A stretch of 64,000 bases of DNA from Hyphococcus sp. (GTDB lineage Bacteria > Pseudomonadota > Alphaproteobacteria > Caulobacterales > Parvularculaceae). The notes beneath the pieces are model-generated. The model saw nothing but the letters and a program-made list of their open reading frames with translations. It was not told the DNA's origin and searched no databases. The translations under genes were made by a program, and so were the position numbers. Position 1 is the first letter of the stretch, and each line of letters opens with the position of its first letter. The DNA is taken from contig JABDJK010000089.1 in NCBI GenBank assembly GCA_013002535.1, positions 1-64,000 of the forward strand, in the 5' to 3' direction. Shown in pieces: positions 1 to 64,000 of the stretch.

Positions 1-1
1 A

Positions 2-349
2 CGGGTAAAGTTGCCGGAAATTATATCGTTTGCATTCAAGGCAAACAGCCGATGCCTCAAACGTTTTAGGAAATCGAATAACAGGCGCTTGGGGGGGCGC
101 GGCATTGAAGCCGCGCCATTTATCGACGGTGTGGAGAACATCGTCATAGGCGCCGCCGGAGACGGCATTCGGCAGTTTAATTTTTCATCGCTACTATCCG
201 AGATCGAAATTGCAGATGAAAAACATGAACAATTCAGCGAAAATGAAATTCGAAAATTGCTTCTTACAATTCATTCTGCGAACCAAAATACAAAGAACCT
301 GAACATCGTACAGAACAACAAGACTTTTCAAAAATCCTATCTGCATTAG
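2..349 (+). CDS. Possible 3' end of an unrecognised gene (partial)
   Basis: An open frame enters from the left edge and ends in TAG at 347-349. I do not recognise the product: the first half is basic, the second half is acidic and helical (an SENEIRKLLLTIHS segment). A perfect 8-bp inverted repeat (96-103 with 110-117, 6-nt loop) lies inside the frame, and a GC-rich hairpin inside a coding region is a reason for doubt. It may be the end of an upstream gene, a decayed gene or chance. Confidence 0.2.
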   Translation, partial: RVKLPEIISFAFKANSRCLKRFRKSNNRRLGGRGIEAAPFIDGVENIVIGAAGDGIRQFNFSSLLSEIEIADEKHEQFSENEIRKLLLTIHSANQNTKNLNIVQNNKTFQKSYLH

Positions 350-422
350 GACCAACCGCAGATGCGGCTAACGTAATCAGCTTATTCATTCAATTGTTGC
401 GATAGCAAACATTACCCACTCC

Positions 423-461
423 GTCGCCTTCGGCGACACCTCCCCCGCAGTGCGGGGGAGG
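423..461. repeat. Double palindrome, intergenic repeat or terminator-like
   Basis: Two adjacent hairpins are visible: GTCGCC-TTC-GGCGAC at 423-437 and a perfect 10-bp stem CCTCCCCCGC/GCGGGGGAGG (439-448 with 452-461) around a 3-nt loop. No T-run follows. From memory, this kind of paired palindrome is a common dispersed intergenic repeat in alphaproteobacterial genomes. It lies between the left-edge frame and the convergent membrane-protein gene, so it could also act as a bidirectional terminator. Confidence 0.5.
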
Positions 462-502
462 AATGAACGCTGCCAAACCGTATCGATTATTCGGCGGCGT
501 TC

Positions 503-934
503 TTACCCCATACCCCGCGCCGTTTCCGGGCCCTCACCGCCAAACAGTGTTGCAAGACCGCCGAGCACAAGACCGACAACGGCGCCCTCAACGACGCCCC
601 ACCACGGGGAGGTAAGCCCCATGAAATCGACTTGCGCCATCAGGGACGCAAAGTTGTCCCACGCGAACATAATCAGAATAAAGTTCATCCATGCGCCGAT
701 CCACGGGCCGATGAACCACCAGGGCATGCGCAACTTCAACAACGGGTGATAGGTCATCACGCCGGCTATGGCGATAAAGGCGCCGATAGAGACATACCAA
801 AACAAAAAGCCGATACGCAGTCTCATATCATCGACGCCATATACCGGGAGCGCAAAAAAGCCCCAGACGCCTAGAGCGAAGCCTGCGAGCTTTGCGACGG
901 TGATACGCGTTAAAAGTGACGGTTTGCCAAACAT
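503..934 (-). CDS. Small four-helix integral membrane protein, unknown function
   Basis: The gene encodes 143 residues. The ATG at 934 follows a strong Shine-Dalgarno (AAAGGAGGCGTTCCC on the minus strand), which fixes the start. Four hydrophobic segments are visible, near residues 9-30, 42-62, 73-95 and 108-132. The third contains WWFIGPWIGAWMNFI and the last is Gly/Val-rich. There is no catalytic motif and I do not recognise the family. It stands alone, divergent from the gene at 1120. Confidence 0.7.
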   Translation of the reverse strand: MFGKPSLLTRITVAKLAGFALGVWGFFALPVYGVDDMRLRIGFLFWYVSIGAFIAIAGVMTYHPLLKLRMPWWFIGPWIGAWMNFILIMFAWDNFASLMAQVDFMGLTSPWWGVVEGAVVGLVLGGLATLFGGEGPETARGMG

Positions 935-1119
935 GGGAACGCCTCCTTTTGTTGGTTTCTATTCCTTGCATGTGGGGTCCGTGCGGTCCGCGACGAAGGA
1001 ATTCCGGCCGGGTGCGACGATTGCTGCGCAGATGCGTCGCAATTGCTGTTAGGCGGCATATTTCGCCCGGTTTTTTTGGCCTCTAGCCCCGCATTCCCGA
1101 CACACTGTAATAACCCGCC

Positions 1120-1758
1120 ATGCGCCAATCGATTTTCGAACTTGTCGGCAATCTCGACACGCTGCTCGCGGTCGTAGTCGGCGCGATATTGGCGACGTCC
1201 GGCGCGCTGGTGGCGGAGCTCATTCAGGAGCGTCTCAATCGCAGGCGCCGCGCGCGTCACGCCGCGCGGTTCATGGGCGAGGTGATGACGTCGATTGACC
1301 GCATTCTCGAACGCGCAATTCACTCGCAGACAATCGGCGATAAATGGGGGCCGGTGACGCGGCGCCTGTTCAAAATGGCGCTCGGCGAATGCCAAGTCTA
1401 TGAGCGAAACCGCGAGCGCCTGTTCGACATTCACGAGATGGACCTCAGAACGCGCATCCATACGCATATGCTGACCCTCGCCTTCCCGCTCGACGCAGTC
1501 ATCGACTACACGACGGAGCTCGACCGCATTGACGATATCCTTTTTCACGGCGAAGGGCTGAACGAGAATGCGCACGAACGGTTGGAGACCCGCGCTGAAC
1601 AACTGCAAACGTCGCTAGACGGCGCCTTTGACGCAATCTGCAACGAGATCAAACAAACGCCGGCGCTCTGCGCCGACCTTGAGCTAATCGCCGAGCTTAA
1701 ATTCAACGCCATTGAACCTGTTGCGGCAACGCCGCCCGCCGCGAAACAGCAAGCATAA
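1120..1758 (+). CDS. Membrane-anchored helical protein, unknown function
   Basis: The gene encodes 212 residues. An N-terminal hydrophobic helix (about residues 10-33, with VVVGAILATSGALVAELI) is followed by a very basic stretch (RLNRRRRARHAARF), consistent with a cytoplasmic-facing single-pass anchor. The remainder is charged and predicted helical (AHERLETRAEQLQTSLDGAFDAI), ending in an Ala/Pro tail. I see no enzyme motif. It starts divergently from the 503-934 gene and ends convergently, 12 nt from the ATP-grasp gene. Confidence 0.6.
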   Translation: MRQSIFELVGNLDTLLAVVVGAILATSGALVAELIQERLNRRRRARHAARFMGEVMTSIDRILERAIHSQTIGDKWGPVTRRLFKMALGECQVYERNRERLFDIHEMDLRTRIHTHMLTLAFPLDAVIDYTTELDRIDDILFHGEGLNENAHERLETRAEQLQTSLDGAFDAICNEIKQTPALCADLELIAELKFNAIEPVAATPPAAKQQA

Positions 1759-1770
1759 ACACGCCGCCCC

Positions 1771-3114
1771 CTAATTCTCCCGCAAGTACCCCCAGGAGTG
1801 GAGTTTGTCGCTGTCCTCGAACCAGCGCTCGCCAATGTCGGTGCGGTAATACATGTTCGGGATCAAGATATTATCGACGCGGGCGTAGGCGCGGCGGCGC
1901 GCCTCACGCATGGTGGCTCCGTGGCCGGCCACGACCAGCGCGACACCGGCGGAGCCCGTCACCAGCCATTCACCATTCACGAGTTTGACGTCTTCGATAT
2001 GAACGCCGTCGGTCATTGGTTTTTTAAAAACAATGGTCGCGTTTTTGGAATAGGATTCGAATGTTTGTTTGTCACGAAACGGATAGGGCGGCACAGCGAG
2101 CCGTACGCCGACCTGAAATCCTTTTTTGACTTTGATGTCGGCGTCGGCGCCGCTCGCCAGATGGTTAAAGAAATCACTGAGCGGCATGGCCAGCCCGTCG
2201 GATTGAATCTGGATCGTCGGATAGCCGAAGCGCGCGGTGAATTCCAGCGGATACATCCCCTGACCGTTCACGATGCAGTTGAGGTCGATATAGCCGACAT
2301 AGCCTTCCTCAGCCAAGCGCGGCTCCATCTTCTTCAGGGTCTGGTTGAAAAGCCGGTTCGATTTTGACCAGAACATCGACGTTCCCATTTCGCCCGTCGC
2401 CGGCCCGATATTGCCGGGGAAAAGTTTTTTGTGTTCGAAATTTATGTTGATCGGCTCAAGAAATTTCTTGCCATTGAAAAAGCCGCCGACCGCGACCTCA
2501 ACGCCGGTGACGCGGTTCTGCAGTTGAAAGATCTTGATCGTATCCGACCAGACGCGCTTATAGGCTTCAAGAACACGCACCACATCCGATCCGTCGTCCT
2601 CCATGCCGACGAACAAAAGACGCTTGATATTCTGCGCCTCGCCGGAAGGTTTAATCACATATTTGCGTGGGTTCGCTTCGACATGGGCGATCGCGGCGTC
2701 GAAGTCGTCGAACTCCTTGTAATTCAGGATCGGGATGCCGGCGTTTTTCAATTCGTCCTGGCCGAACGAACGATCGTCCTCCAGCCGGTCGGTGTAGGGC
2801 GTGCCGCCGATAACGTATTTGCCCTTCGCCCTTAGACCGGCGGCGATCTCGCCATGCCCGAGGACATCGTCAAAGACGATAATGTCGGCCCACTCGACAT
2901 GGGGCTCCCACGTCTCGACTTTCGGCACGAACCCGTCGCCAATATCGGCCTCGGCTTTGTTGTCGATATAATAACGAACGTCATGCCCCTCGCGGACAAT
3001 GCGCCAGGCGCAGTCAACGTGAAGGGCGTCGTTGGAGATAAAGAGAAATTTTCGTTTTTCAGAAGTGTCCATCAGCAGATGATACGCGTCTTTTTCAGGG
3101 CGCGATACAATCAT
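1771..3114 (-). CDS. PurD-like ATP-grasp ligase
   Basis: The 447-residue product resembles phosphoribosylamine-glycine ligase. It has an N-terminal Rossmann-like part (FLFISNDALHVDCAWRIV), a central ATP-grasp domain (YVIKPSGEAQNIKRLLF, then FQLQNRVTGVEVAVGGFF) and a metal-binding part (GYIDLNCIV, YPLEFTARFGYPT). PurD makes glycinamide ribonucleotide in purine synthesis and is usually about 420-430 residues. The N-terminal nucleotide-binding region here is divergent and no other pur gene is near, so this may be a PurD paralogue with another substrate. The ATG at 3114 gives the longest product; the ATG at 3072 would remove 14 residues. Confidence 0.7.
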   Translation of the reverse strand: MIVSRPEKDAYHLLMDTSEKRKFLFISNDALHVDCAWRIVREGHDVRYYIDNKAEADIGDGFVPKVETWEPHVEWADIIVFDDVLGHGEIAAGLRAKGKYVIGGTPYTDRLEDDRSFGQDELKNAGIPILNYKEFDDFDAAIAHVEANPRKYVIKPSGEAQNIKRLLFVGMEDDGSDVVRVLEAYKRVWSDTIKIFQLQNRVTGVEVAVGGFFNGKKFLEPININFEHKKLFPGNIGPATGEMGTSMFWSKSNRLFNQTLKKMEPRLAEEGYVGYIDLNCIVNGQGMYPLEFTARFGYPTIQIQSDGLAMPLSDFFNHLASGADADIKVKKGFQVGVRLAVPPYPFRDKQTFESYSKNATIVFKKPMTDGVHIEDVKLVNGEWLVTGSAGVALVVAGHGATMREARRRAYARVDNILIPNMYYRTDIGERWFEDSDKLHSWGYLREN

Positions 3115-3217
3115 TTTTATCGCCCGATTTGTTCGAAATCGACGGCGCGTCTATTGCCGGTCATGGGCCCGCTTCCCATATCCGGTGTACACCGCGAATG
3201 AAGGAGCGCGGGAAGAA

Positions 3218-3304
3218 ATGTTCAAGTTTGTACGCCGTTTGCTGTTCATCGAACTCGTCATCGCGCTTATTGGCGCGGCGGTTTTGGTTTACTTTTTCGC
3301 GTAA
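3218..3304 (+). CDS. 28-residue single-pass membrane microprotein
   Basis: The ATG at 3218 follows an AAGGAG Shine-Dalgarno (3201-3206) and the frame ends in TAA at 3302-3304. The product starts MFKFVRRLLFIELVIALIG and continues through a Leu/Val/Ala-rich segment to YFFA. That is a short basic N-terminus and one transmembrane helix covering nearly all of the rest, suggesting an inner-membrane microprotein. It ends 19 nt before the YjbR-family gene and could share its transcript. The role is unknown. Confidence 0.6.
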   Translation: MFKFVRRLLFIELVIALIGAAVLVYFFA

Positions 3305-3323
3305 GTTCGCGAAACTTCCAAAC

Positions 3324-3689
3324 ATGTCCCGACGCACTGTCAACGCCATATGCAGGAAGCTTCCCGGCGCGGAGGTTTGTGATCCGTGGGCGCAACCCGG
3401 CGACGACAGTCCGGGCCACGACGCCTGGAAAGTCGGCGGCAAGATGTTCGCCTGTATCGGCGCGAAAACGCCGGGCGTTTCAGTCAAAACTGATTCCATC
3501 GAGACTGCGCAGATGTTGATCGAAGCAGGCGTCGGCGCCAAAGCGCCCTATTTTCACCGCTCCTGGGTGCTCCTCAATCCCGACACGGATAAAGATGAGC
3601 TGCGCCACCGCATTGTCGAATCCTACAAAATAATCCGGTCGGGCCTCACCAAAAAAACGCAAGCCGCGCTCGGCCCGGTGGACGAATAA
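3324..3689 (+). CDS. MmcQ/YjbR family protein
   Basis: The 121-residue product matches the MmcQ/YjbR (DUF419) fold: an early CRKLPGAEV...WKVGGKMFACI segment and then the diagnostic KAPYFHRSWVLL region followed by ELRHRIVESYKII. Proteins of this family are small, soluble, cyaY-like-fold proteins, often called DNA-binding, with no firm function. The frame is open upstream to 3129, but that stretch overlaps the microprotein and lacks homology, so the ATG at 3324 (MSRRTVNAICRKL) is preferred. Confidence 0.8.
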   Translation: MSRRTVNAICRKLPGAEVCDPWAQPGDDSPGHDAWKVGGKMFACIGAKTPGVSVKTDSIETAQMLIEAGVGAKAPYFHRSWVLLNPDTDKDELRHRIVESYKIIRSGLTKKTQAALGPVDE

Positions 3690-3761
3690 TAATTTCACGC
3701 GCCGTAATTGACTAAGGCGCTTTTTTTACCAAATCTCTGCAATATTGCTCGCGCATGAACG

Positions 3762-4214
3762 ATGCGGGAGACGGCAATGATTAATGCGCAAATCGATGAA
3801 GAAAACGCGATACTCGTCACGGAAATCTGCGATGAAAATTCGGTTGAGGAATATAAGCGCATCATGGATATCAAGATCGATCTCGCCGAAAGGCGCGGGC
3901 GTTTCTGTGAAATGGAACTGTTCCATGGCGAAGGCCGCAACGCTGTTACGGCCGGGGTCGGGCCTACAAAAAGATCGAGAATACGCTGAACAGGCGCATG
4001 CAACGATAAAGAAAAAGTTCGCTGCGCTTATGTCGCCAACGGCCACACGATGATGAAATTTGTGGAAATCGCCGGCAGCATGCTGATGCCGTATTAAGCC
4101 CGCGCCTTTGACATTCATCAACGCGATGAGACCATGGGGCGGCTCATCGCTGGCGACGCGGAACGCCGGCGGCTATTGAAATCCAGGCCGAATAATTCGC
4201 CCGTCCTTCAGTAA
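3762..4214 (+). pseudogene. Decayed SpoIIAA-like (STAS_2/DUF3478) gene
   Basis: An intact start (MINAQIDEENAILVTEIC at 3777, EEYKRIMDIKIDLAERRG) reads into the middle of a SpoIIAA-like fold and then loses register. AYKKIENTLNRRMQR is in another frame, and the first frame hits TGA at 3987-3989. Family-like sequence returns in the original frame from about 4008 (DKEKVRCAYVANGHTMMKFVEIAG), is cut by TAA at 4095-4097 and continues as ARAFDIHQRDETMGRLIAGD to TAA at 4212. Two compensating frameshifts plus an in-frame stop indicate a recently inactivated gene. Intact relatives are small STAS-fold proteins of unclear role. Confidence 0.6.
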
Positions 4215-4338
4215 TCGTTTCAAATTGAAACATCCGGCTTCAGCGTTTTGAAACCATCTTTGCAGCATTATAGCCACGGGTGAGAGACTGGTCTCGCTGT
4301 GGTTTCAGGGCCGCATAATTTTAACGGGGAAGTAAGTC

Positions 4339-4818
4339 ATGCTGGCGCGACGCAAGAAAATTGACCAAGATGAAGAGCAGCGAAAAATCGAGGAACTCAA
4401 AGCGCGGCTTTCTGCGCGACTGACGCGGGTTGCCGAAAAACCGGCGCCGGAAAATGCGCCGAAACCGGTTTCACTGGGAAATCTGAACACGCGCGACGCG
4501 CAGCGCATTAAGACCGACAGCCCTGCCATCGTCGTTTGTGAAGCGGACCAGGACACGCCAGCGCAGATTGTCGATATCTCTAAGACCGGATTGCGGCTGC
4601 GTTTCGCAAAGCCACATTATCTGCCGGAAATGGTGTTGCTAGACGCACCGGCGTTCACCGGCTTCGTCGTGTCCATCGTGATGTGGCAGGACGGTAATGA
4701 AGCCGGCGTCAAGTTCGATACCGCTTTGACGAAAAAGATTGCGCCAATTGATGAAAAACGGGAGTTTCTCTCGCGAATTTCAACGGCGGACAATACGCCA
4801 ACTGAGACCAGCGATTAG
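4339..4818 (+). CDS. PilZ domain protein
   Basis: The gene encodes 159 residues. The first 40 are a charged coiled-coil-like helix (KKIDQDEEQRKIEELKARL). A PilZ-type beta-barrel follows: a degenerate first motif (RDAQRIKTD in place of RxxxR), then DISKTGLRLRF, matching the second c-di-GMP motif D/NxSxxG, and EAGVKFD near the end. PilZ proteins bind c-di-GMP and often adjust motility or surface polysaccharide. The altered RxxxR makes ligand binding uncertain. It is followed 11 nt later by a lipoprotein gene, probably in the same transcript. Confidence 0.75.
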   Translation: MLARRKKIDQDEEQRKIEELKARLSARLTRVAEKPAPENAPKPVSLGNLNTRDAQRIKTDSPAIVVCEADQDTPAQIVDISKTGLRLRFAKPHYLPEMVLLDAPAFTGFVVSIVMWQDGNEAGVKFDTALTKKIAPIDEKREFLSRISTADNTPTETSD

Positions 4819-4829
4819 GCGAGATTGCC

Positions 4830-5243
4830 ATGCTTAGAACTCTAGTTGTTGTTGCAACGTTTTCTATTGCCGCATGTGACGGCGTCGATATGGAACAGAT
4901 GCAAGCGGATAAACTTGCGTCCATGGAATTGACCGCGACAGAACTCGAAGTCGCTAACGCGCTTATTGAAGGCTACAAAAAAGAGATGGGATCAATGCTG
5001 CGCAGTCGCGAGATTGTGCGCGCAGCGTGCTATGCGAAATCCGTTGAAATGCCATCCCAATGGCATCGCGTTCACAAAGCGTATATCGCTGACTACACCG
5101 CTATAGACGATAATTTTTACCCATGGTTTGCGTCAAAAGGCATTGGCGAACAAACCGCATGGGACATCGGCCAGCGCGTCGTAAAAGGATACGAGGCGTG
5201 CTCCGTTGGATCGCTCCTCAAGAAGCGGTTCTCCGACAAATAG
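4830..5243 (+). CDS. Small predicted lipoprotein
   Basis: The gene encodes 137 residues. The N-terminus (MLRTLVVVATFSIAAC) is a short signal peptide ending in a lipobox-like IAAC, with Cys16 as the expected lipidated residue. Negatively charged residues after the Cys suggest the inner leaflet or an uncertain destination. The mature part is helical with two further cysteines (AACYAKS, YEACSVG) that could pair. I do not recognise the family. It follows the PilZ gene closely. Confidence 0.6.
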   Translation: MLRTLVVVATFSIAACDGVDMEQMQADKLASMELTATELEVANALIEGYKKEMGSMLRSREIVRAACYAKSVEMPSQWHRVHKAYIADYTAIDDNFYPWFASKGIGEQTAWDIGQRVVKGYEACSVGSLLKKRFSDK

Positions 5244-5271
5244 CGCGGCCAATTTCAAGCAATCCTTGAGA

Positions 5272-5358
5272 TCAATCGGACAGCAGGAAATAATTGGCGA
5301 ACATCACTAGTCCGCCGGCTATTAACAGCAAAATTGAAATGGTTCCGAGAACGCTCAT
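5272..5358 (-). CDS. 28-residue single-pass membrane microprotein
   Basis: The ATG at 5358 follows AAGGGGAG at ideal spacing on the minus strand; TGA is at 5272-5274. The product begins MSVLGTISILLLIAGGLVMF and ends ANYFLLSD. It is almost entirely one hydrophobic helix with a short polar tail. It lies between a convergent lipoprotein gene and the divergent trans-sulfuration gene. The strong ribosome binding site and the clean hydrophobic composition argue for a real gene of unknown role. Confidence 0.55.
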   Translation of the reverse strand: MSVLGTISILLLIAGGLVMFANYFLLSD

Positions 5359-5554
5359 ATTTCTCCCCTTGAGCGGCAAATAGTGACAGTTAGTGTTTTC
5401 CCAGCCCCGATTTCCCGGAGCCCCTTAGACCTATGAACCCCCCACGGCGTTTCAAGTAGTTTTGACCAAAAATTTTTGGTATTCCAAAGCCATTCGGGCT
5501 ATGGCGAAGGCCGCATCCGAAACGACCAGCCGCCAGTCCCAGCAGAGGCTTTTC

Positions 5555-6730
5555 ATGACAAAACAAGACGCCGGCAAGAACCGGCCCGCCTTCGCCACCC
5601 GTGTCATTCACGCCGGGCAGGAACACGACCCGACTACCGGCGCTGTCATGCAACCGATCTATCAGACGTCGACCTACGCCCAGGAAAGCCCCGGCGTTCA
5701 TAAGGGCTTTGTATACGCCCGCGGGGCCAACCCAACGCGCCATGCCTATGAGCGTTGTATCGCGGACCTTGAGAATGGCTCACGCGGCTTTGCTTTCGCC
5801 TCTGGCATGGCGGCGATTTCTACAATGCTGGAATTGCTTCCCGCCGGCTCCAACGTCATCGCCATGGACGATGTTTACGGCGGGACTTTTCGGTTGTTTG
5901 AAAAAGTCCGCCGCGACTCAGCCGGCATGTCGTTCAGCTATGTTGACCTGACGGATCCGCAAAAATTCAAAGACGCGATCACGCCGGGAACGAAAATGGT
6001 GTGGCTGGAGACACCGACCAATCCGCTCCTCAAAATCGTTGATATCGAAGCGATTTCCAAAATCGCCCATAACGCCGGATTGCTCATTGGTTGCGACAAT
6101 ACCTTCGCATCACCCTATTGCCAACGGCCGCTCGATTATGGCGCAGATATTGTTATGCATTCAGCGACGAAATACCTCGGCGGGCATTCAGACGTAATCG
6201 GCGGCGTCTTGGTCGTACACGATGGCGAACTCGGTGACCGCTTGGCGTTCTTGCAAAACTCGATCGGCGGGATTCAGGGACCGTTCGATTCTTTTCTGGC
6301 GCTGCGCGGTTTGAAAACGCTATCGCTGCGCCTGGAACGCTCCAGTCAGAACGCGGCGGCGCTCGCGGAATGGCTGGACGGGCACGGCGCCGTTGATCGC
6401 GTGAATTATCCGGGCCTTGCATCCCATCCACAACACGCCATTGCCAAGCGTCAGATGTCAGCCTTTGGCGGCATGGTGACGATCTTTCTGAAAGGCGGTC
6501 TCGATGCGGCAAAAACAATGTTGGAACGAGTCGAGCTTTTCACTCTCGCAGAAAGTCTCGGCGGCGTTGAAAGCCTTATTGAGCACCCCGGCATCATGAC
6601 CCACGCCTCAATCCCGCCGGAGCGGCGCGCGGAGCTCGGCGTCGATGACGCGCTGGTGCGTCTTTCTGTTGGCGTCGAGGATGTTGGCGATCTCCGCCGC
6701 GATCTCGATCACGCGCTGGCGGGACTTTGA
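5555..6730 (+). CDS. Cystathionine gamma-synthase/lyase family PLP enzyme
   Basis: The 391-residue product is a Cys/Met metabolism PLP enzyme of the trans-sulfuration family. Visible marks are SGMAAISTMLELLPAGS (cofactor phosphate region), YARGANPTRHAYE, ETPTNPLLK, the PLP lysine in SATKYLGGHSDVIGG (Lys206) and SLGGVESLIEHPGIMTHAS near the C-terminus. This pattern fits cystathionine gamma-synthase or gamma-lyase better than O-acetylhomoserine sulfhydrylase, but sequence alone does not settle the substrate. The ATG at 5555 follows AGAGG; the frame is open to 5462, and upstream starts would add a non-conserved basic extension. The amino-acid symporter gene follows after 3 nt. Confidence 0.85.
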   Translation: MTKQDAGKNRPAFATRVIHAGQEHDPTTGAVMQPIYQTSTYAQESPGVHKGFVYARGANPTRHAYERCIADLENGSRGFAFASGMAAISTMLELLPAGSNVIAMDDVYGGTFRLFEKVRRDSAGMSFSYVDLTDPQKFKDAITPGTKMVWLETPTNPLLKIVDIEAISKIAHNAGLLIGCDNTFASPYCQRPLDYGADIVMHSATKYLGGHSDVIGGVLVVHDGELGDRLAFLQNSIGGIQGPFDSFLALRGLKTLSLRLERSSQNAAALAEWLDGHGAVDRVNYPGLASHPQHAIAKRQMSAFGGMVTIFLKGGLDAAKTMLERVELFTLAESLGGVESLIEHPGIMTHASIPPERRAELGVDDALVRLSVGVEDVGDLRRDLDHALAGL

Positions 6731-6733
6731 TCC

Positions 6734-8143
6734 ATGGCTGAAAACGCAAGCCTAGCTGACCAGATCAACAACGCGCTGACGCCGGTCAGTGATTTCGTTT
6801 CCTCGATCATCTTTTATCAGGAACCGTTTTTTGGTTTCCCGCTCGTCGTTTTGTGGTTGATGGCGGCTGCGGTAATCCTCACCTTCGCTAACCGGTTCGT
6901 CAATCTTCGTGGGTTTCGGCACGGGCTCGATCTTGTCTGGAACCCAAAGAAGCATCTTGATTCACCGGGCGCAATCTCACACTTCCAGGCGCTCGCCGCG
7001 GCGCTTTCCGGCACCATCGGTCTCGGCAATATCGCCTCGGTTCCCGTTGCGGTTACCCTCGGCGGACCAGGCGCCATCTTCTGGATGGTCGTCGCTGGGT
7101 TTTTTGGGATGTCTGCGAAGTTCGCCGAATGCGCGCTCGCGGTGAAATACCGAAAGACGTTACCAGACGGCCGCATCCTCGGCGGGCCGATGTATTACAT
7201 CGAAGAAGTGCTGACGCGGCGCGGCATGAAAACCGCCGGCAAGGCCGCGGCGATATTCTTCGCAATCATGGCCATGGGCGCCTCGGTCAGCGTCTTTCAG
7301 GTCAATCAGTCTCATGCGCAATTCGCCAATGTCACCGGTATTTCAGCGCCAGTTGCTTTTGGCGTCATCATGTCGACCGGCGTTGCGATTATCGTTCTAG
7401 GCGGCATCAAACGCATCGGCGCCGCCATGCGCTTCATCGTACCATCCATGGGGCTGCTTTATGTTGGCGCGGCGCTCATTATCCTTGTCATGAACATTCC
7501 CGCCATTCCCGCCGCCATTCAAACGATTTTTGAAAGCGCATTCGGGCTGGAGGCCGCCGGCGGCGGTATGATCGGCGCCATTATCAACGGCATGAAACGC
7601 GCCACCTATTCTTCCGAAGCCGGTGTCGGGTCCGCCGCAATCGCCCACGCGCAAGTGCGCACCCGGGAACCTATGACCGAAGGTTATGTCGCGTTGCTCG
7701 AACCGTTCATCGATACGGTCGTCGTTTGCTCAATCACCGGGCTGGTGGTTATCGTGACCGGCGCATATCTGCCATTCGTCGGTACAAGCGATCACGGTAT
7801 AGAGATTACCTCAGCCGCGTTTGAAAGCGCCTTTAGCTGGTTCCCATACGTTCTGCTGGTCGCCTCGATGCTATTCGCTTTTTCGACCCTTGTGGGCTGG
7901 GCGTTCTACGGGGCGCAGGCAGCGGCGTATCTGTTTGGGCCGTCAAAAACCACCGACGTTGTATTCAAACTGACGCTTTGCTTCCTACTATCAACAGGCG
8001 CAGCGGTGTCATTGTCGGCGATCATCAACTTCATCGACTCCATGCTCTTTGGTATGGCGATCCCGAACATCATTGCGCTCTATTTATTGCTGCCGGAATT
8101 GCGCCGCGACGTGAAAGCCTACGAGGCGAAGAATGGGCTTTAA
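6734..8143 (+). CDS. Sodium:alanine symporter family (AGCS) protein
   Basis: The 469-residue multi-pass inner-membrane protein carries AGCS signatures: SGTIGLGNIASVPVAVTLGG, GPGAIFWMVVAGFFGMSAKF, KYR with GGPMYYIEE, and YSSEAGVGSAAIAHA. Members import alanine or glycine with sodium or protons. It starts 3 nt after the trans-sulfuration enzyme gene, so the two are probably co-transcribed and linked to amino-acid use. Its stop overlaps the convergent stop of xerC. Confidence 0.9.
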   Translation: MAENASLADQINNALTPVSDFVSSIIFYQEPFFGFPLVVLWLMAAAVILTFANRFVNLRGFRHGLDLVWNPKKHLDSPGAISHFQALAAALSGTIGLGNIASVPVAVTLGGPGAIFWMVVAGFFGMSAKFAECALAVKYRKTLPDGRILGGPMYYIEEVLTRRGMKTAGKAAAIFFAIMAMGASVSVFQVNQSHAQFANVTGISAPVAFGVIMSTGVAIIVLGGIKRIGAAMRFIVPSMGLLYVGAALIILVMNIPAIPAAIQTIFESAFGLEAAGGGMIGAIINGMKRATYSSEAGVGSAAIAHAQVRTREPMTEGYVALLEPFIDTVVVCSITGLVVIVTGAYLPFVGTSDHGIEITSAAFESAFSWFPYVLLVASMLFAFSTLVGWAFYGAQAAAYLFGPSKTTDVVFKLTLCFLLSTGAAVSLSAIINFIDSMLFGMAIPNIIALYLLLPELRRDVKAYEAKNGL

Positions 8144-9075
8144 GCCCGCGGATGCGCCTTATCGAATACCGCACGAAGGGTAGCGGTTTCAATTTTGGTA
8201 TAACGCTGCGTCGCGCCAAGCGAGGAATGGCCGAGCAACTCCTGAATGGTGCGAAGGTCGCCGCCGGCCTCGAGCAAATGCGTCGCAAATGAATGGCGTA
8301 AGGCGTGGGGCGTTGCGCTGTCAGGAAGCCTAAGGGCGCTGCGCAATTGCTGCACCGTTCGCTGCGCCAATGTTGGCGACAAGGGTTTGCCGCGTTTGGA
8401 GAAAAACAGGGGATCGCCGTCCGCCCCGCCATAGGGACAAACCTCGACATATTGATTGATCGCATCGCGCGCGGCGTCGATCACCGGAACGAGCCTCACT
8501 TTCGCACCCTTGCCTTTGATCTGCAAAGTTTCTTCGAGCGGCGTATCGGACCACCGCAAAGACAAGGCTTCCGAAATTCGAAGACCAGCGCCGTAGAGCA
8601 GCGTCAGAAGCGCAATGTCGCGAGCACGCTCCCAATTCGTTTTTTTCGATGTCGCAGCCGCATCTATGAGCGCGGCGGCGGCGTCCTTCGAGATCGGGCG
8701 CGGGAGGCGTTCGCGCGCTTTTGGTCCGCGCATCACCGCAATTGCATCGTTTTCAATGTCGGCGCGCATGCTCAAAAATTTGTAGAATGTCTTCAGCCCC
8801 GATAGCTCAAGCTTAATCGATGGCGGCTTTAACCCTTCGGCGACTCGCGACGCCAGATATCCGCGAAAATCTTTGGCTTCCAGCGCTTCCAAATCCTGAA
8901 GCGTTGCGGTGCGGCCAATATGCTCCGTCAGGAATACATCAAATCGCTCGAGCGACGCGCCATAATTGCGCTGGGTATATTTGCTTGCCCGTTTTTCAAC
9001 GCGCAAGAATTCCGCAAAGGCTGCGCGCCAAAACTCAAGCGTATCAGTATCGGTTTTTTTTTCGGGCGAGGCCAT
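8140..9075 (-). CDS. xerC: Tyrosine recombinase XerC
   Basis: The 311-residue product has the usual XerC size. It has an N-terminal SAM-like core-binding domain (about residues 15-105) and a C-terminal catalytic domain with Arg166 (GAGLRISEAL), the lysine of KGKGAKVR, His257 and Arg260 (HALRHSFATHLL), His283 (LGHSSL) and nucleophile Tyr292 (QRYTKI). XerC with XerD resolves chromosome dimers at dif. Its position near yidC/engB rather than on an island supports the housekeeping role. The stop overlaps the stop of the symporter gene by a few bases, tail to tail. Confidence 0.92.
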   Translation of the reverse strand: MASPEKKTDTDTLEFWRAAFAEFLRVEKRASKYTQRNYGASLERFDVFLTEHIGRTATLQDLEALEAKDFRGYLASRVAEGLKPPSIKLELSGLKTFYKFLSMRADIENDAIAVMRGPKARERLPRPISKDAAAALIDAAATSKKTNWERARDIALLTLLYGAGLRISEALSLRWSDTPLEETLQIKGKGAKVRLVPVIDAARDAINQYVEVCPYGGADGDPLFFSKRGKPLSPTLAQRTVQQLRSALRLPDSATPHALRHSFATHLLEAGGDLRTIQELLGHSSLGATQRYTKIETATLRAVFDKAHPRA

Positions 9076-9121
9076 GGCCTAAGAGACGTGGCCGAAGGTT
9101 AAGAAAACCTTACCAGCGCAG

Positions 9122-9769
9122 TTATTGATGGGCGAGCGCGGCCAAATCAGCGCGCATTTCCGGGATGCCCTCGCCGGAAATCGAGGACGTTGCGCCGATG
9201 ATGGGGTGCGCCGCCGGCCGGCGAATTATTTTTTCAACCGTTGTTTTTTGTAAGGCGGCGACCGCTGTCGGTTTCACCTTATCGGCTTTGGTCAAAACAA
9301 TCTGATAGTTGACCGCCGTTTCATCGAGCAAATCCATGACTTCGATGTCAGAGGCTTTCAAACCATGGCGAGCGTCGATCAAAACACAGACCCGGCGCAG
9401 TACCGACCTGCCGCGCAGGAAATTGCGCGTCAGCGATATCCAAGCGGCAATATCTTTTTTTGAAGCACGGGCATATCCGTAACCCGGTAGATCGACAAGG
9501 CGCATGACGCCGCCCAAATCGAAGTAATTTATTTCGCGTGTGCGGCCCGGCGTGTTCGACGCACGCGCCAAGCCTTTTTGGTTGGTGAGCGCATTCAGGA
9601 AACTGGACTTCCCGACGTTCGACCGGCCGGCAAATGCGACTTCCGCTGGTCCCTCATCAGGCAGCGTATCCATTCGGACAACACCGAGCATAAACTCGCA
9701 CGGGCCCAAAAAGAGCTTGCGCCCCGTTTCTAATTCGGCGCGCGAAAATCGCTCGTCGCTTTGTGTCAT
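9122..9769 (-). CDS. engB: Ribosome biogenesis GTPase EngB/YsxC (YihA)
   Basis: The gene encodes 215 residues. G motifs in order are GRSNVGKSS (G1, about 48-56), TPGRT (G2), DLPGYGYA (G3) and TKAD (G4). EngB is an essential GTPase that assists 50S subunit maturation. It begins 15 nt after yidC and completes the conserved alphaproteobacterial order rpmH-rnpA-yidC-engB, so it is probably transcribed with them. Confidence 0.93.
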   Translation of the reverse strand: MTQSDERFSRAELETGRKLFLGPCEFMLGVVRMDTLPDEGPAEVAFAGRSNVGKSSFLNALTNQKGLARASNTPGRTREINYFDLGGVMRLVDLPGYGYARASKKDIAAWISLTRNFLRGRSVLRRVCVLIDARHGLKASDIEVMDLLDETAVNYQIVLTKADKVKPTAVAALQKTTVEKIIRRPAAHPIIGATSSISGEGIPEMRADLAALAHQ

Positions 9770-9784
9770 TGGAATGCCGTGCGG

Positions 9785-11575
9785 TTACTCACCGGGCGCG
9801 GGATTTTTCTTGCGGCCGGGAAGTTTCAGATTCTCCGCAAAATTTACCTCAACGCCGTTCTGTTTCATGATCACCCATTGCTGCAAAATGCCGAGGAATG
9901 TGTTCCAGAACCAATAGAGGACAAGGCCAGCGGCAAAGCCCGCAAAGATGAAGACGAAGAAAAACGGTAGGAGCGCAAAAATCTGCGCCTGCATCGGATC
10001 AGCCGGCGGCGGGTTTAACTTCGTCTGGAACCACATGGAAACGCCCATCAAAATCGGCAATACGCCAATGCCGAGAAATGCGCCAATCAGCGGCGCTGCT
10101 GTTGGGTCAAACGGCAGCAAACCGAACAAATTAAATATCGTTGTGGGGTCCGGGGCAGATAAATCACTAATGTACAAAAACGGCTGGTGACGCATCTCCA
10201 TGGTTACGAACAGCGTTTTGTAAAGCGCGTAGAAAATTGGCATCTGCAACAGCAGAGGAATACAGCCCGCGACGGGGTTGAGCTTTTCCTTTTTGTATAG
10301 CGCCATCATATCCTGCTGGAGCTTTAACTTGTCCTCGCCCGCGCGCTCGCGGATTTTCTCAAGCTCCGGCTGCAGTTTCTTCATCTTGGTCGTCATCTCA
10401 TATCCCTTGTTCGCAATCGGGAAGAGAAGAAGTTTGACGATGACGGTGAGAATCAAAATCGCGACGCCGAAATTACCGGTGAGGTCGCCAAAATAATCGA
10501 GCGTATGAAAAGTCGGCCGGGTCAGGAAAAACAACCGGCCCCAATCGACAGCCTTGTCAAACGATGGAATGCCGAGACCGCCGTCCGCGACCGATTTTTC
10601 GTAAGCTTGCAAGACATCGACGTCTTTTGCGCCGCTGAAAACGCCTGTCGTGATGACAACGGTCTCGCCTGGCGCAATCGTTCGCGTGTTCAGATCATAA
10701 CTCGATTGAAAGACCGGTTTTTCGCGAGTGCCAACATTGCTGAGTTTGGCATTGATCTCTTCATCTTGCGCAGGGACCGCTGCAGCAAGCCAGTATTTAT
10801 TGGTGATGCCAATCCACCCGCCGACGCCGCTTTCAGAAACTTTCTTTTTCTCGTTATTCTTGCGCAGCGTATTATATTTGCGCTCGTGCAGGGTGTTGCC
10901 AATAACTCCAAGCGGGCCTTCATGGAGGATCATGAAGTTCGTAAAGTCTTCGGGGATATTGCGCTGAACGACGAAGGCGTAAGGCGTCAGCGCTTCGGGT
11001 TCCGCCCCATTGTTGGTGACCGCTTCTTCAATCGTGAACATATAGCGGTCATCAATTGAGATAGTTTTTTCAAAGGTCAGATCGCCCGATGTGCGCGTTA
11101 AGGTAACTGGTGTCGTCTCTGTCAGTACGGCGCCCGTTGGCGCGGTCCAGACCTGGTTCAGACCTTCATCACCAACAAAACGAATGCCGGTTTGCACGAA
11201 ATGTCCGTGTTCGGTGTTTCCCGGTGAGAGAACCCGCACAAGTGGACTTTTGTCTTCCAGGGTCTGGCGAAATTTCCGAAGTTCGATATCGTCGATCCGG
11301 GCGCCAACGAGGTTTATGGAGCCGTTGAGCTCGTCTGTGCGCACCGGCACCCGACCCGCGCCATTCTGCAATGCGTCATTGACAGATATTTGCGCGCCCC
11401 CGGCGGTGGCGCCTTCAATCTCGGCTTTGCTCGCCTCATCTTCTTGTGCAGCTTGTTGCGCGGCGACTTCGCGCGCAGCTTCCCACTCTTTGCGCTGAGG
11501 TCCGGCGACCAGCAGGTCCCAGAGTAAAAGAACCCCCATAGAAAGGGTGATGGCCAAAATTAAATTACGATCCAT
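9785..11575 (-). CDS. yidC: Membrane protein insertase YidC
   Basis: The gene encodes 596 residues from the ATG at 11575 (MDRNLILAITLSMGVLL), the usual YidC N-terminus; a GTG at 11590 could add five residues. The order is an N-terminal membrane anchor, a large periplasmic beta-domain (about 60-350), then the conserved five-helix insertase core (GNFGVAILILTVIVKLLLFP, the cytoplasmic hairpin with MTTKMKKLQPEL, VAGCIPLLLQMPIFYALY) and a basic C-terminal tail (LPGRKKNPAPGE). It inserts membrane proteins alone or with SecYEG. It lies in the rpmH-rnpA-yidC-engB block. Confidence 0.95.
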   Translation of the reverse strand: MDRNLILAITLSMGVLLLWDLLVAGPQRKEWEAAREVAAQQAAQEDEASKAEIEGATAGGAQISVNDALQNGAGRVPVRTDELNGSINLVGARIDDIELRKFRQTLEDKSPLVRVLSPGNTEHGHFVQTGIRFVGDEGLNQVWTAPTGAVLTETTPVTLTRTSGDLTFEKTISIDDRYMFTIEEAVTNNGAEPEALTPYAFVVQRNIPEDFTNFMILHEGPLGVIGNTLHERKYNTLRKNNEKKKVSESGVGGWIGITNKYWLAAAVPAQDEEINAKLSNVGTREKPVFQSSYDLNTRTIAPGETVVITTGVFSGAKDVDVLQAYEKSVADGGLGIPSFDKAVDWGRLFFLTRPTFHTLDYFGDLTGNFGVAILILTVIVKLLLFPIANKGYEMTTKMKKLQPELEKIRERAGEDKLKLQQDMMALYKKEKLNPVAGCIPLLLQMPIFYALYKTLFVTMEMRHQPFLYISDLSAPDPTTIFNLFGLLPFDPTAAPLIGAFLGIGVLPILMGVSMWFQTKLNPPPADPMQAQIFALLPFFFVFIFAGFAAGLVLYWFWNTFLGILQQWVIMKQNGVEVNFAENLKLPGRKKNPAPGE

Positions 11576-11629
11576 GGGTGCTGTTCTCACGTCTGCCGGC
11601 GGCGTCGGGCGGCGGCCCGGCCAAGTGGC

Positions 11630-11986
11630 TTATTTAGGGTGTTGGGGGAGCCTTAAAAGGGCCCCCTTCATATCGTCAAGTAGAGCCTCGAAGTTGCGGT
11701 CATACGCCGCTTGCCGGGCAATCAAGACAAGGTCGCGCCCCGGCGGCGCGTGTTCTGGTAGAATTTGGCGGCAAACCGCACGTAATCGTCGTTTGATTCG
11801 GTTGCGTTTGACGGCATTGCCCAGTTTTTTTGTGACGGTGATGCCGAATCGTATGTCGCAACCGTTTTCCCCATTCTCGCGAGCCAGCAACAGAAATCCG
11901 GGCGTCGAAACGCCTTTTCGGCCGCGCAACGCCAAAAAATCCCGCCGCGCCTTGATTGCGGACAGTTTTAAGGGGCGTTCAACCAT
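11630..11986 (-). CDS. rnpA: Ribonuclease P protein component
   Basis: The gene encodes 118 residues. The family signature is clear: FGITVTKKLGNAVKRNRIKRRLR, containing the RNR motif that contacts the catalytic RNA. It is the protein subunit of RNase P, which trims the 5' ends of tRNA precursors. It lies 39 nt after rpmH and 54 nt before yidC. The gene for YidD, often found between rnpA and yidC, is absent here. Confidence 0.93.
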   Translation of the reverse strand: MVERPLKLSAIKARRDFLALRGRKGVSTPGFLLLARENGENGCDIRFGITVTKKLGNAVKRNRIKRRLRAVCRQILPEHAPPGRDLVLIARQAAYDRNFEALLDDMKGALLRLPQHPK

Positions 11987-12025
11987 GAAAACGCTCCCTG
12001 GCAGTTAAATTGTAGAAATAGGCGA

Positions 12026-12160
12026 TTAGGCCGAAAGTTTCTTCCGGCCTTTTGAACGGCGTGCGGCCAATATTTTGCGGCCAGCTTTCGTCGCTTTTCG
12101 CGCACGAAAACCGTGGCGGCGCTTACGTTTTAGCCGGCTCGGTTGATAAGTGCGTTTCAT
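12026..12160 (-). CDS. rpmH: 50S ribosomal protein L34
   Basis: The gene encodes 44 residues, from the ATG at 12160 to TAA at 12026-12028. The protein begins [18 protein letters not shown] and continues through [17 protein letters not shown] to KKLSA, a textbook bacterial L34: short, extremely basic, with the conserved FRARMxT-like turn. It opens the rpmH-rnpA-yidC-engB operon. Confidence 0.95.
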
Positions 12161-12216
12161 CGGTCAGTCCTCTTGGGCGCGGGAATCCGGGCCATATTTC
12201 GGTGTGAAAGCGGGGA

Positions 12217-12243
12217 AATATATAAAACGATCCGGCCCGTCAA
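12217..12243 (-). promoter_or_regulatory. Probable housekeeping promoter of rpmH operon
   Basis: On the minus strand a TTGACG -35 element (12238-12243) is followed at 15-17 bp by an AT-rich -10 (TATATT, 12217-12222, within TTTTATATATTT). Transcription would start about 50 bp before the rpmH ATG. The near-consensus -35 fits a strongly expressed ribosomal-protein operon. Confidence 0.55.
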
Positions 12244-12425
12244 CACTGATTAGGCGAATTCAGGCGTCGCAGCCCAAAAATGACTGATTTCGCCATATGT
12301 CGCGCAGTTTTGATCGAAATCGCGCGATCTTTAGTTCAGCGGACCAAACCGTCTCTATAAACCCGGCCCTTGATAAATCGTCCGGTCGACCAGACAACAA
12401 TTTTACGCCGCAGTTTTCCAGGACA

Positions 12426-13199
12426 ATGCAAACCATGACCGCGCAAGACGGCCCTTCAAACAACAGCCCTTCCAAAAAATCTCTCATCCGACGCGCTGGG
12501 CCGATTGTCCTCGTGGCTGCTGGCCTCGTATTGTTTTTCGCGCTCGATTTGCAGCGCTATCTCACCCTCGACGCCCTGCGTGACAATCGCGACGCCTTGA
12601 AGGCCTGGGTCGAGACGTCTCCCCTTCTCGCCATGTTAATTTTTGTTCTCGCCTATGCAGCGGCGGTGGCCATATCATTTCCCGGCGCCTCGATCCTGAC
12701 TGTGTTTGGCGGTTTCTTGTTCGGACTTTGGCCCGGCGTCCCGCTAATCGTCATCGCCGCGACATTGGGCGCCAGCGCAATTTTCTTAGCCTCAAAATCA
12801 GCCTTCGGCGATATGCTCACTGAGCGCGCCGGCGGTTTTGTGAAATCAATGGAAAAAGGATTTCACGAGGACGAATTGAATTACATGTTTGTTCTACGGC
12901 TGGCGCCAGTTTTCCCGTTCTGGGCGATCAACATCGCCGCCGGACTGCTCGACGTGAAATTCCGCAACTTTTTTATCGGAACATTCTTCGGCATTATTCC
13001 GGGATCGTTCGTTTACACAAGCATCGGCAATGCCGCGAATACTGCATTCGATGCGGGTGAAGACGTGTCTCTCTCGGGCATTCTTTTCCAACCGGCAACG
13101 CTAATCCCGATCATTGGCCTTGTTGTGTTGGCGCTAATACCGGTTGTTTTAAAACGGCTGAACAAGTCCGCCGCGCGCGAGTTAACATCAGATGAGTAG
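12426..13199 (+). CDS. TVP38/TMEM64 (DedA-like) membrane protein
   Basis: The gene encodes 257 residues from the ATG at 12426, with an AGGA just upstream; an ATG at 12435 is also possible. The VTT/SNARE-associated domain is marked by SFPGASILTVFGGFLFG and a following GASAIFLASK, with FPFWAINIAAGLL and TFFGIIPGSFVYTSIG later. These are re-entrant-loop motifs of the TVP38/DedA superfamily, whose members are linked to lipid transport. The next gene, a disulfide-type flavoprotein, overlaps its end by 8 nt, a pairing seen in many proteobacteria. Confidence 0.88.
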   Translation: MQTMTAQDGPSNNSPSKKSLIRRAGPIVLVAAGLVLFFALDLQRYLTLDALRDNRDALKAWVETSPLLAMLIFVLAYAAAVAISFPGASILTVFGGFLFGLWPGVPLIVIAATLGASAIFLASKSAFGDMLTERAGGFVKSMEKGFHEDELNYMFVLRLAPVFPFWAINIAAGLLDVKFRNFFIGTFFGIIPGSFVYTSIGNAANTAFDAGEDVSLSGILFQPATLIPIIGLVVLALIPVVLKRLNKSAARELTSDE

Positions 13200-14610
13200 C
13201 GCTGATACGATCAATGCGGATCTTTGTATTATTGGCGCCGGGTCCGCGGGCCTTTCCGTCGCCGCCGGCGCAGCGCAATTGGGACGAAATGTTGTCCTCA
13301 TTGAAAAAGGCGAAATGGGCGGCGATTGCCTCAACACCGGCTGCATTCCATCCAAAGCGCTGATCGCCGCGGCAGAGCGCGCGCATGATATGCGCAATGC
13401 TTTTGTCTTTGGCATCGCCAATGAAGCACCGACAATAAATTTCGAGGCTGTGATCGACCACGTTCATTCAGTAATTGAAACTATAGCGCCCATTGACAGT
13501 CAGGAAAGATTTGAAGGATTGGGCGTTACGGTATTGCGTGACGCCGCGGAATTTACTGGCGCGCGTCAAGTCAAAGCCGGAAACAAAACCGTAAACGCCA
13601 AACATTTTATTATTGCGACCGGCTCAACGCCGGTCGCACCACCCATCGACGGCCTCAAAACGGTTCCGTATTTTACCAATGAAACGATATTCCAGAACCG
13701 GACTTTGCCCGATCATTTGATCGTTATGGGCGGCGGGCCTATCGGCATTGAAATGGCGCAGGCGTTTCGCCGGCTCGGCGCCGATGTGACTGTCGTTGAA
13801 GGCGACAGGATCATGAACAAGGACGACCCGGAATTGGTCGATGTCGTCCGCAAACAACTCATCAAAGACGGCGTCACGATAATTGAGAGTACATTTGTCG
13901 ACCGCGTCGAAAAAACAGGCGGTGGTTTGCGCGTTACTGCCGACAATAAAACAATTGAAGGCTCTCATCTGTTGGTCGCCGTTGGGCGCAAACCGACGGT
14001 TGACAGCTTAAATCTGAAAGCCGCCGGCGTTGAGTTTTCTAACAAAGGCATCACCGTTGATGATTATCTGAAAACAACCAACAAGCGCGTTTACGCCATC
14101 GGCGATGTTGCCGGCGGGCGTCAGTTCACTCATGTCGCCGGCTATCACGCGTCTTTGTTGATCCGCACTATCTTGTTCAAGATACGCGCAAAGAATAACG
14201 AAGCGATTGCGCCTTGGGTCACCTATACAGATCCCGAACTCGCTCATGTCGGCCTGACTGAAGAAGATGCGCGCGAACGTCATGGCGATATCAACGTCCA
14301 GAGCTGGGAATTCGCCGAAAACGACCGTGCGCAATCCGAACGTGATACGCGCGGAATGATAAAAGTCTCAACAAAGAAAAATGGCGAGATTGTCGGCGCC
14401 TCGATCGTTGGCCGTGGCGCTGGTGATTTAATCCAACCCTGGCAATACGCCATCGCAAATGGCCAAAAAGTAAAAAGCTTCACCAATATGGTCGCGCCTT
14501 ACCCGACCCGCGGAGAAATCTCAAAACGTGTCGCCGGCGCCTTCTTCACTGACACGCTGTTCTCCGACAAGACCCGCAAGCTTGTGTCGCTTCTTTCAGT
14601 TTTTGATTAA
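13192..14610 (+). CDS. MerA/Lpd-type pyridine nucleotide-disulfide oxidoreductase
   Basis: The gene encodes 472 residues. It has an FAD-binding GAGSAG near residue 15, the redox pair Cys46/Cys51 in GGDCLNTGCIPSKAL, an NAD(P)-binding GGGPIGIEMAQAF in the middle, YAIGDVAGG for FAD, and a C-terminal dimerisation domain. The usual catalytic HxHPTxxE is replaced by APYPTRGE, which sets it apart from true lipoamide dehydrogenase. No 2-oxoacid dehydrogenase genes are nearby. It is translationally coupled to the TVP38 gene, and the physiological substrate is unknown. Confidence 0.87.
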   Translation: MSSADTINADLCIIGAGSAGLSVAAGAAQLGRNVVLIEKGEMGGDCLNTGCIPSKALIAAAERAHDMRNAFVFGIANEAPTINFEAVIDHVHSVIETIAPIDSQERFEGLGVTVLRDAAEFTGARQVKAGNKTVNAKHFIIATGSTPVAPPIDGLKTVPYFTNETIFQNRTLPDHLIVMGGGPIGIEMAQAFRRLGADVTVVEGDRIMNKDDPELVDVVRKQLIKDGVTIIESTFVDRVEKTGGGLRVTADNKTIEGSHLLVAVGRKPTVDSLNLKAAGVEFSNKGITVDDYLKTTNKRVYAIGDVAGGRQFTHVAGYHASLLIRTILFKIRAKNNEAIAPWVTYTDPELAHVGLTEEDARERHGDINVQSWEFAENDRAQSERDTRGMIKVSTKKNGEIVGASIVGRGAGDLIQPWQYAIANGQKVKSFTNMVAPYPTRGEISKRVAGAFFTDTLFSDKTRKLVSLLSVFD

Positions 14611-14621
14611 TATCGCCCGCG

Positions 14622-16046
14622 ATGACAGGACAGAACGACGCCAGACAAACACGGTCGCTTTCAACAAAGCTGCTTTTGTTGACGATCCTGTTCGTATTTT
14701 TAGCGGAGATCGTTGTTCTTATTCCGTCAATCGCAAATCAGCGGCGCGACTGGTTCGAGGCGCGCATCGAAGCTGCGTATCTTGTTAGTCTTGCTTTGGA
14801 GAATCCAAACACCGCGATGATGGACCAGAATGTCGCGCGGCAATTATTCGCGACAGCGAACATTCGCGGCGTTACCGTCAATCACGAGGATATGCGCATG
14901 TTAATCCTCGCGCCCGAAATCGACCCCCACGGCCCACCGCGGATGCACCGCGTGGACCTGCGCGAAATGCCGCCGACAAATATGGTGATAGACAGTTGGG
15001 GAACGGTGTTCTCGCGTGGCGACGATCTGGTTCAGGTAACCGGCTCGCCGCAATATGCCGACGATAACATGGCCGTCGACATTATTGTGTCCCAGGGCGA
15101 TTTGCGAAGCGATCTGCTACTTTTCGGACGAAATATTTTTTTCCTGTCGCTGTTTATTTCCGTGCTGACGGCATCCCTCGTATACTGGGCGCTGAACCGA
15201 ATGATCGTCAAACCGGTTAAAAAACTAAGTCATAATATGATGGCGTTTGAACAAGACCCGGAGAACCGTTCAAATATTCTCGGCGTCTCCAACCGGCGCG
15301 ACGAAATCGGCATCGCTGAACACAGCCTCGCAACGATGCAACAGCGTCTATTCGATTTGCTTAATGAGCGACGGAGATTAGCGGCCTTGGGTTCCGGCAT
15401 TTCCAAAATCAGTCACGATTTGCGCAATATTCTAGCGTCCGCGCAGTTGATGTCGGACCGCCTGGCGAAAAGCGAAGACCCCGCAGTGCGCAAACTTAGC
15501 CCACGGCTCGTTACCGCCCTCGACCGCGCCATCGTTCTCAGCCGCGAGACGCTGACCTATGGCGGTATGGATGCATCGAAACTTGATAAATCGCCGGTCA
15601 ATCTTCACGCGCTAATTGACGAAGTGTTCGAAGACACGGCCGCCATGGGCGTCGCCATGAACAATGAAATCGCTGCAGATTTCGAGATTATCGCTGACCG
15701 AACGCAACTCTATCGGGCGCTATTCAATCTGGTGAAAAATGCTGCCGAGGCGATTGCGCCAGCAGAGAATGGTGAATCATTTAGCGATGAAATCCTCGGC
15801 GCCGTCACTGTTTCGGTCGAACGATACGAAAGTACAATTGAATTACAAATCGCTGATTCCGGCGCCGGGCTTCCTGGCCACGCCAAAGATAACCTGTTTG
15901 ATCCCTTCAAAGGCTCGCAGAAATCCGGCGGCACCGGGCTTGGCTTAGCGATATCATCAGAAATCATCCGCGCCCATGGCGGCGAGATCGCTCTTGCAAA
16001 AAGCAATGAGACCGGAACGACCTTCGCGATAACGCTGCCCGCATAG
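14622..16046 (+). CDS. Orphan sensor histidine kinase
   Basis: The gene encodes 474 residues. Two transmembrane helices (about 16-38 and 170-190) flank a periplasmic sensor of about 130 residues. A HAMP domain follows (MIVKPVKKLSHNM), then the phosphoacceptor His265 in KISHDLRNIL, an N box (NLVKNAAEAI), G1 (DSGAGLP) and G2 (GGTGLGLAI). It would autophosphorylate and signal to a response regulator. None is adjacent, so it is an orphan. It starts 12 nt after the flavoprotein gene and may share its mRNA. Confidence 0.88.
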   Translation: MTGQNDARQTRSLSTKLLLLTILFVFLAEIVVLIPSIANQRRDWFEARIEAAYLVSLALENPNTAMMDQNVARQLFATANIRGVTVNHEDMRMLILAPEIDPHGPPRMHRVDLREMPPTNMVIDSWGTVFSRGDDLVQVTGSPQYADDNMAVDIIVSQGDLRSDLLLFGRNIFFLSLFISVLTASLVYWALNRMIVKPVKKLSHNMMAFEQDPENRSNILGVSNRRDEIGIAEHSLATMQQRLFDLLNERRRLAALGSGISKISHDLRNILASAQLMSDRLAKSEDPAVRKLSPRLVTALDRAIVLSRETLTYGGMDASKLDKSPVNLHALIDEVFEDTAAMGVAMNNEIAADFEIIADRTQLYRALFNLVKNAAEAIAPAENGESFSDEILGAVTVSVERYESTIELQIADSGAGLPGHAKDNLFDPFKGSQKSGGTGLGLAISSEIIRAHGGEIALAKSNETGTTFAITLPA

Positions 16047-16050
16047 CCTC

Positions 16051-17892
16051 TTACTTATCGACAACACCGGTGAGCCACACGCCCTCGCGGCGCGGGTCAG
16101 CGCCGCCTTCATAGGAACCGTCTGGATTTACGCGCACGGCATGTACACCGCTGGTTAGAGCCCGCTCTGTAATTTCATGACCGAGCGTCATCAGATCGGC
16201 GCGGGTTTGCGTATTGAAACCGTTTTCTTCAAGAATGGCGCTCCCCCGTGGGTACACTGCATTCGGAAGATCAATCGCATCCTGCAAGGACATCTCCCAA
16301 TCGATGAGTGCGATCAGAGTTTTCGCGACGTAACCGATGATCGCCGGCCCGCCGGGAGAGCCTAGCGCCGCCCAAAAATCTCCGTCATCATCAAAGGCAA
16401 TCACCGGCGACATGGACGAGCGCGGACGCTTGCCCGGCGCCACTGCATTCGCAACCGGCTTTCCGTCGCGCACCGGCAGAAAAGAAAAGTCCGTCAGCTC
16501 ATTGTTGAGGATCATGCCCGCCGCCATCAAGTGGCTGCCGAAAGCAAACTCGACTGTTGCCGTAGTTGAGACAACCCGGCCTTCGCCATCAACAATAGTG
16601 TAATGGGTTGTGGACGGCGGTTCCGGTGACGCATCGGCGCCGAGCCCGGACCATTCGCCCGCGCCAGTCTCAATCGCGTGTGCGGAAGGATCGCCTGCGG
16701 TGACATCTGTGGCGGCGCTAGTCGCATCTATCAAGGCTGCGCGGGCTTCGAGATATGCTGGGTTGAGCAATCCTGCGATGACTTCTTCCGGCGACAAGCC
16801 GCCCTTGTCGGCGAGCGCTAGATTATCCGCAAGGTATTGATTGCGATCGGCGTAAGCGAGCTTGGACGCCTCAAATAACAAATGCAGCGCCGGCGCCGTG
16901 TGCGCGCCCGCCGCCGCAAGATCGAACGGTTCAAGCATCGCCAATATCTGCAGCGTCGTCACGCCGCCGGAGCTTGGCGGCGCCATGGAACAAATTTCAT
17001 AGGCGCGATAGCCAGCGCAAACCGGCGCCTGTTTTAGCGCCGTGTAGTCAGCCATGTCCTGCATGGTCATGTCGCCGGAAATTGAGGCGCTGTTGACAGC
17101 GTCGACAATTGCCTCGGCAATCGCGCCCTCGTAAAACGCATCAGGGCCATGCTCGGCAATAACGCGTAAGGTTTGCGCGTATTCCGGGTTCTTTAGGAGA
17201 TACCCGACCTCGCGTGGCGACCCATTTTCATCATAGAAATATGCAGCAGCCTCCGGCGTTGCGCGCAGACGCGGAAACCGGTCAAGCAACATATTCATGC
17301 GCGGCGAAACCTTAAATCCGTCATCGGATAATCTGATGGCGGGATCAAAAAGTTTATTCCAGGCAAGTGCGCCGTGATCGTCATGGGCAAGAGCATACAT
17401 GCGCACCGCGCCCGGCACACCGACGGACAAGCCTGAAGCAACAGCATCATAAAAATTCATTGGCTCGCCGGTCTCGGTCAAAAAGCGATCGGGTGTTGCC
17501 GAAATCGGGGCTTTTTCCCGACCATTATATGTCTCCAGCGCGCCAGTCGCCGGGTCGTAATGCAAAAGAAACGCGCCGCCGCCGAGACCCGATGACTGCG
17601 GCTCGACAAGACCCAAAACTGTTGCGGTCGCCACCGCTGCATCAACCGCTGAACCGCCTTGGCGCAAAATCTCTGCGCCTGCTTCCGCAGCATAAGGATT
17701 GGCCGCGGAAATGAACCAGCGTTTTTCGTCAGCCGCGCCATTGTTCGAAGAAGCACTTGCAGACGCCGCCTCATCAGGCGCCGGCGCACTCTCTTCAGCA
17801 ACGCCGCCGCTCTCAGACGTCGCGTCGCGCCCGCACCCGGCAGTGGTAAAAAAAACCGCCATAGCGGTCAGCAAAATCGATGAATTTCTCAT
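16051..17892 (-). CDS. ggt: Gamma-glutamyltransferase, predicted lipoprotein
   Basis: The 613-residue product is a gamma-glutamyltranspeptidase (NTN hydrolase). Motifs include SSGLGGGAFLLHYD, SSGGVTTLQILAML and the autoprocessing site before TTHYTIVDGEG, whose first Thr becomes the nucleophile of the small subunit. The oxyanion/substrate region reads PGKRPRSSMSPVIAFD. The N-terminus (MRNSSILLTAMAVFFTTAGC) is a lipoprotein signal with Cys20, followed by a low-complexity Ala/Ser/Glu linker, so the enzyme is probably tethered in the cell envelope. It cleaves glutathione and other gamma-glutamyl compounds. It ends 4 nt from the convergent kinase gene. Confidence 0.92.
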   Translation of the reverse strand: MRNSSILLTAMAVFFTTAGCGRDATSESGGVAEESAPAPDEAASASASSNNGAADEKRWFISAANPYAAEAGAEILRQGGSAVDAAVATATVLGLVEPQSSGLGGGAFLLHYDPATGALETYNGREKAPISATPDRFLTETGEPMNFYDAVASGLSVGVPGAVRMYALAHDDHGALAWNKLFDPAIRLSDDGFKVSPRMNMLLDRFPRLRATPEAAAYFYDENGSPREVGYLLKNPEYAQTLRVIAEHGPDAFYEGAIAEAIVDAVNSASISGDMTMQDMADYTALKQAPVCAGYRAYEICSMAPPSSGGVTTLQILAMLEPFDLAAAGAHTAPALHLLFEASKLAYADRNQYLADNLALADKGGLSPEEVIAGLLNPAYLEARAALIDATSAATDVTAGDPSAHAIETGAGEWSGLGADASPEPPSTTHYTIVDGEGRVVSTTATVEFAFGSHLMAAGMILNNELTDFSFLPVRDGKPVANAVAPGKRPRSSMSPVIAFDDDGDFWAALGSPGGPAIIGYVAKTLIALIDWEMSLQDAIDLPNAVYPRGSAILEENGFNTQTRADLMTLGHEITERALTSGVHAVRVNPDGSYEGGADPRREGVWLTGVVDK

Positions 17893-18074
17893 GATCTTTA
17901 GCGTTGTCCCCGAAATAACCCGTCAATGAGCGCGAACCTTAATCGGGTTCCTCAGCGCTGGCGAGCCCGGAATGTGCGGTGAACGGCGTCAGCCATGATA
18001 TTCCGCGAAACCGCCTTGCAATTGCGACGCGCTTGGGGTTAAACCCCGCCCTCGGCTTCGACGAGGCTGAATGC

Positions 18075-18151
18075 GCACCCGTAGCTCAGCTGGATAGAGC
18101 ACCAGACTACGAATCTGGGGGTCAGAGGTTCGAATCCTTTCGGGTGCGCCA
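18075..18151 (+). tRNA. tRNA-Arg (anticodon ACG)
   Basis: This 77-nt cloverleaf has acceptor stem GCACCCG/CGGGTGC, a D arm with GCTCAGCTGGATAGAGC, anticodon stem CCAGA/TCTGG around loop CTACGAA (anticodon ACG), a T arm with GGTTCGAATCC, discriminator G and an encoded CCA. tRNA-Arg genes are common phage and island integration sites, and the debris immediately downstream fits that use. Confidence 0.95.
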
Positions 18152-18227
18152 TTTTTTCAAAGACTTGTCCTGTGGAAATTAAATGAAACTACGGACGGTT
18201 TACAGGCCGTTTACAGCAGAGTTTGCA

Positions 18228-18396
18228 TTACGTTCCACTTAGTCGCTGAATTAGCGCGATTGCAGCTGCCTTACGCGCCACGTATTTCTTTTTAATCGTT
18301 CTAACTGATTGCTGATCCCAGTCTACAATATCGGCGACCTCAAGGATGACGTGCTGCCCGATATTGGGCCACCCGGCTGGAGATTCTCCGGGCTGC
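18228..18396 (-). pseudogene. Possible C-terminal scrap of a tyrosine integrase
   Basis: On the minus strand a frame just after the IS3 scrap reads IGQHVILEVADIVDWDQQ, then SVRTIKKKYVARKAAAIALI, and stops at 18228-18230. A pattern of I-x-D-I-x-x-W, then S-V-x-x-I-x-x-x-Y-V, resembles the end of tyrosine recombinases around the nucleophile Tyr. The rest of the gene is missing, cut where the IS3 remnant begins. Lying 77 bp from the tRNA-Arg, it fits a decayed island integrase, but the assignment rests on a short stretch. Confidence 0.35.
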
Positions 18397-18397
18397 C

Positions 18398-18664
18398 TTA
18401 GAGCTTTCGTTTGATGACGTCCTGAAGCATGGCTTTGTCGAACGAGAGATCAGCGACCAACTTTTTGAGCTTGGCGTTCTCTTCATCCAGCTGCTTCAGC
18501 GTTTTCATCTCGGACGGCATCAGCCCGCCATACTTTTTACGCCAATTTTAAAAAGTAGCTTCAGCAATGCCGGCTTTGCGACAAACCTCAGAAATGGGCG
18601 TTCCTTCCTCAACCTGGCGCAGACCAAACGCGATTTGTGCATCAGTAAGCTTGGATCTATTCAT
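18398..18664 (-). pseudogene. IS3-family orfA transposase remnant with in-frame stop
   Basis: The 88-codon frame begins MNRSKLTDAQIAFGLRQVEE and has EVCRKAGIAEATF, NWRKKYGGLMPSE, a leucine-zipper part (LKQLDEENAKLKKLVADL) and DKAMLQDVIKRKL before TAA at 18398-18400. This is a classic IS3/IS407-type OrfA helix-turn-helix protein. Codon 39, Tyr in relatives, is TAA (18548-18550), so it is inactive. No orfB is present: downstream sequence passes directly into the integrase-like scrap. Confidence 0.8.
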
Positions 18665-19064
18665 CGAATTCTCCTTCTCCCATCATCGGGATCAAATTTG
18701 GAAAATTCCAGCTCGAAATGGCTCAACAATTGGGAAGCGCGTCAGAGCATCAACATTGGATTTGTTTGTCGATGAGTCTGAAAATTCGAATTTGTCTGAT
18801 TCGACGATGTTGACCATGTGACGCCAAAGATTGGGACGTAGTAAAATAAAGAATTAATGAGCATTCACTTGCGGGCGTGAATAGCGTCAGCGCTTGAGTT
18901 ATTCTGCTTTTTTTTTAAGCACTGCGTCCTATTGCCATTCGATTTTGAATGAATTGCCGGCGAGCCACGAATGGTTTGTAGCGGCTCGCCGACGAGGAGG
19001 GCATTTGCATGCAAATACGCGATTTAGTGCAGAGATTAGCAGTTAAGGTGTGATCGCGTACGAA

Positions 19065-19078
19065 ACACCAATAACGCG
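19065..19078 (+). promoter_or_regulatory. ACACCAATAACGCG motif, copy 1
   Basis: This exact 14-mer also occurs at 19245-19258 (opposite strand) and 33848-33861 (before motA). No gene start lies within 500 bp downstream, so this copy has no obvious target. Confidence 0.5.
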
Positions 19079-19244
19079 ATATTGGTTTATGCAAAGTAAA
19101 ATTTGTGCCGCAATCAGTCGTCGGGAAAAAGTTTGTAAATTTTTTAGCTGGTCTAAATCAACGAAGCTTGCTCGATTTATGATATTTGCAAAATTTTGCG
19201 CTGAAAACGCTCACTTAACGAGTTAACCAGATTTAAACACAATT

Positions 19245-19258
19245 CGCGTTATTGGTGT
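19245..19258 (-). promoter_or_regulatory. ACACCAATAACGCG motif, copy 2 (inverted)
   Basis: Exact reverse complement of copy 1, 167 bp away and 9 bp right of a TTAA-N6-TTAA box. It points left, into the gene-poor region. Confidence 0.5.
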
Positions 19259-19592
19259 TGTGTGCGGACCATTTCTCTCTTCACCAAGCAGAAATCGCAC
19301 CGGGGCCGGCAAGCGTTGAATTTTCTGATTTATACGCAAAGCCGGCCCAATTTTTTGATTGGGCGCTAACAATCACGCTGAAAATCGCACGCCAGTAAAT
19401 CCAAAACATTAAGCGTCTTGGATTCAAATTTGACTATTATTTCTCTTATTCAGTTTCTTGTGGAGCATGAAAAACACTCGTGCAAACGAGTCTTCTAATT
19501 GAATAAGTTCATTTTGGTGTGATTTTGTTAACTAATTTCCTTGACCCAGAAACATGGCCGGCGAGCGGGCAACACGAGCAAAGGATACGACG

Positions 19593-19784
19593 ATGCGAAA
19601 GTTTAAAATTAAGAAAATTGCCGCCTCTGTAACGGCTTTGGGATTTACGCTCATTCTCGCCCAACCTGCTTTGAGCGATACATTGCCAGCGGCCCAATTC
19701 GCGGGCGCGAAGATACCGGCAACTTCCATGCTGTTTGCTTTGGGTCTTGGTTTAATCTTCCTTAAACTTCGGCACGAAGAATGA
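19593..19784 (+). CDS. 63-residue secreted protein with CTERM-like tail
   Basis: The ATG at 19593 follows AAAGGA (19580-19585). The product has a basic start (MRKFKIKKIAASVTALG), a hydrophobic core and a likely cleavage after ALS, then a short spacer (DTLPAAQFAGAKIPATS), a second hydrophobic helix (MLFALGLGLIFL) and a basic/acidic end (KLRHEE). Proline motif, helix and basic end resemble protein-sorting tails of the PEP-CTERM/VPxxx-CTERM type, but the mature part is only about 15 residues. Alternatively it is simply a two-helix microprotein. It is isolated from other genes. Confidence 0.5.
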   Translation: MRKFKIKKIAASVTALGFTLILAQPALSDTLPAAQFAGAKIPATSMLFALGLGLIFLKLRHEE

Positions 19785-20011
19785 TTCTTTCGGCCTGCAT
19801 CATTTAGCTGATGATCTGCGTGATTAGGAAATACTTGCCAATTAGATTGATACGGCGCGGCGCATCAGTTTCAAATCTGCTCGAAAAATTAAAACGGTTT
19901 GCTAACCATGAAGCTGTCCGTGCATCGGCAATCAACAAATTGTTAACCATGATACACCATATCGGTGTTGTTCGTCGGTGCGTTTTGCAATCGCCTAAAA
20001 GCAATTTGGCG

Positions 20012-20028
20012 TTGTTCGCAGCGAACAA
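20012..20028. repeat. Short perfect palindrome (8-bp arms)
   Basis: TTGTTCGC-A-GCGAACAA is an almost gapless palindrome 6 bp before a larger inverted repeat. With a 1-bp centre it is more like an operator than an RNA hairpin. Confidence 0.5.
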
Positions 20029-20034
20029 TTTAAA

Positions 20035-20090
20035 GTCAGGCTGGCTGGCGCCACTCCCACTCGACCTGCCAGTCAGCCAGCCAGCCTGAC
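20035..20090. repeat. Inverted repeat with 15-bp perfect arms
   Basis: Arms GTCAGGCTGGCTGGC (20035-20049) and its exact complement (20076-20090) surround 26 bp. As RNA this is a very stable hairpin, ending 106 bp before the ATG of the next gene. No T-run follows, so a simple terminator is less likely than a structured leader or mobile-element end. Confidence 0.6.
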
Positions 20091-20196
20091 AAATTCTATG
20101 AGTTATGAGCGTTGTGGTCCAATAAATTGAATTTTTAAACAGGAACACGCTAAGCGGCGATCAATAATAAATACACAATCCGAAACGAGGGGCATT

Positions 20197-20586
20197 ATGA
20201 CATCGACAAATCAGCAATTTGACGAAGAGCTTCGAAACATTAGTGCTATAGCCGATAAAAATGCCGATATAGATGAACTTTTTGGCCACGCACAAAACAT
20301 TATCGTCACACTACAGAGCATTGAATATTCAAACACGCTAGACGAAGACCCAATTGGCGCGGCCGCTTGTGATCCTATTGAAAGCCTCGGTGAAATAGCT
20401 GAACGCCTGGCGCTAACAAATTCAAAAAGCTTGTCAGATCTAGAAAAGAAAGTTGTTGTATGGAAGTCGCTGACTGATGAAGAAACACTCGCGCCCGATA
20501 CCGGCCCAGTTGACGAACGATTGCTACTTTCAATCGTAAATGATGTGGAAGCATTGACGAAACATCGTGTATCAACGTCTCCCTGA
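20197..20586 (+). CDS. Acidic helical protein of unknown function
   Basis: The gene encodes 129 residues. The ATG at 20197 follows ACGAGGGGC. The product is acidic, has no signal peptide or membrane helix and is predicted mostly helical (EESLGEIAERLALTN-like and SLSDLEKKVVVWKSL stretches). I do not recognise it. It ends 8 nt from the end of the convergent fliM gene, at the left border of the flagellar cluster, so a flagellar accessory role is possible but unproven. Confidence 0.55.
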   Translation: MTSTNQQFDEELRNISAIADKNADIDELFGHAQNIIVTLQSIEYSNTLDEDPIGAAACDPIESLGEIAERLALTNSKSLSDLEKKVVVWKSLTDEETLAPDTGPVDERLLLSIVNDVEALTKHRVSTSP

Positions 20587-20594
20587 CACAAAAC

Positions 20595-21530
20595 TCACAA
20601 CGTAGCGCCAAGGTCATTTTTTACATTCAAATTCCGCAATTCAACCAATTTTACAGCCTTTTTATTTTGCGCAGCGCCCAATATCCCGCTACCGATCGTC
20701 AACTCACCGTCCACAGTCTGCAAATTTAGATCAACTGAGCGATCAAATTTTTCGAGCGGAATCATATCACCAATTTTAAGCTTTGGAATTTCTGAAAGCG
20801 CCATCTCAAAGCGATCCAACGTGACGCAGAGATCGATTGGAGTAGCCGCTACATTAGCTTTCATAATTTTTCGCCAATGGGTCTCATCGCCGTCGTTTTC
20901 ATGCGTAAGAATTAGGTTTTCCAGCAGTCCGCATTTTTCAATGAAATCGAGAGGAAAATGGAAAACCATCGCATTCATTTTCTCCGACCCAATGGAAATA
21001 TCGAGATATATGCTTAGAAACGTCTTGGTGGTTACTTTATCTAAAAACTCTGCACCACTGTCGCATAACTTTATTGGAGCTAACGTAAATAACGGGGCCT
21101 CAGTTGGTTCATGAAAATCATGAATGCTAAACTGCTGAGCGAATTTTTCTAAATATATGCTTATAAGCGCATAGTCCAATTCTGTCGGCGCTACATTTTT
21201 CACAGCGGTTAAACTACACCCGAGCAGAGACTGGCTTAGTGATACAAGAAACGTTTGTGAAAGTTCCACCAGCACAAATTCGTCTTCTGAGTTTCCCTGT
21301 AGTCTAAAATAGTACGCCTCAGAATTTGTATCTGACTGTATCGCATTCTTGTTTTGCATGGTTATACCCGACGCAACAAACTCAATTGATTGCGCGGTCA
21401 ATTCATACATTGACAGTGTTGCTAGCTGTAAAATACTCAATGCAAGCCCATCCAAATGAGGAAAAGCGCTGTTATCGAAATTCGTTTGCCGAATTTTTTT
21501 GGCTAGAATGTTTTGCTTCTGATCATCCAT
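20595..21530 (-). CDS. fliM: Divergent flagellar motor switch protein FliM
   Basis: The gene encodes 311 residues. The C-terminal 80 residues form a SpoA/FliN-type domain (TPIDLCVTLDRFEMALSEIP, KLKIGDMIPL, TVDGELTIGSGILG), and the middle resembles the CheC-like FliM domain (LSQTFLVSLSQSLLG). The N-terminal LSQDEIDALL-type CheY-binding motif is not recognisable (MDDQKQNILAKKIRQTNF). FliM with FliG and FliN forms the C-ring that sets rotation direction. It is separated from fliG/fliN and is transcribed divergently from motB. Confidence 0.75.
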   Translation of the reverse strand: MDDQKQNILAKKIRQTNFDNSAFPHLDGLALSILQLATLSMYELTAQSIEFVASGITMQNKNAIQSDTNSEAYYFRLQGNSEDEFVLVELSQTFLVSLSQSLLGCSLTAVKNVAPTELDYALISIYLEKFAQQFSIHDFHEPTEAPLFTLAPIKLCDSGAEFLDKVTTKTFLSIYLDISIGSEKMNAMVFHFPLDFIEKCGLLENLILTHENDGDETHWRKIMKANVAATPIDLCVTLDRFEMALSEIPKLKIGDMIPLEKFDRSVDLNLQTVDGELTIGSGILGAAQNKKAVKLVELRNLNVKNDLGATL

Positions 21531-21610
21531 ACATTGAGCCCCGATCGCATTTTTTCGAAAATTGCAATCGACATATGTATAATCTCTTAATCCTAATACA
21601 AATTCTCCAC

Positions 21611-21618
21611 ATTGGTGT
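21611..21618 (-). promoter_or_regulatory. ACACCAAT motif between fliM and motB
   Basis: On the minus strand ACACCAAT points toward fliM, 81 bp before its ATG at 21530. It is only 16 bp before the motB ATG, too close to serve as an upstream element for that gene. Confidence 0.45.
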
Positions 21619-21633
21619 TAGCCGCAATTTAAC

Positions 21634-22524
21634 ATGCAAACGATACGCAACACTGACCCTGTAGTGAGCGTATCGACCGTGATTAACCCCCAGCAAGTAA
21701 TTATAAAAAAGGTAAAAAAGGTTTCGGGCGGCGGTCATCATGGCGGCGCCTGGAAAGTCGCTTATGCCGATTTCGTAACAGCTATGATGGCGTTTTTTCT
21801 ATTGATGTGGCTTCTAAATGCGACAACTGAGGACCAACGCAAAGGAATTGCAGATTATTTCAATCCGACAATTCCCGTCAGCCCAATTTCTGGCGGCGGA
21901 AAAGACGTATTGAACGGATCGTCAGTGTTTGCTGAGGACACGCACGCGAAAGACGGTACAGGAGGTGCAAAGACTACGGGATCACGTGAAGAGAAATCCA
22001 TCATCAAGGATACAAATGACAATATCGAAGTCGCTCATACCGTTGAGGATGCGGATGCAAAGGCGGCCGCGTTGGATCAATTGAATGACCAATTACTTAA
22101 TCGGCTCAATGAAGAGCGAACAAAGGGATTGGCGCAACACATCCAAACTCGCGTCACACCCGAAGGACTTGTTATCGAGCTCGTTGATATTGACGGTAGT
22201 CCATTGTTCGAGTTGGGATCGACCCGTGCGTCAGCAACAATGAATCTAATACTTGGAGTGGTTACAAAAAGTTTACGCGCAGTTAACAACGATATTTCGA
22301 TAGTAGGGCACACTGACGGCCGACCATATTCCGGGAACCGCAATTATTCAAATTGGGAACTATCAACCGACCGTGCGCATATCGCACGAAGGCTAATGAT
22401 TGATACTGGTTTGCCCCTTGACCAGATAAGTGAAGTCGCCGGCAAAGCCGATACGGACCCTCTAGTCGATGATAAGTTAGCGCCTCAAAATCGCAGGATT
22501 TCAATCATAATACTTAGAAATTGA
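21634..22524 (+). CDS. motB: Flagellar stator protein MotB
   Basis: The gene encodes 296 residues. A short cytoplasmic N-terminus with HHGGAWKVAYADFVTAMMAF leads into one transmembrane helix carrying the proton-path Asp46. A plug/linker rich in Gly and Asp follows, then a C-terminal OmpA-like peptidoglycan-binding domain (VGHTDGRPYSGNRNYSNWEL, then TDRAHIARRLM). MotB with MotA forms the proton-driven stator. Here motB is far from motA (33895) and divergent from fliM. Confidence 0.93.
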   Translation: MQTIRNTDPVVSVSTVINPQQVIIKKVKKVSGGGHHGGAWKVAYADFVTAMMAFFLLMWLLNATTEDQRKGIADYFNPTIPVSPISGGGKDVLNGSSVFAEDTHAKDGTGGAKTTGSREEKSIIKDTNDNIEVAHTVEDADAKAAALDQLNDQLLNRLNEERTKGLAQHIQTRVTPEGLVIELVDIDGSPLFELGSTRASATMNLILGVVTKSLRAVNNDISIVGHTDGRPYSGNRNYSNWELSTDRAHIARRLMIDTGLPLDQISEVAGKADTDPLVDDKLAPQNRRISIIILRN

Positions 22525-22617
22525 TGCGGATCTTTTCTGCTTATTTGAATTTTAACCACTTTCCGAGAATGTGAGGCTCTCTTTGGTAAACAAAAGTACA
22601 AACTGTGGGTTGTTATT

Positions 22618-23922
22618 ATGGGTCTTTCATCTTCTCTAAATGCAGGCGTTATGGGGCTTGCGGTAAACGCAACGAAACTGGCGACTATCTCAGACAATAT
22701 CGCGAATTCCGAAACATACGGATATAAACGAGCCGATACGGACTTTACCAATATGGTTTTGCGGCAAGGCGCCGGCGCCTATACAGCCGGCGGCGTGCGC
22801 GTGGCGACATTTAAAGACATCGCCTCACAAGGCGCGCTTGTCACTACGGCGAATAGTACAGACATTTCGATTGCGGGCCGAGGCATGTTGCCTGTAACCA
22901 CTTCGGCAGGACTTACGGCGCAATCTGGCGACAGGCCGCTTTTGCTAACAACAACGGGTTCATTTTCCCCTGACCAGAACGGTTACCTGCGGACATTGAG
23001 CGGCAATTTCTTGATGGGGTGGCCGGCGGAAATCGACGGAACAGTTAATGTTCCTGGACGTAACAGCTCGACCGGATTAGAGCCAGTCCAAATCGTTGGA
23101 AATCAATTCATTGCATCGCCGACATCAAATGTTGAACTGGGATTGAACATTCCTGCATCCGCCACGCAGGCTGGCGCCGACGGCGCTAGTTTCGATTTGC
23201 CCGTTGAATATTTTGATTCGCTCGGTCGGTCTCAAACGCTATCTTTTGAATTTATTCCGTCTGTTCCAGCAACCGGCGCTAGTAATACTTGGACTGTAGA
23301 AGTTACAGACCAAGCTGGTGATCCAACAACGCCGATTGCATCATTTGACGTGGTGTTCGATGACGCGACCGGGTCAGGCGGCTCCATCCTATCTGTAACG
23401 CCCGGCGGCGGCGCAACTTATGATTCAACGACCGGCATCGTTAATGTCAATGTATCTTCAGGACCGATCTCCGTTGCTATCGGAGCGCCGGGTGAATCTG
23501 GTCTTCTTACGCAACTCTCCTCGTCGTTTGCTCCGGTTGGCGTTCGCGCTGACGGCGCGCCAATCGGAAGTCTCAACGCGATTGAAATTAACGAGCAGGG
23601 TATGCTCGAGGCAATTTACGATACTGGGTTTCGCCGCGTAATTTATCAAATTCCACTTGCGGATGTACCGAATGTAAACGGTCTATCGGCGCTCGATAAT
23701 CAAACTTATTCTGTTTCCCAAGCTAGCGGTGATTTTTATTTTTGGGATGCAGGCAGCGGACCGGTCGGGTCCACCATAGGGTTTTCTTTGACCGAGTCTA
23801 CAACGGACATTGCCGAAGAACTCACGGACCTCATTCAAACGCAACGGGCATATTCGTCCAACGCAAAAATCATTCAGACCGTTGACGAGATGCTTCAAGA
23901 AACCACGAATTTAATTCGGTAA
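22618..23922 (+). CDS. flgE: Flagellar hook protein FlgE
   Basis: The gene encodes 434 residues. The N-terminus (MGLSSSLNAGVMGLAVNATK) and DNIANSETYGYKRADTDFTN are the rod/hook family start. The central region has the FlgE D2 feature (FDLPVEYFDSLGRSQTLSFE). The C-terminus has the conserved heptad helix (ELTDLIQTQRAYSSNAKIIQ). FlgE polymerises into the hook. It opens the flgE-flgK-flgL-flgI gene run. Confidence 0.9.
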   Translation: MGLSSSLNAGVMGLAVNATKLATISDNIANSETYGYKRADTDFTNMVLRQGAGAYTAGGVRVATFKDIASQGALVTTANSTDISIAGRGMLPVTTSAGLTAQSGDRPLLLTTTGSFSPDQNGYLRTLSGNFLMGWPAEIDGTVNVPGRNSSTGLEPVQIVGNQFIASPTSNVELGLNIPASATQAGADGASFDLPVEYFDSLGRSQTLSFEFIPSVPATGASNTWTVEVTDQAGDPTTPIASFDVVFDDATGSGGSILSVTPGGGATYDSTTGIVNVNVSSGPISVAIGAPGESGLLTQLSSSFAPVGVRADGAPIGSLNAIEINEQGMLEAIYDTGFRRVIYQIPLADVPNVNGLSALDNQTYSVSQASGDFYFWDAGSGPVGSTIGFSLTESTTDIAEELTDLIQTQRAYSSNAKIIQTVDEMLQETTNLIR

Positions 23923-23948
23923 TTGATTTAAAAATAGTGTGACAAAAA

Positions 23949-25406
23949 ATGAGCATATCTTCGGCGCTCAATAATGCGAATTCAGGACTTAGCGTCGCGT
24001 CACGGCGTGCGGGCGTTGTATCCAATAACATCGCAAATGCCCTAACGCCGGGATATGTGCGCCGCACAGCTAGCGTTAGCGAAAACGCCGTCGCGGGAAC
24101 GGGCGCAGGCGTAAAGTTTGACGGCGTTTCGCGGACGGTCGATCCAGCAATAACTAGTGACCGGCGCGGCGCGGAAAGCGTACAGGCGCGCGAACAAATT
24201 TCTGCATCGACCTATGCCTCAATCAATAGCGCTTTGGGCGAACCGGATGATTCCTTCAGCCTTTTCGCGCAATATCAACAATTTGAAACTTCTCTTCGGG
24301 GTTTGTCACAAACTCCGGAATCTCAACCACTGCAGGCCCAAGTCTTGGACGCAGCAAAAGCGCTAACAAACAAATTCAATCAATTAACGTCCCAGGCTCA
24401 AACTATACGACGTGATGCGGATGCGAAAATTGACAGCCTTGTTGACCAATTGAATGGAAAATTAGAGCAAATTGAAAAGTTAAATCACGAGATTTCGATT
24501 ACCGGCGCAGGGGGGCAAAATGCAACCGCGCTGGAAGATCAACGGCAACTCTTAATCGATGAGGTGTCAGAAGTAATTCCTGTGCGCGAAGTGAATCGAG
24601 GGAACGGTAAAGTTGATTTAATTACGGACGAAGGCGTTTTCTTAATTGCTGGTGCGGCGCGCCAAGTTGACTTTGACCAGGCGACAACGATCACTCCAAC
24701 CGAAACCCTGGAAAGCGGGGCGCTGTCTGGCCTCACAGTTTCTGGCGTATCTATTACGCCCAATACTGGCGGAACTTTCTCCTTAAAACAGGGGGCATTA
24801 GCCGGATTATTCGAAACGCGCGATCGTATTGCGGTTGAATTCCAAGCAAAAATCGACGGCCTGTCGCGCGATGTTATTGAGCGATTTGAAGGTATTGATC
24901 CCACCACAACGATCGACGCACCGGGTTTGTTTACTGACGCCGGCGCGGCTTTCGATCCAACAAACGAAATTGGCCTTGCCGGACGGATTACTGTCAATGC
25001 AGCCGTCGATCCTGATAAAGGCGGCGCCGCATGGCGAATTCGTGACGGTTTAGGGGCGGTTTCGGAAGGCGCCGCTGGCGCATCTGGCGTCATTAATACA
25101 ATGTTGGATGCGCTAACTGCATTAAAAACTCCGCCAGCTAATACAGGGCTCAATGGCGAGATTGATGCGGCGCGCGCGGCAGCGGATGTGACTTCAGCAA
25201 TCGGCTCCAGGCGTATTAGCTCTGAAAATCGGCTCACCGCTGTCACTGCTAGAACACAAGCATTGGTCGATGCCGAAATCGGTGCGACTGGTGTCGATAC
25301 AGATTTCGAATTGCAACAGCTCATATTGATTGAACAGGCATTTGCAGCGAATGCACGGGTCATTCAAATTGCCGACCGACTTATTCAGCAGTTGGTGGAA
25401 CTTTAA
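23949..25406 (+). CDS. flgK: Hook-filament junction protein FlgK (HAP1)
   Basis: The gene encodes 485 residues. The N-terminus contains SGLSVASRRAGVVSNNIANA, typical of HAP1. The middle has a predicted coiled region (DSLVDQLNGKLEQIEKLNHE) and ALEDQRQLLIDEVSE, diagnostic for FlgK. The C-terminal helix is FELQQLILIEQAFAANARVI. It joins hook to filament. The stop at 25404-25406 abuts the flgL ATG at 25407. Confidence 0.9.
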   Translation: MSISSALNNANSGLSVASRRAGVVSNNIANALTPGYVRRTASVSENAVAGTGAGVKFDGVSRTVDPAITSDRRGAESVQAREQISASTYASINSALGEPDDSFSLFAQYQQFETSLRGLSQTPESQPLQAQVLDAAKALTNKFNQLTSQAQTIRRDADAKIDSLVDQLNGKLEQIEKLNHEISITGAGGQNATALEDQRQLLIDEVSEVIPVREVNRGNGKVDLITDEGVFLIAGAARQVDFDQATTITPTETLESGALSGLTVSGVSITPNTGGTFSLKQGALAGLFETRDRIAVEFQAKIDGLSRDVIERFEGIDPTTTIDAPGLFTDAGAAFDPTNEIGLAGRITVNAAVDPDKGGAAWRIRDGLGAVSEGAAGASGVINTMLDALTALKTPPANTGLNGEIDAARAAADVTSAIGSRRISSENRLTAVTARTQALVDAEIGATGVDTDFELQQLILIEQAFAANARVIQIADRLIQQLVEL

Positions 25407-26405
25407 ATGAGCAGCTTCTCCGTCCCCGATGTGCTGTCCTTTGGGACATTATCGCGCAATATCGCCGATTTGAAATTGCGAGCGAATACAACCAGGTCTG
25501 AAGCCGTAACCGGTCGCTATGAAGATATCACGAAGCGCCTCGACGGCGACGTAGGCAGCGCCCATCTTTTGAAAAAGGCAATTGGAGACGTTCAATTCTT
25601 TCATCAAAGTCTGAGCCTTGCTGAGGGACGCACACAGACGACTCAATCAATGTTGAATCATGTGAGCGTTGAAAGCAACCGAATTTCGACAGAAGCGCTT
25701 GCAGCATTGGGGCGCGCTGACAGTGACGCTGTCGATATTATCGCCGCGGACGCGCGCGTAGCGGTTTCTGATTTGTTCAATGTATTAAATACAACGTTTG
25801 GCGGGCGCGCCCTATTTGGCGGAGACGTTACAGATCGGGCGCCATTAACATCACCTGACCAAATTCTTACAGATGTAGAAACAATTATTGCCGGCGCCGC
25901 AAACGCTGCCGATGCCGAGGCGCAACTCAACATATATTTCGATAGTCCGACGGGCGGCTTTGCGACATCGATCTATCAAGGCGGCGTAGATCGGTCTCCG
26001 CCGATAGAAATTGGCCCTGGCATACGTATTGACGCATCGGCCAAAGCCGATGATCAACCGATCAAAGATATTATTCGTAGTTTAACAACGATCGCCGCTT
26101 CAAGCGTCGCTGCTTACAGCGACGCCAACACCACCATCGAGACGAATGCAAAACGCGGGCTGGGCGCCGACGCAGAATTAACAGAGCTCCGCGCCGTCAT
26201 TGGCGTCGGTGAGTCTCGTATTAGCGCGGCCAAGGTACGGTATGAGGCCGAGGAATCAGTTTTAACAAGTTTGTATAACGCAAAAACCGCTCGGGATCCA
26301 TTTGAAGCCGCGTCAGAATTGCAATTGCTCGAAACCCAGCTGGAAGCGTCATACCTACTTACGTCGCGACTCTCACGCCTTACTATCGCAAATTTCCTAC
26401 GGTGA
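25407..26405 (+). CDS. flgL: Hook-filament junction protein FlgL (HAP3)
   Basis: The gene encodes 332 residues, starting directly after the flgK stop. The flagellin-like N-terminal helix (SFGTLSRNIADLKLRANTTR) and C-terminal helix (AASELQLLETQLEASYLL) frame a middle with TTFGGRALFGGDVTDRAPLT, a hallmark of FlgL. It forms the second junction layer between FlgK and flagellin and is exported without a cleaved signal. Confidence 0.87.
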   Translation: MSSFSVPDVLSFGTLSRNIADLKLRANTTRSEAVTGRYEDITKRLDGDVGSAHLLKKAIGDVQFFHQSLSLAEGRTQTTQSMLNHVSVESNRISTEALAALGRADSDAVDIIAADARVAVSDLFNVLNTTFGGRALFGGDVTDRAPLTSPDQILTDVETIIAGAANAADAEAQLNIYFDSPTGGFATSIYQGGVDRSPPIEIGPGIRIDASAKADDQPIKDIIRSLTTIAASSVAAYSDANTTIETNAKRGLGADAELTELRAVIGVGESRISAAKVRYEAEESVLTSLYNAKTARDPFEAASELQLLETQLEASYLLTSRLSRLTIANFLR

Positions 26406-26409
26406 AAAA

Positions 26410-27513
26410 ATGAAATTGTTTAAACTCTTCCTGACAGCGCTAATTGCGATGGCGCCCCAAGTCGCCTATGGCGCGATCAAGCTTAAAGATCTCGTCGAAA
26501 TAGAAGGTGTCCGTGGTAACGATTTGGTCGGTTATGGCCTTGTGGTAGGCCTAAACGGCACCGGTGACGGCTTGCGCAACATTCCCTACACTGAAGAAGC
26601 GCTGTCCAGCCTACTGGAACGCCTTGGCGTTAATGTTCAAGGTGAAGATTTTCGCCCCAAAAATGTCGCGGCTGTGTTGGTGACAGCGACATTGCCGCCA
26701 TTCGCGCGAACGGGTGCGCAGATTGACGTCACGGTATCCGCAATTGGCGACGCAAAAGATCTAAATGGCGGCACCCTTATTATGACACCCCTTAATGCAG
26801 CTGACGGCAATATTTATGCTGTTGCGCAAGGCCCAGTGCTAATTAGCGGATTTTCCGCTGAAGGAAACGCCTCCTCCCTTACTCAAGGGGTGCCGACGAC
26901 GGGTACAATTCCAAATGGCGGACGCGTAGAACGTGAACTTGATTTTGATTTCGCCGCATTATCGAGTATCCGCCTTTCCTTGCGTGCTCCTGACTTTACG
27001 ACGGCTTTGCGCATTGAAACGGCAATCAACAACGGCCTCAAGGCGCCCATTGCAAAAATGTTGGACGCGACCGCTGTTGAAATTCAAATCGACACGCGCT
27101 TCCCTTCTCCGGCACATTTGATCAGCGAAATTGAAAATTTCGAAATTACCCCGGCTCAAAAAGCAAGAGTCGTTGTGGATCAACGATCTGGCACAATTGT
27201 ACTTGGTTCAGAAGTTCGAATCTCAGGCGTTGCCGTCGCACAAGGTAATCTGTCAATTCGCATACAAGAATTACCGGGCGTTTCGCAGCCAAACCCATTT
27301 TCGCGCAATGGGGAAACTATTGTTGTGCCCCACACGGAAATATCTGTGGACGATGCTGGCGAAAACAAAATTGGTGTTCTTGAAGAGAATATCACTTTGG
27401 CGGATTTAGTTGACGGCCTAAACGCCCTTGGAGTTGGCCCGCGCGAAATGATTGACATCTTAAAGTCGATTAAAGCGGCTGGGGCATTACATGCCGAACT
27501 TGTTCTTCAATAA
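26410..27513 (+). CDS. flgI: Flagellar P-ring protein FlgI
   Basis: The gene encodes 367 residues from the ATG at 26410 with a Sec signal (MKLFKLFLTALIAMAPQVAYG). The mature protein starts with IKLKDLVEIEGVRGNDLVGY and contains GLNGTGDGLRNIPYTEEAL, FARTGAQIDVTVSAIGDAKDL and GGTLIMTPLN, strong FlgI matches. It forms the periplasmic P ring around the rod. The frame is open further upstream inside flgL, but the signal peptide fixes the start. Confidence 0.94.
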   Translation: MKLFKLFLTALIAMAPQVAYGAIKLKDLVEIEGVRGNDLVGYGLVVGLNGTGDGLRNIPYTEEALSSLLERLGVNVQGEDFRPKNVAAVLVTATLPPFARTGAQIDVTVSAIGDAKDLNGGTLIMTPLNAADGNIYAVAQGPVLISGFSAEGNASSLTQGVPTTGTIPNGGRVERELDFDFAALSSIRLSLRAPDFTTALRIETAINNGLKAPIAKMLDATAVEIQIDTRFPSPAHLISEIENFEITPAQKARVVVDQRSGTIVLGSEVRISGVAVAQGNLSIRIQELPGVSQPNPFSRNGETIVVPHTEISVDDAGENKIGVLEENITLADLVDGLNALGVGPREMIDILKSIKAAGALHAELVLQ

Positions 27514-27540
27514 AAACTATAAATGAAAAATTGAAAGAAT

Positions 27541-28695
27541 TTATTCTGAATTATCCTCAGATTCGTTGGTTTGAGTGTCAGCAGTTTCTTCGCTGATATC
27601 TTTTAATTCCAATTCGCCAGCTGCTACAAGATTGCGAATTGAACTCATGAAGGCCGCCTGTGCTACTTCAGATTCCTTTGTGCTCACTTGTTTTAAGTCT
27701 TCCATTTGCTCTTTATATTGCTGCGCCATTCGTTTAGAGATATTTGCAAAAATAAATTCAACGCATTCAGGAGCATTTTCCTCCCCGTATTTGGCTGCAC
27801 GAAGGAATATGTTTTCGTCGACCGCGCGAATTGCTGCAGGTATTGCTTTTTCCGGCACACGTGTCGCGAGATCCTGAAATGTCAGCATTGATTTCTTTAC
27901 GTCGTTCATGATCTCGGGAACGTTTTCTTTCATGAACATCAGCAGTTTTTCTCGCTTCGCGGATTCTACATTATTCATCATAGCACCGATCATTTGACCT
28001 GGATTATTGCGAGAAGAGGTCTTTCGCAAAGGCGCCAAGAAATCACGTTCTATTGCGTGCGACAGAACATTCAGTACATCGTTTGAAACTGAAATTGGTC
28101 TTGACAAACGCATAATCACTTCAGTTGCAAGATCAGTCTCAAATAAATCTATAATCCTGGAAGATTGTTCTACATCCAACTTTGAGAGCACGATTGCAAT
28201 CACTTGAGAATTTTGATTCATCAAGTATTCGGCAAATTTAGCATCAGGCGCTCGCGCAATTTTCTCCCATATATTTCCACGACCGGCGACTTCAATTCCG
28301 TCCATCAGTTGAGAGATATTTTCCGGATCAATAAACTGGCTTAGCAGTTCTTTGGTTTCGTCAACTCCGCCGCGAATCTCATCTCCGCTATCGCCTTTGC
28401 TCAAGTTCAAAATAAAATCATCAATTACCGCTTTTAAGGTAGACTTCGGCACTGTCTGGAAATGCGCGTATGCTCGCGCAAATGCGCGAAGGTGTGAATC
28501 ATCTATCTGTTCAATAATCGGGCCAGCAGATTCGGGCCCCAGTGCGGCGATGATCAATGCTGCTTTTTGTGCATTGGTCAGGCCCAAAGCAGACGTTGCA
28601 GAATTTTTGTTCCCCGCTATTACGTTTTCTGAATGCTCGTGGTGTGTCGCAAGCATCGCCGATGTTAGAGGGGCGGTTTCAGTTGGGACAGTCAT
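27541..28695 (-). CDS. fliG: Flagellar motor switch protein FliG
   Basis: The gene encodes 384 residues. The ATG at 28695 overlaps the fliP stop (ATGA); an upstream start at 28737 would overlap fliP more. A 35-residue polar N-terminal extension precedes the family start (LTNAQKAALIIAALGPESAG). The middle domain and a C-terminal torque helix region (LTFQDLATRVPEKAIPAAIR, then MSSIRNLVAAGELEL) follow. FliG couples the stator to the MS ring. The usual family length is about 330-345, so this copy is extended at both ends, with an acidic C-terminal tail. Confidence 0.88.
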   Translation of the reverse strand: MTVPTETAPLTSAMLATHHEHSENVIAGNKNSATSALGLTNAQKAALIIAALGPESAGPIIEQIDDSHLRAFARAYAHFQTVPKSTLKAVIDDFILNLSKGDSGDEIRGGVDETKELLSQFIDPENISQLMDGIEVAGRGNIWEKIARAPDAKFAEYLMNQNSQVIAIVLSKLDVEQSSRIIDLFETDLATEVIMRLSRPISVSNDVLNVLSHAIERDFLAPLRKTSSRNNPGQMIGAMMNNVESAKREKLLMFMKENVPEIMNDVKKSMLTFQDLATRVPEKAIPAAIRAVDENIFLRAAKYGEENAPECVEFIFANISKRMAQQYKEQMEDLKQVSTKESEVAQAAFMSSIRNLVAAGELELKDISEETADTQTNESEDNSE

Positions 28696-29432
28696 GCGCC
28701 ATATCCTTTCACCACGGCGCCGGCTATCTCTATCCACCCATTCGCCAATACGAAAAACGCAAGTTTAAAGGGTAACGAAACAATTACTGGCGGGACCATC
28801 ATCATGCCCATCGCCATCAATACGGAAGCAACGACTAAGTCTATGATTAAGAACGGAAGAAATATTACAAAACCAATTTGAAATGCGTTTTGGATTTCAG
28901 AAAGCATGAACGCGGGAATCAATATTGACAACCGAGTATCTCCGTCCGGTTGAACGGTGGTAACCGCCTCACTCAATTTTTCAATTGCAATAGGGGAAAC
29001 CCTGGCTTCCATAAAAACAATAAACGGCGCCATGGATCTCTTAAATGATTGCGCTTCAGTAATATCCCCGTCAAGCAAAGGTTGTATGCCGTTCGTCCAG
29101 GATTCAATAAAGACTGGCTCCATAACAAAATATGTGAGAAATAACGCCAAACTCATTATCAACATGTTCGGCGGCGCCTGTTGCAGCCCAATTGCTTGGC
29201 GTAAAATAGAAAATACAATGATCATGAACGGCAAACACGTAACCATCATTGCAATGCCAGGCGCTAAACTAAGAATAGTTACAAGTAAGAAAAGTTGAAC
29301 GACGCGCGCGCTTAACGCGCCGCCTTCAAAGAGCGATGATGAATCCTCTTGCGCCATCGCTACATCAGGAACACCGAAAAAAAGCATCAAGGCAGTCACA
29401 AAAATTGTGAACCTTTTCAATCGGCCAATCAT
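28692..29432 (-). CDS. fliP: Flagellar export protein FliP
   Basis: The gene encodes 246 residues. A Sec signal (MIGRLKRFTIFVTALMLFFG...) is followed by the family core: LVTILSLAPGIAMMVTCLPF, QQAPPNMLIMSLALFLTYFV and PAFMLSEIQNAFQIGFVIFL, with helices forming the export gate with FliQ and FliR. fliN precedes and fliG follows, both with ATGA overlaps. FliO, its usual assembly partner, was not found in the window. Confidence 0.94.
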   Translation of the reverse strand: MIGRLKRFTIFVTALMLFFGVPDVAMAQEDSSSLFEGGALSARVVQLFLLVTILSLAPGIAMMVTCLPFMIIVFSILRQAIGLQQAPPNMLIMSLALFLTYFVMEPVFIESWTNGIQPLLDGDITEAQSFKRSMAPFIVFMEARVSPIAIEKLSEAVTTVQPDGDTRLSILIPAFMLSEIQNAFQIGFVIFLPFLIIDLVVASVLMAMGMMMVPPVIVSLPFKLAFFVLANGWIEIAGAVVKGYGA

Positions 29433-29800
29433 TCCGCCAACTCGCTAATATTAATAATTTCCGTCAACTTCACAGCAAGCCGGTCTTTTTCGTCATCCGA
29501 TTGGGCTAGATGGCCGCGCGCTATTACTTGCTCGCCAACACGCAACTCAACCGGGTCGTCTATCGAAGAATTTAGTGACAAGAGTTCATTCCGTTTCATT
29601 GCCAAAAGATCACCAATTAGCGGTCGCGCCGTGCCAACGGAAACCACGACTTCGATTGGCACATTAAAAATTGCTCGTTTTAAACCGTTTTCCTCGCTTT
29701 TGTCGCGACGTTCGAAATCCGGCGGCTGGGGAGCTTCGCTTTCTTCAACCCCCACGACGATGTTTTCGCTTTGCTCTTCAATTTTTGCGGCATCAGACAT
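29429..29800 (-). CDS. fliN: Flagellar motor switch protein FliN
   Basis: The gene encodes 123 residues from the ATG at 29800, overlapping the fliH stop by 8 nt; the frame is open to 29824. An acidic N-terminus precedes a SpoA domain (AIFNVPIEVVVSVGTARPLI, GDLLAMKRNELLSLNSSIDD, PVELRVGEQVIARGHL). FliN builds the bottom of the C ring and receives FliH-FliI. It ends overlapping fliP by 4 nt. Confidence 0.9.
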   Translation of the reverse strand: MSDAAKIEEQSENIVVGVEESEAPQPPDFERRDKSEENGLKRAIFNVPIEVVVSVGTARPLIGDLLAMKRNELLSLNSSIDDPVELRVGEQVIARGHLAQSDDEKDRLAVKLTEIINISELAE

Positions 29801-30389
29801 CGACTTGTTCACCCATATGTTCATTGTAGTTTTGGACTATTCGTTCAAGCATATCGAGGAGGTGCTCGCATGTTTTATCTATATCCATATCGAACCCAGC
29901 GTTCGACCATTCGATAGTTGCTTGAGATTTTGTTTTTGACGGATCAGGCGACAGCTTAACGCTTTCGCTCAATTTTTCGCGACCTAGCATTTCGACAAGT
30001 AGCGGAACGCGGTCCGGTGATACGTTCACATTGATTGTCGGCTTATTAGAAACCACGATAGCTTGTTTGATAGCGCCAACTGCCTCAACGGCGAACCCAT
30101 GCTCGGATATTTTTGGGAATGCTGTTTCGAGGAGCACGCGAAGAGCATCGCATATGCGAGCGTCGATTTGCGCCGGAAATGAGTCAACACAAGTTGCTAT
30201 AGCGTCGCTGACACCGTTCAGAAATTTCAAATCATTTTCTTGCTGTGTATTTGCACGCGCTTCGCCCGCGGCAAAACCCTCCGCATAGGCTTCGGCTTTT
30301 ATGCGTTGCGTGAACACGTCTTGTTCGTCACCGCCCACGGGTAGAGCAGGATCATCAAATTGGTCCAATTTTACGGAGACTTCGCTCAC
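29793..30389 (-). CDS. fliH: FliH-like export ATPase regulator
   Basis: The gene encodes 198 residues. The product has an acidic N-terminus, a Gly/Ala-rich helical stretch (AEAYAEGFAAGEARANTQQE) of the FliH GxxxG type, and a C-terminal domain with VNVSPDRVPLLVEMLG and TIEWSNAGFDMD, where a conserved W-x-x-G-G is usual. It holds FliI at the C ring. The assignment is supported by position between fliF and fliN; sequence similarity in this family is always weak. Confidence 0.75.
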   Translation of the reverse strand: MSEVSVKLDQFDDPALPVGGDEQDVFTQRIKAEAYAEGFAAGEARANTQQENDLKFLNGVSDAIATCVDSFPAQIDARICDALRVLLETAFPKISEHGFAVEAVGAIKQAIVVSNKPTINVNVSPDRVPLLVEMLGREKLSESVKLSPDPSKTKSQATIEWSNAGFDMDIDKTCEHLLDMLERIVQNYNEHMGEQVDV

Positions 30390-31918
30390 GCTACCCTCTC
30401 CTCTTCATCGAGCCATGATTTTATCAAAAGCGCAGTGTCGTCAGTCCGTTCATTCGCCAAATTTCGCAGCGCCGACAATGGGTCAGACTCCTCGACCAAT
30501 CTTTCTTGCGACGGCGCGCCGGCGGCAATAGGCGCCTGAATTGCCTCAGGGACCGGAAGCGGCCGAATTGATAGGAGCGGCTTCACGACAAATAATCCAA
30601 GAATTATTGAAACAACCGATAAAATTCCGATTTGAATAATTGTCATCAAGTTCTTGCTCAGAAAGCTGCTTATCATCGACTCTTCAACAAATACGCCGTC
30701 GCTTGGAATTGCTTTGAATGGAAGGCTCTTTACTGTCAGCGTATCGCCACGCGTTTCATTCAATCCGATCGCATTTGCAACGAGTTCGCTTAAGTCCTCA
30801 ATTTCACTCGGATCTCGCGCAACTAGCTCCAGTTCGCCATCTACAGTTTCTGATTCTGTATAATTGATAAGCACCGCAGCGCTGATCTTTTTAATAGCGC
30901 CAGGCGATTTCTCGCGCTCCCGGCGAACTTCTGAAATGCTATATTTTACGACTTCATCAGTTTGCGTACGTTCTGTAGCATTCTGAGACCCGCTGCCGGT
31001 ATCGCCTTCAGGCAAATTGCTCGCAACCGTCACTGCGCCCGAATTTGCGCCAGTTGATTTCTCCGACATTTCTGTCGTCTCTTTTCCAGAGATAACACGA
31101 CCATTTGGGTCAAAGACCCGCTCTGAAACGGCCTCTCGTTCAGTATCGATTTCCAATGATATTTGAACGCGCGCATTGCCCGGCCCCACCCGCGCTTCTA
31201 AAATATTTAAAACATCTTCCTCGATTGCTTTTTCACGCGTTTCAGCGCCTGTCGTAGCTTTGTAGGCATCATGAATTTTCCCCGGGCTCAAAATAACGCC
31301 GCGTTCGGCATCTATTACTGCGACTTGCTCCGCTGAAAGATCAGCGACTGCAGACGCAACAAGATAACGCACTGAATTTGCTTGTTGCGGCTTTAAGACG
31401 CCGCGCGCCATCGTTACCGTCACAACGGCTTTTGGTTCTGATCTGTTTCGGCGGAACGTTGCGTTTTGTTGCTTTGCTATATGAACTCGCGCCGCCTGGA
31501 TGCCGGGCGTCGCCAATATGGTGCGTGCTAATTCACCTTCTATGGCGCGCCAATATGCTACATCAAACACGTCAGAAGAGGTGGAAAACCCATTTAATTC
31601 TTCTAAAAGCTCGTATCCCGCTTGGCCCTGGCGCGGAAGTCCATCGCGCGCAAGCGCCATTCGCACAAAATCTCGTTTTTTGGTGGGAACGTAAATTGTG
31701 TCACCGCGCACATCCATCGTGACATTCATTTGTTCAAGCGCTGAAATCACGTCACCCGCCGTCTCAGGTTCGAGACCGCTGTACAAAAACGCCATTTCCG
31801 GTGCTGACGCAGTACGCGCAAGCATTGAAAAGGCGATGGTTGTTGCTGCGATTGCCGCCAGCAAAACGAACCGCTTGATAAGTGGCAATGCATTCCACGT
31901 AGATATCAAACCTTGCAT
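30386..31918 (-). CDS. fliF: Flagellar MS-ring protein FliF
   Basis: The gene encodes 510 residues. Transmembrane helices lie near residues 15-35 and 425-448 around the periplasmic ring-building domains. Motifs include YSGLEPETAGDVISALEQMN, ALARDGLPRQGQAGYELLEE and VHIAKQQNATFRRNRSEPKA, all typical of FliF. The cytoplasmic C-terminus (LRNLANERTDDTALLIKSWL) is the FliG-binding end. It is the first gene of the fliF-fliH-fliN-fliP-fliG operon (4-nt overlaps) and divergent from fliL. Confidence 0.94.
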   Translation of the reverse strand: MQGLISTWNALPLIKRFVLLAAIAATTIAFSMLARTASAPEMAFLYSGLEPETAGDVISALEQMNVTMDVRGDTIYVPTKKRDFVRMALARDGLPRQGQAGYELLEELNGFSTSSDVFDVAYWRAIEGELARTILATPGIQAARVHIAKQQNATFRRNRSEPKAVVTVTMARGVLKPQQANSVRYLVASAVADLSAEQVAVIDAERGVILSPGKIHDAYKATTGAETREKAIEEDVLNILEARVGPGNARVQISLEIDTEREAVSERVFDPNGRVISGKETTEMSEKSTGANSGAVTVASNLPEGDTGSGSQNATERTQTDEVVKYSISEVRREREKSPGAIKKISAAVLINYTESETVDGELELVARDPSEIEDLSELVANAIGLNETRGDTLTVKSLPFKAIPSDGVFVEESMISSFLSKNLMTIIQIGILSVVSIILGLFVVKPLLSIRPLPVPEAIQAPIAAGAPSQERLVEESDPLSALRNLANERTDDTALLIKSWLDEEERVA

Positions 31919-32056
31919 TTTAACTCCGAAAAATTATCCAGGCGTCAACACGATACCCGTAACACGTGAGTTCTCGTTTACCATTTGATCATTAATAGGA
32001 GGTTACAGTGCCCGCACGCCAAGGGCATGAAAATACGTCAATCTCAGGTTGTGATT

Positions 32057-32569
32057 ATGAGCGACGAAGAAGATAAAGATGTGGCCGCCGATGAAGCGGA
32101 ACCGAAAAAATCGTCACCGATTAAAGCCATAATTGCAGGAATTTGCGGCGCGATCGGTCTTGGCGCCGTTGCAGCCATTACTGCGTTTGTCATGCCAACT
32201 GTTGGTCAAAAATGTAGTGCGGATGTGACCGCGTCAGCGAGTGAAGATGCAAAGAAAAGTGTTAACGAAGACATAGTATTCGTTAATTTAAAGCCTTTAG
32301 TCGTAACGCTTGGCCCGAATGCAAGAGCCGATTTTCTGAAGATTTCAATTAGCATCGAAACCTCGTCGAAAAACTTCGATACCGCAACGAAGCTACAGCC
32401 ACGCTTTCGTGACGTAATAAATACTTATCTACGGTCGGTCGAGGAAAGTGATCTCGTCGAACCAAAGGGAATGACGCGACTGCGATCACAACTGTTGCGC
32501 CGCCTTCAAGTCACCGCATCCCGCGAAGTCGTTTCCGATGTCCTGATTACCGATTTTGTTTTGAAATAG
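32057..32569 (+). CDS. fliL: Flagellar basal-body-associated protein FliL
   Basis: The gene encodes 170 residues from the ATG at 32057; an ATG at 32027 is also in frame. An acidic cytoplasmic start (MSDEEDKDVAADEAEPKKSS) leads to one transmembrane helix (about residues 27-50) and a periplasmic domain (FVNLKPLVVTLGPNARADFL, KISISIETSSKNF, LRSQLLRRLQ). FliL stabilises stators. A strong AGGAGG upstream (31997-32002) serves not this ATG but a GTG at 32008 in another frame. A second FliL-like gene lies at 39750. Confidence 0.82.
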   Translation: MSDEEDKDVAADEAEPKKSSPIKAIIAGICGAIGLGAVAAITAFVMPTVGQKCSADVTASASEDAKKSVNEDIVFVNLKPLVVTLGPNARADFLKISISIETSSKNFDTATKLQPRFRDVINTYLRSVEESDLVEPKGMTRLRSQLLRRLQVTASREVVSDVLITDFVLK

Positions 32570-32578
32570 GAGCCGCCA

Positions 32579-33130
32579 ATGTCTTTCGTAATAGATTTTC
32601 TGTTGCTAGCAGCGTCTGGCGCCGCTTGTTTTTACTGTTGGATCTTAAGCAGGCGCCTTAGGGCGCTTACAAGTACGAAGGCCGGGATAAAAACTGGTAT
32701 CGCTGCGTTGTCACGATCGACGGAAGACATTCAATCAGCGATTTCGGAGTCGAAAAGAGCCGCCGAGGTAAACGCCGAGCAACTTTCGTCATTGATCGAT
32801 GAATCCGACAAGAAGATTCCAGAACTCGAATCGCTGCTAAATCAACTTTCTAAAGTTGGCGTTCAAGCCGTGAACGACACTGAGGCGGCGGTTAATAAGC
32901 TCGTCCAAGTATTGAGCCCACATATAAATGAAGCAAAAGATTCTGCAGCGATGTTAGCGGAGTCGCTTAATTTCGATGAAAACGATGCCGCCGCGCCGAA
33001 CTCTATCAGGAAAAGCGATAATGAGGCGGAAGTTGAGGCCACCGCGCCGATCAAACCGAAAAAAGATGAAGAAGAGGTCGTTTTTGTGAACGTTAACCAA
33101 GAATCCGAAATTGAAGGCAAAGTCGCATGA
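32579..33130 (+). CDS. DUF6468-type membrane coiled-coil flagellar protein
   Basis: The gene encodes 183 residues. One N-terminal transmembrane helix (MSFVIDFLLLAASGAACFYC) is followed by RRLRALTSTKAGIKTGIAAL, then a long coiled coil and an acidic/Lys tail. This matches the DUF6468 proteins found next to fliL and motE in alphaproteobacterial flagellar clusters. The function is unknown. It starts 9 nt after fliL and its stop overlaps the motE start (ATGA). Confidence 0.7.
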   Translation: MSFVIDFLLLAASGAACFYCWILSRRLRALTSTKAGIKTGIAALSRSTEDIQSAISESKRAAEVNAEQLSSLIDESDKKIPELESLLNQLSKVGVQAVNDTEAAVNKLVQVLSPHINEAKDSAAMLAESLNFDENDAAAPNSIRKSDNEAEVEATAPIKPKKDEEEVVFVNVNQESEIEGKVA

Positions 33131-33810
33131 CGCCCAATCCGCTCCTAATCGTTGCGCTCATCTTCGCCCTGTCGTTTTCCGGGCGCGCAATTGGAATCGC
33201 TAATGCGACGCTCGATAAAATCGCCGGCAATCCAAACACTTTGAATTCAGCAGATGTTGTCGCCGCTTCTTCGGAATTCGACAAGCCAATCGGTGCGCCC
33301 CCAATTGAATCGCCAGCGCGAGATGATAATCAGCGCTTAGCCGCAACCGCAACAAGTTCTGACCAAAACATGTTTGACTTTACAAATATTGATCAGTCTC
33401 CCGCTAGCTATGGCGATTTATTGAGTGCAATGAAACAACGCGCTGAGAGTATCGAACGGCGAAATATAGAGATCGAAAACCGTATTAGGGTGCTCGAAAT
33501 ACTAGAGCATCGTATCGAGTCAAAATTAGCCGAACTTCAAAACCGCAATGAGGATTTATCAAAGCTAGTCTCGTTTGCGGACGAGGCGTCTCAACAAGAT
33601 ATAGAATTGCTTTCAAAAATGTATGAGCAAATGAAGCCCCAAAAGGCAGGCGAGATATTTAACAAAATGAATCCAGAATTCGCAGCTGGTTTCCTGACGG
33701 AGATGAATAGCGAATCTGCGGCTTTGATTTTGACAAACATGAACACTGACCAAGCGTACAAGACCAGTATGATTATCGCGAGCCGTAACGCGGGCGTTAG
33801 AAACCAATAA
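33127..33810 (+). CDS. motE: MotE-like periplasmic stator chaperone
   Basis: The gene encodes 227 residues. A signal/anchor sequence (PLLIVALIFALSFSGRAIGI) is followed by an unstructured linker, a coiled coil (ESIERRNIEIENRIRVLEIL) and a C-terminal MgtE-N-like helical domain (MYEQMKPQKAGEIFNKMNPE, FAAGFLTEMNSESAALILTN). MotE in rhizobia is a periplasmic chaperone for the stator component MotC. It lies before motA. Only domain similarity supports the name. Confidence 0.72.
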   Translation: MTPNPLLIVALIFALSFSGRAIGIANATLDKIAGNPNTLNSADVVAASSEFDKPIGAPPIESPARDDNQRLAATATSSDQNMFDFTNIDQSPASYGDLLSAMKQRAESIERRNIEIENRIRVLEILEHRIESKLAELQNRNEDLSKLVSFADEASQQDIELLSKMYEQMKPQKAGEIFNKMNPEFAAGFLTEMNSESAALILTNMNTDQAYKTSMIIASRNAGVRNQ

Positions 33811-33847
33811 CCAGGCAATTCATCGCCTGTTAATCATAAAATTTTAT

Positions 33848-33861
33848 ACACCAATAACGCG
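33848..33861 (+). promoter_or_regulatory. ACACCAATAACGCG motif, copy 3, before motA
   Basis: Exact match to the two copies near 19.1 kb. It starts 47 bp before the motA ATG, points toward it and is followed by a TTTTTTT tract. A hairpin-like CAGGC/GCCTG after motE (33813-33830 area) separates it from the preceding operon. Confidence 0.55.
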
Positions 33862-33894
33862 TTTTTTTAGGGCGCGACGGGAGATTTGTGACCT

Positions 33895-34761
33895 ATGGGT
33901 GCGATTCTAGGCATCTTAATTACTCTGGGGATGGTATTCGGCGGCTACAGTATAGCTGGCGGTAATTTTAGCATCATCCTGCACTCACTCCCATATGAGT
34001 TAATGATGATTGGCGGCGCCGCCATCGGCGCCTTCATCGTCGGGAATGACTTCGGTGTTATCAAACACACCGGCGGCGACATGATAAAAATCTTTACCGG
34101 AGCGAGGTGGAAAAAAAGCGATTACCAGGACTTGCTTTGTCTAATGTTTTCGCTGGTGCGACTAGCAAAAGAAAGTCCGGTTGAAATTGAACAGCACATC
34201 GAAAATCCGACGGAATCGGAACTTTTTAAATTATATCCGAAAATAACAAAAGACGGCGCCGCAATGGAAATGATTTGCGACACTATTCGATCGATGACGA
34301 TGAATTTCGACAATCCGCACCAGGTCGAAGAGCTTCTCGAAAAACAATTGGAAGCACTGCATCACGACAATTTGCATGGCGCGCATGCACTTCAGCAAAT
34401 GGCTGACGGCCTCCCCGCGCTTGGAATTGTTGCAGCGGTTCTCGGTGTAATAAAGACCATGGCGTCAATCGACAAGCCGCCGGAAGTTCTTGGCCAAATG
34501 ATTGGCGGCGCACTAGTCGGTACGTTTCTCGGTGTTTTTTTGGCCTATAGCTTGGTTGGCCCCTTCGCGGAAAAAGTGAAATCCGTGCACGACGAAGAGC
34601 AGCAATTTTATAATTTAATTCGCGAGTCTCTGGTGGCAAGCTTGAACAAACATTCTCCTCAACTTTGTGTCGAGGTTGCGCGCCGGAGCGCGCCTAAAAA
34701 ATTTCGACCATCATTTAACGATGTCGAGGAAGCCTTAAAAGAGGTGCAAAAAGCCGCATGA
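33895..34761 (+). CDS. motA: Flagellar stator protein MotA
   Basis: The gene encodes 288 residues. The N-terminus has the family start (LGILITLGMVFGGYSIAGGN) and GGAAIGAFIVGND. A large cytoplasmic loop with charged residues and two C-terminal helices follow (ADGLPALGIVAAVLGVIKTM, GQMIGGALVGTFLGVFLAYS). It forms the proton channel with MotB and contacts FliG. It is the first gene of a run through flgH, with a 4-nt overlap to the next gene. Confidence 0.94.
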   Translation: MGAILGILITLGMVFGGYSIAGGNFSIILHSLPYELMMIGGAAIGAFIVGNDFGVIKHTGGDMIKIFTGARWKKSDYQDLLCLMFSLVRLAKESPVEIEQHIENPTESELFKLYPKITKDGAAMEMICDTIRSMTMNFDNPHQVEELLEKQLEALHHDNLHGAHALQQMADGLPALGIVAAVLGVIKTMASIDKPPEVLGQMIGGALVGTFLGVFLAYSLVGPFAEKVKSVHDEEQQFYNLIRESLVASLNKHSPQLCVEVARRSAPKKFRPSFNDVEEALKEVQKAA

Positions 34762-37034
34762 AACTGATTTCGACATTGAGTTTTCTTATGGCGTTGACCA
34801 TTAATCAGTTGGCGTCGGCCAGCGTGATCGCCGCAGGCGAACACGGTGATTTTTCCCGAATTGTTGTTGCGAACGGCGGCGACAATATCCGAGTTGAAAA
34901 GCGCGGCAGTAAATTGATTTTGCATCAGATCGAGCAAAATACGGCATACGAATTGAGTGATATTACGGAGCACCAAAAAGCAAAAAGAGTTTCTGGCGCC
35001 GCGCTCGTCAAAAAGGCAGCGGGAGACAGAATTGAACTGTCTTTGAATTGCGACTGTAAATTTAAAGCAGTCGTCCTTTCCGACGGAAAGTTTGTCCTTG
35101 ATATTTTCGATCAAATCGCAAGCCCGCTTAATAATTCTAATGGCGCCAATAATAAATCAGATGCGCAAGAGCGGCCAAAGGATCAATTCTCCGAGGCGGA
35201 TTTGATTTCCGCTGACCAGGCGCATGACCGCCTAATGGCTTTGCTCGAACAAGCTGCTCAAGACGGAATTGTTGAATTTAAAAGCAACAATTCGCCGCGC
35301 GAGGGATCGCGGGCTTCCAATGCAACGTTATCGATTCCCAATGCTGCACCAATCGAATCCGCCGAAAATAACGAAATCGCCGCAATAGAAGATGAATTAT
35401 CGGACGCAGCGACCGGCTCACCCGAGCTAAACGCCATGTTAGATCAAACTCTTGGCAGTCAAGCTAAAGAATATTCGCGTACCGCGAAGTGCTTTGACGA
35501 TTTGGCGTTTTTCATAGACGGAACCGGCCTTGACGAACAACCGATCGCGAAAATTGCAGAAATAAAATCAGAAGTTGCCGAGAATGATGGCGGCCAAGGC
35601 GCCAATAACAAAACATTGGCTGAAGCATTTCTTGCAATCGGGTTTGGAGAGGAAGCGCTCGCATTGCTAATGGACAGCGAATGGGAAAATTCAATCCTTG
35701 CTGAAATTGCAATGATTGTCGCCGAGCGTAAGTTACCGAAGGCTAACTACATTCTAAACGGAAGAAAATGCAGCGGCGCACACGCGTTCTGGAAGGCATT
35801 AGCGGTTGAGGACGAAAAGGAAGCCGCCTCACTCATCGAACGCTCGAACAATGAGATAGATTCTATTCCAAAGCAGCTCCGCGCATTGCTCGCTCCACGC
35901 CTTTCATTAAAAATGATCGATGCGGAAGAATGGGAAAAAGCAAGATATTTTTACGATGTTGCAAGCGCAACAATCGAAGATTTAACGCCTGAATTGGAAT
36001 ATATAGCCACGCGTCTATTAGAGCGCGAAAACGAAACACAATCTCCACACACCGCCTTATTCGAAATCGCAGTAGGAAACTCCCGGGTCGCCGATGATGC
36101 ACTTTTGACGCTTGCTGAAAAAATTACGCGAAGCAATGAAGAACCTTATGAGGGTTTCATCCAGGATATTGGAGCGCTAGCAAAAACAAGCGAAGCAACT
36201 GCCGCTATTCTCGCGGAAGCGGTCGCTTGGGCGAATATGGGCGACACTGAAGCTGCTTTGCACATATTGCGCGGACTCGCCGGTAACGCGCCGAAGGATA
36301 TGTCAACCGCACAAAAAACGGCGAATGACATCCTTATAAAGACTATGGATTACGGCACGGACGTGCAAAAAACCAATGCGATTGACGTATATTTAAAGAA
36401 TGACGACTGGATTTTCGGCGATAACAAGAATGTAGCGTTGCTCGAAAAGCTATCACAAGCAGCAATCGATCTTGGCGTACCAGAAGTCGCTTTGTCGATT
36501 CTTGGTGAACTGACTAACAAACCAACTGAAGAATCTAAAAAACTCCTTGCAAAAGCAGCATACGCTGCATTTGACTACGAAAACGCAATCAAATTTGCTG
36601 CTCCATATCTTACGGAGCCATCTTTTGTAGAAATTGTTTATGCCTCTAAGATTCAACGCAGGAAGTATCACGAAGCACTCGCGACAGCAGCACTAATTGA
36701 AGATAATGTTCAAAAGATCACCGCTGCGGCACAATCTGCTTGGCTGGCTCGAGCTTGGGAAAGCGCAACAGATCATTTTGGGCAATTAAACCCAATAGCA
36801 CTCAACAGCGACACCGCTTTCCGCTACGCACTCGCAGCGTATATGGCGCAAGAAGATGTTCTTCCCCCTGTCACCAACGCAGTGCTTCGGGAAAAAAGCA
36901 GTGTCCTTTCAACTGGCGTCGAAAGCTTATTCGCGCAAGCGACGGAATCGAATGCGCTCGAACGCAGCAGATCTGCTGTGAAGCGAACAGCCGATGAAAT
37001 CGCGATGGTATCGGAGGCGTTAAACGATGGATAA
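34758..37034 (+). CDS. Large exported helical-repeat protein in the flagellar operon
   Basis: The gene encodes 758 residues. A Sec signal (MKLISTLSFLMALTINQLAS) is followed by an AMIN/beta-type stretch (about 30-120: FSRIVVANGGDNIRVEKRG, KFVLDIFDQ), an acidic linker, then about 500 residues of helices with a TPR/SEL1-like rhythm (LAEAFLAIGFGEEALALLMD, AILAEAVAWANMGDTEAALH, AAYAAFDYENAIKFAAPYL). I know no standard flagellar protein of this layout; MotC of rhizobia and other stator-linked periplasmic proteins are possible analogues. It overlaps motA by 4 nt and flgF by 8 nt, so it is translated with the motor and rod genes. Confidence 0.7.
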   Translation: MKLISTLSFLMALTINQLASASVIAAGEHGDFSRIVVANGGDNIRVEKRGSKLILHQIEQNTAYELSDITEHQKAKRVSGAALVKKAAGDRIELSLNCDCKFKAVVLSDGKFVLDIFDQIASPLNNSNGANNKSDAQERPKDQFSEADLISADQAHDRLMALLEQAAQDGIVEFKSNNSPREGSRASNATLSIPNAAPIESAENNEIAAIEDELSDAATGSPELNAMLDQTLGSQAKEYSRTAKCFDDLAFFIDGTGLDEQPIAKIAEIKSEVAENDGGQGANNKTLAEAFLAIGFGEEALALLMDSEWENSILAEIAMIVAERKLPKANYILNGRKCSGAHAFWKALAVEDEKEAASLIERSNNEIDSIPKQLRALLAPRLSLKMIDAEEWEKARYFYDVASATIEDLTPELEYIATRLLERENETQSPHTALFEIAVGNSRVADDALLTLAEKITRSNEEPYEGFIQDIGALAKTSEATAAILAEAVAWANMGDTEAALHILRGLAGNAPKDMSTAQKTANDILIKTMDYGTDVQKTNAIDVYLKNDDWIFGDNKNVALLEKLSQAAIDLGVPEVALSILGELTNKPTEESKKLLAKAAYAAFDYENAIKFAAPYLTEPSFVEIVYASKIQRRKYHEALATAALIEDNVQKITAAAQSAWLARAWESATDHFGQLNPIALNSDTAFRYALAAYMAQEDVLPPVTNAVLREKSSVLSTGVESLFAQATESNALERSRSAVKRTADEIAMVSEALNDG

Positions 37035-37746
37035 TGTAGGATATGTCGGGTTATCTCGAAATGCGGGCTTGATGCGACAGCTCGATTCGGTCGCCAATAA
37101 CATCGCAAATGTTTCTACCAATGGCTATCGCCGGGAAGGAAATGTCTTTGCGGAGCATATAAAAGCATTAGATGGTCGTGACCCGAGCCTTTCAGTTTCA
37201 ACCCTATCGAGGCGATTTGTTGATTTAAGTCCAGGCGATGTAACAACGACATCAAATCCACTTGATTTTGCGATTGAGGGGGACGGATTTTTCCTTGTCG
37301 AGACTCAAAATGGACAGCGATTAACGCGCGATGGCGCGTTCTCTCGAAACGCGCAAAATGAGTTGGTCACCTCAGGCGACATGCGCGTCCTAGATGACAC
37401 TGGCGGCGCAATCGTCATTCCAGCACAAGCAAAATCGATTGAAGCCGCCAATGACGGTTTAATTTTCGCCGACGGGGAACCGATCGGACGCCTGGGGGTC
37501 GTCACAGCAGACCCGGCGGGTCTTGTTCGCGAAGGCGGTAATTTATTCAGGGCCGAAAACGGCTTTGATCCCGCGGAGGCGGTACGGGTTCGCCAATTTG
37601 CCGTCGAGGGTTCGAATGTAAACGCCGTAGCCGAGCTCGCGCGTTTGATTGAAGTTCAACGCACATACGAAATTAGCCAAAAATTTTCGAAGGACGATGA
37701 TGAACGAATAAATCGAACAATCAGGGTTTTGGGACACCAATCGTAG
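37027..37746 (+). CDS. flgF: Flagellar proximal rod protein FlgF
   Basis: The gene encodes 239 residues. The N-terminus (YVGLSRNAGLMRQLDSVANN, IANVSTNGYRREGNVFAEH) and the middle NPLDFAIEGDGFFLVETQNG are FlgF-type, and the C-terminal helix is VNAVAELARLIEVQRTYEIS. It builds the proximal rod. It overlaps the preceding gene by 8 nt and lies 29 nt before flgG. An ACACCAAT motif lies in its last codons. Confidence 0.9.
   Translation: MDNVGYVGLSRNAGLMRQLDSVANNIANVSTNGYRREGNVFAEHIKALDGRDPSLSVSTLSRRFVDLSPGDVTTTSNPLDFAIEGDGFFLVETQNGQRLTRDGAFSRNAQNELVTSGDMRVLDDTGGAIVIPAQAKSIEAANDGLIFADGEPIGRLGVVTADPAGLVREGGNLFRAENGFDPAEAVRVRQFAVEGSNVNAVAELARLIEVQRTYEISQKFSKDDDERINRTIRVLGHQS
37734..37741 (+). promoter_or_regulatory. 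ACACCAAT motif before flgG
   Basis: The motif lies in the last codons of flgF, 42 bp before the flgG ATG and pointing toward it. Because it overlaps coding sequence it could be chance, but the spacing matches other copies. Confidence 0.35.
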
Positions 37747-37775
37747 TATCCGTGACCATCAAAGGAGACAAATAA

Positions 37776-38561
37776 ATGCGAGCCTTAAGTATAGCCGCCA
37801 CCGGAATGGACGCGCAACAAACACGCGTTGAAGTAATTTCAAATAACCTCGCGAACATGAATACAACGGGATACGCGACACGGCGCGCTGAATTCGCTGA
37901 TTTGCATTATCAGCTCGTTCGACCGGCCGGCGCATCATCTTCATCAGCAGGCACTATAGTGCCTGAGGGCGTTCAGATCGGTCTCGGCGTACGAGCCGCT
38001 TCCATCTCAATGGATATGGCGCAGGGTACTTTAAAAAACACTGCGGGAGATCTTGACATTGCAATTGAAGGAAAAGGATTTTTCGAAGTTGCATTGCCGT
38101 CAGGCGATTCCGCTTATACGCGCGACGGCGCTTTTAAACGTTCTGCTGACGGATTAGTTGTAAACGGTGATGGATTCGCTCTGGCCGGAAACTTAACGAT
38201 ACCAGACAATGCGCGCAGTATCACGATAAACGCCGACGGCGATGTTTTTGCGTATTTTGACGGGCAAGCTGGCGGGCAACAAATAGGCACAATCACTATC
38301 GTGAGCTTTTCCAATGCGAAAGGGTTAGAGCCATTGGGCGGCAACTTATATCGACAGACTGAGGCGTCGGGCAATCCTATTCCTGGTGCGGCGGGCGTCG
38401 ATGGGCGCGGCACATTGCGTCAGGGTTACCTTGAAGAGTCAAATGTAGACGTCGTGCAACAGATTGCAGAGCTCATAGAAGCGCAACGTGGTTATGAGCT
38501 CAACTCAAAAGTGATTTCAGCAGCTGATCAAATGATGGGCGCGACCACACAAATTAGGTGA
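37776..38561 (+). CDS. flgG: Flagellar distal rod protein FlgG
   Basis: The gene encodes 261 residues, the normal FlgG size. Motifs: MRALSIAATGMDAQQTRVEV, SNNLANMNTTGYATRRAEFA, DLHYQLVRPAG, the rod-specific GDLDIAIEGKGFFEV and LEESNVDVVQQIAELIEAQR. The ATG is preceded by AAAGGAGA. FlgG makes the distal rod. flgA follows 4 nt later. Confidence 0.95.
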   Translation: MRALSIAATGMDAQQTRVEVISNNLANMNTTGYATRRAEFADLHYQLVRPAGASSSSAGTIVPEGVQIGLGVRAASISMDMAQGTLKNTAGDLDIAIEGKGFFEVALPSGDSAYTRDGAFKRSADGLVVNGDGFALAGNLTIPDNARSITINADGDVFAYFDGQAGGQQIGTITIVSFSNAKGLEPLGGNLYRQTEASGNPIPGAAGVDGRGTLRQGYLEESNVDVVQQIAELIEAQRGYELNSKVISAADQMMGATTQIR

Positions 38562-38565
38562 CGAT

Positions 38566-38991
38566 ATGAATAAATTCGCAGGAGTCATTGCCGGCATCGT
38601 ATTGGCGAACGACTGCTCTGGCGCGTTTGCACAAGAAGTTACGGCGACCCGCAATATTCGCGCTGGCGCCGTACTTACGCCAACAGATCTCGAAACATCC
38701 GGCGATCGAGAATCTATTCGAACAGCAATAAATCTGGTCGGACTTGAAGCTAAACGAGTTCACTATCGCGGAGAGAAACTCGATACCGCTGATTTTCAAA
38801 ATCCGACATTAGTAGAAAGAAACGCCATCGTGCATATGAATTTCAACAAAGGCTCGATGCTGATTCAAACAAAGGGGCGCGCTCTGGAGCGCGGTGGGTT
38901 GGGTGATCGAATTCAGGTAATGAACCTGTTCTCAAAACGTGTGATTACAGCAGTCGTTTCGGGCACAGACAATGTTAGGACGGCGCAATGA
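38566..38991 (+). CDS. flgA: P-ring assembly chaperone FlgA
   Basis: The gene encodes 141 residues with a signal peptide (MNKFAGVIAGIVLANDCSGAFA) and an SAF domain (RNIRAGAVLTPTDLE, then VERNAIVHMNFNKGSMLIQT, KGRALERGGLGDRIQVMN). It assists periplasmic P-ring assembly by FlgI. It is a short version; many FlgA proteins carry an extra N-terminal domain. The stop overlaps flgH (ATGA). Confidence 0.87.
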   Translation: MNKFAGVIAGIVLANDCSGAFAQEVTATRNIRAGAVLTPTDLETSGDRESIRTAINLVGLEAKRVHYRGEKLDTADFQNPTLVERNAIVHMNFNKGSMLIQTKGRALERGGLGDRIQVMNLFSKRVITAVVSGTDNVRTAQ

Positions 38992-39743
38992 AAAAATTGT
39001 TTATCTTAAAAATGACAACGATAGGCCTGATTATTGTTTCCGGATGCGCCGCCCGTCTCGATCACCTTTCGGGAGCGCCGCGAATGACGGCGCCGGGTGC
39101 GCCGCAGCTCGCAGTGCCGGCGATTGCCCCTGAACGAATAGCGCTCGCCTCATATGCAAAACCAAATACTACGGAGCTGGGCGCATCAGGATCACTTTGG
39201 CGGTTTGGTCCGTCATCATTATTTGGCGACCGGCGCGCGCGCGCATTGGGTGATATATTAACTGTTGTTATTGAAATCGACGAACAAGCCGAAATGAAAA
39301 ATCGAACAGACCGGACTCGCGATGCAAATGACGGCGTTTCCGTACCAAACTTTTTGGGATTGCCAGGACTCGCTGCCAACGCGCTGCCAGACGGCGCAAC
39401 GCTCGACCCCGCAATAGAAATTCAGTCTAACACCAGCACAAGCGGCGACGGCAACATAAAGCGCGAAGAAAAGCTCATGTTGCAAGTGGCTGCAACCGTT
39501 GTCGCAATGCTTCCAAACGGCCATATGGTAATTTCCGGCAATCAAGAAGTCCGCGTTAACCACGAACTACGCGACCTTCAAGTTGCCGGTATTATTAGGC
39601 CTGAAGATATTTCACGCAGAAACACAGTCACTTATGAAAAAATTGCAGACGCTCGAATTTCATATGGCGGCCGCGGCGTAATAAGCGACGTGCAACAACC
39701 GCGATATGGCCAAAAAATTCTCGACGCTGTTCTACCGTATTAA
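38988..39743 (+). CDS. flgH: Flagellar L-ring lipoprotein FlgH
   Basis: The gene encodes 251 residues. The signal ends in a lipobox (IIVSGCAA), with Cys at about residue 20. The mature protein has SLWRFGPSSLFGDRRARALG, DILTVVIEIDEQAEMKNRT, then NGHMVISGNQEVRVNHELRD and GIIRPEDISRRNTV, all FlgH marks. It forms the outer-membrane L ring. It sits within the flgF-flgG-flgA-flgH run. Confidence 0.95.
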   Translation: MKKLFILKMTTIGLIIVSGCAARLDHLSGAPRMTAPGAPQLAVPAIAPERIALASYAKPNTTELGASGSLWRFGPSSLFGDRRARALGDILTVVIEIDEQAEMKNRTDRTRDANDGVSVPNFLGLPGLAANALPDGATLDPAIEIQSNTSTSGDGNIKREEKLMLQVAATVVAMLPNGHMVISGNQEVRVNHELRDLQVAGIIRPEDISRRNTVTYEKIADARISYGGRGVISDVQQPRYGQKILDAVLPY

Positions 39744-39749
39744 CGTCAA

Positions 39750-40328
39750 ATGTTCAAAATTATCATTATAGCCATACAAGTTGTTGCCGTCGGCGCCGGC
39801 GTGTTTATCGGACAAAAATTAAAGACCGGAATTGGTGATTCTGGTTCAAACGAAAGTCACGCTGAGGGCGGAGAATACGATGACCAACGATCAAAAGCTG
39901 ATCATGGCGCAAAAAATGACGACAAAGGAAAGTCAGAAAACAAGAAACAAAAAGCTTCGAAAGATAATTCGGGAAAAAAAACGTCGGACTACGGCAATGG
40001 ATCTCAATACGGATATTTAAAGTTCAGTCGTCAATTTATTGTCCCCATAATTAGAGAGAATCGTAAAAACTCGCTTGTTGTGCTCGACATAAACCTCGAA
40101 GTACCATCATCGATAACAGAAACAGCATACTCCCAAGAACCAAAATTGCGTGATGCAATTATGAGATCGCTGCTTCAATCATCAAATGAGGGATTATTTA
40201 ATGATCAATTATTGGAATCTGAAAATTTAGAAGATATCAGGCAGCGATTGCTTGGCGCCGCCCGTTCTGTACTCGAAGATGATGTCCATCAGGTGTTGAT
40301 TTTAAGTATTGCGCGTCAAGACCTTTAA
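39750..40328 (+). CDS. Second FliL-like membrane protein
   Basis: The gene encodes 192 residues. An N-terminal transmembrane helix (MFKIIIIAIQVVAVGAGVFI) is followed by a very charged low-complexity linker (Lys/Asp/Ser-rich, about residues 30-90) and a C-terminal domain with FSRQFIVPIIRENRKNSLVV, LDINLEVPSS, LRDAIMRSLLQ and LEDIRQRLLGAARSVL, resembling the periplasmic FliL/stomatin-like domain. It follows flgH after 6 nt, an arrangement seen in other alphaproteobacteria. It may act on stators or the L ring. Confidence 0.65.
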   Translation: MFKIIIIAIQVVAVGAGVFIGQKLKTGIGDSGSNESHAEGGEYDDQRSKADHGAKNDDKGKSENKKQKASKDNSGKKTSDYGNGSQYGYLKFSRQFIVPIIRENRKNSLVVLDINLEVPSSITETAYSQEPKLRDAIMRSLLQSSNEGLFNDQLLESENLEDIRQRLLGAARSVLEDDVHQVLILSIARQDL

Positions 40329-40349
40329 ATAAGATCGTTCGCCTGGGGC

Positions 40350-41027
40350 CTATATTTCTCCAAGTTGCACGGCTCTAATTTCTTCGGGATCAACAGATTC
40401 ACCGTTGTCTATAAGCAATTTGGCGCCGTCATCGGTCGCTCGCGCCTCTATTACAGTTGAAGAAAGAAGCGGTTTTTCGACGCTTACGACTTCGTCGCCA
40501 TCCAAGAATCGCAACTTGACACGATACTCGCCCGGCGCCGCGATACTTCCGTCGTTTTGTTGGCCAGACCAAGCGAACGTCGTTTCATCTTGGCCTAATA
40601 TTCGGTTGTAAATAACACCATTTTTATTATCTTCAGCGATGAGCTCGATAGTATAGCTATTCACATTGGGTGGCGCAGCAAATTTAATCTCTTCGCCGTC
40701 AAACCTTACGACGTCAGATCTTACTTCAACCTCTTTCCCAACCCACTGCGCCGCTTCGATGAGCCCGGTTCCGCTAAATGAAGATGCTATTTCATCGAGT
40801 TTTTTATTGGTCTCTATTTGTTGTTCAACGGCTGAAAAGCTCGCAAGTTGCTCAACGAATTGTGTTGAATCCAGCGGACTAAGCGGATCTTGATTGCGTA
40901 ATTGCGCCGTTAACAACGTAAGAAAGCTCTGAAAGTCAGAAGCCGCGGATGTTTCCGCTGAATTTTGATTGCCGCCTGTAATCGAACTCTTGTCCGGTTG
41001 GCGCGCGGCCGCGATTGGGTCGATCAT
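40350..41027 (-). CDS. flgD: Hook-capping scaffold protein FlgD
   Basis: The gene encodes 225 residues. The N-terminal capping part contains FQSFLTLLTAQLRNQDPLSP, LDSTQFVEQLASFSAVEQQI, a strong FlgD signature. The C-terminal FlgD-like domain has FAWSGQQNDGSIAAPGEYRV. It caps the growing hook for FlgE assembly. It lies 13 nt after fliK and is probably co-transcribed with it. Confidence 0.93.
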   Translation of the reverse strand: MIDPIAAARQPDKSSITGGNQNSAETSAASDFQSFLTLLTAQLRNQDPLSPLDSTQFVEQLASFSAVEQQIETNKKLDEIASSFSGTGLIEAAQWVGKEVEVRSDVVRFDGEEIKFAAPPNVNSYTIELIAEDNKNGVIYNRILGQDETTFAWSGQQNDGSIAAPGEYRVKLRFLDGDEVVSVEKPLLSSTVIEARATDDGAKLLIDNGESVDPEEIRAVQLGEI

Positions 41028-41040
41028 TTTGAAGTTCCTT

Positions 41041-42297
41041 CTATGCGAGTAGATTCACTTGCCAAGCGTCGCCGAGTGATAAGTAGACAACCTGCCCCGT
41101 ATCCCCGTCAAACTCTTCGCCGGAATTTTCGTTAAAAGCAGATAATTCTGCTTTACTTTCGAATAGACGTTTTTTACTGCTCGAAAAGCTGAGATCGATT
41201 GCTTCAAAACCGGCAGAGCGCAACTGTTGCTGTAGTTCGCCGCTATTTCGCCGCATATAGTCGACGGTTTCCGGCCGGTCCGATATTAAGACCGCCTTGA
41301 TAGCGTCCTTGCTCTCTACAACGAATTCAATCCGTACGCGCCCAAGTTCTGGCGGATCGATCTGGATCTCTATGTTGCCATTGGAGTTATCAGACCTAAT
41401 CACCGCAGCGATTTGCGACATTGGGTTTGACGCGGCCGGCAGTGAAATAGATTCGACCGAACGCCAGCTTGTCGATGACAAAGCCGGTTGAGCGACGTCC
41501 GGAATTTTAAACGCCTGAATGCCGGAGAGCTCAATGTCTGCAATTGGGAAATGCGTGACCGATGATGAAATTGGATGAACAATCTTTTTCGGCGTAAAAC
41601 TTGCAGTCGCTGGCGGTGCATTTTGGTCAATGTCAATATTTTGAAATTCGAACTTCGGTATTGAAGTCTCGACGGCGCGAGAGCCTATGACATTGGTCGG
41701 CGCCTCAATAATTGGCGACGCCGATTTTTTGTCAAATAGCGCATTATTCCACAGTCTTTCAATCGGAGAATTGAAACTTTCTATTGTTTTGTCACCGCTT
41801 GGACTAATTTGCGTTCGCGCAGATCGAGTTTCATCCGGTAAAACCAATATATGCCCATCCGCGTGATTATGCGCTTGAAATTTTAACGCGGGGGAAAATA
41901 GCTCCTTAGATATTCCAGTTGATTGGCGCACTTGCGCCTCATTGAAAATTGCACTTGAAAACTCTGCGACACGCACAGGCGCAGCCACGGATACAATTTT
42001 CTGGGGACCTTCAATCTTTTCTAGTTTGTTTTCATGGCTTCTATCCGGTTTCAAAAGGCCATCTGAGAAATCGTCAATCGGCAATTTTGTTAAATTTGCG
42101 GCATCCGAATTTCGCCACGAAACAAAAAACTCTTCAAACGAAGACACACTACCAGTATCATGAAAAGTACTATTTTCATTTTTGGCTATATCGATGTTTT
42201 CAAAAAGTTCGTTTAAACCGAAACTACTGTGCGATATTTTGTTACCGTCAATTACCGACACTGTACTTGGAAAAAATCGACCAAATAGGGCTTCCAC
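41041..42297 (-). CDS. fliK: Hook-length control protein FliK
   Basis: The gene encodes 418 residues, starting with GTG at 42297. The first 300 residues are low-complexity and Ser/Asn-rich, as usual for the ruler part. The C-terminal Flg_hook domain is clear (NIEIQIDPPELGRVRIEFVV, SDRPETVDYMRRNSGELQQQ, LRSAGFEAIDLSFSS). It measures hook length and switches export specificity through FlhB. It is upstream of flgD and divergent from flgJ. Confidence 0.82.
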   Translation of the reverse strand: MEALFGRFFPSTVSVIDGNKISHSSFGLNELFENIDIAKNENSTFHDTGSVSSFEEFFVSWRNSDAANLTKLPIDDFSDGLLKPDRSHENKLEKIEGPQKIVSVAAPVRVAEFSSAIFNEAQVRQSTGISKELFSPALKFQAHNHADGHILVLPDETRSARTQISPSGDKTIESFNSPIERLWNNALFDKKSASPIIEAPTNVIGSRAVETSIPKFEFQNIDIDQNAPPATASFTPKKIVHPISSSVTHFPIADIELSGIQAFKIPDVAQPALSSTSWRSVESISLPAASNPMSQIAAVIRSDNSNGNIEIQIDPPELGRVRIEFVVESKDAIKAVLISDRPETVDYMRRNSGELQQQLRSAGFEAIDLSFSSSKKRLFESKAELSAFNENSGEEFDGDTGQVVYLSLGDAWQVNLLA

Positions 42298-42340
42298 GAC
42301 AAATCCAATTTAAAATTTTGTTAGCAATATAATGGCAGAA

Positions 42341-42363
42341 ATTGGTTACTAACCAATTACGCG
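42341..42363. promoter_or_regulatory. Palindrome and ACCAATTACGCG site between fliK and flgJ
   Basis: ATTGGTT-ACT-AACCAAT (42341-42357) is a perfect palindrome whose right arm continues as ACCAATTACGCG, one base different from ACCAATAACGCG of the 14-mer. Its centre is 42 bp before flgJ and 52 bp before fliK, so one dimeric site could control both divergent units. Confidence 0.45.
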
Positions 42364-42390
42364 AATATCCGTTTACTTTTGAGGACCGCA

Positions 42391-42693
42391 ATGTCATTTC
42401 TTGTCGAAAAGCCGACTTTGTCGCCTCAATTGCCGAAGCCTGGTCCCGCCGCCAACACAACCAACGACGGCGCCATGCAAAAAGCGAAAGAGTTTGAAGC
42501 GATATTTGTTGCACAAATGTTGAAATATACCAGTTTTTCTGACGCCTTAGTTCGTGAAAGCGGCTTCGGCGGCGATGCATATTCCGGTCTTTTAACACAG
42601 CGATATGCCGAACAAATCGTTGAAGGCGGCGGTTTTGGACTTGCGGAGAAGATTTACCACCAACTCACCAAAAACGGAGCCGCCAGTTCATGA
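42391..42693 (+). CDS. flgJ: Rod-binding FlgJ N-terminal-type protein
   Basis: The gene encodes 100 residues from the ATG at 42391 (GAGGA upstream). It has the rod-binding domain only (AKEFEAIFVAQMLKYTSFSD, GGDAYSGLLTQRYAEQIVEG) and lacks the muramidase domain of enterobacterial FlgJ, as is usual in alphaproteobacteria. A separate lytic transglycosylase at 48615 may supply that activity. The stop overlaps the next gene by 4 nt. Confidence 0.85.
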   Translation: MSFLVEKPTLSPQLPKPGPAANTTNDGAMQKAKEFEAIFVAQMLKYTSFSDALVRESGFGGDAYSGLLTQRYAEQIVEGGGFGLAEKIYHQLTKNGAASS

Positions 42694-43073
42694 ACGTCCA
42701 TCAGTTAAAAGTTTTATTCATTGACTTAATTGAAACGATGAAGCTTGAAAAAGCTTACATTACCGCCGGCGCTTTTGAGAAGTTGGAGAAAATTGCCGAT
42801 CGCAAACAACTGCGAATAGCCGCATTGGAAAAACTTCTCAACAATCCGCAACTTCGCCACGAAATCGGACAGTGTTCAAAGGAAATCGAGCGCTTCGAAA
42901 GGAATGCTCGCGAAAATGAATCCCTCCTACTGTCCGCAAAAAACGGCGTTTCCGCGGCAAAACACCGGTTAAAACAAATTGCAATGCGCGCCCGCAATAT
43001 AGGCGTATACGGAGAAAATGGTAATAAGATTCAAACTCACAATTCCGTTGTGACCCGCAATAAAATCGCTTGA
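42690..43073 (+). CDS. FlgN-like flagellar export chaperone
   Basis: The gene encodes 127 residues. The product is nearly all helical and charged (IDLIETMKLEKAYITAGAFE, KLEKIADRKQLRIAALEKLL), with the size and pattern of FlgN, the chaperone of FlgK and FlgL. It overlaps flgJ by 4 nt and precedes the flagellin gene. FlgN proteins are weakly conserved, so the name rests on position and helical pattern. Confidence 0.6.
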   Translation: MNVHQLKVLFIDLIETMKLEKAYITAGAFEKLEKIADRKQLRIAALEKLLNNPQLRHEIGQCSKEIERFERNARENESLLLSAKNGVSAAKHRLKQIAMRARNIGVYGENGNKIQTHNSVVTRNKIA

Positions 43074-43263
43074 ATATAATTAACCGATTTTTATACCCAG
43101 GGTTGTATTTACGATTGTGATGACGAGTACTAACTGTCGTGGAATAGGAAGAAGGCATTCCACATTCGCATCAAAGTGATGGTGATACTCATTTTTAGGC
43201 GAAGCCAATAATGAGTTAAAAAAAAGCGCAAGTGATTGTGCAAACAGCATAAGGAATGCAAAA

Positions 43264-44100
43264 ATGGCAAGTTTGCTGACAAATGAAAGTTCAATGGTTG
43301 CACTGACGACTCTTCGTCAAATCAACCGAAACATGACGATAGTACAGCAAGAAATTTCTACTGGTAAGAGCGTTTCCAACGCTCGCGACAATGCCGCTAT
43401 TTGGGCGGTGTCAACGGTGATGCAAGCTGATGTAGACAGCTTTTCCGCTATCTCGGACTCTTTGAATCTCGGCGCCGCTACAGTTGCCGTTGCAAGGGGC
43501 GCGGCTGAACAAGTCACGAGCGTATTGCAGGAAATGAAAGAATTGATCGTAGCTGCACAAGAAGACAATGTTGACCGCGATAAGATTCAAACTGACGTCG
43601 CAAATCTACGCGATCAGATCAATTCTATCGTTGGGGCTGCGCAATTTAACGGCCTGAATCTACTTGACGGATCAACAGCGACGGTCGATTTCCTTTCTTC
43701 GCTGAACCGTGATTCAGCCGGTGTAGTTACTGCGGCAAATATTACTGTTACGGCACAGGATCTTTCTACCGGCGGCACATTTGGCACGCTGCTCGCTTCG
43801 GTTGACGTATCCACCGCCGCAGCTGCGACCACTGCCTTAAATGATATCGAAACCTTGGTCGATACAGGGATCGATGCCGCCGCGGCTTTCGGTTCCGCGC
43901 AAAAACGCATCGATATTCAAAATGAGTTCATTACGACACTGACGGACTCGATGAAAATCGGTATTGGCGCATTGACCGACGCAGATATGGAAGAGGCGTC
44001 TGCGCGACTACAGTCTTTGCAAGTTCAACAACAGCTCGGCGTGCAAGCACTTTCGATTGCAAATTCGCGACCACAGGTGCTGTTGGGGCTATTCCAATAA
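43264..44100 (+). CDS. fliC: Flagellin
   Basis: The gene encodes 278 residues. The conserved N-terminal D0/D1 helices (MVALTTLRQINRNMTIVQQE, ISTGKSVSNARDNAAIWAVS) and C-terminal helix (DADMEEASARLQSLQVQQQL, GVQALSIANSRPQVLLGLFQ) flank a short variable centre. It is the only flagellin in the window. A long 190-nt leader with a 7-bp inverted repeat (GTGGAAT/ATTCCAC, 43139-43145 with 43157-43163) is a candidate FlbT/FlaF control site. AAGGAATG precedes the start codon. Confidence 0.94.
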   Translation: MASLLTNESSMVALTTLRQINRNMTIVQQEISTGKSVSNARDNAAIWAVSTVMQADVDSFSAISDSLNLGAATVAVARGAAEQVTSVLQEMKELIVAAQEDNVDRDKIQTDVANLRDQINSIVGAAQFNGLNLLDGSTATVDFLSSLNRDSAGVVTAANITVTAQDLSTGGTFGTLLASVDVSTAAAATTALNDIETLVDTGIDAAAAFGSAQKRIDIQNEFITTLTDSMKIGIGALTDADMEEASARLQSLQVQQQLGVQALSIANSRPQVLLGLFQ

Positions 44101-44109
44101 CAAAATCGC

Positions 44110-44135
44110 TCGGGAGCGGGAACGCCCGCTCCCGA
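44110..44135 (+). terminator. Strong hairpin after flagellin gene
   Basis: The perfect 11-bp stem TCGGGAGCGGG/CCCGCTCCCGA has loop AACG and starts 10 nt after the flagellin stop. No T-run follows. It could act as an mRNA-stabilising or attenuating hairpin between fliC and flaF, allowing much more flagellin message than flaF-flbT. Confidence 0.6.
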
Positions 44136-44168
44136 TGAACTAGAAAACTATTTGAGAGAATTAATCAT

Positions 44169-44561
44169 ATGATTATCGACAGTCAGTTGGCGTTGAAGAG
44201 CTATGATAATTCAAATAAGTCGACTGGAACGGACCGGGCAACAGAATACAGAGCATTAGCAAATGTGACACGCGATCTCGCAAACGCGGACCCAAGCATG
44301 CTAGACTATTCGTCCAAGCTCGCTACTGCATTACATCGCAATATGAAGCTTTGGACAGTTTTAGCGACAGATGTCGCAGACAATGAAAATTTACTCGCAC
44401 CGCAAATTCGGTCAAAACTTTTCTATCTCGCGGAATTTGTTCGATTGCATACATCGAAAATTCACGCGCGCGAAGCAGACCCGCAGATTCTCATCGACAT
44501 AAACAAAAATCTGATGCGCGGTTTACGCGAGAATTCGAAAACTGAAAGGACTTCGGCATGA
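44169..44561 (+). CDS. flaF: Flagellar regulator FlaF
   Basis: The gene encodes 130 residues. FlaF features are clear: EYRALANVTRDLANADPSML, LHRNMKLWTVLATDVADNEN, LLAPQIRSKLFYLAEFVRLH. In Caulobacter FlaF is needed for flagellin secretion and opposes FlbT, which restrains flagellin translation. It follows the flagellin gene across the hairpin and overlaps flbT by 4 nt. Confidence 0.92.
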   Translation: MIIDSQLALKSYDNSNKSTGTDRATEYRALANVTRDLANADPSMLDYSSKLATALHRNMKLWTVLATDVADNENLLAPQIRSKLFYLAEFVRLHTSKIHAREADPQILIDINKNLMRGLRENSKTERTSA

Positions 44562-44998
44562 GCGGTGGTTTAAATATTCGCCTCAGTCCGCGAGAAAAGA
44601 TATTTATAAATGGAGCTATCCTGGAAAACGGACACCGGCGCACATACATTCGAATCAAATCCGATGATGCAAAAGTGTTGAAAATGCGCGATGCTCTTAC
44701 CGCATCAGAAGCGACGACACCCTTAAAACGCATTTATTTCAAGCTGCAGCAAATCGTCGCCGGCGAGAAAGACGGATCATCTGACATCCCGCATATTTTA
44801 GATGAATTAAACGAGCTTCATGACGCTGTTCAAATCGTCGAATGCAAGGAAAATATCGAATTAGCGATTGGGCATATTAAGGCGAGCGAGCACTACAAAG
44901 CGATGAAGACTCTGAAGCTTGTTTTTCCACTTGAGAGCGCAATTCCGCTTGGGCTTTACGAAGATCACTCGCGTCTGCTGAGACAAAAAGCAAAATAA
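44558..44998 (+). CDS. flbT: Flagellin translation repressor FlbT
   Basis: The gene encodes 146 residues. The family start is visible (NIRLSPREKIFINGAILENG, then RTYIRIKSDDAKVLKM) with the C-terminal YKAMKTLKLVFPLESAI. FlbT binds the flagellin mRNA leader and lowers its translation or stability until the hook is done. The stop TAA shares its last A with the ATG of the next gene. Confidence 0.93.
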   Translation: MSGGLNIRLSPREKIFINGAILENGHRRTYIRIKSDDAKVLKMRDALTASEATTPLKRIYFKLQQIVAGEKDGSSDIPHILDELNELHDAVQIVECKENIELAIGHIKASEHYKAMKTLKLVFPLESAIPLGLYEDHSRLLRQKAK

Positions 44999-45840
44999 TG
45001 TTTTTTCAACCAGCAATCGGCACAGGCGGTTATCTTGGCTGGTTGGTCCTAGAGCGAACCGAAGAGCGTCAACGCGAAGTTCATGACCGCTCGCCCACCC
45101 TAGGGAGAAACATCGACTATTTTCGTGAGAACTTCTCGCATTCGCTGACTGCTGGCGAGCTAGTCGATGATCGTCGCCTTATGAGCGTTGTGCTCGGCGC
45201 TTTTGGATTGAGCGAGGAAATAAATAAAAAGGCTTTCATTGAAAAAATACTCAATGAGGGGGTTGCGGATGACGACGCGTTCGCCAATCGATTGAATGAA
45301 CCGCGATTTAAGGCCATGAGCGAGTTTTTTGGTTATGGGCCACCGGTAGACGAAATCATCATTAGAGATGCGGATTTTATTGAAGACGTTATTGCTCGCT
45401 ACAAATCGCTCGAATTCGAAAGAGCCATCGGTGAAACAGATAACGATATGCGTCTTGCGCTCAATTTTCGTCGCGAGATTTCAGAATTTGCCGAGTCTAC
45501 CGCCGAGGAATCCACAATGTGGCTTCAAATACTCGGGCGAAAACCGGTTCGCGAGGTATTAAGTGCGGCATTTGGAATCCCGATCGAAGTTTCGCAATTG
45601 GATATCGATCGACAACGAGACATTTTTGCCGATAAGGCAAAGCAATTTTTTGGCGATTCTTCCAAGGAAATTTTTGGAAAGCCTGAGGTTATAGAAGAAA
45701 CAATTAGGCGGTTTTTCTTTCGACGCCAATTAGAGAGCGGTCCGAATGCGACGACGCCTGGGTATGCTGCTTTGACCCTATTGCAAACAAATAGCGTTGG
45801 CGCGACGGCGGCACAAAATTTATTTTTGTCCAGTTTCTAG
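44998..45840 (+). CDS. DUF1217 flagellar-associated protein
   Basis: The gene encodes 280 residues. Features are GTGGYLGWLVLERTEERQRE, NIDYFRENFSHSLTAGELVD, RRLMSVVLGAFGLSEEINKK and later LQILGRKPVREVLSAAFGIP. These match DUF1217 proteins encoded in alphaproteobacterial flagellar clusters; the function is unknown. It is coupled to flbT by TAATG. Its end overlaps the convergent fliI end by 21 nt. Confidence 0.8.
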   Translation: MFFQPAIGTGGYLGWLVLERTEERQREVHDRSPTLGRNIDYFRENFSHSLTAGELVDDRRLMSVVLGAFGLSEEINKKAFIEKILNEGVADDDAFANRLNEPRFKAMSEFFGYGPPVDEIIIRDADFIEDVIARYKSLEFERAIGETDNDMRLALNFRREISEFAESTAEESTMWLQILGRKPVREVLSAAFGIPIEVSQLDIDRQRDIFADKAKQFFGDSSKEIFGKPEVIEETIRRFFFRRQLESGPNATTPGYAALTLLQTNSVGATAAQNLFLSSF

Positions 45841-47157
45841 ATTTTGCATGTCAATTTGAAGGGCATTTTCAAGCTGAACAAAACTGTTGGCGCAACAATC
45901 ACTGAGCGTGCTTGCGAATGCGTCGAGTTTTGGATTTATTTCTATCGCTTCATCAATATTTTTGTCCGATCCCGCTGTATATAAGCCGGTTTGAATAATT
46001 GTGTGCGCATCTTCATAAATTCCGAGATACTTTCGGCCCCGGGCAATCAGAATATTTTCTGTATCGTTTGCAGCCTTTGGCAAACTTCTGGATACGCTTC
46101 GGCGAATATCGATCGCTGGAAATCTTCCGCGCTCGGCAATTCCTCGGTCCAGCACAATATGACCATCCAGTATGCTACGAGTCATATCGGCAATGGGCTC
46201 TTCCATGTCAGAACCGGCAACAAGTACGCTAAAAATTGCGGTGATGTCACCGCTTTTATGACTACCTGGCCCCGTTCGCTCCGCAAGCGCTGCGATTGCT
46301 CCAAATGTTGATGGCGGATATGCGCGAAGTGATGGGGTTTCTCCACTCGTCAGCGCGATTTCACGGTGCGCGTCTGCAAATCTCGTTATTGAGTCAAATA
46401 TTAACAACACATGCAACCCAAGATCGCGAAAATACTCTGCTGTGGCGATCGCCAACAACGCGCCCCGGCGTTTGGAAGTGGCAGATTCGCTACAATCCGA
46501 CGCGACAATTATTTTGCGAGTTGAATCCTTAGCGCCCAAAATATCATTTGCAAATTCGCGCACTTCGCGACTTCTTTCACCAATAAGCGCGACTATGACG
46601 ACATCCGCCTCGACGTTGTTAGCCAACTGCGCCAAAAGGCTCGATTTCCCGACGCCGGAGCCGGCAAATATACCAATGCGTTGACCACGACAAATCGGTA
46701 GAAAAGTATCAAATACAGAAAGGCCTGAATTCAAACGAGGCCCTAGGCCACGGCGTTCTGTTGATACGGGAGGGAGCGCATTCAGCGGCATTTCCGTTTC
46801 ACCGACCGGCGCGGGCGCACCGCCCACGAGTGTTCCATTTGGAGAAATGATGTGCCCAAGCCATTCAATTGTAGGCCGTGGAAGAAAGCGTCTCGCGAAG
46901 TAAACGCGCTCGCCGGGCGAAAGACCCGCCACTGCACATTCCGGAATCACGATAACGTCATCTTGGTCTATTGCGATAACCTCGCCCGGTACGTCAAAAT
47001 TGGATTTAATGACAACGAGATCACCAATACAGGCGAAATCTTGAAGGCCGGAAACGCGTATTATACCGCCATGGATAGCGGAAACACGTCCCCAAATTTG
47101 TATTGCGTTAACAAATTTTGATTCTGACGTTAATTTAGCACCAAGAGATCGCGTCAT
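45820..47157 (-). CDS. fliI: Flagellar export ATPase FliI
   Basis: The gene encodes 445 residues. The Walker A GSGVGKSS is at about 166-173, the Walker B region is LLIFDSITRFADAHREIALT, and TSGETPSLRAYPPSTFGAIA and DGHIVLDRGIAERGRFPAID are family marks. It is an F1-beta-like ATPase that feeds substrates to the gate. The frame is open to 47208, but I prefer the ATG at 47157 because the extra residues are non-conserved and cover an ACACCAAT motif for the divergent flgB. Confidence 0.93.
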   Translation of the reverse strand: MTRSLGAKLTSESKFVNAIQIWGRVSAIHGGIIRVSGLQDFACIGDLVVIKSNFDVPGEVIAIDQDDVIVIPECAVAGLSPGERVYFARRFLPRPTIEWLGHIISPNGTLVGGAPAPVGETEMPLNALPPVSTERRGLGPRLNSGLSVFDTFLPICRGQRIGIFAGSGVGKSSLLAQLANNVEADVVIVALIGERSREVREFANDILGAKDSTRKIIVASDCSESATSKRRGALLAIATAEYFRDLGLHVLLIFDSITRFADAHREIALTSGETPSLRAYPPSTFGAIAALAERTGPGSHKSGDITAIFSVLVAGSDMEEPIADMTRSILDGHIVLDRGIAERGRFPAIDIRRSVSRSLPKAANDTENILIARGRKYLGIYEDAHTIIQTGLYTAGSDKNIDEAIEINPKLDAFASTLSDCCANSFVQLENALQIDMQNLETGQK

Positions 47158-47166
47158 TATAAAGGC

Positions 47167-47174
47167 ACACCAAT
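47167..47174 (+). promoter_or_regulatory. ACACCAAT motif before flgB
   Basis: The motif starts 73 bp before the flgB ATG, points toward it and lies just outside the preferred start of divergent fliI. Confidence 0.5.
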
Positions 47175-47239
47175 TAAGTTTATTTTCAACTTTCCGGTTT
47201 ATTTTCATACTTCATAATCCTTAACAGGACGTAGTTGGA

Positions 47240-47605
47240 ATGATAAACGACCTGGAAATAATCAAGATGGCGTCAGCAATGGCGCGGCATGCAGCAACAC
47301 GTCATTCGGTGATTGCTGAAAACATCGCGAACGCTGATACCGTAAATTATAAAGCGAAGGACCTTGAAGCCTTTGCGGACGCCTATCATCGCATTCAAAA
47401 TTCGACAGGTAAAAGCGCAGACGACGCAGTATGGCGGCGCCAACATTCAACAGTGGTAAGCGCGGCATCGCCTAACGGCAACACGGTCTCACTTGAAGAT
47501 CAAATGATGCGAAGCGCGGATGCTCAACAAAACCACGACGCCGCAATTACGATATACAAAAAAACCATCGATCTGATGCGTGCCAGCCTTGGTCGCGGCA
47601 ACTAA
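47240..47605 (+). CDS. flgB: Flagellar basal-body rod protein FlgB
   Basis: The gene encodes 121 residues. It has the rod-protein N-terminus (LEIIKMASAMARHAATRHSV, IAENIANADTVNYKAKDLEA) and the C-terminal MMRSADAQQNHDAAITIYKK. It forms the most membrane-proximal rod layer with FliE. It opens the flgB-flgC-fliE-fliQ-SLT-flhA-fliR-flhB-fliJ run. Confidence 0.92.
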   Translation: MINDLEIIKMASAMARHAATRHSVIAENIANADTVNYKAKDLEAFADAYHRIQNSTGKSADDAVWRRQHSTVVSAASPNGNTVSLEDQMMRSADAQQNHDAAITIYKKTIDLMRASLGRGN

Positions 47606-47616
47606 GGGGCGACGCC

Positions 47617-48009
47617 ATGAATGTTTTTTCAAAAGCAATGGATACCGCCGCAAGCGGATTACGTGCACAGGGGTTTCGTTTACGCGTTGTAAGCGAAAAC
47701 ATCGCGAATACAGACACGCCAGGTTATCGAAGAAAAACCGTTTCATTTGATAACACCCACAATCGTGCAACCAACACGAACACAGTGTCCATCGGGCGCG
47801 TATCGTTCGCTGATGCGCCATTCGAAAAAATCTACGACCCAGCTCATCCTATGGCTGACGCAGACGGCAATGTCGAAATGTCGAATGTAAATTTAATGAT
47901 CGAAATGGCAGACGGCCGTGAGGCGCACCGGAGCTACGAGGCGAATTTGGCCTCATTTAAGCAAGCACGGCAAATGTATTCCGGTCTACTTGAACTCTTG
48001 AAGCGATGA
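47617..48009 (+). CDS. flgC: Flagellar basal-body rod protein FlgC
   Basis: The gene encodes 130 residues. FlgC features: MDTAASGLRAQGFRLRVVSE, NIANTDTPGYRRKTVSF, PAHPMADADGNVEMSNVNLM and EMADGREAHRSYEANLASF. It is a proximal rod subunit. It lies 11 nt after flgB and 10 nt before fliE. Confidence 0.94.
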   Translation: MNVFSKAMDTAASGLRAQGFRLRVVSENIANTDTPGYRRKTVSFDNTHNRATNTNTVSIGRVSFADAPFEKIYDPAHPMADADGNVEMSNVNLMIEMADGREAHRSYEANLASFKQARQMYSGLLELLKR

Positions 48010-48019
48010 GGTGAATAAG

Positions 48020-48328
48020 ATGGAAGTTAACGCCTTTAATGCCTTGAACGCGTACGGCAGTGCAAAAAAAAGCCTAGGCTCAAAAGCTGCTGCGAATGCC
48101 AGCGATGCGGAAAACTCAGTAAAGTTCTCCCCGACCGAGACTGCGAAGGAATTCGTCGGTGCAATTATCAATAGCGAAAAGGCCGCCACGGCGATGATGG
48201 CGGGCGATGCGGACCCACATTCTGTCGTCGAAGCAATGGCGTCAGCGGAATTAGCTGTTGAAACCGCCGTTACACTACGCAATCGAGTTGTCGAAGCTTA
48301 CCAAGAACTTCTTCGAATGCCAGTTTAG
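48020..48328 (+). CDS. fliE: Flagellar hook-basal body protein FliE
   Basis: The gene encodes 102 residues from the ATG at 48020; a GTG at 48011 would add three residues. FliE marks: the C-terminal DPHSVVEAMASAELAVETAV and TLRNRVVEAYQELLRMPV. FliE links the MS ring and export gate to the FlgB rod and is exported first. It lies between flgC and fliQ. Confidence 0.92.
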   Translation: MEVNAFNALNAYGSAKKSLGSKAAANASDAENSVKFSPTETAKEFVGAIINSEKAATAMMAGDADPHSVVEAMASAELAVETAVTLRNRVVEAYQELLRMPV

Positions 48329-48347
48329 TTTTTTATTGTTGTAACAA

Positions 48348-48611
48348 ATGACCCAAGTTGAGATCGTCAATTTACTACAAACCTATTTGTGGGCTGGAGT
48401 TTGGGTCGCATCGCCTATGCTTCTCACCGCATTGGTTGTTGGTGTTGTGATCGGCTTATTTCAAGCCCTTACGTCGATACAGGAATTGACGTTAACATTC
48501 GTTCCAAAATTAATTGCGATGCTGATCGCCTTTTTGTTCTCGTTAAATTTTGCCGTGGAACGGCTGCTCAAAGTATTCGATGATTCAATACTAAAATTTG
48601 TGTCAGTTTAA
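48348..48611 (+). CDS. fliQ: Flagellar export protein FliQ
   Basis: The gene encodes 87 residues, with two transmembrane helices separated by the conserved QALTSIQELTLTFVPKLIAM motif. It is part of the FliPQR export gate. It follows fliE and precedes the lytic transglycosylase gene by 3 nt. Confidence 0.93.
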   Translation: MTQVEIVNLLQTYLWAGVWVASPMLLTALVVGVVIGLFQALTSIQELTLTFVPKLIAMLIAFLFSLNFAVERLLKVFDDSILKFVSV

Positions 48612-48614
48612 AAA

Positions 48615-49364
48615 ATGCTCTGGCGATACATTGTATTATCTGTCTGTGTCTTGAATATTGCACCCACGGCCGTGGCCGCGGAAAATATGCACCTTTCAAA
48701 GGTGTGCAAAAACGCTGCAATTGCCGCGGAGGCGAAATACAATATTCCCGATAAAATGCTGCAGGCGATAGCGTTGGTCGAAACGGGGCATGAACGCAAC
48801 GGCGTGCATAGCGCTTGGCCATGGACTGTAAACAATTCTGGTCGCGGTCACTATTTTAAAACACAATCTGAGGCTGTCGAATACGTTAAAAAAAATGTTT
48901 TTTTGAAGCAATCATCGGTTGATATCGGTTGTTTTCAAATCAATGCGAAATGGCACGGCGGCGCTTTTTCTTCAGCCGCGAAAATGCTTAACCCGGACGA
49001 TGGGGCTGACTACGCAGGCGCCTTTTTAAAATCATTGTTTGAAGAATTTGGCGACTGGAAAATTGCTGCGTCCAGGTATCACTCCAGAAATGCAATACGC
49101 GCCGCTCGATACGGACATAAAATTGAGCGAGCAATCGCTGACATTGGTCTTGCTGCATCTCGCGAAAAAAATCGATCAGAAATGACGGAAAAAGAGGTAT
49201 CGAATCCTGCGACGTTGAGAGTCCATAAAAAAACTACCGCATCCATCCATGCAGCCGGTGGCGTCCAACTAGTTTTCTTCACGCCTGCCTCTCGACTTTT
49301 CTCTGATGCCGAAAGGCCGGCTGATCGCTTAATAGAATTGGATGCGATACATGGATCTAAATAA
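48615..49364 (+). CDS. Lytic transglycosylase-like (SLT) protein
   Basis: The gene encodes 249 residues with a signal peptide (MLWRYIVLSVCVLNIAPTAVAA). A goose-lysozyme-like domain is visible: KYNIPDKMLQAIALVETGHE (catalytic Glu in VETG), WPWTVNNSGRGHYF, VDIGCFQINAKWHGGAF and ASRYHSRN. The C-terminal 70 residues are unlike the family. It probably cuts peptidoglycan for rod passage, replacing the missing muramidase domain of FlgJ. Its end overlaps flhA. Confidence 0.82.
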   Translation: MLWRYIVLSVCVLNIAPTAVAAENMHLSKVCKNAAIAAEAKYNIPDKMLQAIALVETGHERNGVHSAWPWTVNNSGRGHYFKTQSEAVEYVKKNVFLKQSSVDIGCFQINAKWHGGAFSSAAKMLNPDDGADYAGAFLKSLFEEFGDWKIAASRYHSRNAIRAARYGHKIERAIADIGLAASREKNRSEMTEKEVSNPATLRVHKKTTASIHAAGGVQLVFFTPASRLFSDAERPADRLIELDAIHGSK

Positions 49365-51429
49365 GAGCAATCTCTATCAGCCAACGGTATTGTTGGCGGT
49401 AGCGCTGATGGCCGTAATCGTTATGATGGTGCTACCGGCGCCGGCGTGGGTCGTCGACGTTGGTCTTACCGCCTCATTCGCTTTGGCAATTCTGATTTTC
49501 ACGATAACGTTGTTTATCGAGCGCCCGCTCGATTTTTCTTCTTTTCCAACTATCTTGTTGGCGTCGCTTTTATTGCGACTGTCACTAAATGTATCATCTA
49601 CTAAATTAATAATCGGCCAAGGGCATACCGGTCCAGACGCGGCAGGTGGGATAATTCAAGGTTTCGCCATGTTTATCATGGGCGGAAATGTATTTCTTGG
49701 GCTTGTCGTATTTATTGTTCTTTTGATTGTAAATTTCATGGTGATTACCAAAGGCGCGGGCCGAATGGCTGAAGTTGGCGCGCGATTTGCGCTCGATGGC
49801 ATGCCGGGCAAACAATTGGCAATTGATTCCGATATTGCCGCCGGCGCAATTGACCACGAGGAAGCTAAAAATCGACGAAAAACGGAACAAGAAGAAACTA
49901 CATTCTTCGGATCCTTGGATGGCGCATCAAAATTTGTAAAAGGCGATGCAATTGCGGGCCTGCTTATCACTGTATTAAATTTGATCGTTGGCCTCGCTAT
50001 TGGTCTTGGCGTTCACAAACTATCATTTGGTCAAGCATTGGAGACCTATTCAATACTGACTGTGGGTGATGGTCTCGTTTCTCAGATTCCAGCCGTTATC
50101 ATTTCAATTGCAGCAGCGCTACTTTTATCGAAAGGCGGCGTGCTCGGTTCTGCAGACAAGGCGCTATTCAATCAATTAGGTGAATATCCCGCGGCAATAG
50201 CAACAGTCGCGGTTATGATGTTTGTTTTTGCGCTTTTTCCAGGGATGCCGTTTATCCCATTTGTATCCGGTGCGCTATTATTGAGCGCAGGCGCTTATTA
50301 TGCGCTGAGACAAGAGAAATCAAAAAACGATGCTGCCGCGAAGGATGATTTAGCGCCCGAACTTCCGACAAAAGAGTCTTTAGGCGACATTTTAGATCTC
50401 GATGAAATTCACGTTGAATTCGCGCCTAATATCGTACCAATTTGCATAGATGCCGATACCGGCCTCGATGATCGTATTGTCAAAATTCGAAATTATATCG
50501 CTGGCGAATATGGCTTTATAGTTCCGGCAATCCGCCTAACCGACAATACCGCGTTAAAAGACAATGAATATGTAATTCGGATTCATGGTGTTGAAGTCGC
50601 GCGCAGCATTTTGGAGCCGAATTCGGTTTTAGTTTTGAAGCGTGATGACATTGAGCTTGACATACCGGGAACCGATGTCAGCGAACCAGTATTTCGTGCG
50701 CCGGCGCGGTGGATACCATCCGAACGCCAGGAGGATGCTTCAATCATGGGCTTGCCCGTCATTGAGCCTGTCGAGGTCGCTGCAACACATTTGCTTGAAG
50801 TCATTAAAGATAATTTTGGCCGCCTTATGACTCGACGCGCACTACAGCGAATTCTTGATGAATTTGTCTCAACATCTGATGCAGCGAAAAGCGAGGCGAA
50901 TAGGAAAATTCTCGATGATTTTATAACAGACGAAGTCCCACATGATTTGATCCAAGCGGTTCTGCGTCTGCTCCTCGATGAGAAAATATCAATTCGGAAT
51001 CTCCCTGTAATATTGGAGGCAATTGCTGAAGGACGAAGCGCGCTATCTTCACCGGAGCAAATTGCGGAATACGTTCGCCAACGCATAGGATTTCAGTTTG
51101 TTTCCAAACTGCGTACGCAAGATGGCGGGCTTCCGCTGATTCAATTATCGCCGGATTGGGAGCAGCTTTTCTCCGATCATGAAATTGAGACACCGACCGG
51201 CCAGAAGGATATTGCCTTACCGCCAATGGAATTTAATCGGTTGGCGGCAGCTATCCGCGAGAAAGTTGGCGCAGCTGTCGCAAACGGCACGTTTCCAGCG
51301 GTAGTTTCTAGCGCTAAACGACGGCGGTTCTTAAACACTGTTCTTGCCGCAAAGGGGATCCGCAATCCAGTTATTGCGTACGAAGAAATAGACCCTTCCG
51401 AACGCCCGTCAATCGTAGGCGTGGCCTAA
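49351..51429 (+). CDS. flhA: Flagellar export protein FlhA
   Basis: The gene encodes 692 residues from the ATG at 49351; an ATG at 49342 would add three. Eight hydrophobic helices in the first 330 residues carry PTILLASLLLRLSLNVSSTK, TKGAGRMAEVGARFALDGMP (the FHIPEP region, GMPGKQLAIDSDIAAGAIDH). The large cytoplasmic C-domain is substrate-docking. It forms the export nonamer. The start overlaps the SLT gene. Confidence 0.95.
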   Translation: MDLNKSNLYQPTVLLAVALMAVIVMMVLPAPAWVVDVGLTASFALAILIFTITLFIERPLDFSSFPTILLASLLLRLSLNVSSTKLIIGQGHTGPDAAGGIIQGFAMFIMGGNVFLGLVVFIVLLIVNFMVITKGAGRMAEVGARFALDGMPGKQLAIDSDIAAGAIDHEEAKNRRKTEQEETTFFGSLDGASKFVKGDAIAGLLITVLNLIVGLAIGLGVHKLSFGQALETYSILTVGDGLVSQIPAVIISIAAALLLSKGGVLGSADKALFNQLGEYPAAIATVAVMMFVFALFPGMPFIPFVSGALLLSAGAYYALRQEKSKNDAAAKDDLAPELPTKESLGDILDLDEIHVEFAPNIVPICIDADTGLDDRIVKIRNYIAGEYGFIVPAIRLTDNTALKDNEYVIRIHGVEVARSILEPNSVLVLKRDDIELDIPGTDVSEPVFRAPARWIPSERQEDASIMGLPVIEPVEVAATHLLEVIKDNFGRLMTRRALQRILDEFVSTSDAAKSEANRKILDDFITDEVPHDLIQAVLRLLLDEKISIRNLPVILEAIAEGRSALSSPEQIAEYVRQRIGFQFVSKLRTQDGGLPLIQLSPDWEQLFSDHEIETPTGQKDIALPPMEFNRLAAAIREKVGAAVANGTFPAVVSSAKRRRFLNTVLAAKGIRNPVIAYEEIDPSERPSIVGVA

Positions 51430-51438
51430 GGAATTGTC

Positions 51439-52218
51439 ATGGAATCCCTCAACGCGGCATCCAAACTAATTGAATTGGGTTTGCCGCACGTCATCGTGAT
51501 CGCGGCGATATTTGCGCGAATTTCCGCTCTCGTTTTCTTTCTCCCAGGAATTAGCGAGCGCATGATACCCGTAAGAGTTAAACTTGGGGCCGCCTTTGCG
51601 ATTACCGCAATAGTTGCGCCAACGATGGTCTTTGAACAACGCCCATCGCCAACGCTGGTAAATACAGCGCAATTTATTGCAGCGGAGGCCATCACGGGCG
51701 CTTTGATCGGATTCAGCATTCGTGTCGGAATTTTCATCGTTCAAACAGCCGGATCTATAGCGAGCCAGTCGCTTTCACTGACGCAAATTTTCGGTGCTAG
51801 TTTTGACTTGCAAGCGGAGACGCCGATTTCAGCATTATTAATGTTTACGGCAATCGTTCTCGTTGTCGTCTCAGGCCTTCATTTCGAAGTAATTGGCGTT
51901 CTTCTTCGTTCTTTTGTGATTTTTCCCTTTGGCGAATTTCCCGGATCAATCGAAACTGGCAGCTGGGCGGCGGAGCGTGTGGCATATTCTTTCTCAGCTG
52001 CGCTCGCACTTGCTTTGCCATTTGTAACACTCGGTTTCGTTTACAATCTAGCGATCGGCGCCGCCAACCGGGCAATGCCGCAATTAATGGTCGCATTTGT
52101 CGGCATTCCCGCGATTACGTTGGGCGGTCTGGTGCTTTTAACGATTGTCGCCCCGACATTCCTCGCTGTCTGGATGCGCCTCATGGATAACATCCTTATC
52201 ACTCTCTGGAGCACCTAA
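51439..52218 (+). CDS. fliR: Flagellar export protein FliR
   Basis: The 259-residue integral membrane protein has ARISALVFFLPGISERMIPV, RVKLGAAFAITAIV, GFSIRVGIFIVQTAGSIASQ and FVTLGFVYNLAIGAANRAMP, typical of FliR. It completes the FliPQR gate. It starts 9 nt after flhA and ends 1 nt before flhB. Confidence 0.93.
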   Translation: MESLNAASKLIELGLPHVIVIAAIFARISALVFFLPGISERMIPVRVKLGAAFAITAIVAPTMVFEQRPSPTLVNTAQFIAAEAITGALIGFSIRVGIFIVQTAGSIASQSLSLTQIFGASFDLQAETPISALLMFTAIVLVVVSGLHFEVIGVLLRSFVIFPFGEFPGSIETGSWAAERVAYSFSAALALALPFVTLGFVYNLAIGAANRAMPQLMVAFVGIPAITLGGLVLLTIVAPTFLAVWMRLMDNILITLWST

Positions 52219-52219
52219 C

Positions 52220-53308
52220 ATGAGCAATGAAAATAAGAGCGCTTCGGAAAAATCGCATGACGCCACGCCACAAAAATTACAACGATCGCGCGAAAAGGGC
52301 GATGTCCCTTACTCCACGGAAGTCACTGCGGCTGCGACATATGCCGGTTTCTTCGTTGCTCTTGCCTTCAGTTTCTCTTGGAGCGGCAGCAAGGTATTAG
52401 CAACCCTTTCAACTTTCCTTGGGCGAGCAGAAGAGCTTGGGTTTGCCCTTCTTTCGCCCTACGGCCCACAATTCATGTCGGAAATCGCATTCGAATTAAT
52501 TTTTGCGATGTCGCCATTCATCGCAGCTGTCATGTCGACCGCATTAATTTCAATATATGGGCAACGCGCAATGACTTTTGCCCCGACTAAACTGAAGCCA
52601 AAATTTTCTCGCATTTCTATCGTCGATAATGCGAAAAAGAAGTTCGGCGCCGATGGTATTTCCGAATTCGCAAAAAGCGCTGCAAAGATCATTGCAATTT
52701 TTATTGTTCTATATGTTGCGTTTCGTGACCGGTTCGCGGAATTACCCTTACTTTCATCATACCATGCAACGGCGATAGGTTCGATATTATTTCGTGAAAC
52801 GATATTTTTTGTTGGATTAATTACTGCTGTCGCCGCACTTATAGCCGCGATTGATTTGCCATGGCGGCTCTATCAACACAATAATAAATTAAAGATGACG
52901 TATCAAGAAGTGAAGGAAGAGAATAAAGAAACAGAAGGCGATCCTGCGATGAAATCGGTACGACGGCAACGCGCCGAAGAGATGGCAACGAACCGAATGA
53001 TGAGCGATGTGCCAACAGCAAATGTTGTTATCGTGAATCCCACGCATTTTGCAGTCGCTCTTAAGTGGAAAGACGACAGGAAAAGCGCCCCAATATGCGT
53101 TGCAAAAGGGGTAGATGAAATTGCCGCCCGCATAAGGGAAACGGCTTCTGTATCGGGCGTGCCCATAAAAAGTGACCCGCCAACAGCAAGATCTATTTAT
53201 TCGGTAGTTGAATTAGGAGAGGAAATAAGACGCGAACACTATGCCGCAGTCGCTGCCGCGCTACACTATGCGGAAACTCTTCGAAAACGAAAAAGGGGAG
53301 CGCAATAA
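52220..53308 (+). CDS. flhB: Flagellar export switch protein FlhB
   Basis: The gene encodes 362 residues from the ATG at 52220, the usual start (EKSHDATPQKLQRSREKGDV). Four transmembrane helices are followed by the self-cleaving cytoplasmic domain with NPTH (Asn273) in VVIVNPTHFAVALKW. Cleavage at N-P switches substrates from hook to filament in concert with FliK. fliJ follows 1 nt later. Confidence 0.95.
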   Translation: MSNENKSASEKSHDATPQKLQRSREKGDVPYSTEVTAAATYAGFFVALAFSFSWSGSKVLATLSTFLGRAEELGFALLSPYGPQFMSEIAFELIFAMSPFIAAVMSTALISIYGQRAMTFAPTKLKPKFSRISIVDNAKKKFGADGISEFAKSAAKIIAIFIVLYVAFRDRFAELPLLSSYHATAIGSILFRETIFFVGLITAVAALIAAIDLPWRLYQHNNKLKMTYQEVKEENKETEGDPAMKSVRRQRAEEMATNRMMSDVPTANVVIVNPTHFAVALKWKDDRKSAPICVAKGVDEIAARIRETASVSGVPIKSDPPTARSIYSVVELGEEIRREHYAAVAAALHYAETLRKRKRGAQ

Positions 53309-53309
53309 C

Positions 53310-53735
53310 ATGAAATTGCAAGACTTGAATATACTTAAAAAGATCGCGCACACAAAACGAAATATTGAAGAGCATAAACTGAGAAAATTAGAATTTGAAA
53401 AAAATGCAATGCTGCAACATTCCAGAAGCATGCAGGAGGTGGCGCGATCTACGAATTTGGAAGAGAATTTCGCTGGAACGGCCAGCACGCTCCTAAATTA
53501 TCATGCCTATATCGAATTTCTTTTAAATTTGGCCGATCAGAAGCAAAGCGCCGCCCGCTACCTAGCGCAACTTATCCAACCCCAACAAAAGCAACTGCGA
53601 TCTGAAATCAGGCGAGAGGTCGCAATCGACGAGTTGCGTCGCCAGTCAGAATTGCTTCAGAAAAAGGTTCAGATTGAAGCAGATGAAAATGCAATAGAAG
53701 AGTTCAGACTATATAGACGAAAAAACTCGGTTTAA
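53310..53735 (+). CDS. fliJ: FliJ-like coiled-coil export chaperone
   Basis: The gene encodes 141 residues from the ATG at 53310, preceded by AGGGGAG within the end of flhB. The product is a nearly continuous helical coiled coil (IAHTKRNIEEHKLRKLEFEK, VAIDELRRQSELLQKKVQIE). Position after flhB and overall pattern fit FliJ, the FliI stalk partner. FliJ proteins have little sequence identity, so the name is provisional. Confidence 0.6.
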   Translation: MKLQDLNILKKIAHTKRNIEEHKLRKLEFEKNAMLQHSRSMQEVARSTNLEENFAGTASTLLNYHAYIEFLLNLADQKQSAARYLAQLIQPQQKQLRSEIRREVAIDELRRQSELLQKKVQIEADENAIEEFRLYRRKNSV

Positions 53736-53746
53736 TTCTTCGGCTT

Positions 53747-54199
53747 TTACTGACTGGCAAGCGTGCCAATAATCTCGCGAACCTGGTGCTTTAAAGTAGC
53801 ATCGAGCCGTCGAACAGAATGAATGAGTTCTTCTTCTTCGCAAGAGAATATTGTTGGTTCTTTTATCGGATACTGCTTTGTTAACAAATCGCGAAACAGA
53901 TCATTCGGCGTAATGTCAAGCGCCATGCAAATTGAAAGCATTCTACTCGCCGGCAAACGATTAAAACCCTTTTCATATTTTTGAATTTGTTGAAACGTGA
54001 TCCCGAGTCTTTCGGCCAACGCCTTTTGCGACAATCCACTATCTTTACGAAGGGCGTTAAGTCTGCGTCCGACGTAAATGTCTACGATATTTTGGTCTGG
54101 TGTTTTTGGTTTTTTTATAGACACTGGTAAACAACTCGCACTGTATAAGACGTGACATAGTTTGACGCGGCGAATGCAAACATACGCCACTACCGTCAT
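53747..54199 (-). CDS. XRE-family helix-turn-helix regulator
   Basis: The gene encodes 150 residues from the ATG at 54199; no clear ribosome binding site, and a GTG at 54124 would give 126 residues starting VSIKKPKTPDQN. The HTH is clear: VGRRLNALRKDSGLSQKALA, ERLGITFQQIQKYEKGFNRL, then MLSICMALDITPNDLFRDLL. The C-terminal 60 residues are an acidic helical tail. It ends 12 nt from the fliJ end, and its upstream region holds three ACACCAAT copies and two CtrA-type boxes, so autoregulation and cell-cycle input are plausible. Confidence 0.82.
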   Translation of the reverse strand: MTVVAYVCIRRVKLCHVLYSASCLPVSIKKPKTPDQNIVDIYVGRRLNALRKDSGLSQKALAERLGITFQQIQKYEKGFNRLPASRMLSICMALDITPNDLFRDLLTKQYPIKEPTIFSCEEEELIHSVRRLDATLKHQVREIIGTLASQ

Positions 54200-54215
54200 A
54201 GCTACGTGGAATTAG

Positions 54216-54329
54216 TTAACCAGACATTAAAATACACCAATGCGCGCCTCATAGGAAGATACACCAATGGGCGGCACCATACGAACTTGAACACACCAAT
54301 AGAGCGAATTTTAATTAACAAATCTTTAA
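54216..54329. promoter_or_regulatory. Regulatory region: two CtrA-type boxes, three ACACCAAT copies
   Basis: TTAA-N7-TTAA occurs at 54216-54230 and 54315-54329, matching the CtrA consensus. Between them ACACCAAT occurs at 54234-54241, 54261-54268 and 54293-54300, all on the plus strand, spaced 27 and 32 bp. Downstream letters vary (GCGCG, GGGCGG, AGAGCG). The array lies 17-130 bp before the XRE gene on the opposite strand, and about 650-760 bp before the GGDEF gene. Confidence 0.6.
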
Positions 54330-54954
54330 TTTTGTCGAAGTGTCCAAAATAGTTGGTTGTCGACCGATATCCGGCAGAATTATGGAAAAGTGCCATGTTA
54401 CACGTTGTATGAGCATTGCTGCACTTGTTGACGCTGGATGTTTTCTGACAATCTATCAACGGCTAAAATTTTGCGCCAACAACCGCTCCAATGCAAACTC
54501 ATCGACGCCTATTAACAAATCACGTAAAAAATCCGCATGGGCAAATAAATAAACCATGAGAAAACGGCGAAACCAGCGCCGCGGAAAGTTATTTGAGTAG
54601 ACACCATTGGTATCCAAAGCCGCCGAGATCAGAAGGAATATAACGACCTTGTAAATTAGTAAACGAGGCCGTTTTTATGCCAGTCCTCCAAGCTCAAAAT
54701 TCACGCCAATAGAGTTGATTTTCACCATGAGCCGAAACGTCGCGACATCTGCGGAATTACCTAACGAATGCGCAAGCCTATCGATGCACGCTTTGGCAAC
54801 GCCAGTTAAGAGAATGAACACTTAGTTTACGGTGATGATACAGCACTATTTAAAAACCGTTTAGGCGTGTCGACCAAAGACAAATTTTTGAATTCACGCC
54901 CAACATGATTAATTTTTTTACAATCAATACGTGTTCTAAACACTCGGCATTTAA
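54330..54954. other. Noncoding stretch before the GGDEF gene
   Basis: I see no gene I can support; the open frames on both strands lack ribosome binding sites and protein-like composition. A weaker motif copy (CACGCCAATAGAG at 54702-54714) lies here. A small RNA downstream of the triple array is possible but unsupported. Confidence 0.4.
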
Positions 54955-54967
54955 AGACCAATGGGCG
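54955..54967 (+). promoter_or_regulatory. AGACCAATGGGCG motif before the GGDEF gene
   Basis: One base different from ACACCAATGGGCG at 54261-54273. It starts 20 bp before the GGDEF ATG, closer than the other copies. Confidence 0.35.
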
Positions 54968-54974
54968 CAAAAAT

Positions 54975-55997
54975 ATGAGTGCATTGCATCCGAAAACGAC
55001 CCCCGCCGAGCTTGGCATCGACACGTTGAATGACTTGAAAAAAATGGCGATTTCGCCGTTTCCAACGCACTATGCGGTTTGGTTTTCACATCTCGAAAAG
55101 GCGAATAGTCAATTATCGACCGAAATTGAGCGAAGAGTGAATACCGGCGCTCATATTAGTGATAAATTCCTAGAAGAAGTTTACGAACGATATTTCCCTA
55201 CGCCTGATGCTGGCCCGGACGTTAGCGAATATATAAACGAGTTGTTGGATCAAACCAACACAGTCCAACAAATTTCAAACTCCCTGCATTCCAATACAGA
55301 ATTATTGCAGGAAGGCTTAACAGATGCGACCGTCCGAGCAGAAACGGAGTGCCAGACGCCTGCTGGGGCTGAAACATTTGTTGCTTCTCTGATCTCGACT
55401 GCAAAGAATGCAATCGAACGAAATGAAGCCCTCGAGCGCGACTTAATTGAGGCAAGCTCTACAATTGTAAGGCTCAAAAGCGATGTCGAGGCGATGGCCA
55501 AAGATGCGAATACCGATTTTCTTACGAAGATTTCGAACCGCAGGCATTTTTATAAGGAACTCGAGCGATTGATCAAAGCAGCTCATTACGACAACTCTGA
55601 ACTTTGTGTTGTAATTTGCGATGTTGATCACTTCAAAAAATTCAATGACAGTTACGGACATGATGTGGGGGACCAGGTTTTGGTGCTCGTCGCCGCAATA
55701 CTTCGAGATAACGTGAAAGGCCAAGACGTTGTTGCGCGATATGGCGGCGAAGAGTTTGCAATTATACTTCCAAATACGTCGCAAAAAGACGCTGTAAATC
55801 TTGCAAACACCATCAGAGAAGCTATCAGCCGAAGAAAATTGGTCGACCGTGCAACCAATGAACCACTTGGCTCTATAACGATGTCTTTCGGCGTGGCGCG
55901 CCTTTCGCCGATATCATCCAGTGAAAGCATCATAAAAGACGCTGATGCCGCCTTATATGATGCAAAACGCGCTGGTCGAAATCGCGTCCGCTATTAG
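54975..55997 (+). CDS. GGDEF diguanylate cyclase
   Basis: The gene encodes 340 residues. An N-terminal helical region of about 170 residues (TPAELGIDTLNDLKKMAISP, THYAVWFSHLEKANSQLSTE) leads to a GGDEF domain with DANTDFLTKISNRRHFYKEL, CDVDHFKKFNDSYGHDVGDQ and the active site GGEEF at 257-261. The inhibitory I-site RxxD is KGQD (248-251), so product inhibition may be weak. It makes c-di-GMP, a natural input to a flagellar regulon. There is no membrane helix. The PilZ protein at 4339 is a possible receiver. Confidence 0.92.
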   Translation: MSALHPKTTPAELGIDTLNDLKKMAISPFPTHYAVWFSHLEKANSQLSTEIERRVNTGAHISDKFLEEVYERYFPTPDAGPDVSEYINELLDQTNTVQQISNSLHSNTELLQEGLTDATVRAETECQTPAGAETFVASLISTAKNAIERNEALERDLIEASSTIVRLKSDVEAMAKDANTDFLTKISNRRHFYKELERLIKAAHYDNSELCVVICDVDHFKKFNDSYGHDVGDQVLVLVAAILRDNVKGQDVVARYGGEEFAIILPNTSQKDAVNLANTIREAISRRKLVDRATNEPLGSITMSFGVARLSPISSSESIIKDADAALYDAKRAGRNRVRY

Positions 55998-56186
55998 CAT
56001 TCACTGCGGAGCGCTACTTAATAAATTTAGCTAAGACTAGTCGATGTTTTTTTGCTTTGGCGAAATTCACCGCTTCTGCATTCACTCTGTATGCTTATTA
56101 AGACAACATTTATTCCCGATTAATCCAATTTCAACCGAGAGTTGATAATCAGGCATAAATAAAACATTCCAACGGAAGAAATAACC

Positions 56187-57614
56187 ATGAATATCCAAAA
56201 TCGAATTGCCGCCGAGCCTGGTTTTCGCGACAGTGTTAACATCATGGTCGATCGAGCGTTAAAGCTTACCGATCTTCCACCAGGATTGGCTGCAAATATA
56301 AACACTTGCACGGCTACCTACACCATCCGGTTTGGCGTCCGGCTTCGCGGCGAAGTTCACACTTTTACCGGGTATCGCGCAGTTCATTCCGATCATATGG
56401 AGCCTGTAAAAGGCGGTATTCGCTATGCTACGTCTGTCGATCAAGAAGAGGTCGAAGCACTTGCCGCATTGATGTCTTTTAAGTGCGCTCTTGTGGAAGC
56501 GCCATTTGGAGGGTCTAAGGGCGGACTCGCAATAGACCCCGCTGATTGGAGTGAAGATGAACTTGAAAAAATCACTCGAAGATTCGCACATGAGCTTGTT
56601 AAGCGCGACTTGATCAATCCGTCACAGAACGTTCCGGCGCCAGACATGGGCACTGGCGAACGAGAAATGGCGTGGATTGCCGATGAGTATCGGCGAATGA
56701 ATACAACTGATATTAACGCCCGCGCCTGCGTTACCGGCAAACCACCACATGCAGGAGGTATCGCAGGTCGTGTGGAAGCAACAGGCCGCGGCGTTCAGTT
56801 TGCTATTCGCGAATTTTTTAGACATCGCGAGGATCTAGAGGCTGCGGGCCTCTCAGGCACGATCGACGGAAAGACAGTAATCGTTCAGGGCTTGGGCAAT
56901 GTAGGCTATCACGCGGCTCTCTTTCTATCTACCGAAGACGGCGCGAAGATAACGGCAGTGATTGAACGCGACGGCGCTATATTAAATGAAGACGGGATCA
57001 ATATCTGCGAGCTTAAGCAACATATCGATTCAACCGGCGGGGTTATAGGTTTTGCCGGCGGAAAATACTTCGAATATGGTAATGTTCTTCTCGAAAAGCG
57101 ATGCGATATACTGATACCTGCAGCACTTGAAGGCGCCATCAATCTCTCAAATGCCGATCAAATCAAGGCAAAACTCATCGTAGAAGCCGCAAACGGTCCG
57201 GTTACGGCGGCTGCGGACGAGCTTTTGCGAAAGCGAGGCTGTGTAATAATCCCAGATTTATATGCGAATGCCGGCGGTGTAACAGTTTCATATTTTGAGT
57301 GGGTCAAAAATCTATCGCATATTCGATTCGGGCGAATGCAGCGCCGCCAGGAAGAAGCACGGCAGAATGAATTAATGGTCGCAATCGAAAGCATGACTGG
57401 CGCGAAATTCTCCGAACAGTTTAGAAACAATTACAAAAATGGCGCCGGCGAAATTGACCTAGTACGTTCGGGTCTCGACGACACGATGCGGATTTCTTAT
57501 CAGAACGCTCGCGAAATCTGGCGGAGTGAAGACGCATGTGAAGATTTGAGAATGGCATGTTATATCTTGGCGATACGCCGAATAGCAACTTCGTATTCTG
57601 CGTTAAATCTTTGA
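56187..57614 (+). CDS. Glu/Leu/Phe/Val-type dehydrogenase (probable glutamate dehydrogenase)
   Basis: The 475-residue product has the catalytic region with PVKGGIRYATSVDQEEVEAL, ALMSFKCALVEAPFGGSKGG, NVPAPDMGTGEREMAWIADE, and a Rossmann domain starting VIVQGLGNVGYHAALF. Reversible oxidative deamination of glutamate is the likeliest reaction. It stands alone between GGDEF and tolC genes and looks more GC-rich than them. Confidence 0.9.
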   Translation: MNIQNRIAAEPGFRDSVNIMVDRALKLTDLPPGLAANINTCTATYTIRFGVRLRGEVHTFTGYRAVHSDHMEPVKGGIRYATSVDQEEVEALAALMSFKCALVEAPFGGSKGGLAIDPADWSEDELEKITRRFAHELVKRDLINPSQNVPAPDMGTGEREMAWIADEYRRMNTTDINARACVTGKPPHAGGIAGRVEATGRGVQFAIREFFRHREDLEAAGLSGTIDGKTVIVQGLGNVGYHAALFLSTEDGAKITAVIERDGAILNEDGINICELKQHIDSTGGVIGFAGGKYFEYGNVLLEKRCDILIPAALEGAINLSNADQIKAKLIVEAANGPVTAAADELLRKRGCVIIPDLYANAGGVTVSYFEWVKNLSHIRFGRMQRRQEEARQNELMVAIESMTGAKFSEQFRNNYKNGAGEIDLVRSGLDDTMRISYQNAREIWRSEDACEDLRMACYILAIRRIATSYSALNL

Positions 57615-57711
57615 TAGTATAGATTAACGTTTTTGACGATACACAATGCGTTGCCGACAGCAACGCCATTCATATATTGTTGCCGATAAATAAAGATTTC
57701 GGGAATTATAT

Positions 57712-57719
57712 ACACCAAT
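57712..57719 (+). promoter_or_regulatory. ACACCAAT motif before tolC-like gene
   Basis: The motif starts 66 bp before the ATG and points toward it, a spacing close to that before flgB. An imperfect relative (ATACACAATGCG) lies about 80 bp further upstream. Confidence 0.5.
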
Positions 57720-57777
57720 TATTAGATACATTTTTTAACCAAGATTCCTTAGCGTTCACTAAAACGGAGTCTTATGA

Positions 57778-59163
57778 ATGACGATCAGCAAACTATTTAT
57801 TTCGCATATTTCGCTCATTTTTGCCGCGTCTTTTAGTATGTATACTAACGTTTGTGCAGAGTCGATCTACACTACATTTGAAGAAAAACAGGACAAATTT
57901 CGCTTTATAGAGTCTGGGACAACAGATATTGACCCGGATGAAAGCGTCGCTGACTCAATTCAGTTTGCGCTGGCGCGGAATCCACAAATTTCACTGGCGA
58001 TCGCTCAATTGGACGCAGCAAAGGCTGAGAAATTCTTGGCCGTTGGCAAATTCCTGCCCTCTATTGAAGGCACCGCGAGTTATGCGCATGAAGACTGGCG
58101 GAGCCGCTCTCTAGAAACGCTCAATCAACGCGATGGCGCAACCTTGGGTATCACAGTTCGGCAACCTGTTTTTCAAGGGATGACAGGGCTACATCGATTG
58201 CGAGCGCAAAAATCACAAGTGCGGGCCTCGGAGTTTTCCGTTCTCGACTCGAAATCTCAGATCGCTCTTCTTGCGGCTAGGGCGCATGCATCAGTTACTC
58301 TGGCGAATGAAATATTAGCGCATCGCATGAGCAATCGTGCGCTTGTGAAAGAGCAACTAGAAATAACGGAAGCACGAATGAAGGCCGGAGCGCAAAGCCG
58401 CACCGGCGTTGAACAAGCCCGAATGCGCTTTGCTCAAGCAGCTGTTGCCGTTGAGCAAGCGCGCGCTAGGAAAAGTGCAAGTGACGCGTTTTATACCAGT
58501 ATTGTTGGGCACGCACCTCGAAAGCTCTCCGTAGATTTGCAATCAATGATAGCAACAAACACTGAATCGCTCGATCAAGCTATTGTTTATGCAATTAATA
58601 ACAATCCTTCTCTAAACGCAGCCAGAGAAAGGGTGAGAGCGGCGCAATTCTCAAAGCGCGCCGCATACGGAAATTTTTCGCCCAACCTCAATATTGAAGG
58701 GAATTTTTTTCGGCGTTATGATCAAGGCGCAATCACATCAAATGTCGATGAGTATCAAATTGTTGCCCGATTGCGGATCCCATTGTTCTCTCAAGGCAGC
58801 AATATTGCGAATTTGCGGTCTACATCGTCAGAGACAGCGCAACAAATTGCGCGGCAGAATTCAGAGAAACTTTCAATTGTTGAACTTGTATCACGAAATT
58901 GGGGCGAAATTAATGCGGCCAAAAGGCGCCAAGCAGCAGCTAAGAAAGCAATCGAGGCTGCTGAGCTATCTGTTCATGGACTGAAAGTTGAATTTGACGC
59001 CGGCAAGCGTACCGTTATCGACGTCCTCGACGGACAACGCGATCTCGTCGATACGAAAATCAGTTTGTCGCAGGCCGATTTCGATCTACGTATTGCAAAT
59101 TACGAGCTGGCTGCCGCCATGGGCCAGCTAATCCATACAGCAACGAAAACGGACGCCCAATAG
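57778..59163 (+). CDS. TolC-family outer-membrane protein of type I secretion
   Basis: The gene encodes 461 residues with a signal peptide (MTISKLFISHISLIFAASFS...). Two TolC-type repeats are visible: SLAIAQLDAAKAEKFLAVGK with FLPSIEGTASY, and AARERVRAAQFSKRAAYGNF, with SPNLNIEGNFF. The C-terminal half has LKVEFDAGKRTVIDVLDGQR, a strong family mark. It forms the outer-membrane/periplasmic tunnel for T1SS. It is followed convergently by the RTX protein. Confidence 0.9.
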   Translation: MTISKLFISHISLIFAASFSMYTNVCAESIYTTFEEKQDKFRFIESGTTDIDPDESVADSIQFALARNPQISLAIAQLDAAKAEKFLAVGKFLPSIEGTASYAHEDWRSRSLETLNQRDGATLGITVRQPVFQGMTGLHRLRAQKSQVRASEFSVLDSKSQIALLAARAHASVTLANEILAHRMSNRALVKEQLEITEARMKAGAQSRTGVEQARMRFAQAAVAVEQARARKSASDAFYTSIVGHAPRKLSVDLQSMIATNTESLDQAIVYAINNNPSLNAARERVRAAQFSKRAAYGNFSPNLNIEGNFFRRYDQGAITSNVDEYQIVARLRIPLFSQGSNIANLRSTSSETAQQIARQNSEKLSIVELVSRNWGEINAAKRRQAAAKKAIEAAELSVHGLKVEFDAGKRTVIDVLDGQRDLVDTKISLSQADFDLRIANYELAAAMGQLIHTATKTDAQ

Positions 59164-59191
59164 TATATTTTCGTGTTTATCGGTTTAGCTT

Positions 59192-62100
59192 TTATATAAT
59201 CTGTTCTATGTTTGAAAACTCAATTGTATTTCCGTCTTCAAGCGTAATGACGCCGCTGGCGTTTTCTGAAAGATTTATTCCTTGATCGCTTTGCGATTCG
59301 ACAATTCCTTCGGTTATTTCCATCGTCCAATCGACGCCGAATTCACCAAGCGAGTCGATTCCGTCGGCAAATTGAATCGCATCAACCCATCCGCCGTCGC
59401 CGCCATTTACCACATCGGATCCGTCGCCGATCGCATAGATAAACGTATCATTGCCGTCGCCGCCAAATAGTATGTCGTCACCGCCGTCGCCTCGCAAAAT
59501 GTCGTCGCCGACGCCGCCATTTATTGCCTCGTCATCGTCAAAAATGTTTATCGTTATTGTATTGGTAGATGTTGCACTGTCGTCACCATCGATGGCTGTG
59601 GCAGTGACTGACAAATCTAACTCGCCGGAGTAACCCTCTGGCGCGGTTAAGGCCAATTCGTCAAGTCGCCATTCTGTGACGTCGACCGTCGAGGTATCGG
59701 CGGACGCCGCAAAGCTATTGACGCCGTCGGTAAGAACCGCGCCATCTGGAATATCGCCGATGGTTAGTGTAACCGTTTCTGAATTATCCGCATCGTTTTG
59801 GGATACTGAAATATCGGGCAAAGTGATTGGCATGCCTTCCAAACCAGCCGCGGATCCTTCCGGTAGTTCCTCGGTCACCGAAACATCATCGATATACATG
59901 CCGCGCCCATAGGCAAGAGATTGACCACTTGCGCGGAATTCAATCGCTGTTTCCGTTCCGTCGCCAGTAAAACTATAATTAGCCGTTTGCCAATCAATCG
60001 CCGTATCGCCACGACCATCTGCGGAAATCGTATCAACCACGACGCCGTCAATGACGACCTCTATCTCATTTACGTTGGCATTGTAACCAGGACGCGGCGC
60101 GTACTCAAATGCTACTGTGTATGTGGCGCCGTCCTCCGTATCCATTGTCCGGAAAATATTTTTCGCGTCATCGAAGTAGTCGATTGCATCATCATTTAAT
60201 TCGAAAAACTGATTGGTGGAGCCGTCGCCCAACGTCTCTTGTTTGACCTCGATCGCGTCTGAGCTTGTTTGCCAATCGCCGAATGAGCCAACCCATGCGG
60301 ATCCGCTGCGCGACGTATCAATGGAGCCGCCTTCGAAACTGCTATTTGTTTCCGATTCTGTTCCTGGCGTCGTTTGTACAACCGGAGAAATTGTGATTGT
60401 CGGTGCGTCGGCGACAGCTTCTATATCAAATGTCGCGGCGCCATCGACCGAATACGCCCCATCGGAAACTGTGAATGAAACCTCAACATTTTCTGCGGCA
60501 AGATCGTTGCTCGGACTAAACGTCCACGTGCCGTCTCCATTATCAGTTAATGCGCCGTATTCAGGATCTACAAAAACATTGGATACAGAAAGAGCGGCGC
60601 CTTCTGGATCAGCGCTTTGCGATATCAATTCCGCTTCGGTAATCGTGAAGCTTGTATCCTCTTTTGTGGAACCGATATCAACGCTTAGAACCGTCGGCGC
60701 CTCATCAACATCCGCAACGTTAATTGTAACTACCTCCTGGAAAGTCGCACCAGCGCTGTCGGTCACTTCCAGGGTCAGCTCATAAGCGTCCTGGCCTTCA
60801 TGATCGAGCGAGACGCCCTCTTTCAGTTTCAGCTCATCGCCCACGACCTCGAACAAACCAGACGCGTCGTCGGCAATCGCAAAGCTCGCTGTATCTCCCA
60901 CATCCGGAGCGCTCGCCGACAGGGTCGCAATCGTCGCCCCCGACGAATTTTCAGCGACGCTTGTCCCCGACAACGCAATATCAGTCGGGCCCTCATTTAA
61001 AATTTGTGCAACGCTTATTTCACCATCTGCAAATTCAAATTTTTCGACATTATATATGCGATCGTTTCCATCGGGCGCTCCCTCGCGTGTGTCGATGATA
61101 CGAAACGCGTTCTCGCCGATTTGTGTTATTTGATAATCAGCGCGCTCGCCACTGAATACGGCAGTGTCGATATCGGCGCCGCCTTGTATATAATCGTTAC
61201 CATCGCCGCCAACGATTCGATCGTCCCCAGCGCCGCCAGCAATATTATCACGGCCAGCGCCGCCAGATATGACGTCGTCTCCGACGCCGCCGCGCTGTAC
61301 GTCATTGCCGTCGCCGCCGATCAACGTATCATCGCCCGCACGACCATATAGTCGGTCATTACCGGCGCCGCCGTCGATTGTGTCCTCCTCACTCGTTCCA
61401 TAAGCGCGATCTGCGCTATCGCCGCCAGAATACGAGCCTTCATAGTCGACGACGTTGACCGTAAAGGGCTGGGTCGTCGCGTTGCCCGCCGGGTCGGTCG
61501 CCGTTACGAAAACTTCTATTTCAGAAGATCCTTCGAAGTCTATTGTTGCGCCAGACTTCACAACAACCTGATCGTTGACGATTTGAAATTGCGCATGGTC
61601 AATCGGCGTCCCGGACGCGTCAGTAATTTCATAGCTCAATCCCAAAGCACCTTCTGGATCATTCGAAGATAGCTCGCCAACGACAGCGCCATCTTGAACG
61701 ATGCGTGGCCCTATATTCCCGCCATCAGTGACTTCTTCGCCGATTGTGTTGTTCGACAACGCAATATCAGTCGGGCCCTCATTGACGTCGGCGACATTGA
61801 TCGTGACGGTCTCGCTATAGGTCGCACCAGCGCTGTCGGTCACTTCCAGGGTCAGCTCATAAGCGTCCTGGTCTTCATGATCGAGCGAGACGCCCTCTTT
61901 CAGTTTCAGCTCATCGCCTACAACCTCGAACAAACCAGACGCGTCGTCAGCAATCGCAAAGCTCGCTGTATCTCCCACATCCGGATCGCTCGCCGACAGG
62001 GTCGCAATCGTCGCCCCCGACGAATTTTCAGCGACGCTTGTCCCCGACAACGCAATATCAGTCGGGCCCTCATTGACGTCGGCGACAACATCAATAATTG

Positions 62101-62341
62101 ACGGTTGTTTATCGCCTTCATCGATGTCCTTTATTTCATTTTGTTCACCATAATGAAGATTTTCATACCCCGCCCCCAGGCCGCCCTCAGCAATCCCTTG
62201 AGACTCCGCCTCTCGCGCTGCTCGTAGCGCGTCCAATTCTTTCTCTACCGAATTGTAAATTGGCGCTTCAGGCTCGTGGGTGCTTTCGATGCCGTCGCTT
62301 GATTTTTTTTGACCTTTCAACGCACGTTCATCTCGGGCCAT
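59192..62341 (-). CDS. RTX/cadherin-like type I secreted protein
   Basis: The gene encodes 1049 residues with no N-terminal signal. Two near-identical cadherin-like domains start about residues 90 and 449 (GPTDIALSGTSVAENSSGAT, DASGLFEVVGDELKLKEGVS). RTX nonapeptides occur at about 304-387 (GGAGNDRLYGRAGDDTLIGG) and 937-990 (GGDGNDTFIY). A jelly-roll/carbohydrate-binding-like region is at about 660-820 (FEYAPRPGYNANVNEIEVVI). The C-terminal end is the presumed secretion signal. This is a probable surface adhesin or calcium-binding secreted protein; the adjacent tolC and ABC genes fit its secretion. Confidence 0.88.
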   Translation of the reverse strand: MARDERALKGQKKSSDGIESTHEPEAPIYNSVEKELDALRAAREAESQGIAEGGLGAGYENLHYGEQNEIKDIDEGDKQPSIIDVVADVNEGPTDIALSGTSVAENSSGATIATLSASDPDVGDTASFAIADDASGLFEVVGDELKLKEGVSLDHEDQDAYELTLEVTDSAGATYSETVTINVADVNEGPTDIALSNNTIGEEVTDGGNIGPRIVQDGAVVGELSSNDPEGALGLSYEITDASGTPIDHAQFQIVNDQVVVKSGATIDFEGSSEIEVFVTATDPAGNATTQPFTVNVVDYEGSYSGGDSADRAYGTSEEDTIDGGAGNDRLYGRAGDDTLIGGDGNDVQRGGVGDDVISGGAGRDNIAGGAGDDRIVGGDGNDYIQGGADIDTAVFSGERADYQITQIGENAFRIIDTREGAPDGNDRIYNVEKFEFADGEISVAQILNEGPTDIALSGTSVAENSSGATIATLSASAPDVGDTASFAIADDASGLFEVVGDELKLKEGVSLDHEGQDAYELTLEVTDSAGATFQEVVTINVADVDEAPTVLSVDIGSTKEDTSFTITEAELISQSADPEGAALSVSNVFVDPEYGALTDNGDGTWTFSPSNDLAAENVEVSFTVSDGAYSVDGAATFDIEAVADAPTITISPVVQTTPGTESETNSSFEGGSIDTSRSGSAWVGSFGDWQTSSDAIEVKQETLGDGSTNQFFELNDDAIDYFDDAKNIFRTMDTEDGATYTVAFEYAPRPGYNANVNEIEVVIDGVVVDTISADGRGDTAIDWQTANYSFTGDGTETAIEFRASGQSLAYGRGMYIDDVSVTEELPEGSAAGLEGMPITLPDISVSQNDADNSETVTLTIGDIPDGAVLTDGVNSFAASADTSTVDVTEWRLDELALTAPEGYSGELDLSVTATAIDGDDSATSTNTITINIFDDDEAINGGVGDDILRGDGGDDILFGGDGNDTFIYAIGDGSDVVNGGDGGWVDAIQFADGIDSLGEFGVDWTMEITEGIVESQSDQGINLSENASGVITLEDGNTIEFSNIEQII
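60744..60997 (-). repeat. 254-bp direct repeat, copy A, within RTX gene
   Basis: This segment encodes part of the second cadherin-like domain. It is almost the same as 61821-62074: I count about five differing bases, mostly silent, over the same length. Such identity at DNA level implies recent duplication or gene conversion. Confidence 0.75.
61821..62074 (-). repeat. 254-bp direct repeat, copy B, within RTX gene
   Basis: Copy B lies in the first cadherin-like domain. The 3' part of the unit (CGACAACGCAATATCAGTCG and on through GGCGAC) occurs a third time near 61754-61795. Recombination between A and B would delete about 1.08 kb including the first RTX block, in frame. Confidence 0.75.
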
Positions 62342-62578
62342 TGCCGCTACTCCAGGTTGTGTGGATTTAAAGCAAACTAGCGTTAGTGCGTTAATTACGA
62401 ATTTATAGAATTGGTAAATTTAGGTTTTCTGCGTAATTTCGCCAAGGCGGATGAAACTTAGGATTTTTAAATATTTTAGCCTTAACAAATCCAAACCAAC
62501 TAGTTGTACGAAAGCGAAATTTTGACTTTCACAATTCAATCCGCACGACAGTGGTTGAGGGATTTAACGAGGCAAAAC

Positions 62579-64000
62579 ATGTTTCGATCTTGTTTTGCTC
62601 CGCAGCCCGATACGCCTCGCGTTGTATATGCCGCGTCTGTAGCGATTAATTTGCTGGCGCTCGCGCTACCCTTAACCATTCTTCAAGTGTATGACCGAGT
62701 GCTTCCGCACGCATCTTTTCAGACGCTAAATGCATTACTCGTCGGTTTATTGGGCGTGATTATAGTCGACATATCTTTGAAACACTCAAAGTCTGTAGTT
62801 TCAAATTGGATCGGCGCATCATACGCACACAATACTTCGAGACAAGCGATTCGCACGATTCTCACTGCGACGCCAAATCCTGAACGTTCTCGAAGTATCG
62901 CGACCCATCTCGAAAGGCTTTCATCTATCTCTAGCTTAGGAGATCACATAGCGAGCCCTGCGAGAAATGTTAAAGTTGATGTGCTTTTTGTTCCGATTTT
63001 TGCATTTGTGATCTTACTTGTCGGCGGAATTTTGTTTGTTGTACCGGTGTTACTGTTCTGCATATTCGGGTGTTTTTCATTTTATCGCACACGACTCCTT
63101 TATAGTGAAATTAAAAAGCAAGAAAAAATAGAGTCGCGGAAAAGCGACTTTATGATTGAAGCATTGCGATCGATTTCCACCATTAAATCGCATGCCATGG
63201 AAGCTTCCTTACTGCGCCGCTTCGAAAGGCTACAATTGGCTTCCAGTGATACCTTGCGTCAAATCATTTTATTGACCAGCGCAGCCCAAACTTACGCCAC
63301 AACATTTGCCGCCGTTTCAACAATTGCAATTATTAGCACCGGCGCATTCCTTGTTGTGGACCAAAAACTGACTGTTGGCGGGCTTGCCTGCTGCATGTTG
63401 CTGTCTTCGCAACTCATTCAACCTCTTACAAGAATTATGGCGTCATGGAATGAACTGCAATTGGCCGAATACAACCAGCAAAAAGTCGAAGCCATTTTTG
63501 AAAATGAAAATTCCTCGCTCGCGGCCGTTGGTGAATCAGCGAAGAAAATTAACGCGGGGCCAGCGGCAATTCAGATGAATGGCGTCTGCATACAACATGG
63601 AAATTCACGGCCGCTAATTGAAAATATTAATCTCAATGTTGCGGCTGGCGAGCTTGTCGCTATCCGTGGTGGTGATGGTAGCGGCAAAAGCAGCTTACTT
63701 CGTACGCTAACCGGCACAATTGTTCCCAAACATGGAACGGTTCGATTCGGTGACACCGAATTGTCTCCCGAAACACAGCCCAAAATCCGCAGGGCTGTGC
63801 GATATGTCGGCCAAGAGGCTGTAATATTTCAGGGAACGATATTGGAAAACCTGACAACATTCGGAAAAGCGTCAGTCAGCTCCGCCATAAATGCCTCAAA
63901 GCTAATCGGTTTAGACAATGAAATCATTCGTATGCCGAAGGGTTATGACACGAGAATAGAAAATGTATCCGGACACGAGATTCCAGCATCAACCGCTCAA
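62579..64000 (+). CDS. Type I secretion ABC transporter (partial, runs off window)
   Basis: The first 474 codons are present; the right edge cuts the gene. The ATG at 62579 follows AACGAGGCAAAAC. Transmembrane segments occupy about residues 18-75 and 135-300 (VIILLVGGILFVVPVLLFCI-like helices). Then comes an ATPase domain: Walker A GGDGSGKSS (about 362-370), Q-loop VGQEAVIFQGTILENL. The layout matches PrtD/HlyB/LapB-type exporters without an N-terminal peptidase domain. It should export the RTX protein through the TolC-like protein; the membrane-fusion protein is presumably beyond the edge. Confidence 0.88.
   Translation, partial: MFRSCFAPQPDTPRVVYAASVAINLLALALPLTILQVYDRVLPHASFQTLNALLVGLLGVIIVDISLKHSKSVVSNWIGASYAHNTSRQAIRTILTATPNPERSRSIATHLERLSSISSLGDHIASPARNVKVDVLFVPIFAFVILLVGGILFVVPVLLFCIFGCFSFYRTRLLYSEIKKQEKIESRKSDFMIEALRSISTIKSHAMEASLLRRFERLQLASSDTLRQIILLTSAAQTYATTFAAVSTIAIISTGAFLVVDQKLTVGGLACCMLLSSQLIQPLTRIMASWNELQLAEYNQQKVEAIFENENSSLAAVGESAKKINAGPAAIQMNGVCIQHGNSRPLIENINLNVAAGELVAIRGGDGSGKSSLLRTLTGTIVPKHGTVRFGDTELSPETQPKIRRAVRYVGQEAVIFQGTILENLTTFGKASVSSAINASKLIGLDNEIIRMPKGYDTRIENVSGHEIPASTAQ

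Follow-up and report, generated by a model that had tools for sequence, protein, structure and literature searches.

The flagellar gene cluster of a marine bacterium, Hyphococcus sp., raises the question of which protein, if any, reads the 8-mer ACACCAAT, which recurs before flagellar genes in the window (the whole stretch of 64,000 nt that was analysed). We propose, with a probability of about 0.72, that ACACCAAT forms the stronger of two unequal half-sites in an operator bound by the XRE protein encoded at 53747-54115, which would be likely to lower CtrA-driven flagellar transcription. These odds allow for two relatives that lack the regulator gene, G002 and G023, but have copies of the word.

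Distribution of the word in the window and the genome

The ten positions named in the original prediction and the additional coding copy at 27370 were all exact (11 matches), and are listed here with one weaker relative.

19065..19081, plus strand: site, ACACCAAT-N5-GATA
19242..19258, minus strand: site, ACACCAAT-N5-GAAT
21602..21618, minus strand: putative fliM/motB operator, ACACCAAT-N5-GAAT; adjoins a CtrA-like box at 21618-21632
27370: coding copy, exact ACACCAAT
33848..33864, plus strand: putative motA operator, ACACCAAT-N5-GTTT
37734..37750, plus strand: copy before flgG, within the 3' end of flgF; no second half-site
42352..42368, plus strand: weak relative before flgJ, TAACCAAT-N5-GAAT; PWM score 13.6
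47167..47183, plus strand: putative flgB/fliI operator, GWW absent; a CtrA-like box at 47174 overlaps it
54234..54250, plus strand: first site of a triplet before the XRE gene, ACACCAAT with no second half (CCTC)
54261..54277, plus strand: second site of the triplet, ACACCAAT-N5-GCAC
54293..54309, plus strand: third site of the triplet, ACACCAAT-N5-GAAT
57712..57728, plus strand: site before tolC, ACACCAAT-N5-GATA

The site at 19065..19081 is overlapped on the opposite strand by AAACCAAT-N5-GTTA, starting at 19088. The predicted distances to start codons hold for motA (47 bp), flgG (42 bp), flgB (73 bp) and tolC (66 bp), and for fliM when counted from 21611 (81 bp; 88 bp from the 5' end of the site). 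The supposed relatives at 42352 and 54955 do resemble the word but are weaker matches; the former has two mismatches within the 8-mer, yet its CAAT-N5-GAAT part is perfect, and it had no counterpart in the rows of relatives.

The window holds 11 copies of ACACCAAT against 1.46 expected from dinucleotide shuffles, the maximum of which was 5 (0 of 100 reached 11). In its noncoding DNA, as defined by our own codon-usage gene caller, ACACCAAT is the most over-represented of 8,601 8-mers counted as strand pairs (9 copies versus 0.30 expected), so the word had been well chosen; with coding DNA included it ranks only 14th, most of the words ahead of it being GC-rich. The noncoding flagellar-cluster DNA of seven relatives with the regulator also puts it first, among 17,255 words, with 23 copies versus 0.87 expected, a count that includes inherited copies and is therefore not one of independent events. 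In the same class of DNA from six relatives without the regulator, ACACCAAT ranks 1,266 of 10,608 (2 copies versus 0.39 expected).

Genome-wide (3.44 Mb), 83 copies of ACACCAAT were found versus 23 of the reversed word, an excess that we attribute to coding bias because each of the 40 genomes searched shows it. The signal does not extend over the genome: outside the window, 54 of the 72 copies lie within called genes and 18 do not. A genome-wide regulon was rejected: the extended pattern ACACCAATNNMGCG has four copies in the genome, all in the flagellar cluster. Intergenic copies had also suggested a second cluster on contig C107 (L061), the genes of which showed no link. The pattern TWMACACCAAT proved uninformative, the true flanks before ACACCAAT reading TTAAC or TTAT, and a literature text search for ACACCAAT returned titles that appeared unrelated among the matches listed.

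Conservation in relatives with and without the regulator gene

Two genes of the window are considered in the comparison with relatives.

53747..54115, minus strand: XRE (HTH_3) regulator, candidate binder; Pfam HTH_3 8.9e-12
20197..20586, plus strand: small acidic helical protein, candidate partner; adjoins fliM

XRE orthologs with 63-72% identity occur in 9 of 39 relatives. Before motA, the site is exact at 43-49 bp in all eight genomes with the XRE gene in the flagellar cluster (the present genome included) and exact at that place in none of six genomes of the same cluster type without it. Of these six, G023 keeps ACACCAGG (which contains ACACCA) there, and in G002 an exact copy stands 112 bp before motA, within the end of the gene that precedes it. 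Sequence conserved upstream of motA persists without the site in regulator-less relatives. The flgB/fliI site is exact in 7/8 regulator-bearing genomes, G008 having the regulator and no flgB site; among regulator-less genomes with the region, it is exact in G023, has one mismatch in G015 and is absent from G002. At fliM/motB, ACACCA and GAA stand at the same spacing in all seven regulator-bearing genomes with the region, only two of which (the present genome, G000, and G013) have exact ACACCAAT, and ACACCA is found at that place in 0/6 regulator-less genomes. The site before the XRE gene itself is exact in seven of the eight genomes with a cluster XRE gene and has one mismatch in G008; within the triplet, the 54293 site is nearest in sequence to this conserved site.

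Conservation therefore holds for the motA, flgB, fliM and XRE sites in regulator-bearing relatives, and not for flgG or tolC. The flgG copy has no counterpart at the same place in any of 19 relative rows with sequence, and is probably a chance occurrence. Separately, an exact copy inside flgF lies 190 bp ahead of flgG in G006. The tolC copy is absent before tolC of G014, the sole relative whose tolC region was compared. The original prediction of a regulatory motif shared by flagellar and type I secretion genes accordingly survives for the flagellar cluster, by local enrichment and conservation, and finds no support for type I secretion, which had depended on that one tolC copy.

Two further relatives, G016 and G021, encode an XRE homolog (66-67% identity) in another genomic context and have a flagellar cluster of another type; no noncoding ACACCAAT was found before the homolog or in that cluster. 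No XRE match (tblastn, 1e-6) was found in the 616-730 bp flhB-GGDEF gap of G002, G015 and G023. In a comparison of four complete regulator-bearing clusters with three regulator-less ones, just two families occurred in 3/4 or more of the former and 0/3 of the latter, and the XRE gene is one of them, although the gene caller missed it in some clusters and the family comparison showed it through the G013 query only. In a tree of six flagellar proteins, G013 (with XRE) is sister to G001, G015 and G023 (without), all within a clade supported at 99/98 in which every other member carries gene and site, and the presence pattern needs at least two changes; labels for the gene and the motA site were assigned from the preceding comparisons and are identical, so their agreement is built into this tree. 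That only two evolutionary changes underlie the co-occurrence counts against the XRE reading.

Gene content, compared for the flagellar clusters only, brings in the small protein at 20197..20586. A homolog lies beside fliM in 7/8 genomes with the XRE gene (none was found in the draft G010) and 0/6 without, and some homologs adjoin other XRE genes; it is possibly a partner of the XRE regulator. This near match in presence at fliM also suits an unlikely alternative in which the sites are read by another regulator lost in the same lineages, for example one working with the small helical protein. The protein has no Pfam match, however, and its model is a helical bundle for which no PDB match was found at E 0.001; additionally, the spacing of the half-sites favours an XRE/PraR-type protein.

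Half-sites, CtrA-like boxes and the candidate binder

Five bases after CAAT, GWW follows at 6/10 window sites (6/11 with the coding copy) versus 7/72 copies elsewhere (Fisher 7e-4, an offset test chosen after the data were seen), and none of 26 offsets is otherwise as strong. It is absent at 37734, 47167, 54234 and 54261. The sequence logo kept 31 of 39 copies, including 37734 at the end of flgF; the eight dropped were the coding window copy and seven in relatives, three of which are called intergenic (L119 9348, L120 913 and L130 19904). No symmetric palindrome appeared in this logo. The putative operator would read A.ACACCAAT.R.G.GWW, that is CAAT-N5-GWW, with an extended left half that is strong and a right half that is weak, and the predicted XRE target is ACACCAATNNNGNG(A/T)(A/T).

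A second half-site at fixed spacing also argues against ACACCAAT being the -35-like element of an alternative sigma factor, as originally suggested with a conserved distance. The common orientation toward motA, flgB and fliM would suit such an element, but we consider it very improbable: the distance to the start varies (motA 43-49, flgB 72-73, fliM 88-96 bp), and from the XRE/GGDEF gap to the next gene it is 230-262 bp in five relatives and 682-741 bp in the window. Distances to the next gene run from 43 to 741 bp, the 31 aligned sites lack a constant downstream hexamer, the XRE gene is preceded by three consecutive copies, and in relatives the site is lost while flanking conserved sequence, as at motA, stays.

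Two exact CtrA-like boxes flank the triplet before the XRE gene.

54216..54230, plus strand: exact CtrA-like box, TTAA-N7-TTAA; one of only two exact in the window
54315..54329, plus strand: the other exact TTAA-N7-TTAA box

A CtrA-like box with one mismatch allowed lies within 40 bp of 6/9 sites versus 1.36 expected (p 5.5e-4; this test, likewise chosen after the data were seen, used nine of the 11 window copies, leaving out 27370 and 37734). The genome encodes a CtrA protein (425 bits against a cut-off of 350). Because most sites are on or beside CtrA-like boxes, we infer the XRE protein to be a brake on CtrA-driven promoters: it would bind at the motA, flgB/fliI and fliM/motB promoters as well as ahead of the gene that encodes it, on or next to the boxes, and CtrA-driven transcription of these targets and of its own gene would be reduced, a local brake in the manner reported for SciP and PraR. 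XRE binding, the regulatory sign and the interplay with CtrA are all read here from sequence. The same XRE operator could serve an activator of the flagellar genes, a doubtful reading the odds of which overlap those of the main explanation. The sites are oriented toward motA, flgB and fliM, the site before the XRE gene may lie upstream of its promoter, which would also be compatible with activation, and RtrC of Caulobacter, which is not an XRE protein, is described in the available text as activating or repressing by position (PMC9648850). Overlap or abutment with CtrA-like boxes speaks against activation, as do PraR, RtrA/B and CdxA/B, which in the excerpts consulted are repressors at the targets named for them.

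The start codon of the XRE gene is uncertain, the open frame extending to 54199. Membership of the Cro/C1-type HTH class is supported by the above-cut-off Pfam match, by an AF2 model (pLDDT 80, pTM 0.54) with an HTH and two C-terminal helices, and by Foldseek matches to C.BclI, ClgR, lambda repressor and SinR. The recognition helix TFQQ[IV]QKYEKG is common to the XRE protein and ten metK-linked PraR/CdxA-type proteins. The protein clusters with Marinicaulis orthologs (SH-aLRT 99, in a quick tree with long-branch warnings), and the place between lnt and metK is held not by it but by L298, whose neighbours we take to be lnt and metK by eye and from a MetK signature. The window protein is a flagellar-cluster paralog of CdxA/PraR. 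It matches HTH_3 and kin; PF06627, presumably the label of the SciP family, is not among its Pfam matches, and a PF06627 member is encoded elsewhere in the genome.

G000 encodes both an ancestral CdxA/PraR ortholog (L298, with the same recognition helix, beside lnt and metK) and a PF06627 match, either of which might read the sites in place of the local XRE protein. We regard this as improbable. A CdxA homolog of at least 55% identity occurs in 13 of 14 same-genus relatives, including regulator-less G001, G002 and G011, in a search by identity only that left aside G015, G017 and G023. A PF06627 member is also present in regulator-less G001 and G002; the search gave none in the drafts G005, G011 and G014.

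Relation to known systems and implications

The original prediction knew of no characterised regulator with such a site. The PraR SELEX site of R. leguminosarum and A. caulinodans, CAAC-N5-GTTG (PMC5527310), is similar in geometry, and an XRE protein with a PraR-type recognition helix is encoded beside three of the copies. The HTH_3 family, the recognition helix and, for the proposed operator, the 5-base spacing between two half-sites are shared with PraR/PhrR/CdxA (lnt-praR-metK context; PMC5527310). Unlike these, the window protein is encoded in a flagellar cluster and groups with Marinicaulis orthologs, and its putative operator pairs a long and strong left half with a weak right half unlike GTTG; CAAT-N5-GWW matches the N5 spacing, and the right-half letters only in part. 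It should be noted that, in the accessible text, MEME on PraR-bound promoters yielded TTGCAA rather than the SELEX site, and nothing in the A. caulinodans reb promoter closely resembles that site (PMC4149787, PMC5527310).

The Caulobacter XRE paralogs RtrA, RtrB, CdxA and CdxB have ChIP motifs in which a strong half-site is paired with a weak one; the targets named are hfiA and gafYZ, and the available text mentions no dedicated local flagellar regulon (PMC10688885). XrpA of Cereibacter sphaeroides, like the protein proposed here, is an XRE regulator and reduces the activity of a flagellar system that depends on CtrA, but in the excerpt it represses ctrA and chpT, not flagellar promoters, and is expressed with RpoN3 (PMC11999139). 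SciP of Caulobacter represses CtrA-activated genes from sites beside CtrA motifs; it differs in family (PF06627) and in its motif, GCGNC as given in the available part of PMC4287350, which also argues against SciP as the reader of ACACCAAT.

Tentatively, the XRE repressor and the small protein, as a helical anti-repressor, may form a transferable two-gene switch that was inserted in a Marinicaulis-like flagellar cluster, coupled to the CtrA-driven promoters of motor and rod genes and, on at least one occasion, lost along with its operators. If so, flagellar assembly would answer to a second signal. The analysis assigns a candidate gene to a DNA motif that had none, as a regulator-operator pair simple enough for one gel shift. 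The regulator is present in some relatives and absent from others, and decayed sites occur among them, which makes for a small natural experiment on the gain and loss of a regulon; the proposed XRE brake would give the CtrA flagellar cascade an additional, local control in a bacterium other than Caulobacter.

The distribution of ACACCAAT in the window and genome

All ten noncoding or gene-end copies of the 8-mer ACACCAAT listed in the original prediction were confirmed, and one coding copy brought the window total to 11, against a mean of 1.46 in shuffled sequences. As a control on the selection of this word by eye, we ranked all 8-mers of noncoding DNA. ACACCAAT came top in the window, with 9 copies found against 0.30 expected. 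It was also top in flagellar-cluster DNA from seven relatives carrying the candidate binder, an XRE-family regulator encoded in the cluster (23 found, 0.87 expected), and ranked 1,266 of 10,608 in six relatives without it (2 found, 0.39 expected); because copies shared by descent do not count as independent, the window figure is the only fair test. The genes concerned are as follows.

Genes of the window, assigned by Pfam match
20595-21530, minus strand: FliM-type protein
21634: MotB
33895: MotA
37776: FlgG
42379: rod-binding (FlgJ-type) protein
47240: rod protein, FlgB by position
53747-54199, minus strand: XRE protein, with three ACACCAAT copies directly upstream
54975: GGDEF protein
57778: outer-membrane efflux (TolC-type) protein

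The whole genome contains 83 copies of ACACCAAT and 23 of the word read backwards, an excess that we attribute to coding bias, since it recurred in all 40 of the 40 genomes searched. No enrichment was seen beyond the window: 72 copies lie outside it, 54 of them in called genes, whereas extrapolation of the window shuffles to genome size predicts approximately 77. The longer pattern ACACCAATNNMGCG occurs four times in the genome, every time in the window's flagellar cluster. Because the genome counts are close to prediction and ACACCAATNNMGCG is confined to this cluster, ACACCAAT is a local flagellar motif.

Positions 19593-19784 (plus strand), downstream of the site pair 19065/19251, encode a small protein (63 residues) that is predicted to be secreted; by eye, it has a signal at its N-terminus and a hydrophobic stretch at its C-terminus. 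A remnant at approximately 18500-18680 resembles, also by eye, the first reading frame of an IS3-type transposase.

Co-occurrence of the sites and the XRE gene in relatives

Orthologs of the XRE protein (63-72% identity) were found in 9 of 39 relatives, all of the same genus. Flagellar clusters, including partial ones, were taken from 18 relatives, and eight genomes, counting the source genome, carry both the gene and the window's cluster type. In these eight, ACACCAAT lies 43-49 bp before motA in 8/8 and 72-73 bp before flgB in 7/8. The XRE gene is itself preceded by the exact word in seven, and by a copy with one mismatch in the eighth. The fliM/motB gap has ACACCA with an identically spaced GAA after it in 7/7 such genomes, but only two of the seven have ACACCAAT there exactly.

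Among six genomes of the same cluster type lacking an XRE ortholog, none had exact ACACCAAT at the motA place or ACACCA at the fliM/motB place. G023 retains ACACCAGG at the motA place, and G002 has an exact copy 112 bp before motA, within the end of the preceding gene. The flgB site could be assessed in three of the six, the others having been fetched without that region; it is exact in G023, has one mismatch in G015 and is absent from G002. No XRE match was detected between flhB and the GGDEF gene (616-730 bp) in these three genomes. G016 and G021, which have another flagellar cluster type, carry an XRE homolog in a different context, by eye beside cytochrome oxidase genes, and noncoding ACACCAAT copies were found neither before this homolog nor in that cluster.

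When six flagellar proteins were concatenated for a tree, G013, which has the gene and sites, came out as sister to G001, G015 and G023, which lack the gene; the remaining members of the supported clade (99/98) containing these four have both. The pattern requires a minimum of two changes, which is not enough to be significant. When four complete clusters with the XRE gene were compared with three without it, two families occurred in at least three of the former and none of the latter: the XRE gene itself and a small protein encoded beside fliM. Two full-length FlgG matches at separate places in 12 of 24 same-genus genomes indicate two flagellar clusters in each of the 12.

Site architecture and PraR/CdxA-type regulators

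Alignment of 31 copies gave A.ACACCAAT.R.G.GWW. GWW follows CAAT by five bases in 6/10 window sites versus 7/72 copies elsewhere (Fisher 7e-4); among the 26 offsets examined, none of the others was as strong. Published data give a PraR SELEX consensus of CAAC-N5-GTTG (PMC5527310) and, for Caulobacter XRE paralogs, ChIP motifs in which a strong half-site is paired with a weak one (PMC10688885); TTGCAA, obtained by MEME from PraR-bound promoters in a further excerpt (PMC4149787), counts against likeness to the SELEX-type site. The window XRE protein shares its recognition helix with the metK-linked PraR/CdxA type. Among the open-access papers retrieved by literature searches, no title or abstract beginning described this regulator or site.

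The source genome also encodes a CdxA-type protein between lnt and metK (L298), which could itself have accounted for the sites. However, homologs of it (at least 55%) were found in 13 of the 14 same-genus relatives searched, three of which lack the local regulator, and we therefore rejected it as the sole explanation.

The small protein and CtrA-like boxes

The small protein (20197-20586, plus strand), of an undescribed family, is fast-evolving, with 117-130 residues, and adjoins fliM in 7/8 genomes with the regulator (draft G010 yielded none) and in 0/6 without it. Pfam gave no match for the window member; its predicted structure, a helical bundle with pLDDT 73, matched nothing in the PDB at E 0.001. 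A further 15 homologs were found in 16 genomes. Five are near XRE genes (L297, L310 and L311, the last with a degraded XRE frame, and, judged from coordinates, G014:C30 and G013:C8); L312, L313 and L314 have no XRE gene within 1.5 kb. A second XRE gene adjoins the fliM-side member in G013 (L306). Small anti-repressors are described for PraR (CinS) and SinR (SinI) in an excerpt of PMC10688885, and from gene neighbourhood our guess is that the small protein is another.

L297 (G000 C79 64001-71270), directly beyond the window and downstream of its tolC and RTX/cadherin genes, carries by eye an HlyD-like secretion gene, then an XRE paralog and a small-protein member at 6228-6665 (minus strand).

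CtrA is encoded in the genome (425 bits). The 64 kb contain only two exact TTAA-N7-TTAA boxes, one on either side of the triple site upstream of the XRE gene; when one mismatch is tolerated, 6/9 sites have a box no more than 40 bp away (1.36 expected, p 5.5e-4). The flgB site overlaps such a box, and the fliM site abuts one conserved in relatives whether or not they carry the XRE gene. Upstream of fliF (about 31918-32020), the element GTAACCTCCT(A/C)TTAATGATCAAATGGTAAAC, present in 13/13 same-type clusters with that region, irrespective of the XRE gene, is perhaps a CtrA-type control region.

The placement of the boxes beside its putative sites suggests that the regulator would hinder CtrA or polymerase at these positions; alternatively, its effect may have the opposite sign, making it an activator.
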